Virus record (IMG/VR): IMGVR_UViG_3300025112_000161
Location: 1-25,869 of that record
DNA length: 25,869 nt
Origin: a virus
Strand: one strand, 5' to 3'
In this document: one piece after another, positions 1 to 25,869 of the stretch
How positions within the stretch are numbered: position 1 is the first letter of the stretch
How the letters are laid out: every line of letters starts with the position of its first letter
Made by a program: the position numbers and the translations under genes
Notes under the pieces: generated by a model
The model's database searches: none
What the model saw: the letters and a program-made list of their open reading frames with translations, nothing else
What the model was told of the DNA's origin: nothing

Positions 1-268
1 TTATTACGTACGAATGGTACTCTGTCATAAAAGGAGGCCACATCTGCCGGACTCATTTTGATAGCCTTGGGGTCATATATAGGGCTCCTAAAGATATAAC
101 ACCCTTGAAATGTAAGGATGAGATTAAATCCACTATCATCAACCAATTCCCTATATTCTTCTACAACTTGTTTATGATATAGTTCTTTAGATCTAGATAG
201 TGGATCTCTATCAATAGAATTTATGAGAAATAAGCAAACAATAATGTATAGAGTATACTATTTTTCAT
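1..268 (-). pseudogene. Partial open frame leaving the left edge; N-terminus apparently disrupted
   Basis: From about base 257 down to base 1 the minus strand has an uninterrupted frame with protein-like composition, containing the stretches DPLSRSKELYHKQVVEEYRE and NLILTFQGCYIFRSPIYDPK. It has no ATG, GTG or TTG start after the in-frame stop near 260. An ATG at 268 opens another frame (MKNSILYTLLFAY) that would join it if one T were restored in the T run near 229-231. Either this is a gene with a one-base deletion or sequencing error, or it is a remnant. No Shine-Dalgarno sequence is visible before 268. The family is not recognised and the rest lies outside the window. Confidence 0.35.
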
Positions 269-281
269 ATCATTTTTTAAT

Positions 282-677
282 TTAAAACTTTTCCATATCC
301 TGCTCTTTTGGAGCTTGCTTTGCCCAATAACCCCAAATAGATTTTGCATTAACAAGTTTATCAGGGCTTATTCCATATCCTCCTTGAGAATCAGAGGACA
401 TCTGTGCAAAATCTTCAATTGAGGAGCCTTCAGAGTCGTCTAAATTAACCTCTTTATTTCCTTCTGTATCAAAAGTAAAACTCATATCCATAATTTCACC
501 ATCAACTTTATATTGTACGTTGATCTTATTCTTACCTTGCTTTACTTTATAATATGGTGATCTAAATGTTGATTTTACTTTTTGTGCAAATTTTGACCAC
601 CCATTGTCGTCTGCTTCATTGATAATTTCTTCAACAATAGCTCTCAATTGTGATCTTTTAATTTTCATCTTTTTCAT
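282..677 (-). CDS. Small protein with capsid-targeting-like leader, paralogue A
   Basis: This 131-residue protein is not recognised by family. It is clearly paralogous to the next gene upstream (828-1208). Both have a basic amphipathic start, then F-(R/K)-x-P-Y-(Y/F)-K-V, a Y-K-(V/I)-D-G-E block, an acidic middle and the same C-terminal E-K-F. The N-terminus M-K-I-K-R-S-Q-L-R-A-I-V-E-E-I-I-N-E ends in I-N-E, which fits the T4 prohead protease consensus (I/L)-x-E. Cleavage there would leave about 110 residues. GGGAG lies 8 bases before the first ATG, so the MKKMKIK start is preferred over the internal ATG. The role is unknown. A packaged internal or injected protein is an inference from the leader only. 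Confidence 0.8.
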   Translation of the reverse strand: MKKMKIKRSQLRAIVEEIINEADDNGWSKFAQKVKSTFRSPYYKVKQGKNKINVQYKVDGEIMDMSFTFDTEGNKEVNLDDSEGSSIEDFAQMSSDSQGGYGISPDKLVNAKSIWGYWAKQAPKEQDMEKF

Positions 678-691
678 TTTCTATTCTCCCT

Positions 692-838
692 TTATTGTTT
701 TATAGATCTTCTAAGTATTTTGAAATACTTTTCCACTGATAAATGCTTCATGATAGCCTTTCTAAGTTCAAAAGAACTATTGGCTATTGTGCTACCTTTT
801 ACTTTACCGACTCCTTCTTTTTTTTTGCTAAAATTTTT
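692..838 (-). pseudogene. Startless gene remnant between the two paralogues
   Basis: The 150 bases between the two paralogous genes hold an open frame from the stop at 839 to a TAA at 692-694. It encodes a protein-like stretch with KVKGSTIANSSFELRKAIMK and a basic C-terminus. It has no proper start; the first in-frame ATG is deep inside (near AIMKH). It is in the +1 frame relative to the 828-1208 gene and overlaps its stop. The pattern K-G-x(6)-F-E followed by a basic helix resembles the downstream half of the fragment at 1236-1383, so both may be remnants of one small-gene family. A +1 frameshift extension of the upstream gene at TTT-TAG-C is possible but unsupported. Confidence 0.4.
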
Positions 839-1208
839 CTAATTCCATCTCGCCTACTACTTCTTTTCCGCTCCACCATTTCCAATAATCTTTTTCTTTC
901 ACAAGATCAGCTGCTGATACTGTACCATCTTTATTAGGCTCTAAATCAAACATATCTTCTACACCAGCTCCTATTGGATCATCAACATCAACTAAACCAT
1001 CAGGTCTTATTAAAAATGTCACCAATTCTTGTACTTCACCGTCAATTTTATAAGTTACAGTGTGTTGTTTACCTTGGCTATTAACTTTAAAATATGGCTT
1101 CTTAAAAGTCTTTTTAATAAGTCCAATTAGTTGTTTAGTTCCGTCCTCATTATCTTCATTTAGTACTTCTCTAATAATACTTTTAATATCTGAACTTCTA
1201 ATTTTCAT
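828..1208 (-). CDS. Small protein with capsid-targeting-like leader, paralogue B
   Basis: This is a 126-residue protein and the tandem paralogue of the 282-677 gene. Shared landmarks are K-K-P-Y-F-K-V, Y-K-I-D-G-E, an acidic mid-section (VDVDDPIGAGVEDMF) and the terminal E-K-F. The leader M-K-I-R-S-S-D-I-K-S-I-I-R-E-V-L-N-E ends in L-N-E followed by an acidic stretch, a good match to the T4-type prohead protease site. GGGAG lies 9 bases before the ATG. The function is not recognised. Tandem duplication with divergence suggests an accessory gene under diversifying selection, for example an injected host-interaction protein, but this is inference. Confidence 0.82.
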   Translation of the reverse strand: MKIRSSDIKSIIREVLNEDNEDGTKQLIGLIKKTFKKPYFKVNSQGKQHTVTYKIDGEVQELVTFLIRPDGLVDVDDPIGAGVEDMFDLEPNKDGTVSAADLVKEKDYWKWWSGKEVVGEMELEKF

Positions 1209-1235
1209 CTTATTTTCTCCCGTTTTGTTTTTTTG

Positions 1236-1383
1236 TTAGTTATACACATTATTATGTGCCTGTTCTAATACTTTAGCAAATTTCTTATGTAATACCATTT
1301 CAAATGCAGGTGTTCCAGAATATCCCTTCCCCTTTTCTCTTTTTACTTACCTTTATATCTAATTCATTGACTTTCACTTTCAT
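1236..1383 (-). pseudogene. Frameshifted small gene sharing its start region with the 628-residue gene
   Basis: The minus strand starts with ATG at 1383 and reads MKVKVNELDIKVSKKRKG, then hits TGA at 1300-1302. Skipping one base in the GGGG run near 1330 opens a second frame, KGYSGTPAFEMVLHKKFAKV..., that ends at TAA 1236-1238. The combined product would be about 48 residues. The first ten residues match the start of the 628-residue protein encoded at 1405-3291, and the DNA around the start is a near-identical repeat. This is either a real one-base frameshift (pseudogene) or a homopolymer sequencing error. The second half resembles the fragment at 692-838. Confidence 0.55.
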
Positions 1384-1386
1384 TCT
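1355..1386. repeat. Duplicated start-region sequence, copy 1 (copy 2 at 3263-3294)
   Basis: Thirty-two bases here match 3263-3294 at 30 positions, including 23 consecutive identical bases. In both copies the repeat covers the start codon and first codons (MKVKVNELDI) of a minus-strand gene. The high nucleotide identity over the leader, with no similarity afterwards, points to recent copying of the leader segment rather than an old gene duplication. Confidence 0.75.
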
Positions 1387-1404
1387 TTCCAGTTTTGTAT
1401 TTTG

Positions 1405-3291
1405 TTAAAATGCTACCATTATTTTAGTATTTCCATTCATTTCGATTCCTAAATAATTTACAAACGCTTCAATACTTTCTTTTGCTGCTTCCTTTATTTT
1501 TGTAACTACTTTCTTGACAACATTCTCGTAAAAGTTTTTAACTAACCCCTTTACTTTGTCAATTAGCTTTTTACCAATAGATTTTAAATTGTTTATTGCA
1601 CCTTTGACATCAAACTCGCTCAATATTTCTAGTTGGCTGTCAACAAGCTGCTTTTCAAACAGTAATTGCTCTTCATTGATTATATCTTTCACATCTTCAC
1701 TTAATAAACGCAAAGAAGAAAATGATGAACGACCAGAGCTCTTAAAACCAACTGTTGTTTTTACATGAGATGCGTAACTACTAGCCCAATCAATATCAAT
1801 TTTCTTAACTGATAAACTACCATCTGTTCCAAATACTAGAATTTTATTTGCAACTGGTAACAATGAACTGTTTAATTTGTTGTTGCCTGAAAATTTGAAA
1901 TTACCTGTAGCAGCTTCATATACTGCCCATGCTTTAAATCGTTCATCTTCGAATATCTTATTAATATCACCCTCTAACCGTTTGTGTGTAATCAATCCAT
2001 CAATTACTCCTGTAATATTCTCTCTCATCTCTTTAAACTTTTCGTTTTTGATATAACCATTGAACCATTTCATAACTGCTGAAGATTTATTAATGGTTAC
2101 ACCTTCTATAAATTTATCCATCCAATTTCCCATTGCAGGAGCAATACCAGCTGAAATCATTTCAGATCTTGCGTGATCCTTATATGCCTTATCTGGATTT
2201 TTCTTGGATTTTGAACCCGGTATATCTGTTATTCTCTTCTTACTAGCTTCTTTCTTTATTTCTTTGTATCTCATTTCGATGTAATCATTAACAACATCAT
2301 TTTTTATTTCTGTTACTGACTGATCGAAATTCATTGAAATGAAATCTTTTTCTATAGATGAAATAACTCCATCCACTACCTTTTTCTTATTTCCCTTTTC
2401 ATATTTTTCATAATATGTAAGAGCTCCCTTAAACATCCCTATTGATTCACCGCCTTTTGCGCTTGCTAATTGTGAACCACCTTTTTTCTTCACTGATATT
2501 TTATTATTTTTTCCGCCAAATATATCAGTTTTGGGAGTGCCATCCGATCCGGGCCAGGTTGTATGAGGTTTATATGAGTCACCACCTGTTTGCCTTAAGA
2601 AACTTCCCATTGACTTAGCTTTTTTTATAACTTTAGAACAAACTTCAGTAAGATGTTCTTCATATGTTTCATATGTATTTGAAACTTCAGCTGCTTTCAT
2701 TGCTTCTTCTCTACTCATACCCATCATCTTATTATATTCAACACATAATCCCATTTCATAAAATGCTGCATCTCTTGGAACACCAGTGCTACCTCCTCCA
2801 CCTCCAGACGATAATTTCAAATTAATAATTTTACCATCCTTCGTCATATGTAAACCATAATACTGACCTGATATTTTGCCTTGTTTATCATTTTTTAATT
2901 GTACTTTTGTTCCCGGAGGAACTGCTTTTACACTAATACCTAGTAATTGTGAAACTTTTTTTGCTATTTCTTCTGGATCTTTTCCTCCTAGATCTGCTAA
3001 ACGATTATCACCTTTCATTTGTCCTAGTGATAATTTGCTTCCTAGCTTTGAGACAATTAAATCTCTAACTTCTTTTTCATAATTTGCTTCATGAAGTTTT
3101 TTTGTATTATTTTGTTCAGCTCCTATCATTTGTAACATTGTTCCATTCTTTAAAGAGCACGCTACTACTTTACCTTCTGGGTTCTTGAAAAAACCAAACC
3201 CTATATATTCTAACTTAAGTTTCATTGCTTTCTGATATGAATAATCAGATTCTCTGATATCAATATCTAGCTCATTGACTTTCACTTTCAT
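1405..3291 (-). CDS. 628-residue unassigned protein with possible PD-(D/E)XK-like motif and multiple leader-like sites
   Basis: This large protein is not confidently assigned. The N-terminus MKVKVNELDIDIRE ends in I-R-E and could be a protease-cleaved leader. Residues 163-167 are five glycines in a linker. At 251-275 is G-T-P-K-T-D256-I-F then K-I-S-V-K268-K-K-G-G-S-Q, a D...(S)-x-K arrangement reminiscent of PD-(D/E)XK nucleases, with possible acidic partner E179 in a preceding helix. The C-terminal 100 residues hold LLSE, DIINE and ILSE, again like prohead protease sites, before a strongly basic amphipathic helix region. It overlaps the upstream gene by 20 bases, with GGAG very close to the ATG. 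A virion-packaged nuclease is one reading; an ordinary structural protein is another. Confidence 0.75.
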   Translation of the reverse strand: MKVKVNELDIDIRESDYSYQKAMKLKLEYIGFGFFKNPEGKVVACSLKNGTMLQMIGAEQNNTKKLHEANYEKEVRDLIVSKLGSKLSLGQMKGDNRLADLGGKDPEEIAKKVSQLLGISVKAVPPGTKVQLKNDKQGKISGQYYGLHMTKDGKIINLKLSSGGGGGSTGVPRDAAFYEMGLCVEYNKMMGMSREEAMKAAEVSNTYETYEEHLTEVCSKVIKKAKSMGSFLRQTGGDSYKPHTTWPGSDGTPKTDIFGGKNNKISVKKKGGSQLASAKGGESIGMFKGALTYYEKYEKGNKKKVVDGVISSIEKDFISMNFDQSVTEIKNDVVNDYIEMRYKEIKKEASKKRITDIPGSKSKKNPDKAYKDHARSEMISAGIAPAMGNWMDKFIEGVTINKSSAVMKWFNGYIKNEKFKEMRENITGVIDGLITHKRLEGDINKIFEDERFKAWAVYEAATGNFKFSGNNKLNSSLLPVANKILVFGTDGSLSVKKIDIDWASSYASHVKTTVGFKSSGRSSFSSLRLLSEDVKDIINEEQLLFEKQLVDSQLEILSEFDVKGAINNLKSIGKKLIDKVKGLVKNFYENVVKKVVTKIKEAAKESIEAFVNYLGIEMNGNTKIMVAF

Positions 3292-3294
3292 TCT
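3263..3294. repeat. Duplicated start-region sequence, copy 2 (copy 1 at 1355-1386)
   Basis: This partner of the repeat at 1355-1386 covers the ATG and first codons of the 628-residue gene. It differs from copy 1 at two adjacent positions (gc versus at). Confidence 0.75.
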
Positions 3295-4024
3295 CCATAT
3301 AATAACTCTTCATTACATTTTTAAGGTCATCAAATTCTTCAATTGCCTTTTCCTCACTAATATTATGAGTACTGGTTACTTTCTCAACATATTCTTTTTT
3401 CATTTCCTCAACTCTATCATTATCTACATATGTTATAACTTCTTTAGGTTGATTCAAATTATCAAACAATTCCTCATAAAATTCATCACCTAAAGAGTTA
3501 GCAAAGAATTCAGCCTCAGCCACGGGATCATCTTGTGGATTAAACTCTTCATCATTTAAAATTGGCTTATTATCATCATCATTTAATATTCCTTCAATAT
3601 GAGCATTCAATTCATCAACAATTTTTCTAATCAATCTCTCTTGATTTTTCTTATTCTTTACAACCCATTCTTCATACTGATCCTTTTCTCCATTAAATGT
3701 TTCAAAATCGTGAACTTTCAAATATATTGAACCATCTGAAGTACTCCTTATTTTATTGTTAATATAATCCAAAATTTTATTCTTAACATCAATAAATTTA
3801 GATTCATCATGATTATACATATTTCTTAATTCTAAAACAGATTCATTAAATGCCCACATGTATATATTGCGTATTTTTTTTAGTATATCATATTTTGAAT
3901 ATTCAACCTCTTTAGCATTTTTAGGCTCATATCTACGATTATCATCATCTCTATATTGTCCTATATATTCTTTAAACTTTGGGACAAGCTCTTTTTTATT
4001 AAATTTAAATTCAGTCTCTATCAT
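3272..4024 (-). CDS. Acidic 250-residue protein of unknown function
   Basis: No family is recognised. The protein is charged and predicted mostly helical. It has a central acidic, Asp/Asn-rich stretch (around ILNDDDNKPILNDEEFNPQD) and an acidic C-terminus ending in ENESESQ. There is no signal peptide or membrane segment. The start ATG overlaps the stop of the polymerase-like gene (ATGA) and its end overlaps the next start by 20 bases, so the three genes from 5364 down to 1405 look translationally coupled. By context it could be a partner of the polymerase-like protein or of the 628-residue protein; nothing in the sequence decides between them. Confidence 0.75.
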   Translation of the reverse strand: MIETEFKFNKKELVPKFKEYIGQYRDDDNRRYEPKNAKEVEYSKYDILKKIRNIYMWAFNESVLELRNMYNHDESKFIDVKNKILDYINNKIRSTSDGSIYLKVHDFETFNGEKDQYEEWVVKNKKNQERLIRKIVDELNAHIEGILNDDDNKPILNDEEFNPQDDPVAEAEFFANSLGDEFYEELFDNLNQPKEVITYVDNDRVEEMKKEYVEKVTSTHNISEEKAIEEFDDLKNVMKSYYMENESESQ

Positions 4025-5364
4025 GATTTCAACTCCCTATATGTCAAACCAAATTTGGTAGTAAAATAATATTTGACATTGAATTCTTTTAGTTTCATAG
4101 CAAATGTAGAAATTATTTTCATTAATGAATCTAATTCATTTCTATCTACATCCAAAATTATTTCATCATATACTGTAGCTATAATATGTGATTGTAATTT
4201 ATTCTCAAATAACTCATCCATTATATTCTTTACATTTTCTGTCATCATCATTGTCGAATGATTCTGGATCATGTTGTTAACGGACTTGGTATAAGCAGAT
4301 TCTTTGTCTTGGTATTTTATTTGTTTACCATAGCCTGTAGTAATAGATAGATTTTTTATGGCTTCATTTCTAAATGACTTTATATATGTTTTCAGTTTAG
4401 GATAATGACTTATCATTGTGTCTATTATCGTCTTGTCATATTTCGAAGAACCATACATCCATTTAATAATATTGAATTTTACATTGCTTCTGGTTTCACC
4501 TTTTATTTTGTCAAGGATGGTTTGATATATATCCTTTTCACTAGAGTGTATATCAGCTGTTGACAGTAGAACTTTCAATTCATAGCATTTAAAGTCCAGA
4601 GATAGTAGCAGACCATTTGCAAATTTACTCTTTATTGCATCGCCATATTTTGATTGGAATGGATGAAATTTAGAAACCAATCTACCAGTACTACTTTTAT
4701 TGAGATCATATTCTATATTTGCCAATGGTGCTTGGTCGTCATAGTCAATGAAATATTTCTTTACATTGTCATAACCTACTTTGTGCAAGTTTTTATTATC
4801 AATCCCAATTCCCATGTTCTCAATATAAGCATAATAGGGAGTGATAGTATGATTCATGTCTGTAAAATCATTGGTCGGATTATTTTTGTGTTTAACAATA
4901 AACTCAATGTCTTTTACTAAGCTACTGTTTAACACCTTTTTATCTAATACTTGCCAAATTGGGTTTTCTAAATTTGTTGACTCTCTATAAAATGATACAG
5001 CAGGCGGATACGAATCATATAGATCCGATATGGATGTGTAATCACTTAATAATTTAACATCAACAATATTTACTGGAAGATGGTTTAATTCAAAATTACT
5101 ATTAACATTATACAGATACTTTATAAATTGCTTGAAATCAATCATTGCAATTTCAGCACCTGATTGTCTCAGTATCAAAACAAATTCTTTGATGAATGAG
5201 ATCTCACTATAAATATTACTGGAAATGTAAATGGTATCATTTTCTAATACAGCAATGGAAATTAACTTATTAAAAGAATTATTAAGCTTATAAGCTATAG
5301 CTATATTATTAAATTTATTGATTACATTTAGAATAGTACTTAATTCAACAATTTCTATATTCAA
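4021..5364 (-). CDS. Compact family A DNA polymerase-like protein
   Basis: This 447-residue protein has the family A (Pol I) palm motifs in order. They are T226-G-R228-L; motif A S-L-D257-F-K-C-Y-E262-L; motif B R292-x3-K296-x7-Y304-G305 with E. coli Pol I spacing; N363-x3-Q367; and motif C V-Y-D400-E401, with Y where H is usual. The motif B position equivalent to E. coli F762 is I300. Residues 60-110 look like a degenerate 3'-5' exonuclease domain lacking clear catalytic acids. P-Y-Y-A-Y-I-E-N-M-G-I-G-I-D (about 176-189) is the usual thumb start, but the thumb is very short. The start codon is TTG, with AAGAGG seven bases upstream. It probably acts in phage DNA synthesis or repair. T4-like phages normally use a family B polymerase, so its presence here is notable. 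Confidence 0.82.
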   Translation of the reverse strand: MNIEIVELSTILNVINKFNNIAIAYKLNNSFNKLISIAVLENDTIYISSNIYSEISFIKEFVLILRQSGAEIAMIDFKQFIKYLYNVNSNFELNHLPVNIVDVKLLSDYTSISDLYDSYPPAVSFYRESTNLENPIWQVLDKKVLNSSLVKDIEFIVKHKNNPTNDFTDMNHTITPYYAYIENMGIGIDNKNLHKVGYDNVKKYFIDYDDQAPLANIEYDLNKSSTGRLVSKFHPFQSKYGDAIKSKFANGLLLSLDFKCYELKVLLSTADIHSSEKDIYQTILDKIKGETRSNVKFNIIKWMYGSSKYDKTIIDTMISHYPKLKTYIKSFRNEAIKNLSITTGYGKQIKYQDKESAYTKSVNNMIQNHSTMMMTENVKNIMDELFENKLQSHIIATVYDEIILDVDRNELDSLMKIISTFAMKLKEFNVKYYFTTKFGLTYRELKS

Positions 5365-5436
5365 TTTAAAACCTCTTAATAATTTAATATAATCTATTGT
5401 CTATTGGATAACCTATCTATTCTTATTAAGCAATCA

Positions 5437-6606
5437 TCAACCTATTTGTAAACTATTCTGTAAAGATAAGGAGGGTATAGTTCCTAAATAATTTAACATG
5501 AATTCAGTTCCAGATAGTGCTCTATTGAATATTCTGGTCAGACCAACCATTCCAGTTATGCCTGAATTAGATAAATCTAAGTCTTTACCTATCACTAATC
5601 TACCATTTGAAAGCATATTAGGGAATGTAGAAATTGTATTTGTATAAGCAGCACTATTTCCATTGATATAAATATATGCCCCAGACAAATCATTTGAGCC
5701 TGTAAGAACTGTAGCGCCAATATGATACCACTCACCAGTATGTAAGAATCCAGCAGTTAAAGTACTAGTTCCAACCTTTAATTGTAATGTTCCAGATATT
5801 TCTTTAAGAGACATGACCTCAGTAGTTCCAGAACCAACAGACATAATATTAGTAGTTCCAGTTGTTGATAGTTTAATATGTGTCATCATTGAAAAACCAC
5901 CGGCAGTTGTAGCATGAAATCTACCTGAACTTAAACTCTCTATCCAAGATTTGCCATCTAATCTAAAACCACCTTCACAAGGTGAATATGTAAAACCACT
6001 AATAGTAGAAATTGTACCATCACCAGAAGCAACACCTTTGATATTTGCACTAATACTATTTCCAGATCTATCTTCTATACCTGTAAGCTGAGAGTTTAAT
6101 TCTTCCCTATTGTATGTGTATAATAATATTTGGCTTTTGCCAGTAGTGCCGTCTGGTGGTGTTTGATCCGGTCCTGGCCTATAACCTGCACCTAAATAGT
6201 TTAGGTTATTATTAATTTTTGTAAGTCCTGAAAGAGATATATCACCTGTGAATATTCCAGTATCATTTACAATAACATCAACTCTGTTTCCATTAGTAAG
6301 AACTGTTGAAATTACATATTCAACGTTTGAAGCAGTACTAGTATTATTATCAGCTGTTGTTGATTCGGGATATATTGATTTTGTTCCCGTTGCAGATTGT
6401 AGTCCTCCGGAACTTCCATAAACAACTGCCAATACTCCTGAAGCGGCTTCCCTTAAATTAGACTCTCTTAATCTCACTACGGATAAAAATTCACCACCTG
6501 TTAATGCTCTATTATTACTGAGTACAAATATAGGCTGTTCGTTAAAATATCCTTTATTTGTATTGAAACGTACTGTATGTTGTATAATAAAATTGTCTGT
6601 TAACAT
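5437..6606 (-). CDS. Virion structural protein with C-terminal LamG/concanavalin-like domain
   Basis: This 389-residue beta-rich, Ser/Thr/Gly-rich protein is probably a tail fibre or baseplate-rim adhesin. Residues 1-200 are an unassigned structural segment. Residues about 205-375 form a LamG-type jelly roll: a starting GGFRLDGKSWIE strand, a GEWYHIGATV strand (W293, H295), YIYINGNSAAY, RLVIGKDL, then GLTRIFNRALSGTEF. It follows the 6617-8107 gene closely, with AAAGGA straddling that gene's stop codon. LamG folds in phage tails commonly bind surface glycans, so host attachment is the likely role. It is the last structural gene before the polymerase-like gene. Confidence 0.8.
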   Translation of the reverse strand: MLTDNFIIQHTVRFNTNKGYFNEQPIFVLSNNRALTGGEFLSVVRLRESNLREAASGVLAVVYGSSGGLQSATGTKSIYPESTTADNNTSTASNVEYVISTVLTNGNRVDVIVNDTGIFTGDISLSGLTKINNNLNYLGAGYRPGPDQTPPDGTTGKSQILLYTYNREELNSQLTGIEDRSGNSISANIKGVASGDGTISTISGFTYSPCEGGFRLDGKSWIESLSSGRFHATTAGGFSMMTHIKLSTTGTTNIMSVGSGTTEVMSLKEISGTLQLKVGTSTLTAGFLHTGEWYHIGATVLTGSNDLSGAYIYINGNSAAYTNTISTFPNMLSNGRLVIGKDLDLSNSGITGMVGLTRIFNRALSGTEFMLNYLGTIPSLSLQNSLQIG

Positions 6607-6616
6607 ATTTTGTCCT

Positions 6617-8107
6617 TTAGTCTATTACTGGCCAAACCACTTGACTGGATTTTCTTATTCTACTTGGTCCAATAAATGTAGCAGGATAATCACCTTCTAT
6701 AACTTGTAATCCGTCAATTTGAATTAATGATTCGGATAATGTAAGTACTTCAATTCTACCTGTTGCAGTTCCTGCAACTGTATTTCTTATAATTATAGGT
6801 TTCCAAGTATTAAGATTTGAGTGGGCTGTTATTGAAGTTAATGTATCACCTAATTTAAAGTTAACTTGTGCCGATGATGAGCCTGATACAACTCTATATC
6901 TAAATGAACATGTATAAGTATTATTGACAAATAGTAAAGCTGAGTTTGATATATCTTGATATGCTCCCTTATTGATAGCATTAGTATTTATCTTAACTCC
7001 AGATGCACCATAGAAAATATTGTTATCATCAACAGTAACAACAACACTAGCCCCAGTTGCAATCCAACTATTATTGACTTCATTGATAAGATTTTCAGAA
7101 CCCGAATCAAATTTAATTTTACCATCCCCGGGATCCGAAATAGTTAGACCTCCATGATCAAGTGAACCACCAAGTATGTTTTTTAAATCTCCAGATGCAG
7201 ATACTCCACTTACTATAGTTGTTTCAGACGAAATGATATCAGAACCTTTAAAACCTGAAGGAGTACCAATATGTCCATTTACTGTACTATCTATAATTGA
7301 ACCCGATACACTTGAAAATAACTGAATAGCAGATACTGTATCGAATTTCCACCAAGCAGCTAATGTATCTGCTGATGGTTGAAATTCATTTAATATAGCT
7401 ATATCTTCAGGAGCAGAATCAATTCCAGTTACCCCACCTAATTTTCCAATTGCCGAAGCAGAACCTGTTGCTATCCATAATCTTAATTCATCAAGTCTAC
7501 CACCAAATGACACACCTCTTGCACCTAATGGAGTTACAGATGCAACATCAGTCAATGAGCTAATAGTTTGACTACTAACACCAGCCGTTGCAGTATCAAT
7601 ATATATCCTCATCTCTTGAGCACCACTTGCATATTCACACCATATGTGATGCCAACTAGTTGTATCAATACTGGTATCTGATGTCAAAGAATATTCAGTT
7701 GCAAGTTCACCGTGGTGAATTCTAAATTCTACATATTTTTTATTATCAGAACTCAATACAATACTACTTGAATATATTCCATCAAATCCAGATACCATTG
7801 CACTTTCTGATCTCATTATAGAAGCATCAAACCAAGTCAACCTTTGCGATGCTGTGGCCACATCATTTTTAATAAAACCATCAAAGGCTATATTTTCGGC
7901 AGAGGCGCCAGAGGTACCAATATTTTGAACTAATATAATATTATTAAAACGTACACTATCGTCAATTCCATCAAAAGGTATTGCCTGACTTGAATTAGGC
8001 CCGGCAGTATCTGTTGTTAGGTCAATTGTTTCAGGATCTTCTATTAACCTATTAAACAGTGTTTGGAAATTACCTGTTGCACTCGCCTCAATAAATTTAA
8101 ATGACAT
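6617..8107 (-). CDS. Virion structural protein: LamG domain plus carbohydrate-binding-like C-terminus
   Basis: In this 496-residue protein, residues about 40-260 look like LamG: PFDGIDDSVRF, SWHHIWCEY (H153, H154 region), MRIYIDTATAGV, GGRLDELRLWI, and the typical AAWWKFD strand near 250-256. Residues about 330-480 resemble a second beta sandwich of carbohydrate-binding-module type: NLINEVNNSWIATGASVVVT, GAYQDIS, YTCSFRYRVVSGSSS, ending ESLIQIDGLQVIEGDYPATF. It is likely a receptor-binding or decoration protein of the tail. The preceding 176-base gap separates it from the other structural genes. AAAAGGA lies before the ATG. Confidence 0.8.
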   Translation of the reverse strand: MSFKFIEASATGNFQTLFNRLIEDPETIDLTTDTAGPNSSQAIPFDGIDDSVRFNNIILVQNIGTSGASAENIAFDGFIKNDVATASQRLTWFDASIMRSESAMVSGFDGIYSSSIVLSSDNKKYVEFRIHHGELATEYSLTSDTSIDTTSWHHIWCEYASGAQEMRIYIDTATAGVSSQTISSLTDVASVTPLGARGVSFGGRLDELRLWIATGSASAIGKLGGVTGIDSAPEDIAILNEFQPSADTLAAWWKFDTVSAIQLFSSVSGSIIDSTVNGHIGTPSGFKGSDIISSETTIVSGVSASGDLKNILGGSLDHGGLTISDPGDGKIKFDSGSENLINEVNNSWIATGASVVVTVDDNNIFYGASGVKINTNAINKGAYQDISNSALLFVNNTYTCSFRYRVVSGSSSAQVNFKLGDTLTSITAHSNLNTWKPIIIRNTVAGTATGRIEVLTLSESLIQIDGLQVIEGDYPATFIGPSRIRKSSQVVWPVID

Positions 8108-8283
8108 ATTAATCTATCCTTTTATTTACACTGTGCTATTTTTGGGTTTGCTCTTTTGATGAAAAAAAAGTGTTTTAGTATAAACATTTCTCGGCCTTAA
8201 AAAATAATTTTCTCGTAGAACCTACTATATTATAAATTGTATATATATCCTAACGTTTGACATATTTTAAAAATTTTCACAGA
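8108..8283 (-). other. 176-base AT-rich gap between structural genes
   Basis: This is the longest gap inside the structural cluster. Apart from the Shine-Dalgarno sequence for the 6617-8107 gene and the weak terminator-like hairpin listed separately, I see no open frame with coding character. A TATAAT hexamer on the minus strand at 8229-8234 has no good -35 partner and lies upstream of the hairpin, so I do not call it a promoter. Confidence 0.5.
8162..8186 (-). terminator. Weak AT-rich hairpin followed by a T run
   Basis: On the minus strand TGTTT (8182-8186) can pair with AAACA (8171-8175) and is followed within a base or two by eight Ts (8162-8169). The stem is short and AT-only except for one G-C pair, so termination efficiency is doubtful. 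The position after the 8284-9102 gene and before 6617-8107 is sensible. Confidence 0.25.
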
Positions 8284-9102
8284 TTATATGTCTAATTGAA
8301 CCCTAACTGTGATAGGCACGTCTGAAGGTTTCCTTAATGGTTGTGTAAATTTAGCAAGAGCTAACAAATCATTTTCATCATTGTATAAACCTACATGTGT
8401 TATATATGGTCTCCAATTTTGTCCACTGGATACTAAATCGGCGAAGTAATTAGAGGATGTTGTTGATCCTGTAAATGGTTCAACCATATAATTACCAACT
8501 GAAGCTGTTGCAAAAGAACTAGGATTCAATGTATAATTTTGTTCATTTGGTTGAGCTTTACAAAATACACTAAGTTCTGTATTACCTACAACACCTTTAT
8601 ATTTTATAGCCGTTATTGATTGAACTAAAGCAGTTAATGATGATGATGTAGATGTGACAGCAAATATACCTTCATCATTTAGAAATACTCCATAAGTGAT
8701 ATTATCAACTTTTCTTTTTAGTTCACCCGAACCTGAATCATAATAATCACCTGCATGAGCTCCTGTAATTGTAGCAGTAAAAGATCCTTCTTTTATTTTT
8801 TCATCAAAAAATCTTTTCTTTAATGCAAATACTCCAATATCTAAAGTCAATGAAGTGGAAGAGTCAAGAAATCCTCTCGTAACCATTTGTTGTCTTACTA
8901 CATTATAAGTACCTGATGTCACATCATTCTGCGATGCTGTTGTAGAGCATACACTAGTGAGTAATGTATCAGCGGTAGTTGAAGTTAGAGTCCTTGATGT
9001 TTCAAAATTGGTATAAACAACATCAGCTCTATTCAAATTAATGTATGCCGATTCAATATCCCTATGAACTATGATTGGTAGTACTGTATCTGTATTTGCC
9101 AT
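8284..9102 (-). CDS. Tail/baseplate structural protein, member of a three-gene family
   Basis: This 272-residue protein shares its last 140 residues with the products of 9106-11283 and 11297-12166. Shared landmarks are a G-V-F-x-N-D-E-G strand, C-K-A-x-P-x-E-x-N-Y-T-x-N-P, then Y-I-T-H-V-G-L-Y-N-D-E-N-D-L-L-A-L-A-K and a basic-proline strand P-L-R-K-P. The N-terminal half (SAYINLNRADVVYTNFETSR) is less conserved. The block reads as a common beta-rich attachment domain that anchors different N-terminal modules to the virion, probably at the baseplate. There are only three bases between it and the upstream gene, with a weak Shine-Dalgarno sequence, so translational coupling is likely. Confidence 0.78.
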   Translation of the reverse strand: MANTDTVLPIIVHRDIESAYINLNRADVVYTNFETSRTLTSTTADTLLTSVCSTTASQNDVTSGTYNVVRQQMVTRGFLDSSTSLTLDIGVFALKKRFFDEKIKEGSFTATITGAHAGDYYDSGSGELKRKVDNITYGVFLNDEGIFAVTSTSSSLTALVQSITAIKYKGVVGNTELSVFCKAQPNEQNYTLNPSSFATASVGNYMVEPFTGSTTSSNYFADLVSSGQNWRPYITHVGLYNDENDLLALAKFTQPLRKPSDVPITVRVQLDI

Positions 9103-9105
9103 TTA

Positions 9106-11283
9106 TCAGAAATCCATTTTAACTTGAGCAACAATCTTACGAGCACTATCTTTTCTAGCTGGAGAGGAGAGCTTTCCAATAGCCAATAGATCATTTTGGT
9201 TGTTAAATAATGCAACTGTATTGATATATCCTGCAGGATCATCTAGGTTTGATTCATTTGTTTCAGGATTGACACCTGTTGGATTTTCTGTAAAGTTAAA
9301 TTCCTCACCTTCGGCAACTGCGTTCAACATTAATCTACCACGACTATCAACTGAATTGAATTTTAATCTATCAACGTTAAGAGCTGCATTGTTAACTCCC
9401 GTTACTGAGAAACCAAAGTCACCGGTTGTTCCTGATGCAGGCCATAGGAAATTAAGTTTAGCATTTGGATCATCACTATCAAGAACCATAACTCCATGAT
9501 CATAGTATATAAGACCAACTCTATTGAAACTACCATCTGCAGCTCTTCTTAATATTCTTCCTTGATTCCAATCATTGTTGATAATTCTATTTTCCTGTTG
9601 ATCGATATATAAAAATGTTCTTGTAACTCCTGATAGGGATGCATCTGTTAATGAACCATCATTTGCAGTTATTGTAAAATCTTCTATATCGTATAGTTCT
9701 ATATTACTTCTTCCAACAAGACTACCTGAATTAGAATTCGGTGAAGAATCAGATGCAGTAATTGTATTTCTTTCATTGAATGCCCACCATCCTATTAAAC
9801 TTCCACCTATATTACCACCTGTTAATGCGTTATTTTTAAAATCACTAAATGATAGACCTGCTGTAGAACTTGCAGTTACTTTCTTACCAACATTGTGTCT
9901 TACACCAGTACTACCATCATTAAATCTAACATTCCACATTCTTACATGTTGAATCTGGCCGTCAAATCCACCTGCTAATTTTGAATCACCTGAAACAGCT
10001 ATTGCACCTCTATCACCAATGGTATCATTCAGAGTTCTATTGAAATTAGATATACCAATAAATAGATTATTACCTGAGGGTGGAGCATCTGAAGTGTCTG
10101 TAAATTGAAGATGTCCTTTTCTTATTGGAAATGTTTGTTCAAACATATTTGATTGGATAGTAGGGCCGCCGGCCGCATCGGCACCACCAAGTCGTGGGTC
10201 CGTTTGTTCCCTATTATTTAATTTCCAGCCATCTATATAACCAAATATAGCACCTGCTCCGGATTCATCTGTTATACTTTCATTAATACCTGATATTCCC
10301 CAACTCACTACGATATGATGAAATTTACCATCCATAATATTTACACCAACATCACTTGGTACAAATAATCCAGATGCTTGAACATCTTTAGCAGCAAAGT
10401 TTTCTGAAAATGTTCCATTGGCTGTGACAGATCTAATATAAAATCTAAATGCATCTTTATTATTCTCAGGATTCTTTGTTAATTCTAATTTTATGAATGC
10501 ATTTTCTGATTGCACAGTAGCACCAGCCCATCCTGCCGATGATAATCTTCTCCATAATATTATTGAATTGGAAGTGTATGGTCGTACAATAGCCTCTATT
10601 GTCATACCACTTGTTGCGGTATCTAAAGTACTATTATTAACCCAAGGTACTGTAAAGAAAGATCGTTCAGGGACCCCAGCTTCACCTTCGAACGGATTTT
10701 TAAGATTAAGAGCAGTAACCATTCCAGTTGCATTACCAGTAACAATACCTGTTGCAGATGTATTGGAAAGGTTCATCTCTAATCTTACTGAATTAGGCTC
10801 AATTGAAGACCTCATTAAATCTTTACGTAATGTTATAATTCTTATAACACCGATTTCTGTTGCTGTACTTGTACTTTCTAATGCAGTAATACCACCAATA
10901 AAATTATTGTCATTTCTATAAAGAAAACCTTGAGTATAGTTAAATAAATCTTGATGACCAGCCGAAGATGATGCATTACTACTGCTATTAAATGATTGAT
11001 CTGGAGATGATAAGAATATACCTGTTGTTCTTTCTGCAGTTGTGGATGATCCTGGAATTGTTGTCTTATTGAACAAGAGCGAATACTTCAATTCTTTTGT
11101 TATAGTAAAACCAAACGACGGAGGTGAATTCAAATCAAAAAATGATATTTTTCCTAATGATCTGATGCCGGTAAAGAAGTGAGCACTAGTAGCAGAAGGA
11201 CTAGCAGTTGATATACTTATATCCCTCTTATCATCAAACACTATTGGGAATATGTTAGTGTCAGTATCGAAAGCTTTAAACAT
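9106..11283 (-). CDS. Large LamG-bearing structural protein with the shared C-terminal attachment domain
   Basis: This 725-residue protein has three parts. Residues 1-180 are an N-terminal beta-rich segment. Residues about 185-530 are an extended LamG/concanavalin-like region: GMTIEAIVRPY, GKFHHIVVSWGI (H322, H323), GAIFGYIDGWKLN, NNLFIGISNFNRTL, GFDGQIQHVRMWNVRF and LIGWWAFNE. Residues about 585-725 are the family domain (GLIYYDHGVMVL, E-F-N-F-T-E-N-P, YINTVALFNNQNDLLAIGKL) shared with its two neighbours. The likely role is a surface-exposed adhesin or fibre-like protein anchored by its C-terminus. AGGAA lies upstream of the ATG. Confidence 0.82.
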   Translation of the reverse strand: MFKAFDTDTNIFPIVFDDKRDISISTASPSATSAHFFTGIRSLGKISFFDLNSPPSFGFTITKELKYSLLFNKTTIPGSSTTAERTTGIFLSSPDQSFNSSSNASSSAGHQDLFNYTQGFLYRNDNNFIGGITALESTSTATEIGVIRIITLRKDLMRSSIEPNSVRLEMNLSNTSATGIVTGNATGMVTALNLKNPFEGEAGVPERSFFTVPWVNNSTLDTATSGMTIEAIVRPYTSNSIILWRRLSSAGWAGATVQSENAFIKLELTKNPENNKDAFRFYIRSVTANGTFSENFAAKDVQASGLFVPSDVGVNIMDGKFHHIVVSWGISGINESITDESGAGAIFGYIDGWKLNNREQTDPRLGGADAAGGPTIQSNMFEQTFPIRKGHLQFTDTSDAPPSGNNLFIGISNFNRTLNDTIGDRGAIAVSGDSKLAGGFDGQIQHVRMWNVRFNDGSTGVRHNVGKKVTASSTAGLSFSDFKNNALTGGNIGGSLIGWWAFNERNTITASDSSPNSNSGSLVGRSNIELYDIEDFTITANDGSLTDASLSGVTRTFLYIDQQENRIINNDWNQGRILRRAADGSFNRVGLIYYDHGVMVLDSDDPNAKLNFLWPASGTTGDFGFSVTGVNNAALNVDRLKFNSVDSRGRLMLNAVAEGEEFNFTENPTGVNPETNESNLDDPAGYINTVALFNNQNDLLAIGKLSSPARKDSARKIVAQVKMDF

Positions 11284-11296
11284 TTAAATATTCCTA

Positions 11297-12166
11297 TTAG
11301 TATTGTAGATTAACTGAGATTGTTGTTTCATCAGCGAATGTTTTCTTAATAGGTGGAGATGTCTTTGCAACAGCTAACAATTCACCATCATTATTATATA
11401 AACCAATAGTTGTTATGAATGTTCTTGGTTCACCCGTTAAGGAACCAGTAATAGTACCATCTACAGGATTAAGAATTGTTGTAGGATTATTAGTGTAGTT
11501 CAACTCTTTATTAAACGCCCTGCAGAATACTTTAGATCTCTTAAGAATATTGATACCTTGGAATGATAATGATGTGCAAACAATCTTGCCTGCTGAAGCG
11601 GCACCAAAAGTAATACCTGAAGCCGATTCAACTAAGAAGTGAGGCCAACCAGTTCCACCGTGAAATAACAATTGACCAGTTTCATAAAATACAGTTCCAA
11701 CTTTATTACTTGTATTACCCTGTGAAACTAGTGTTCCTTTTCTACCAACAGCCGCAGTCAATGTTTCCTCAGGAATGTCAATATATGTATTATTACCTGA
11801 TGTTCCAAATGCAAATACTGCTGTAACACTACCTGACATAACAGCGTCATCCATTGTTGTCCTTCCAATTTGAATGGCTCTTAACAATGAAGTTGTAGTT
11901 GTTGTATCATGAGTGACAGGAACTGTACTAGCGTCTGCTGTTGAGGCAAATAGATAACTAGCAATATGTCTAAATGCAGAACTCAAAGGAATAGTTGTAG
12001 CAGTACCTTGAGCATTTGCTAGAAAAGCAGTACTCGTTGATTCCGCTACAAATGCATTGATATTTCGTATTTGAGCGCCTGTAAGGGCAGTAATTTCAAA
12101 TGATGATTTTGTTTCTACAACATCATTTGCTATATCTCTATCCAAATTTAAATTTATTAGTGACAT
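11297..12166 (-). CDS. Tail/baseplate structural protein of the shared-C-terminus family
   Basis: In this 289-residue protein, residues about 100-289 match the 8284-9102 product in layout: M-D-D-A-V-M-S-G-S-V-T-A, K-V-G-T-V-F-Y-E-T-G-Q-L-L-F, V-F-C-R-A-F-N-K-E-L-N-Y-T-N-N-P, then F-I-T-T-I-G-L-Y-N-N-D-G-E-L-L-A-V-A-K and P-P-I-K-K. It has no LamG insertion, so it may be the minimal form of the family. It begins after GGGAG and follows the 185-residue protein directly. It is probably part of the peripheral baseplate or fibre-attachment structure; the exact T4 counterpart is not clear. Confidence 0.78.
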   Translation of the reverse strand: MSLINLNLDRDIANDVVETKSSFEITALTGAQIRNINAFVAESTSTAFLANAQGTATTIPLSSAFRHIASYLFASTADASTVPVTHDTTTTTSLLRAIQIGRTTMDDAVMSGSVTAVFAFGTSGNNTYIDIPEETLTAAVGRKGTLVSQGNTSNKVGTVFYETGQLLFHGGTGWPHFLVESASGITFGAASAGKIVCTSLSFQGINILKRSKVFCRAFNKELNYTNNPTTILNPVDGTITGSLTGEPRTFITTIGLYNNDGELLAVAKTSPPIKKTFADETTISVNLQY

Positions 12167-12178
12167 TAATTATCTCCC

Positions 12179-12736
12179 TTATGCGCTAGCACTCACTGTA
12201 AGTTCAAAGGTTGCTCGTGCACCTGTATTAATGCCTGTTATATCAATCTTAACAAGACCGGTTTTTGAACCAGCATTTAAACCTGTAAGTATATTAAATA
12301 TTCCAACACTATTAACTGGTTCGGCAGTGGTATCTTCAAGAATACCAATGTCACTGTCTCTTGAAACAGCTGTCCAACCCTGTGAATCTTCACCACCAAC
12401 TGATTGTACTTGGAGTACAACTGTATCACTAAATGCAGCAGTGGCATTTGTTGGTGTAAGAGACAGTGTTGAAATTTTAAGTGTGCCCTTAGGCAATGTA
12501 ATCAATCTATAGTTTAATGCAATAGATTCATTTGAAATAGGTTCTAATACTGGAAGATTTGTAATGTCAGCATCGGGATCAGATGCACCGGCATTGAACA
12601 ATTGGTAATTTATTTCATCATCACCAAAAGCAAAACGAGTTATCTGAAATGAACCGTCATTCTTTGCTAACAGTTCTCTACCTTTTCTTGTTAATATGGC
12701 ATCTACAACTGCAGTTGTTGAATCAAGAAACGCCAT
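12179..12736 (-). CDS. Small tail-fibre/baseplate-associated protein
   Basis: In this 185-residue protein, the N-terminus MAFLDSTTAVVDAILTRKGR, then E-L-L-A-K-N-D-G-S-F-Q-I-T-R-F-A-F-G-D-D-E-I-N-Y, is a pattern I associate with structural proteins of aquatic T4-like phages (a short helix followed by ITKFALGDDEIDY-type strands). The remainder looks like an Ig-like beta sandwich ending ATFELTVSASA. GGAG precedes the ATG after a short AT-rich spacer. It is probably a connector or attachment subunit for the large beta proteins that follow. The role is inferred from position and composition. Confidence 0.75.
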   Translation of the reverse strand: MAFLDSTTAVVDAILTRKGRELLAKNDGSFQITRFAFGDDEINYQLFNAGASDPDADITNLPVLEPISNESIALNYRLITLPKGTLKISTLSLTPTNATAAFSDTVVLQVQSVGGEDSQGWTAVSRDSDIGILEDTTAEPVNSVGIFNILTGLNAGSKTGLVKIDITGINTGARATFELTVSASA

Positions 12737-12773
12737 AATTTATTCTCCTTATTTGTTTTATTATAAATAAATA
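12737..12773 (-). promoter_or_regulatory. AT-rich spacer with a possible promoter -10 element
   Basis: On the minus strand the spacer reads TATTTATAATAAAAC followed by AAGGAG and the ATG at 12736. TATAAT falls at 12760-12765. It is not the T4 late consensus TATAAATA in the sense direction, and any -35 would lie inside the methyltransferase gene. It is a weak candidate for an internal promoter of the fibre-gene block. Confidence 0.2.
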
Positions 12774-13469
12774 TTATTCGTCTTCACTTTTTGGTTCTTC
12801 TGTTGCTTTAACTTTTTTAGCTCTTTTTGGTTTTTTCTTAACCTTTTCTTCAACTAACTTAGAAGTCAATTCGGGTTGTTTAATAACAACCTGTTCTTTA
12901 AAATTAAAAGTACCGATACTATTAAGATTTTTCCCATCATCAAGTGTTTTGATAATATTATAATTATCATGTTCGTCTTTTAATTTGTCAAATACATCAG
13001 GAATCTTCATCTCTTCAGCATAATTGCAATCAACATTATGCATAGCAATCAATGTTCCAGGCTTGATGCTATCTTTTATAATATTCCAGATTTTGTCTGT
13101 TGCATTATGCATACTGACAAATACAATCATATCAGCAATATTTGCTGCATCTTGAAGAGCGACCTTGCTTTTTTTTAAGTCGTCTATATAATTAAATATA
13201 ATTTTATCGTCAATGACATTTTTTCTAGCTGTAACAAAAGGTTTAGGTTCTATATCGTTTCTTCTATAATCAAATGTTATTACCTTATTAATAGCACCAA
13301 AAGCAAGCCATAATGTAGTTAAACCACCAAACGTGCCAATTTCTAAAATATTTTTTGCATCAATATCAACTGCTAGATCAAAAAGTATATCACATTCTTC
13401 ATTAGTAACTTGTCTTGCAGAATTAAAATTAAAATCGGGATATAATCTTTCAGGATCTCTTTTATACAT
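12774..13469 (-). CDS. Class I SAM-methyltransferase-fold protein with basic C-terminal tail
   Basis: In this 231-residue protein, residues 40-60 carry the SAM-binding glycine loop (N-I-L-E-I-G-T-F-G-G-L-T-T-L-W-L), followed by V-I-T-F-D-Y-R where the acidic D ends strand 2, typical of Methyltransf_24-type proteins. The strand that normally gives an Asp-containing ID-G-x-H-x-Y motif reads M-I-V-F-V-S-M-H-N-A-T-D-K-I, so the usual metal- or substrate-linked Asp is missing while His remains. The last 25 residues are Lys/Glu-rich (EEKVKKKPKRAKKVKATEEP). It sits between the gp7-like and fibre genes. It might modify a virion protein or glycan, or be a non-catalytic structural or assembly protein. 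GGAG precedes the ATG. Confidence 0.72.
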   Translation of the reverse strand: MYKRDPERLYPDFNFNSARQVTNEECDILFDLAVDIDAKNILEIGTFGGLTTLWLAFGAINKVITFDYRRNDIEPKPFVTARKNVIDDKIIFNYIDDLKKSKVALQDAANIADMIVFVSMHNATDKIWNIIKDSIKPGTLIAMHNVDCNYAEEMKIPDVFDKLKDEHDNYNIIKTLDDGKNLNSIGTFNFKEQVVIKQPELTSKLVEEKVKKKPKRAKKVKATEEPKSEDE

Positions 13470-13485
13470 ATTATCTCCTATGTTA

Positions 13486-16400
13486 TTATGAACCTATAGG
13501 TGTTCCACCTTGTCCACTGTTTAATTCGTCGAATAGTTCCTGTCTACTACCTATAGCAATTCTTACTACTTGTGTTTGATTGCTAAATAGATTTGTTATA
13601 TTTATGCCAACAACTCCAATTTCACCTGAAACACCATTTCCACTAGCACTTCTAACAACCTGAGCAAGCTCGAGTTTCATTTGAAGTTCTTTTGTACTTA
13701 ACTTACTTGTAAATTCTGTATTTTTACCATCAACAATTCTGCCTTGACCAGCATCAAGATTTCCTATTGTTGCTTTGAAATAATTAGTACCATCTGCAGA
13801 TGATGGAAACTCAAATCGTAATGATGGTTCCTCTGTCTCAAATGGTTTACCATTTTTTAACAATCTTATAGTTGAATCAATGACTCCTGTTGTTGCTGCA
13901 ATATCAGCTGTTGGTGATAATAGCAATCTTGATAATGTTACTTCAACTTGTGAAGTACCCGGATCAGCTGGTGTAATTTTAACAGGTATGAATCTACCTG
14001 CCCTTGTTTGCGAGAATCTTGGAATATTAACTGATTCACCAGCTCTATTACTTAATGGCTTGATTAATTGATTAGATGTAATTGAGTTGTCAATGAAATT
14101 ATAAATACCATCTTTATATTTAAAGCCTTGGAATGTTGCTGTTGTTGCACCTGTTGCAGCCGTTGCTTTTAATTCAAGATAATGATTAAACATATCAAAA
14201 GCAGTTGGTGTTATTTTAGATGCGTCATAAGATATTCTAGCATCCTTGGGTCTATGCAAAATATGAGGTTCAATTAATAAACCTTCGGCTATTACATTTG
14301 ATTTTGCTGGAATGAATTGGTCAATAAATGTAAATACATTACCGAGCACATCATTAAAATTATCCATTGCATCAACAAATGTATTTAGGTTAACCATTCT
14401 ATTTGCAGCAGCTGATAGGCCTGAACCAGATTCCAAATCATCAGTAACAACATTACCATATCTAGTTCTTATATTATTCATTGCCGCTGTAATAGGACCT
14501 GTGTAATCATTTTCGTATAGATCTTTTGGGTCACCTAGTAATTCTCTAACATTAACATCTTGTAATACATTCCTAATATCTCTATTTACCGCATTGATAG
14601 GTTGCAATGTAATAGAAATATAACCAGGATCTTCAATTTGTTTTTCTAGATCTGTTGATTGTCTCACCTTATCATTATCAATAGCTAACCCTGTTGGGTA
14701 CCAATAGACAAATTTTGACATATTAGGGAATACTCTATAACGTTTGGTAGTTTGATTATTGAAATTAACTGGTGTTGCTGTATTAGCAGCTGTTGTAGAA
14801 TCGACAATGTAATTGTGCCCGCCTGTCAATACTCGATTTTCTCTTAATTTCCAATGACCACTTAAACTCCCATAACCAGCTGCATTTGCCCCAGTTGAAT
14901 TGATAAATGAAGTTGATTCCCAGTTTCTAGTATGTTCTTTAAGATCTTCTTCTTCAAGGGGAACTGTCCAAGATCTTACTTCGTGCATATAGCCTGTGAA
15001 TGAACCAGAACCCGGGAAGTAAGCACCGAACGAAGCACTACCTCCTGATGAATCGTAGTTCAAAGCAGCAACTCCAGTGGTGACTGCACTCGCTAATACA
15101 ACCACATCATCCCCACCGGAACCAGAACCAGATACTCCCATAGTCCATATCTTTAAATTGTCACCAGTTCTTGATACGAATACATTTATAAAGTTATCCT
15201 TCTTTTGTATAAATGAAGATATAGATGATTGTGTGGTACTAGCTGTTGTACCTGCAGTAGCAACAAAGTGTGCTTGACCTGAAGCATCTAGTTTTATTGA
15301 ATACAAAGGATGAACTAACAATGAATGTTCTAAAGCGGCTGTAGCCGATACTCTCATTTGAATTGTAAAGTTTCTATTGGGAGAGAAATCCAATGCAGAG
15401 TTTGAGCCAGTTGGGACCTGAACATATACATCACCAGTACTAAATAATATTGGGACATCAATCTCTTCAGGAACTTTAACCTTTATATTATCTCTGAATA
15501 TAGAATATTCATCTGTTTTCATAAAGTTATAATCAACACCATATAATCTACCAATAGATTCTATTGTTTCTCTTGTTCCTTTATTCTTTATAATATAGAT
15601 AAGGTCTTTAAGAACTCTTTTCCAAACTTCATAAGCAACCTCTTGAGTTGTTGCTCCTGTTGTAGAACTAATTAGAAACGAATCTATAGCACTGTTAACT
15701 GCAGACTGGAATAAAGTTACACCAAAATGATTTGATAGTACTGGAAGGAATTTATTTGGTGTTCTATTTATGTTACTATAATTTATGCTCTTGATATAAG
15801 AGAGTTGATCTATAAAACCTTTTAGTACATCCATCTCATCACCAAGTGTTTGGAGTAATTTTTCCAATACTTGGTTCTCATCACCGTCAAATAAAACTTG
15901 GGGCAACATATTCTTTAATTTTTGTGTTCTTGTAATACTTAGTTCAGCAGTTAATGGATATGATGTATGATCATTGGCAGAGCCTGAAGTCTTTGTTATA
16001 GTATCGAAATTTAACTCTTCAAAATCAATTGCTCTAGCAGATATTGAATCAACAATAGCAGTCTGTGATCCTATTATAGTATTATTTGAATTTCTATTCA
16101 CAAAGGTTAAAGCAACGTTCTCACCATTTTGATTTGTTGATAAAGCAGTCATAGTGTCTGTTAAAGACAATTGATCTAAGAACCAAATATCAAATCCAGA
16201 TGATTCTTTTTTCCATTGGTCTACTTTATAAACATTTTTAGCACTTAATGATGCAGTATCAGATGCACATAAACCAATTGGATAAGTATTTTGTATTCTT
16301 CTAAGTGTATGTCTATATTTTCTTACAGCATCACCAAAAAATACATGCTTACCAAATTGATTGTAGTCAATAGTAGGTATGACTTTTGCTCTATCACCAG

Positions 16401-16491
16401 TTAATGAAAGGTCAGCTAAATTTGAACTAGCTGATCCGATGGCAGATAAAGATTGAATCAATGCATCAAATGTTTGTCCTTGTGTTGGCAT
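13486..16491 (-). CDS. gp7/gpI-like baseplate wedge protein with inserted LamG domain
   Basis: This 1001-residue protein is close to T4 gp7 (about 1030). Residues about 190-325 resemble phage tail protein I: L-L-Q-T-L-G-D-E-M-D-V-L-K-G-F-I-D-Q-L, then W-K-R-V-L-K-D-L-I-Y-I-I-K-N-K-G-T-R-E-T-I-E-S-I-G-R-L-Y-G-V. Residues about 355-575 are a LamG module (FSPNRNFTIQMRVSA, NFINVFVSRTGDNLKIWTMG, GSFTGYMHEVRSWTVPLEEE, LSGHWKLRENR). The remainder is a long beta-rich region without recognised domains. The gene position, downstream of gp6 in the same operon, matches T4 order 6-7. The likely role is the peripheral wedge linking inner baseplate to fibres. The family call is moderate; the LamG call is firmer. 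Confidence 0.7.
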   Translation of the reverse strand: MPTQGQTFDALIQSLSAIGSASSNLADLSLTGDRAKVIPTIDYNQFGKHVFFGDAVRKYRHTLRRIQNTYPIGLCASDTASLSAKNVYKVDQWKKESSGFDIWFLDQLSLTDTMTALSTNQNGENVALTFVNRNSNNTIIGSQTAIVDSISARAIDFEELNFDTITKTSGSANDHTSYPLTAELSITRTQKLKNMLPQVLFDGDENQVLEKLLQTLGDEMDVLKGFIDQLSYIKSINYSNINRTPNKFLPVLSNHFGVTLFQSAVNSAIDSFLISSTTGATTQEVAYEVWKRVLKDLIYIIKNKGTRETIESIGRLYGVDYNFMKTDEYSIFRDNIKVKVPEEIDVPILFSTGDVYVQVPTGSNSALDFSPNRNFTIQMRVSATAALEHSLLVHPLYSIKLDASGQAHFVATAGTTASTTQSSISSFIQKKDNFINVFVSRTGDNLKIWTMGVSGSGSGGDDVVVLASAVTTGVAALNYDSSGGSASFGAYFPGSGSFTGYMHEVRSWTVPLEEEDLKEHTRNWESTSFINSTGANAAGYGSLSGHWKLRENRVLTGGHNYIVDSTTAANTATPVNFNNQTTKRYRVFPNMSKFVYWYPTGLAIDNDKVRQSTDLEKQIEDPGYISITLQPINAVNRDIRNVLQDVNVRELLGDPKDLYENDYTGPITAAMNNIRTRYGNVVTDDLESGSGLSAAANRMVNLNTFVDAMDNFNDVLGNVFTFIDQFIPAKSNVIAEGLLIEPHILHRPKDARISYDASKITPTAFDMFNHYLELKATAATGATTATFQGFKYKDGIYNFIDNSITSNQLIKPLSNRAGESVNIPRFSQTRAGRFIPVKITPADPGTSQVEVTLSRLLLSPTADIAATTGVIDSTIRLLKNGKPFETEEPSLRFEFPSSADGTNYFKATIGNLDAGQGRIVDGKNTEFTSKLSTKELQMKLELAQVVRSASGNGVSGEIGVVGINITNLFSNQTQVVRIAIGSRQELFDELNSGQGGTPIGS

Positions 16492-16501
16492 TTATTATCC
16501 T

Positions 16502-16711
16502 CTAAAATCCAAATACTCTATTGATCTTTTTATCACCGTACTTGTCTCTCAATATCATAAAGATCATATCTTCTTTATTTAGATCTCTGAGATCTATTAT
16601 TTTATTGGTTCTATTTAACTCAGCTTTAAGACCACTTATAGAACTTTTCTTCCACTGCTTATATTCAGCTTTAATTTGATCATATACATTAGCTACTTCA
16701 CGTAGTTTCAT
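16502..16711 (-). CDS. 69-residue helical protein with MKLRE-type leader
   Basis: This small, basic, mostly helical protein (KAEYKQWKKSSISGLKAELN; C-terminus DKKINRVFGF) has no recognised family. Its N-terminus M-K-L-R-E-V-A matches the short (L/I)-x-E leader seen in several small genes at 18177-19562. GAGGG precedes the ATG. It lies just upstream of the gp7-like gene and downstream of the 462-residue structural gene. It could be a packaged small protein or a minor assembly factor. Confidence 0.65.
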   Translation of the reverse strand: MKLREVANVYDQIKAEYKQWKKSSISGLKAELNRTNKIIDLRDLNKEDMIFMILRDKYGDKKINRVFGF

Positions 16712-16733
16712 TTTTTAGCCCTCTGCTAATAAG

Positions 16734-16784
16734 TTAATATTCATTGTCATAATCATCTTCGTAATAGCCACTAATACCTATCAT
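16734..16784 (-). CDS. Possible 16-residue acidic, tyrosine-rich micro-ORF
   Basis: In the 77-base spacer after the 462-residue gene an ATG-to-TAA frame encodes MIGISGYYEDDYDNEY. AAGGAG abuts the ATG with essentially no spacing, which is unfavourable for initiation. The acid/Tyr composition is striking for non-coding DNA, but the frame is too short to judge. Confidence 0.2.
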   Translation of the reverse strand: MIGISGYYEDDYDNEY

Positions 16785-16788
16785 CTCC

Positions 16789-18177
16789 TTATACTACTCT
16801 AAATGCATATTTTTCAGGATCTTGTATAACAATAGTTTCACCTCTTATAGTCAATTTTAACACAACATGATAGTCTATTCCTGTATATAAATTATTCGTA
16901 TCAAATTCAAAGAAATTACCTCTTGTGTCATATGACAATTGTGATGCCGGTATTTCTACTAAATCAGTTTGAACTTCTCTTATTTCCCATGTTCCATCAG
17001 TACATATGAAATTACTAACAGCAGTTGTTGCAGCCGTTAATGCAGTAAACACAAGAGCATCATCCTTAATAAATAATAGTGGTCTAACTTTCGCACCCTT
17101 TTCATATGTTCTTTCTAAATTCCTGAATGTGATTCTATATTTAGATGTTTTGTATTCACTGAAAGCACCCTCTGCAGAACTACCTTGGAAACTAAATAGA
17201 TAGTTGGCTGTAGGAGAAGCAGATATGAACCAGTTATCTTTAAGAGCTGTATAAGAAGTTCCTGCAGATAATGGTAGGGTTCCAATATTACATTTGTAAA
17301 TACCTTTGAATTGTCTTACCGCAGTTAAAGCAGTGTGAATAGCAGTTCCGGCTTGTGTTTCGGTTGATGATGTAAGTCCTGATAAAGTAATATTGCCGGG
17401 AAAATCATCAGTTCCATTCAAGTCTTGGAATTGTCCATTTATAATATTGTAGAAGTATAGTTGACCAGTGGCATTAAAAGGAATATTATTTCTGTCATCT
17501 TTTATAGATCCTGGCCATTCTAATTGGATATATGAAGAGTTTCTAGTATTAGTTTCTCTACCATAGAACATTTTCTTATAAAATGATTGAGCAGATGTTG
17601 ATGCTCCTGTCTTGAGTTCTTGAGTATCAGTCATTTTAAGGATAACACCAAAGTTGCCTGTGTTACCACGTAACCATTCATTAAACATACTAGTAATATT
17701 TACCTTAAGATCTTCTTCACCATGATCAAAAGCTTGTGTTGCTGAGCTAGAATCAACAACAAACTCCCCACCAGTAGTTGTCCATACAACCGTGGATTGA
17801 GCTGATACAGCATTTGCGTAACCAGTTTGCGAATAATTATCATTGTCTAACCCTGTTCCTTCGTCCCATTCCTGTGTAAGAGGATGGACATTAATATTGA
17901 ATGATTGTGCTTGCTCATCTCCATGCTTTGCATTAAACATATAGAGATAAGCTGTAACAGTTGAATCAGTTCTAGGATCCACCAAATTACCTGCAGTAAT
18001 ATCAGCTGTCAAAGCAGATAGATTATATTTCACTAGAGCTCTGGCAAACATCTTCCTAGACTCTACTATAAAGAATTTATTCCATACTTCTAATATAGGA
18101 GCTGCACCAAAGTTTGATGTTAAACTGCGCTCCGTAATCCAAGTATCCCGGTCTGCATATGCTCTTCGTATTGACAT
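16789..18177 (-). CDS. Structural protein with N-terminal DNRLRE/CBM96-like beta sandwich
   Basis: In this 462-residue protein, residues about 5-215 follow the pattern of DNRLRE/CBM96-type domains. A-D-R-D-T-W-I-T-E-R-S-L-T-S-N-F-G is followed by L-E-V-W, R-A-L-V-K-Y-N-L-S-A-L, V-T-A-Y-L-Y-M-F, V-H-P-L-T-Q-E-W-D-E-G-T-G, then a W-L-R-G-N-T-G-N-F-G-V-I-L-K strand. The remainder is beta-rich (KYRITFRNLERTYEKGAKVR, YHVVLKLTIRG). The start codon overlaps the stop of the Arr-like small gene (TAATG), so translation is coupled. It sits between gp6 and gp7 equivalents, where T4 has no such gene. It is probably a wedge-associated or glycan-binding decoration protein. Confidence 0.78.
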   Translation of the reverse strand: MSIRRAYADRDTWITERSLTSNFGAAPILEVWNKFFIVESRKMFARALVKYNLSALTADITAGNLVDPRTDSTVTAYLYMFNAKHGDEQAQSFNINVHPLTQEWDEGTGLDNDNYSQTGYANAVSAQSTVVWTTTGGEFVVDSSSATQAFDHGEEDLKVNITSMFNEWLRGNTGNFGVILKMTDTQELKTGASTSAQSFYKKMFYGRETNTRNSSYIQLEWPGSIKDDRNNIPFNATGQLYFYNIINGQFQDLNGTDDFPGNITLSGLTSSTETQAGTAIHTALTAVRQFKGIYKCNIGTLPLSAGTSYTALKDNWFISASPTANYLFSFQGSSAEGAFSEYKTSKYRITFRNLERTYEKGAKVRPLLFIKDDALVFTALTAATTAVSNFICTDGTWEIREVQTDLVEIPASQLSYDTRGNFFEFDTNNLYTGIDYHVVLKLTIRGETIVIQDPEKYAFRVV

Positions 18178-18380
18178 TATAGTTCTCTCATTATCTTTGC
18201 TTTATCCACTGCAAATACAGTAGCTCCAGGTGTTGTATTGATTATTATATCAAGATTCTTTTTTCTGCCCTTTTCAGATATTTCTAGCCCATGTTCGTTT
18301 GGGGGAGTTATATATTCACCTATCTTAAAGTTTCTTGATGTTCCGTGATAATATGTGTCTATGGCTTCTTTTAGCAGCAT
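18177..18380 (-). CDS. Short Arr-like ADP-ribosyltransferase N-terminus with MLLKE leader
   Basis: This 67-residue protein begins M-L-L-K-E-A-I-D then Y-Y-H12-G-T-S-R-N-F-K-I-G-E-Y-I-T-P-P. This is the opening H-G-T...G-(D/E)-x-I-x-P signature of rifampin ADP-ribosyltransferase (Arr)-type folds. The following K-N-L-D-I-I-I-N-T-T-P-G-A-T-V-F-A-V would be the next core strands, but the usual Tyr/Phe is replaced and the C-terminal Glu-containing part is absent. Full domains are about twice this length. It is flanked by clean one-base overlaps on both sides, so it is not obviously a truncation. It may be a degenerate or miniature ADP-ribosyltransferase, or just a structural relic. L-K-E fits a protease-cleaved leader. 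Confidence 0.6.
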   Translation of the reverse strand: MLLKEAIDTYYHGTSRNFKIGEYITPPNEHGLEISEKGRKKNLDIIINTTPGATVFAVDKAKIMREL

Positions 18381-18838
18381 TACATTTTCCTCAAACCAAA
18401 TAATACACCATCAGCTCCCGAATAAGCGGCAGATGTTAATTTATATTTTAGAGGCCCTGCGAATTTTTTTATTAATTTCTTATATAGACTAATTCTACTT
18501 TTTTCTAAAGCTGAAAACCAAATCTGTGATGGTTGAAATTTCTTTATAAATTCTTTAATTATAGCCATTATAGTAGCAAATATTCTAAATTCGTCTCCTG
18601 TATTAGTAATCATTTGACTACTTTTATTTTTTTTGTCTAAACTAGTAAAATCTAAAGTGAAAGCTTTATTTTTCAAGTCACCTTTAGTCGGTTGCTGAAT
18701 TGATTGAATATACGATTCCAATACAAATTCAACGTCATATATAATTTTATCATCTGTTATGAATGAGGTATACACACTATAATCATCGTACTTTAATGTG
18801 TATGAATATGGCTTGTTTAGCACTTCATTTAGCTTCAT
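18380..18838 (-). CDS. 152-residue conserved-type phage protein with MKLNE leader
   Basis: The family name is not recalled with confidence. The layout is suggestive of an acetyltransferase-like alpha/beta fold: N-terminal strands (YTLKYDDYSVYTSFITDDKI), F-T-L-D-F-T-S-L, then N-T-G-D-E-F-R-I-F-A-T-I-M-A-I-I-K-E-F-I, then P-S-Q-I-W-F-S-A-L-E-K-S-R-I-S-L-Y-K-K-L-I-K-K-F. The last block resembles the core strand and R-x-x-L-Y-x-x-L helix of such proteins in other phages. The leader M-K-L-N-E-V fits (L/I)-x-E. It overlaps the next start by one base and the previous stop by four, so it is part of a coupled small-gene run. Confidence 0.68.
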   Translation of the reverse strand: MKLNEVLNKPYSYTLKYDDYSVYTSFITDDKIIYDVEFVLESYIQSIQQPTKGDLKNKAFTLDFTSLDKKNKSSQMITNTGDEFRIFATIMAIIKEFIKKFQPSQIWFSALEKSRISLYKKLIKKFAGPLKYKLTSAAYSGADGVLFGLRKM

Positions 18839-19053
18839 GTCAAATCTATCTCTTTAACCCTTACACCATTGGGAGTTGTGATACCAATTTTAATATCCAC
18901 ACTAAATTCCAGTGGACCTATAGATTCATATTTGGCTATGATCTTTTTGAGTTTAGCCGCATTTGCTTTCTTGCCAAATTTCCTTGCCAAGAAATATAAA
19001 GCTTCCTCATCATCTTCGAAAGCAAAGTCTTCAGTTAGTTTAGATAGTTTCAT
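18835..19053 (-). CDS. 72-residue protein with MKLSKLTE leader
   Basis: This unrecognised small protein begins M-K-L-S-K-L-T-E-D-F-A, fitting (L/I)-x-E followed by an acidic stretch. A central basic helix (FLARKFGKKANAAKLKKIIA) precedes a beta-like C-terminus (EFSVDIKIGITTPNGVRVKE). ATGA overlaps join it to the genes on both sides, so it is surely translated with them. Function unknown. Confidence 0.68.
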   Translation of the reverse strand: MKLSKLTEDFAFEDDEEALYFLARKFGKKANAAKLKKIIAKYESIGPLEFSVDIKIGITTPNGVRVKEIDLT

Positions 19054-19262
19054 GACAATATTCTTAGCATATTTCTTAGTATGACAAGTTCCTTTTGTAC
19101 AAGGCGTACTTGATCTTCTATCTTATCAGCCTTGGTTATATCATTATCTTGTCTTACAGCTGTACCAATAAGACTCTTAACCTTATCCCAATCATTCATG
19201 ATGCCTTGTATTTCCTTGTATGCTTTCGCATATCCGCCTGATTTAGCTTCGTTTAGTTTCAT
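19050..19262 (-). CDS. 70-residue helical protein with MKLNEA leader
   Basis: This all-helical small protein (DKVKSLIGTAVRQDNDITKA; KIEDQVRLVQKELVILRNML), with heptad-like hydrophobics near the C-terminus, suggests a coiled coil. The N-terminus M-K-L-N-E-A matches both the (L/I)-x-E site and the Ala that often follows it in T4 internal proteins. GGAG lies nine bases upstream of the ATG. No family is recognised. Confidence 0.68.
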   Translation of the reverse strand: MKLNEAKSGGYAKAYKEIQGIMNDWDKVKSLIGTAVRQDNDITKADKIEDQVRLVQKELVILRNMLRILS

Positions 19263-19277
19263 TACAATGTTCTCCGA

Positions 19278-19562
19278 TTAAGCTTCAGCCTTTCCTGACT
19301 TTACTCTGTTCAAAGTCTTTATCATTACAACTAGTTGCTTATCTTTAGTTTTTTGATATGCATATATTAGTGCATTAGTCATCTTTTCCAATTGTTCTGG
19401 AGTAAGCAACCTTGCATTCTTAGCTAGCTCCATATCGACTGAGCCGCCTTTGGGTTCTTTCATTTTACTAGAAGCCTTAGCCAACTTCCCATCTTCCTCT
19501 TCTTCAATCTCTTTAATTGCTTCTACAACTACTTTCTTAAGTTCTGACTTACGAATTTTCAT
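19278..19562 (-). CDS. 94-residue protein with long basic leader ending IKE
   Basis: The N-terminus M-K-I-R-K-S-E-L-K-K-V-V-V-E-A-I-K-E is nearly the same type of leader as in the two genes at 282-1208, 18 kb away, although the mature parts are unrelated. After an acidic run (IEEEEDG) come a Lys-rich stretch and a helical C-terminus (MTNALIYAYQKTKDKQLVVM). GGAG lies eight bases before the ATG. It is the first gene after gp6 in a set of five coupled small genes. Function unknown; a packaged protein is the leader-based hypothesis. Confidence 0.72.
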   Translation of the reverse strand: MKIRKSELKKVVVEAIKEIEEEEDGKLAKASSKMKEPKGGSVDMELAKNARLLTPEQLEKMTNALIYAYQKTKDKQLVVMIKTLNRVKSGKAEA

Positions 19563-19588
19563 CTATTATCTCCGTTTATTAAATTTAA

Positions 19589-21391
19589 TTAAAGAGTTCG
19601 TCCCGTAAGATCAAAGTTTAAGAATTTAATCTGCCATAATCCATCTTCCGGGAACCTTATAATACCGCTCTTTGTATTTGCCTCAACTTTGAATGTTACG
19701 TTTGAATAAGTTCTACCATCTTCAGTTCCAGTTATATTTCTCACCTTCAATTCAGCAACCGATCTGATTTTATCTATAGACTGAATCTTAGATATAATAT
19801 CAGGTAGCACTATAGTATCATTAAAGTTACTATTGGAAAGATCGAATTCTCTTCTCAATAAGAAGAACGCTTCCAATAAAGCTTCATTGGCGTTAATATT
19901 TGGTTCTGGAACTATAGAAAAATCAACACCAATGTCAATGATTTTACCATCAGTTATTTTTATAGAATCAGAGAATGATTTGAATCTCTTAACAAAAGTT
20001 TCAACGTTATTCTTTAGTACTCCACCTGGAGCTGTTAATTGACCATTGTCATTTTTAGATATAAGCAACAATTCAACACCAAGTCTATTGCTAGGATCTT
20101 TTCTAGCAAATGTTCTAAATACTGTACCGAATGCTGTAGGCATAGATAGAGTAGTTATTTGATAGTCTTGAAGTGTTACAGCTCTGTTTTGTGCCGCAAA
20201 ATAAGCAGAAGCATTCTCTCTTATTTCATTAAGAGTCTCTCTTTCGGAACCACCTGTTGCCTGTACATCATTAGTAACTGTAAGTAATCTTTCTATATTA
20301 TCCGCAACATCAGCTGATATACTTCTAAAATTAGGAGTCTTATAAGTTATATTGATATCCCTAAAATATGTTAAAGTATTAGAACCAACATTGGTATTAA
20401 TACCTCCGCCATATCTATATTGTATATCTAAGGAAATATTTGCAGGAGCAAGACCGAGTGATCTTGTATTAAGAAATTGAGCCGCATTAATTGTTGATGG
20501 TGAGAATGAAGAGGCAGAACCTCTAACAGTTGTAGGTAATACAAAGTCTTCTGGGTTAGGAACGATTTCTGAATCTTCAAGTGTCAATTTACCAGATCCA
20601 AATGTAATTGAAGTATCCCCTTCAGATTCAACCTCAACTATATATCTCCTCGGTACTCTTTTCATTTTAAGAACCTTTGGTGTAGTACCTGATGTTGATG
20701 TGTCATTATCCTCACCAAAAAATATAGTATCTTGTGCAAGGAAATCTGTCTGAGTCCACTCATTACTATCTGAACTCGTAATAGAAATAACCTCTGTTAT
20801 ATCTTTATCGGGCATTGTTAATTTTAAAAATGGTTGTGCAGCCCCGGCTGTGTATACAAACGTTCTTAGCTCACCTGCAACAGCAGATATACCTGATATA
20901 GAAGCTGTAACTACTGTACCATCTGTTACTACACTTCTATTTGCTGTTAATGAGAAATCTACATCTTCAACAAGCATAAATGAAACTGATGGTTCAAAGC
21001 TTGTGACTACCCTAGTGCCCTTATTGAGTGTGAACGCTTCAGCAGCAGATGTTGAGTCATTAAATATTGCACTGACTGATAATTCAGTGACCGCAGGTGT
21101 TGCTAATCTTGGTTGTCTTCCTAATGTTTTTGATAGCCCTATAATGTTCTTCTCTTCAACAGCTTTATTTATGAATGTCTCATTAGCCTGTCTATCAATA
21201 TAAAACGTCAATAAATCACCAACATAAGCAAGCATTTCAAGAATAGCCATACCTCCAGACGCTTCGTTAAAGTCCTGGAAATCATTAGGGAAGTTCTGTT
21301 TTGTAAATTCTATGATGTCACTTTTTATGCCATCAAAGTCTTTGCTTACATAAGATACATTTCGTATTTCTTTTAAATCTACTGTAGCCAT
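19589..21391 (-). CDS. gp6: Baseplate wedge protein gp6 (gpJ-like)
   Basis: This 600-residue protein compares with 660 in T4. The N-terminal region S-K-D-F-D-G-I-K-S-D-I-I-E-F-T, N-E-A-S-G-G-M-A-I-L-E-M-L-A-Y-V-G-D-L-L-T-F-Y-I-D-R-Q-A-N-E is the hallmark of T4 gp6/gpJ proteins of aquatic myophages. The C-terminal half carries the conserved gpJ-like section (N-R-A-V-T-L-Q-D-Y, P-T-A-F-G-T-V-F-R, D-G-K-I-I-D-I-G-V-D-F-S-I). gp6 forms the dimeric ring that holds the inner baseplate together and triggers sheath contraction. It starts three bases after the ADP-ribosyltransferase-like gene ends. Confidence 0.9.
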   Translation of the reverse strand: MATVDLKEIRNVSYVSKDFDGIKSDIIEFTKQNFPNDFQDFNEASGGMAILEMLAYVGDLLTFYIDRQANETFINKAVEEKNIIGLSKTLGRQPRLATPAVTELSVSAIFNDSTSAAEAFTLNKGTRVVTSFEPSVSFMLVEDVDFSLTANRSVVTDGTVVTASISGISAVAGELRTFVYTAGAAQPFLKLTMPDKDITEVISITSSDSNEWTQTDFLAQDTIFFGEDNDTSTSGTTPKVLKMKRVPRRYIVEVESEGDTSITFGSGKLTLEDSEIVPNPEDFVLPTTVRGSASSFSPSTINAAQFLNTRSLGLAPANISLDIQYRYGGGINTNVGSNTLTYFRDINITYKTPNFRSISADVADNIERLLTVTNDVQATGGSERETLNEIRENASAYFAAQNRAVTLQDYQITTLSMPTAFGTVFRTFARKDPSNRLGVELLLISKNDNGQLTAPGGVLKNNVETFVKRFKSFSDSIKITDGKIIDIGVDFSIVPEPNINANEALLEAFFLLRREFDLSNSNFNDTIVLPDIISKIQSIDKIRSVAELKVRNITGTEDGRTYSNVTFKVEANTKSGIIRFPEDGLWQIKFLNFDLTGRTL

Positions 21392-21394
21392 ATT

Positions 21395-22189
21395 TTATCT
21401 CTCTGTCAATCCATATTTTTTTAATTCTTCAGGCTTATTTTTTCTTAACCAGTATATTGTTGCCACACCATGACCAACTTCATCGGCTTTATATTCATTG
21501 CCTGCATGAATTACATTAACGTTTAACTTTTTTATGACATCTAATAATTTCTTTCTTGTATCAAAAGAGCCTCGTTGAGCTCGGCCTAAAGGAAGTGATT
21601 GAGTCATTTTTAGTAAAGTGATTGCAGGATATATTTTATTCTTCTTGGTTTTTTTCTTAGAAGGTAATACAACACCGTTGACATAGCTCTTTACGTCAAT
21701 TTTATCGGCATAAATTCGTTCTTCGGCTTCCCATTTTCCGTGTAGTGAAGCTGTACCTTTAGCAAGATCTGTAAGATTAACTCCATCACGGCTCCAACCG
21801 AGGGCTTGGTCCTTTTTCACTTTCTTTGCAAATTCAGGATCAGTTTTCATTTGATCTTTAAGTTTCTTGATCTGTTTAGCATTAGTATTAGAGACAGGTG
21901 TTGTGCTATATTTGGTTTTTAATTTGTCGACATTAAATCTGAAACCTATGCCACCTGTTTCCACCATCTTCCCAGAAGGGAGCATGGTTCTTCTAGGATC
22001 TCTTGTAAAACTAATAAAAGGCTCATCCGCTTTACTTTCTGGTCCTTTTGTGCCCATCATCTTTCGCAATCCATGTTGTTTCGTTCCCTTTAATGTATTA
22101 GAAGACACTATAGTTATAAAATTTTCTATAGATGTAAAATGATATAGAGCAGCTCTTGAAGCTTCCGATATGATGTATTTTAGTTTCAT
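21395..22189 (-). CDS. ADP-ribosyltransferase-like protein with MKLKYIISE leader
   Basis: This 264-residue protein has, after the leader M-K-L-K-Y-I-I-S-E-A, L-Y-H17-F-T-S-I-E-N-F-I-T-I-V-S-S-N-T-L-K, the first core strand and helix typical of ADP-ribosyltransferases of the H-type (DarT/DUF4433-like and related phage families). F-I-S-F-T-R-D-P follows at 58-65, then G-G-I-G-F-R-F-N-V-D-K-L, and finally W-E154-A-E156-E-R-I-Y-A-D-K-I, where the catalytic Glu is expected. The exact subfamily and target are unknown; DNA, RNA and protein targets are all possible. T4 Alt is a packaged ADP-ribosyltransferase with a cleaved leader, which this gene parallels. It sits between gp25 and gp6. Confidence 0.7.
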   Translation of the reverse strand: MKLKYIISEASRAALYHFTSIENFITIVSSNTLKGTKQHGLRKMMGTKGPESKADEPFISFTRDPRRTMLPSGKMVETGGIGFRFNVDKLKTKYSTTPVSNTNAKQIKKLKDQMKTDPEFAKKVKKDQALGWSRDGVNLTDLAKGTASLHGKWEAEERIYADKIDVKSYVNGVVLPSKKKTKKNKIYPAITLLKMTQSLPLGRAQRGSFDTRKKLLDVIKKLNVNVIHAGNEYKADEVGHGVATIYWLRKNKPEELKKYGLTER

Positions 22190-22191
22190 AA

Positions 22192-22602
22192 TTATATTCT
22201 TATGGTTAATTGAACTGAATCAGTTGCAGCTTCAGCATTGGTTAATTGATAGCTCATTAGTATAGCAATATGTGTATCTTCTAAATTAGGATTGTCATCT
22301 GTTGTCTGTATAGTAATATTAGTCAACGTAACGTGAGGCATCCATGTAGCTAACGCATCTCTGATTTCACTTGTAATTCTTATTTTCATTTCCTCTGGAG
22401 AGATTTGATCGAAAAGTTCACCAGCAAATGCAGACATGTTTGTACCTATACTAGGATTGATTAACCTTTCACCCTTTCTGGTCAGGAGCAGTATTTTTAT
22501 ATCCTCTCTTACGGCAGAGATAGTTGTAGAATTACCTTCAAAAAATCCTCTTGTATATGCACGCAAGGGAAATTTATAATTTATAAAGCCAGGGTTTGCC
22601 AT
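22192..22602 (-). CDS. gp25: Baseplate wedge protein gp25
   Basis: This 136-residue protein is near T4 gp25 length (132). It has the GPW/gp25 features: V-R-E-D-I-K-I-L-L-L-T-R-K-G-E-R-L-I-N-P-S-I-G-T, then F-A-G-E-L-F-D-Q-I, I-R-D-A-L-A-T-W-M-P-H-V, and a final strand S-V-Q-L-T-I-R-I. gp25 is the conserved sheath-initiator/wedge core protein that contacts gp6 and the first sheath ring. The Shine-Dalgarno sequence is weak (AGAG). It follows the gp5-like gene by nine bases. Confidence 0.93.
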   Translation of the reverse strand: MANPGFINYKFPLRAYTRGFFEGNSTTISAVREDIKILLLTRKGERLINPSIGTNMSAFAGELFDQISPEEMKIRITSEIRDALATWMPHVTLTNITIQTTDDNPNLEDTHIAILMSYQLTNAEAATDSVQLTIRI

Positions 22603-22611
22603 TTATATTCT

Positions 22612-23805
22612 CTAATTTATATATTGATGTTTACTAAGATGATCATTTCTATTGATTTCATCTCGAAGATTATTGATATCTTCTAGTATTTCTTTTACTG
22701 TAGCCTCAAGATTGGCTGCATTGAAACTAGACAATGTTTTTGGGCCTTGTGTGAAATGTTCAGGGACTTTAAAACCAATGTTAAATGTTTGTGTATTGGT
22801 TGTTTGAGCCGTACCTGATCCTTCTGTTGTTGTGATAGAGATAGTTTTTTCACCTAGATCTATTTTAGCAACTTTGTGAATATGAGTAAAAAATACAAAG
22901 ATAATAATAGACATGATTTCAGCAAATGATTCAACCCTATCCACTGTATTCAAAAGAACTTCTGTAATCTTTTCACCAAGCACATGTCTATTAAATGTTG
23001 GCTCTGAATCGGTAGCCTTTGATTCGTTTACAAATGTATCTGCCTTACTATAAATAATGTCTCGGTTTGATTCGAGGCTACCGTCGTTAATAGTTAATGC
23101 AGTTAAACGTCTTAAATCACTAGCTTTTACATGAACTGTCTTAGTATGAACATCACCTATTGAAGGAGTGTTTATTGAATCATACCTTCTCTTTTCCTTA
23201 ACACCAAATTCCAATACACCACTTCTATTATTACGTGGATCAAGTGAGTGTCTTACATAAGAATCAGAACGTCCTTGTTGAAATACATCCCCTGGAATAA
23301 ATGGTATGGAGAAAGATTTGTTAACACTATCAGTGATTTCAATAGCAATATCCTCTACCCTGAAATTCATTTGATATCTATCTTGCGTGTTTTGTCCTTC
23401 TGCATATTGTCTTGCGAGTACTTTGCTTATAAAACTAGAATCAGAAACTCTACATATCCACGATCCTTGTGACTCATTGGTGGTTGTTTCTTTTATCAGC
23501 CATACCTCTTCACCTATTTCTGGAATTGATAGACTATGTATTGGTAATAAAGGTGTAAACCATCTATTGTTATCGTTAATTGGAGTGGTTGTACTTGTAT
23601 CGTCACCTATGACTTTTGCCTGAATACTTGCAGGAGGAATCATAGTAGATCCTACAATACCATTCTCAATATTTAAATTTATATCTATAACTATTCCTCT
23701 ATGTAGAATAAAACTAGTGTCCTCGTGGTTAAGCCAACCTTCTGACTTACCATAAGTTCTTCTTAGTAATTTCTGTCCAGGAAAGAATTGATCATCAAGA
23801 TTCAT
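22612..23805 (-). CDS. Baseplate hub/spike protein with gp5-type OB fold
   Basis: In this 397-residue protein, residues about 55-130 are an OB-fold pattern as in T4 gp5 (A-K-V-I-G-D-D, W-F-T-P-L-L-P, I-P-E-I-G-E-E-V-W-L-I-K-E). A later G-D-V-F-Q-Q-G-R-S-D-S-Y-V-R-H-S matches the G-D...G-R-x-x-x-x-I-R block of gp5-like proteins. No lysozyme domain is recognisable, unlike T4 gp5. Residues near 300-316 form a very hydrophobic stretch (FAEIMSIIIFVFFTHIH), unusual for a spike. The C-terminus is helical and charged. It overlaps the upstream small gene by 11 bases. Confidence 0.75.
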   Translation of the reverse strand: MNLDDQFFPGQKLLRRTYGKSEGWLNHEDTSFILHRGIVIDINLNIENGIVGSTMIPPASIQAKVIGDDTSTTTPINDNNRWFTPLLPIHSLSIPEIGEEVWLIKETTTNESQGSWICRVSDSSFISKVLARQYAEGQNTQDRYQMNFRVEDIAIEITDSVNKSFSIPFIPGDVFQQGRSDSYVRHSLDPRNNRSGVLEFGVKEKRRYDSINTPSIGDVHTKTVHVKASDLRRLTALTINDGSLESNRDIIYSKADTFVNESKATDSEPTFNRHVLGEKITEVLLNTVDRVESFAEIMSIIIFVFFTHIHKVAKIDLGEKTISITTTEGSGTAQTTNTQTFNIGFKVPEHFTQGPKTLSSFNAANLEATVKEILEDINNLRDEINRNDHLSKHQYIN

Positions 23806-23998
23806 CGGTCTCTATCTCTATATCCCTTATATTAATGTTATGTTCTTTAAGTTTTTTTTCTAATGCTGTAATACCCGCTTCCACTCTAGTTATAGCCTCC
23901 ATAGTAACTTTCAGTATTTCAATCATATCCTTGTGTGCTTCTAACTTTATAACATACTGTTCAGCTATTTCCCTTGCTTCAGGAGTTAATTCAATCAT
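23795..23998 (-). CDS. 67-residue coiled-coil protein
   Basis: This helical protein has a heptad-rich segment (MEAITRVEAGITALEKKLKE). It overlaps the sigma factor gene by eight bases and the gp5-like gene by 11, so it is translated with them. There is no recognised family. It could be a small tail-assembly or baseplate accessory protein. Its N-terminus (MIELTPEAREIAE) is not of the M-K-(L/I) leader type. Confidence 0.65.
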   Translation of the reverse strand: MIELTPEAREIAEQYVIKLEAHKDMIEILKVTMEAITRVEAGITALEKKLKEHNINIRDIEIETDES

Positions 23999-24656
23999 AA
24001 AAATCGTCTTTCGTACCCTGATATATTTCTTTAATTTTCTTTAAGGATTTTGTTATCTTTCTAGGAGGTAATCCAGTTCCTTCTCTCAGGAATAAATATA
24101 CTTGCTTCTTATTATAAATATTAAGATCAGGATACTTTTTCAATATATTTACAATAATTTGAGCAACAGATCTATCCTCGTCATTGAAATTTGTATTTCC
24201 ATTTATTGTCTCTATATTATTTGTTAACATGCTTATAAATTCTTTGTCGTGTTTAGATTTTTCTTTTGTCTTATGAACATCAACACTTATTGTATGCATA
24301 TATTGCATAGTCTTATCTTTGTCAATGGTGATATTTTTTTTGGCAGCGTTTTGTTGCTGTATGAGCCAGTTCTTTGCAACTGTACCAAAAAAGGAAAATG
24401 ATTTATAGCCTTTATCCGGATCAAATTTTTCTATTTTCTCATAAAGGTAAATCAATAAATCATATTCAATGTCCTGCAAATTTCCCAATCTTCTATTGAA
24501 GTTGTAAGTATAAAAAATACTCTCAATCAATTTGAGGAATGCAGCCTGTATAACCTCCTCAAAAATTTGATGTCTCTCCCCTATACTTTCACTTCTAATA
24601 TAAGTTGCCACAGCCTCTTCTTGTTCAGGTCCCCAATACATCTTTTTCTTTGCCAT
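23991..24656 (-). CDS. gp55: gp55-like late-transcription sigma factor
   Basis: This is a 221-residue product from the ATG at 24656, chosen because GGGAG lies five bases upstream; a longer frame up to 24680 lacks such a site. Residues about 60-102 resemble sigma region 2 of T4 gp55 relatives: D-I-E-Y-D-L-L-I-Y-L-Y-E-K-I-E-K-F-D-P-D-K-G-Y-K-S-F-S-F-F-G-T-V-A-K-N-W-L-I-Q-Q. The basic C-terminal part (L-P-P-R-K-I-T-K-S-L-K-K-I-K-E-I-Y) could bind DNA. gp55 directs host RNA polymerase to late promoters together with the sliding clamp. Its location in the baseplate operon is noteworthy. T4 gp55 is 185 residues. Confidence 0.8.
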   Translation of the reverse strand: MAKKKMYWGPEQEEAVATYIRSESIGERHQIFEEVIQAAFLKLIESIFYTYNFNRRLGNLQDIEYDLLIYLYEKIEKFDPDKGYKSFSFFGTVAKNWLIQQQNAAKKNITIDKDKTMQYMHTISVDVHKTKEKSKHDKEFISMLTNNIETINGNTNFNDEDRSVAQIIVNILKKYPDLNIYNKKQVYLFLREGTGLPPRKITKSLKKIKEIYQGTKDDFYD

Positions 24657-24754
24657 AACTTCTCCCATTATAAAACACAATTAGCCTAAATAAGTTTATA
24701 AGAAAATTTTTTGAGTTATTAAACTCCTGCTTAATGTTTTCTAGGAATTCTTTT

Positions 24755-25869
24755 CTATTGTTTAGCTTTGTTGTTGCCAAAAGTTCTCTTAAAAGGATCT
24801 TTGAGATGTGCTTCAATAACAGTTGAAAACGAACTTTTGTTAACCTGTTCGGTCACTTGTAACACACTGTATACACCTTGTGTTTGTTTAAGGAGTCCTG
24901 ATAATATAAACATGTTATATGCATTAATACCCACAATACCATGCAATTGAATTGTGGTTCTTCGAAGATAGAATCCAAGTAGTCGAGAAAATAAATTTTC
25001 ACTACCAAGTAATGCACTCATTACCCTTTTATAATTCCTGGGATCCTTTGATATAAGCCTATCAGTAATTGATAAAGCTGTTATTTTGACTTTATCTTCT
25101 GGTGTACCTCTATCTTTGGCTTCCTCTTGTATTTTGCCCATAACATCATCTATTTCTTTACCAAACACATCCCTCAGCTTCTTCATTGCATCTGACCCCC
25201 TCGTTTTCAATATATTTTCCGTAGATCCAGCCAATGATACTGGTAATCTATAAGCCGCATGAGCATTTGCATCAAGCTTAGATGTTAAATCAATTGATTC
25301 AACTAGTGAATTTTTATCACCAAAATCAATGAATAGGGCCTTGTCCTTTATGTTGGGGTCATTTATAACAAGCTTGTTGGCACCTTGTTTTAATTCAAAT
25401 ATTGCACCATCTAATTTAACATTGGCTACGAATATTGTAATAGTATTATTTTTTGTTATGACACTTAATTGTATGCCCGGAATTGCCAATGCATTAGTGT
25501 CTATTATAGATCTTACCAAACCCAATATACTAGATTCATTATCGCCCAATACAGCATCAACATAGTCTTTTCTTACTGGAATCTGGAAAACATTATTTAT
25601 GCTTTCAGACATATTAATAGTGTGGTTATCATTATCAGAAAAGAATCTTTGCAATACTATTATAATTGGCTCGGATTGTGCTATATTTTCATAGACAAAT
25701 TTCATTTGCATGTTTTCTTTTTTATTCTTTTTGTTTGCAATATGCCTGATTGATTCTAGCACCCAACCTAAATAATAATACGAGGGAATATGTTCAACTT
25801 TTGTTGTAGTTTCAGTATTGGTTTTTTGTGCTGTCGTTAAAGGTTGTACATCAGAATCAGGCGCAGTAA
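24755..25869 (-). CDS. C-terminal part of a large unassigned protein (runs off the right edge)
   Basis: The frame is open from base 25869 (Y-Y-Y-L-G-W-V-L-E-S-I-R-H near the edge) to a TAG at 24755-24757, giving about 370 visible residues. A GTG at 25762 lies inside the frame and is not needed as a start. It contains a mixed alpha/beta part (FVYENIAQSEPIIIVLQRFF; IPGIQLSVITKNNTITIFVA) followed by a helical part (KTRGSDAMKKLRDVFGKEID; KRVMSALLGSENLFSRLLGF). No signal peptide is visible. Its place just upstream of the sigma factor and baseplate genes suggests a hub or tail structural protein, but I do not recognise the family. Confidence 0.7.
   Translation of the reverse strand, partial: TAPDSDVQPLTTAQKTNTETTTKVEHIPSYYYLGWVLESIRHIANKKNKKENMQMKFVYENIAQSEPIIIVLQRFFSDNDNHTINMSESINNVFQIPVRKDYVDAVLGDNESSILGLVRSIIDTNALAIPGIQLSVITKNNTITIFVANVKLDGAIFELKQGANKLVINDPNIKDKALFIDFGDKNSLVESIDLTSKLDANAHAAYRLPVSLAGSTENILKTRGSDAMKKLRDVFGKEIDDVMGKIQEEAKDRGTPEDKVKITALSITDRLISKDPRNYKRVMSALLGSENLFSRLLGFYLRRTTIQLHGIVGINAYNMFILSGLLKQTQGVYSVLQVTEQVNKSSFSTVIEAHLKDPFKRTFGNNKAKQ

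Follow-up and report, generated by a model that had tools for sequence, protein, structure and literature searches.

In phage T4, the internal proteins IPI–III carry a short N-terminal leader (CTS) that ends with (L/I)-x-E and precedes unrelated accessory bodies, according to passages of three papers (PMC9026906, PMC12373910, PMC3012670). The head protein gp24 of the same phage is listed as cleaved in a table of PMC9026906. T4 Alt, a packaged ADP-ribosyltransferase, has a very short leader: its GenBank entry (X15811.1) annotates a six-residue propeptide. In phiKZ and SPN3US, many head proteins are cut after Glu by a divergent relative of gp21, as a part of PMC9026906 describes. Furthermore, phage polyvalent proteins are predicted to be packaged multi-domain proteins (passages of PMC5512222). 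As judged from titles and the beginnings of abstracts, open PMC papers describe such leaders only for T4-type, P1 and phiKZ-type phages; those on capsid targeting in connection with marine phages or cyanophages concern only T4 and SPN3US, and no open PMC paper contained “MKITK” or “DUF6934.”

Leader genes in the window

Here, 25,869 nucleotides of viral DNA (the window) were analyzed. This 25.9-kb stretch is one part of the genome of a T4-like bacteriophage and carries a changeable set of small leader genes. The original prediction held that nine products, and probably a 628-residue protein, share leaders of the T4 capsid-targeting type on unrelated bodies and form a packaged, injected cargo set. 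These genes and two neighboring baseplate genes are as follows.

282–677, minus strand: 131-aa leader protein, helical class (MKKMKIKRSQLRAIVEEIINE); class II profile; paralogue of 828–1208
828–1208, minus strand: 126-aa leader protein, helical class (MKIRSSDIKSIIREVLNE); class II profile
1405–3291, minus strand: 628-aa protein, doubtful member (MKVKVNELDIDIRE); class I p = 0.045
16502–16711, minus strand: 69-aa leader protein, short class (MKLRE); class I p = 0.038
18177–18380, minus strand: 67-aa leader protein (MLLKE, then YYHGTS); phrog_2110; profile p = 0.118
18380–18838, minus strand: 152-aa leader protein, MKLNE with DUF6934 body (PF22028); class I p = 0.0022
18835–19053, minus strand: 72-aa leader protein (MKLSKLTE); class I p = 0.031
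19050–19262, minus strand: 70-aa leader protein (MKLNE); pattern only, profile p = 0.116
19278–19562, minus strand: 94-aa leader protein, helical class (MKIRKSELKKVVVEAIKE); class II profile
19589–21391, minus strand: baseplate wedge gp6 homologue, conserved backbone, not a leader gene; phrog_219, E = 2.4e-26
21395–22189, minus strand: 264-aa leader protein, short class (MKLKYIISE); class I profile
22192–22602, minus strand: baseplate wedge gp25 homologue, conserved backbone, not a leader gene; phrog_261, E = 7.6e-12

All nine ORFs are present at the predicted coordinates, every one on the minus strand, and (L/I)-x-E is reached by residue 21 in 9/9. The upstream bases contain a GGAG/GAGG-type site for the ORFs at 282, 828, 16502, 18177, 19050 and 19278, while no clear site of this type was seen upstream of those at 18380, 18835 and 21395. 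A start of M(K[LI] or LL) followed by [LI]xE by residue 21 is found in 8/27 window genes vs. 3/616 ORFs of random viral contigs whose upstream stretch resembles a ribosome-binding site (Fisher p = 4.9e-10), and in 3/910 when this filter is dropped. The common opening did not extend to the ninth gene, 282–677, which begins with MKKMKI and is thus outside the count of eight. The [LI]xE tripeptide alone separates less (14/27 window genes vs. 108/616 control ORFs). It also occurs early in gp6 (LKE), a 462-aa protein (ITE) and the 67-aa protein at 23795–23998 (IAE), so the predicted caution that the whole leader, not the tripeptide, is the signal was borne out.

Two classes of leaders

The leaders may be described as two classes. 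The short class (I) reads MKL-x-x-(V/I/L)-(L/I)-x-E or is abbreviated further, as in MKLNE; the helical class (II) reads MKI-x-K-S-x-L-K-x-(I/V)-(I/V)-x-E. Score profiles for both were learned on other contigs, with 6672 internal segments of the window as the null; neither the window nor T4 was part of the class I training. The class II profile places the leaders at 282, 828 and 19278 above all 6672 segments, and the class I profile does the same for that at 21395, followed by 18380 at p = 0.0022. The nine leaders are not equally convincing: five are clear by these independent profiles, two are weak (18835 and 16502), and those at 18177 and 19050 are not distinguished. Profile values near 0.03–0.05 carry little meaning, because gp6, which is no leader gene, obtains p = 0.035. 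The 628-aa protein lies in the same range, and conservation is strongest at its N-terminus, in contrast to the other leader genes: with tblastn at E = 1e-3, the related contigs match this protein solely over residues 2–58 (G003 and G004, 37%). For this reason it was left out of the leader set, and its predicted membership appears doubtful.

Could the nine be ordinary small phage ORFs that begin with MKL or MKI by chance and share no function? Four of them are not clearly separated by the profiles, and most of the bodies match no family; for example, the 131-aa protein has none above the cut-off. Set against this are the enrichment described above, the five strongly supported leaders and the recurrence of the leaders on unrelated bodies: 100 class II proteins fall into 74 body clusters, among the matches listed. 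We thus consider a chance origin very improbable. A Pfam scan of 99 class II proteins yielded matches at E = 1e-3 for no more than two, and a single contig contains up to 14 class II leader matches among those listed. A scan of viral contigs with a narrower leader pattern matched only a near-identical contig, which differs from the window at 0–3 positions within leader genes in a codon-position comparison.

Accessory nature of the leader genes

In six related contigs, relatives were found for 1/9 leader genes vs. 18/18 other window genes; those at 16502, 18835 and 19050 are among the genes without any. As eight of nine lack relatives there while all others have them, the leader genes are regarded, on sequence grounds, as accessory genes inserted into a baseplate/tail operon that is itself conserved. 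For example, 21395–22189 is inserted between gp25 and gp6, which adjoin each other in the named phages Mel-JY01 and immuto, and in one related contig (G003) the homologues of the 462- and 1001-aa genes flank another leader gene, MLLNEILDRPYPW, instead of that at 16502. In named phages, no homologue of the 126-aa protein (E ≤ 1), the 264-aa protein (E ≤ 1) or the 628-aa protein (E ≤ 0.01) was detected; genome contigs scanned with gp6 and with DUF6934 gave no relative. The mature parts were predicted to be unrelated. This holds for most of them, with no other blastp match among the nine up to E = 0.1, but the bodies of 282–677 and 828–1208 are paralogues (33% identity, E = 1e-22).

Occupation of variable slots would also suit an element acting at the level of DNA (for example, a recombination point or translation-start context) that aids gene swapping and leaves the shared N-terminus as a by-product. 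Nine bases, ATGAAACTA, are indeed common to four window genes. Outside these nine bases, however, the leader DNA in the window differs, and synonymous positions are variable among class II leaders, whose resemblance at the protein level extends to about residue 15. This explanation is even less credible to us than that of chance starts.

Protease and head modules in related viruses

A gp21-type protease had been proposed as the partner of these leaders. None is found within the 25.9-kb window, which shows no head genes either; this absence says nothing, because the window is a fragment. Both complete named relatives do encode such a protease (Peptidase_S77; E = 4.7e-31 in Mel-JY01 and 6.9e-36 in immuto), and, among the best 80 loci, at least four contigs carry both the S77 protease and a gp6 relative. 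N-termini resembling class II occur within 3.5 kb of S77 in 14/20 head modules vs. 0/1101 random ORFs, as counted with a regular expression composed after those N-termini had been inspected. Elsewhere, class I leaders are found on genes directly behind the protease and on proteins at the capsid position (MKVNNILAES in L342 and L348, MELNQLFEG in immuto), and in one contig (G051) leaders of both classes stand side by side after the protease. Class I profile matches occur at 29/50 S77 loci, a circular count because the profile was partly trained on the same loci.

Among the matches listed, S77 is present in 20/27 class II contigs of at least 40 kb vs. 1/24 random ones (p = 3e-7), and in 13/13 vs. 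0/3 of those over 100 kb, where class II contigs were chosen by leader and random ones by an arbitrary 14-mer (80/103 stretches kept, all 24 resulting contigs of at least 40 kb used), lengths differ between the sets, and the association is confounded with T4-like ancestry. The literal MK[LI]/MLL pattern is rare in the complete relatives (1/228 genes in Mel-JY01 and 2/214 in immuto), both of which use variants, and the genes next to the Mel-JY01 protease fit either class poorly. In a 168-kb contig (G071) with S77 and a gp6 relative, 5/193 N-termini pass, none of them near gp6.

The predicted likeness to T4 leaders stands in part. Like those of IPI–III, the window leaders are short and N-terminal, end with (L/I)-x-E and precede accessory proteins. 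However, they do not have the T4 internal protein sequence (MKTYQEFIAE/MKTFKEFT), they fall into two classes of their own, of which one is longer and looks helical, and their genes lie in a baseplate operon. The class I profile misses IPI–III (−7.2, −5.0, −5.0) and also scores gp67, gp68 and Alt (−1.4) low. Since the leader sequences differ, the window proteins are not filed as homologues of the internal proteins, only as working alike. Among 36 T4 genes that we chose out of the 74 features of one 46-kb stretch, the class I profile ranks gp24 first (MAKINELLRES), gp21 fourth, gp22 seventh and gp23 eighth, with gp2, gp3, nudE and wac also within the top six; gp24 is a structural head vertex protein rather than cargo. 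The phiKZ ejection proteins differ in their motif, S/A-x-E instead of (L/I)-x-E. Most likely, the window system is a variant of T4 capsid targeting with far wider use of leaders.

The fixed glutamate and the candidate cargo

The 152-aa protein exceeds the gathering cut-off of DUF6934 (41.7 bits vs. 27), and 26 aligned homologues all share E5, P10 and Y11. Relatives were collected with two peptide patterns, one of which includes the Glu, from the best 80 loci; seven of 73 sequences were dropped for want of a usable motif. Leader length among them is very variable, solely upstream of one near-invariant Glu. This Glu is present in 40/41 aligned rows, of which six of the 40 fit the Glu-containing search pattern, some are closely related, at least five are domains inside larger proteins (L393, L406, L430, L434, L435), and some have uncertain true starts; the row scored without it (L396) had been anchored wrongly and in fact reads MRATEFVAE followed by SLDRAY. 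Alt N-termini have the same layout, a leader of variable length before a fixed Glu followed by (V/L/A)(F/L)(D/E), and the annotated T4 Alt propeptide ends at that Glu. A neighbor test on 26 loci gave 14.6 vs. 6.25 (sd 1.42; 0/5000 shuffles), carried mainly by eight of the 26. S77 is found in 3/12 long DUF6934 contigs and in 3/5 of those over 100 kb.

The leader may alternatively be an uncut tag that binds the core or capsid, in which case the Glu would be part of either the binding helix or the fold of the body. In an AlphaFold model of the DUF6934 protein, residues 3–7 are helical (residues 1–10 have a mean pLDDT of 80), DUF6934 domains within large multi-domain proteins keep the Glu (L393, L430, L434, L435), and when position 10 of a T4 CTS is Asp, it targets yet escapes processing (a passage of PMC9026906). 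An invariant Glu could be structural, which counts against cleavage. On the other side, length changes only upstream of the Glu, the Alt propeptide stops there, and relatives have a gp21-type protease; we therefore judge an uncut tag unlikely and prefer trimming after the Glu.

Foldseek aligned the DUF6934 model with viral Alts at E = 1.5e-4 to 1.9e-3. Homology with Alt was not established: hhalign gave a probability of 3% against eight Alt N-termini, and its comparison with T4 Alt alone did not establish it either. In the PDB, the model has weak fold matches, with Z scores of 9.2 for antizyme, 8.9 for an RNase E domain and about 8 for GNAT enzymes. These possibly reflect common arrangements; no function is read from them. 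One DUF6934 relative, L434, resembles polyvalent proteins in having several domains: after a start of MRVEELHE it matches DUF5661 above the cut-off, with DUF6934, ParB_N, NT5C and CTP_transf-like just under theirs. The window cargo differs in being small, and a link to leaders is absent from the PMC5512222 passages.

Two further bodies weakly resemble ADP-ribosyltransferases, the activity of Alt. That of 18177–18380 begins with YYHGTS, like the start of this fold, but the short ORF is below the cut-off (Arr-ms E = 0.12, 13 bits vs. 25) and matches a family with no assigned function (phrog_2110, E = 1.1e-9). The body of 21395–22189 (YHFTSIENF) is also below it (Tox-ART-HYD1 E = 0.0031, 18.5 bits vs. 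25). The best matches of this 264-aa protein to PDB sequences were at E = 0.16 and above, and the assignment stays weak because the AlphaFold model made without an alignment was unusable (pLDDT 35.6).

Proposed function and significance

Probably, the virus is a distant T4-like myovirus whose leader genes specify accessory cargo that is targeted to the head, trimmed by protease and injected. The leader would direct each protein into the prohead core during head assembly, and a gp21-type protease, presumably encoded elsewhere in the genome, would cleave after (L/I)-x-E. The trimmed protein would stay in the head, enter the host together with the DNA and act as infection begins, probably in counter-defence or host takeover; the two weakly ADP-ribosyltransferase-like proteins and the DUF6934 protein are candidate effectors. 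The packaged-cargo part of the original prediction is favored by S77 in both complete relatives, leaders on protease-adjacent genes, the top score of gp24 and the fixed Glu of Alt and DUF6934.

A broader generalization, to which we give somewhat less than an even chance, is that capsid-entry leaders are a modular delivery code of phages with gp21-type proteases far beyond T4. Lineage-specific classes would then stand on dozens of unrelated proteins, bodies such as DUF6934 would exchange their leaders precisely at the Glu where the cut falls, cleavage at this motif may also separate the domains of multi-domain injected proteins, and N-termini alone would predict the injected proteome. If so, the injected anti-defence and takeover proteins of many uncultured phages, including many without a known family, could be listed from their leaders alone. 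Such a list would be directly checkable by N-terminal proteomics and leader-reporter fusions, which would tell how widely phages deliver protein with their DNA, and the leaders themselves may serve as packaging tags where phage heads are used to deliver proteins.

Leader genes in the window

In the proposed mechanism, an N-terminal leader would target a protein to the prohead core, a gp21-type protease would trim it after (L/I)-x-E, and the trimmed cargo would be injected into the host. The nine ORFs of the original prediction, named here by start coordinate (282, 828, 16502, 18177, 18380, 18835, 19050, 19278 and 21395), are all present with their leaders, such as MKLKYIISE, MKLNE and MKIRKSELKKVVVEAIKE. 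In this viral fragment of 25,869 bases, with 27 scored genes all on the minus strand, eight genes show the pattern M-K-(L/I) or M-L-L followed by (L/I)-x-E by residue 21, compared with 3 of 616 ORFs in random viral contigs (3 of 910 when the ribosome-site filter is omitted). With profiles built from other contigs, 282, 828 and 19278 stand out from background by the helical profile (class II, 86 N-termini), and 21395 and 18380 by the short one (class I, 27 N-termini), both sets of N-termini being non-redundant. Support from the profiles is weak for 18835 and 16502, and 18177 and 19050 are not distinguished by them; these weak members among the nine count against targeting and trimming of the whole set. 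The claim that the mature parts are unrelated needs an exception for 282 and 828, whose bodies are paralogues.

Three genes serve as reference points, the two baseplate genes being assigned with PHROGs:
22192-22602, minus strand, gp25 homologue, baseplate
19589-21391, minus strand, gp6 homologue, baseplate
18380-18838, minus strand, 152-amino-acid (aa) DUF6934 protein, cargo candidate of the window

The gp6 homologue has full-length relatives in two named phages, Microcystis phage Mel-JY01 and Flavobacterium phage immuto (identity about 30%), and in twelve IMG/VR loci (54–98%). No tRNA was found in the window. In six related contigs, homologues exist for 18 of the 18 other window genes and for only one of the nine leader genes (p = 4e-6), where two pairs of the contigs (G002/G007 and G003/G004) are close and the gene of the 628-aa protein is counted among the others. 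The one exception is the DUF6934 gene, whose relative occupies a different slot. Slots between backbone genes of the related contigs are filled by other leader genes, starting with MKLRQVLNED, MYLKEVLDNPYPY, MLLNEILDRPYPW, MKLRQLFES and MKLKDILDE. Furthermore, the leader gene for a 264-aa protein splits gp25 from gp6 in the window, while the two are adjacent in Mel-JY01 and immuto. Judged by sequence, the leader genes of the window are accessory genes in a conserved operon.

Other features of these contigs were observed as well. The tail region encodes a 447-aa protein (4021-5364, minus), with a relative in G002, G003 and G004, whose match to phage DNA polymerases is confined to the C-terminal portion of the polymerases (phrog_17, E 5e-9, residues 311–413). 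The 628-aa protein (1405-3291, minus) and its shorter G003 relative (L037:529-1980) have about 57 N-terminal residues in common, a GFGFF/GFGYF module, beyond which tblastn gives no match at E 1e-3; this N-terminus is possibly another adaptor with an exchangeable C-terminus. Downstream of the tail genes, at about 21–41 kb, G003 has a run of genes resembling sugar-nucleotide, glycosyltransferase and other small-molecule enzymes, as judged by N-termini alone.

Spread of the helical leaders

A search of IMG/VR with a degenerate DNA pattern for MKIxK(S/T/R)xxL(K/R)xIIxEE gave at least 80 loci, and the 80 analysed harbor 109 class II leader genes. One hundred bodies from these 80 loci group into 74 clusters, of which 63 have a single member. 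A looser class II pattern matches up to 14 times in a single contig, and not once in 24 random contigs or when read backwards. The gp21-type protease, Peptidase_S77, is found in 14 of the 19 class II contigs from 90 kb upward, including all 13 longer than 100 kb, and in six of the eight of 40–90 kb; pooled, this is 20/27 against 1/24 random contigs (p = 3e-7).

Leader exchange at a fixed glutamate

Among the best 80 of 156 DUF6934 relatives of the 152-aa protein, the leaders are very different: MLLKE, MKINELINE, MRAKEFIQE, MKTFKQYITE, MKTEYLSFGDYITE and others. Of 41 non-redundant cases, at least five of them internal domains, 40 have a Glu at the same distance, exactly five residues ahead of the Pro in the first conserved Pro-Tyr; one search pattern itself contains the Glu, fitting 6 of the 40 Glu rows. 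The only Glu-less row, L396, was mis-anchored and shows MRATEFVAE before SLDRAY. Two positions before the Glu, 37 of 38 cases have L, I, V, F or M, and an alignment of 26 sequences shows no variation at E5, P10 and Y11. Within its own locus, the DUF6934 leader is closer to the leaders of unrelated neighbour genes than expected: for 170 neighbours in 26 loci, 0 of 5000 shuffles did as well. S77 was found in no more than 3 of the 12 long DUF6934 contigs, which counts against the protease model. In L393, L430, L434 and L435, DUF6934 is one domain of a large multi-domain phage protein and is likewise preceded by an xNE or IDE triplet; here the prohead protease could cut between domains, or the Glu could be structural.

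Protease and head module

The protease was not found in the 25.9-kb window, a result that says little about the genome as a whole. Peptidase_S77 is present in both complete named relatives, immuto and Mel-JY01, and the literal leader pattern is rare in these two phages, a point against targeting and trimming. The immuto protease has a gene a short way upstream that starts with MKKSQIVKAVQEVLEE and, behind it, a 536-aa protein that starts with MELNQLFEG; the Mel-JY01 protease neighbours fit neither leader class well. Among the best 80 protease loci, genes just behind the protease often start with MKLKSLLKES, MIKLKNILKES or MIKLKTILLE; in L342 and L348, the 549-aa proteins begin with MKVNNILAES. 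By position and size, we infer these and the 536-aa protein to be major capsid proteins. A class II-like start on a gene of 120–148 aa within 3.5 kb of S77 occurs in 14 of 20 class II head modules and in none of 1101 random ORFs. In 13 of the 20 modules (L275-L288), the gene near Peptidase_S77 with this kind of N-terminus has 124–148 aa and is a candidate prohead core protein. In G051, both leader classes follow the protease in a row.

A gp6 relative (30–32% identity) and S77 occur together in four contigs among the best 80 protease loci. In one of them, the more distant relative G071, five of 193 N-termini are over the cut. Four of the five lie no further than about 6 kb from the protease and none is close to gp6; the leaders there mark the head module only.

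Two adjacent Mel-JY01 genes (60276-60926, without a Pfam match, and 60923-61105, just 60 aa) have a common leader and start, MIKLKSLL(Q/K)EIISDRVWHLTT, and look like a partial duplication. In immuto, two other types of N-terminus, one resembling MENTFDLKKFLVENKLT and one resembling MKKQILSEQFRRMQKLAGIITES, recur across several genes (117587, 118588, 103762, 125197 and 25470, 111631) and are probably more leader classes.

Comparison with T4 and cargo

Eight Alt N-termini of T4-like phages have the same layout as DUF6934, with Glu-6 invariant and 6–13 residues up to and including the Glu; for T4 Alt, removal of six residues is annotated (GenBank X15811.1). Foldseek matches to the DUF6934 model include Alt-type proteins. 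Homology of the two is only a lead, because their profile comparison is not significant.

The class I profile, trained without T4, orders 36 T4 genes with gp24 (MAKINELLRES) first, then gp2, gp3, gp21, nudE and wac, gp22 seventh and gp23 eighth; gp21, 22, 23 and 24 are given as cleaved in PMC9026906. T4 IPI-III, gp67, gp68 and Alt score low, and the profile thus covers one leader class, not all gp21 substrates. T4 gp2 (L453), the DNA end protector, begins with MAIFQIINES; its second rank makes an unrecognised processed head protein possible, as is chance.

As precedents, the T4 proteins Ip1-Ip3, whose sole common part is the leader, each inhibit different GmrSD restriction enzymes (PMC12373910), and phage ADP-ribosyltransferases are thought to be often head-packaged (PMC9503650). 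The 264-aa and 67-aa window proteins weakly resemble ADP-ribosyltransferases. Elsewhere, bodies behind leaders include a PARP-like domain under the cut-off (L405, E 2e-4), a zeta-toxin-like kinase over it (L432, 4.8e-11) and a multi-domain protein with one of five domains over it (L434).

What sequence comparison backs is the common leaders, accessory status, the protease in relatives and the same leaders on head-module genes elsewhere; a protease in the window virus, cutting, packaging, injection and targets are what we infer. Targeting to the core, trimming and injection together are the most likely reading and probably correct, our confidence being slightly reduced because the class I profile misses T4 internal proteins and the Mel-JY01 head module fits poorly. 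We regard the leader set as a variant of T4 capsid targeting rather than as a system of a new kind, and its interest lies in the breadth of leader use and in the fixed Glu with swapped leaders.

Follow-up and report, generated by a model that had tools for sequence, protein, structure and literature searches.

Why does a phage related to T4 encode a compact family A DNA polymerase directly beyond its tail genes, and is this the enzyme that copies the genome? Phage polymerase genes are usually taken to specify the replicase and are used as a lifestyle marker. The gene in question lies at 4021..5364 on the minus strand of the window, that is, the whole 25.9-kb IMG/VR fragment (25,869 nucleotides), and an earlier sequence-only reading had proposed a specialised enzyme for repair, translesion synthesis or priming. 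The gp6-like baseplate wedge protein of the window (19589..21391, minus strand) has its nearest homologues in Microcystis phage Mel-JY01, Flavobacterium phage immuto and a 484-kb uncultured phage, which puts the phage in the vicinity of Mel-JY01 and immuto, both relatives of T4. In the same baseplate cluster, a gene at 21395-22189 (minus strand) shows a very weak match to Tox-ART-HYD1, an ADP-ribosyltransferase (E 0.003, below the cut-off), and has no counterpart in the syntenic relative G004; between structural genes, the product of 23991-24680 (minus strand) matches sigma-70 region 2 marginally (25.1 bits, cut-off 24) and is possibly a phage sigma factor.

The polymerase ORF is complete and encodes 447 amino acids; it begins with TTG, as the earlier reading had it, and a Shine-Dalgarno-like AAGAGG is located 7 nt upstream of this codon. 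Pfam DNA_pol_A (PF00476) matches the protein with 48.8 bits (E 6e-13; curated cut-off 34.3), and several PHROG polymerase families and PDB profiles also match; the assignment to a compact family A polymerase with exactly this ORF is confirmed by ORF, Pfam, alignment and AlphaFold model together. Alignment to E. coli Pol I, whose numbering is used in the comparisons, located all the palm motifs that had been claimed, all on the minus strand: motif A, DFKCYE (aa 257-262, 4579..4596), contains D257 and E262, the equivalents of D705 and E710; motif B or the O-helix, RSNVKFNIIKWMYGS (aa 292-306, 4447..4491), contains R292, K296 and Y304 for R754, K758 and Y766, with I300 in the place of F762; and motif C, VYDEI (aa 398-402, 4159..4173), contains Y399 in the place of H881, followed by D400 and E401 for D882 and E883. 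R228, N363 and Q367 correspond to R668, N845 and Q849. Ile at the F762 position and Tyr for His in motif C had both been read correctly, and Tyr for H734 and Lys for G763 are further substitutions. D705 and D882 are essential residues, and E710 excludes ribonucleotides. The two catalytic Asp and the Arg, Lys and Tyr of the O-helix are present in the expected order and are invariant in four divergent members.

Structure prediction, which had been suggested as a check, points to the same family. The AlphaFold2 model, built on a 32-sequence alignment, has a pLDDT of 89.2 and a pTM of 0.87, and Foldseek aligned it over its full length with Bst and Klenow structures in the PDB (E down to 1.6e-19 for Bst Pol I; TM about 0.71-0.77), and the palm and finger motifs and their order are shared with these enzymes; among viral models, the best matches are longer, full-size PolAs. 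According to the model, the protein has the right-hand fold of the Klenow type, with D257 at the end of strand 251-258 and D400 in the turn between strands 393-398 and 401-407, a predicted topology that agrees with that expected for motifs A and C of a normal palm. Compared with Klenow and the Bst large fragment, the protein is about 130-160 residues shorter, has no exonuclease catalytic residues, has lost the thumb tip, and carries Ile for F762, Tyr for H881 and Tyr for H734.

The degenerate exonuclease domain and the minimal thumb that had been described are both borne out. Alignment and model secondary structure identify the N-terminal domain (aa ~1-119, 5008..5364, minus strand) as a remnant of the 3'-5' exonuclease fold, in which the D-x-E of motif I (D355/E357) is missing, both in the window clade and in the main compact family discussed below; D424 is not conserved either, so that the Klenow-type set of proofreading residues is incomplete. 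The exonuclease site is thus predicted to be inactivated, with loss of proofreading. The thumb grips the duplex of product DNA and contributes to processivity. In the window protein, the alignment assigns it to aa 182-223 (4696..4821, minus strand), and the stretch from the conserved E182 to TGR comprises 44 residues; since Klenow has about 125 here, the thumb has been shortened by about 80 residues.

A search of IMG/VR for relatives with the window polymerase alone, or with the 628-aa protein encoded two genes downstream (1405..3291, minus strand) alone, found nothing. Relatives of the window clade were reached only through the last tail gene before the polymerase (5437..6606, minus strand; 389 aa), which is 51-63% identical in relatives and retrieved seven contigs. 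PolA occupies the same site in six of the seven, and the seventh contig ends within the gene; a 250-aa gene (3272..4024, minus strand) that overlaps the polymerase 3' end is conserved directly downstream of it in the clade, and the 628-aa gene that follows is weakly conserved. The six PolAs represent three distinct sequences that are 26-34% identical to the window protein, whereas the neighbouring tail proteins are mostly 48-75% identical, so the polymerase diverges faster than most of its tail neighbours. The polymerase gene is identical within near-identical contig pairs, and the other pairs are too diverged for dN/dS. Against this divergence, ten preset palm positions (R668, D705, E710, R754, K758, Y766, N845, Q849, D882 and E883) are invariant in the clade, with a rough chance probability of 5e-9 given 66 invariant columns per 447 residues, which is strong evidence from sequence conservation that catalysis has been retained, a conclusion we regard as well supported. 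Ile762 and Tyr881 are also invariant and are therefore clade characters. Because these two residues are fixed and all canonical palm residues are kept, the active site appears to be altered in detail and not degenerate; the altered positions that had been reported hold for Ile762 and Tyr881.

Two further observations concern the window and its relatives. An O-methyltransferase-like gene in the tail module (12774-13469, minus strand) is 24-37% identical among relatives, compared with mostly 48-75% for its tail neighbours. In addition, otherwise different small proteins begin with a common leader of about 20 residues, approximately MKI(K/R)xS(Q/E/D)(L/I)(K/R)xI(I/V)xE(V/I)(I/L), in the window (282-677, 828-1208 and 19278-19562, all minus strand) and in relatives (L095:8017-8508, L215:10360-10641 and L215:10662-11075); the pattern, which was written after seeing examples, occurs in 6 of 194 ORFs, compared with a mean of 0.01 in residue-shuffled controls.

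Beyond the window clade, an alignment-based search found compact PolA-like relatives in at least 566 IMG/VR stretches. Immuto encodes a 778-aa PolA and, in addition, a compact one of 441 aa, and the compact type is also present in the 484-kb phage, in Mel-JY01 and in the IMG/VR contigs G008, G033 and G046. A scan of genome contigs with this main family found seven MAG contigs, several of which were assigned to Flavobacteriales or other Bacteroidota; the same scan with the window-clade polymerases gave no match. The model of one main-family member has a pLDDT of 93.5 and matches Klenow with E 2.7e-18. Like the window protein, the compact PolAs of immuto (immuto35A_1, QQO91919.1) and Mel-JY01 (WWT39333.1) are about 400-455 aa long, have a degenerate exonuclease fold and a short thumb, keep both catalytic Asp together with K758, Y766 and Q849, and carry Tyr881; they occupy the same site between tail genes and cassette, with a separate replicase alongside. 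They differ in identity, which is 15-21% to the window clade, and in the active site, where the immuto/Mel-JY01 type has H710, mostly Y754, F762 and A or S883, and the window clade has E710, R754, I762 and E883. The annotations of these genes are sparse, immuto35A_1 being named "DNA polymerase family A" only and the Mel-JY01 gene hypothetical. No description of a second, compact PolA was found in the open-access literature, and earlier mention elsewhere is possible; this large compact PolA-like family of T4-related phages is apparently undescribed so far.

How the window gene relates to this family was examined in several ways. A plain HMM of the main compact family did not match the window ORFs, and it is profile-profile comparison, synteny and Tyr881 that connect the two, synteny most strongly. 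The profile-profile comparison of the window clade with the main family gave E 8e-16 over 392 columns; the N-terminal part alone gave an hhalign E of 5e-5, compared with 0.46 for a reversed control, and the N-terminal part of Klenow matched in the same kind of comparison over a short helix only. Tyr881 is common to both compact groups, while all eight full-length PolAs aligned have His. The window clade therefore shares the N-terminal domain and Tyr881 with the main family and lacks the H710, Y754 and S or A883 set, having E, R and E at these positions. The tree has three separate groups, two compact and one of full-length PolAs, and the branch setting the compact groups apart has moderate support (85/68) with long branches. 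Its sequence characters make the window clade a separate branch that is remotely related to the main group and not a member of it, and since the active-site sets differ, the two compact groups may differ in function. The family A domain is common to the window protein and to replicative phage PolAs such as T7 gp5, HTVC033P and the 778-aa PolA of immuto, but in the tree the window gene does not cluster with T7-type or other replicative phage PolAs; those compared are 594-1046 aa long, and the genes of HTVC033P and CRP-3 adjoin helicase or primase genes.

The altered residues of the main family bear on two other readings. In 70 distinct sequences, D705, K758, F762, Y766, R668, Q849 and D882 are present in 70/70, and so are His at E710, Tyr at H881 and Ser or Ala at E883; Tyr at R754 is present in 69/70. 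The loss of E710, R754 and E883 in the main family, together with an exonuclease that is dead in both compact groups, would suit a pseudoenzyme whose PolA fold binds DNA or acts as a scaffold within the recombination cassette. This is very improbable, given that the catalytic Asps, K758, Y766, R668 and Q849 are universal in the main family, that the window clade keeps the full catalytic set, and that a natural family A polymerase with Ser at 883 has been reported to be active (PMC9324360). We had considered Ser or Ala at 883 as an RNA-polymerase-like sign and rejected it, since ordinary phage PolAs have HDS and the Ser-bearing PolA is active (PMC9324360). The main family's universal His in place of the steric-gate Glu710 could also point to a Pol A derivative that acts like a primase or uses ribonucleotides. 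The window clade, however, keeps Glu at 710, Ser in motif C occurs in ordinary phage PolA too, and the relative G067 carries a Toprim-like, primase-type protein (weak match), so we consider this reading highly improbable. With E710 kept, the window enzyme is unlikely to prime or to make RNA.

The position of the gene is informative as well. The sequence-only reading placed it after tail genes and outside any replication cluster; this is true within the window, but in relatives the gene borders a replication and recombination cassette. The 72 main-family loci have the order baseplate hub, ~175-aa gene, compact PolA, small protein, gp32, UvsX, 5'-nuclease and DnaB; where enough sequence was available, the small protein was found in 60/66 loci, gp32 in 45/51, UvsX in 31/34, the 5'-nuclease in 24/27 and DnaB in 21/25. 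In the window clade, contig G053 has tail genes, PolA, small protein, SSB, UvsX, 5'-nuclease and DnaB, with several extra genes between PolA and the small protein, and the ~140-aa downstream protein of the clade is homologous to the main-family small protein. Through G053, this homology and the 72 main-family loci, the window clade is found at the same cassette position: the polymerase gene is not misplaced and marks, in relatives, the border between the tail module and the gp32-UvsX-5'-nuclease-DnaB cassette. Proximity of genes is no proof that they act in one pathway.

The small protein that follows compact PolA has 128-149 aa and the pattern LLCTF...KIFVL...TISxHRKKETNTLYTINALN (for instance at L011:13785-14174, L097:9874-10323, L098:14798-15184, L190:15337-15762 and L192:11755-12195), and the one member tested had no Pfam or PHROG match. 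In G053 (L215-L217, about 12-45 kb), approximately 33 kb lie between the small protein and gp32 and split a cassette that is compact in other phages; this insert is rich in sugar, glycosyltransferase(-like) and radical-SAM-like genes.

The question of the replicase can be approached through the other polymerases in these phages. A family B polymerase accompanies the compact gene in 11 records (Mel-JY01, the 484-kb phage, G008, G033 and G056-G062), and the full-length 778-aa PolA accompanies it in immuto and G046. Rhodothermus phage RM378 was considered as the closest case and dropped, having a PolB match and no compact PolA. On the window-clade contigs, neither PolB nor a second PolA was found. 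This fits, as does the retention of all catalytic residues, a reading in which the compact enzyme is the main replicative polymerase of the phage clade, made processive by a partner protein. Against it stand the contigs G067 and G068, of the same clade: roughly 9 kb past DnaB they encode a 1147-aa protein identified as DnaE by its PHP, DNA_pol3_alpha (215 bits) and finger domains (L232:11783-15226 in G067). The missing proofreading site and cut thumb, and the compact homologues that stand beside separate replicases in 13 other phage records, also speak against this reading, which we judge very unlikely. The DnaE gene of G067 occupies the site where relatives carry PolB, and a uracil-DNA-glycosylase-family gene lies directly upstream of it. 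The overlap of G067 and G068 with G053 consists of homologous UvsX, 5'-nuclease and DnaB (48-62% identical) and SSB (35%). A search for one contig carrying DnaE together with window-type PolA found none, so the link is drawn from overlapping syntenic contigs, from which the window clade seems to use DnaE as its replicase. The suggested search for a family B polymerase was thus successful in most relatives of the wider family but not in the window clade, where DnaE apparently takes its place. Overall, the compact gene is constant in these phages, and what changes is the replicase, which may be of family A, B or C.

Since the gene has a constant location in relatives, which also encode a separate main polymerase, the most likely reading, on sequence grounds, is a conserved helper polymerase for repair or gap filling, and an accessory role of the compact polymerase appears well supported. 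More specifically, it is probably an accessory, second family A polymerase that carries out short-gap synthesis with the SSB, UvsX and 5'-nuclease of the cassette. The enzyme would extend primers by a two-metal mechanism at D257 and D400; having no thumb tip, it would synthesise short stretches only and need partners to stay on DNA; and together with these cassette proteins it would fill gaps at nicks, Okazaki junctions or recombination intermediates. Its role would be much like that of bacterial Pol I beside DnaE, with distributive synthesis and a separately encoded 5'-nuclease.

The specialised role proposed earlier therefore stands as far as it is non-replicative, given the separate replicases of family B, A or C in relatives and the missing exonuclease site and thumb tip; its priming and translesion parts found no specific support, and E262, the steric-gate Glu, speaks against ribonucleotide use. 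A translesion polymerase that copies damaged DNA would be in keeping with the missing proofreading site, the altered residues 762, 734 and 881, the short thumb and a cassette shared with recombination genes; it is nevertheless unlikely, as the protein has a canonical steric gate and canonical Arg, Lys and Tyr in the O-helix, and, being shorter than Klenow, could not accommodate insertion loops like those of pol theta or pol nu. For the family as a whole, we tentatively consider it possible that an accessory PolA-derived lineage has been kept at one site in T4-related ("Far-T4"-like) phages while the replicase was exchanged among A, B and C, and that in most lineages its active site was rebuilt (H710, Y754, Y881 and S883) for a changed choice of substrate or nucleotide, such as recombination-coupled gap filling or ribonucleotide use.

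A metagenome survey retained only sequences with F, L or Y at position 762 (PMC9069017), a filter by which Ile762 enzymes like the window polymerase would be screened out. Nature provides both E710/R754/E883 and H710/Y754/S883, a contrast that allows one to test directly which Pol A palm residues are replaceable, and main-family genes are available in the cultured phages immuto and Mel-JY01. A PolA match in such phage genomes need not mean a replicase. If the accessory reading is true, with a second, compact polymerase retained alongside replicases of three unrelated kinds, many T4-related phages would share out DNA synthesis between enzymes, as bacteria do.
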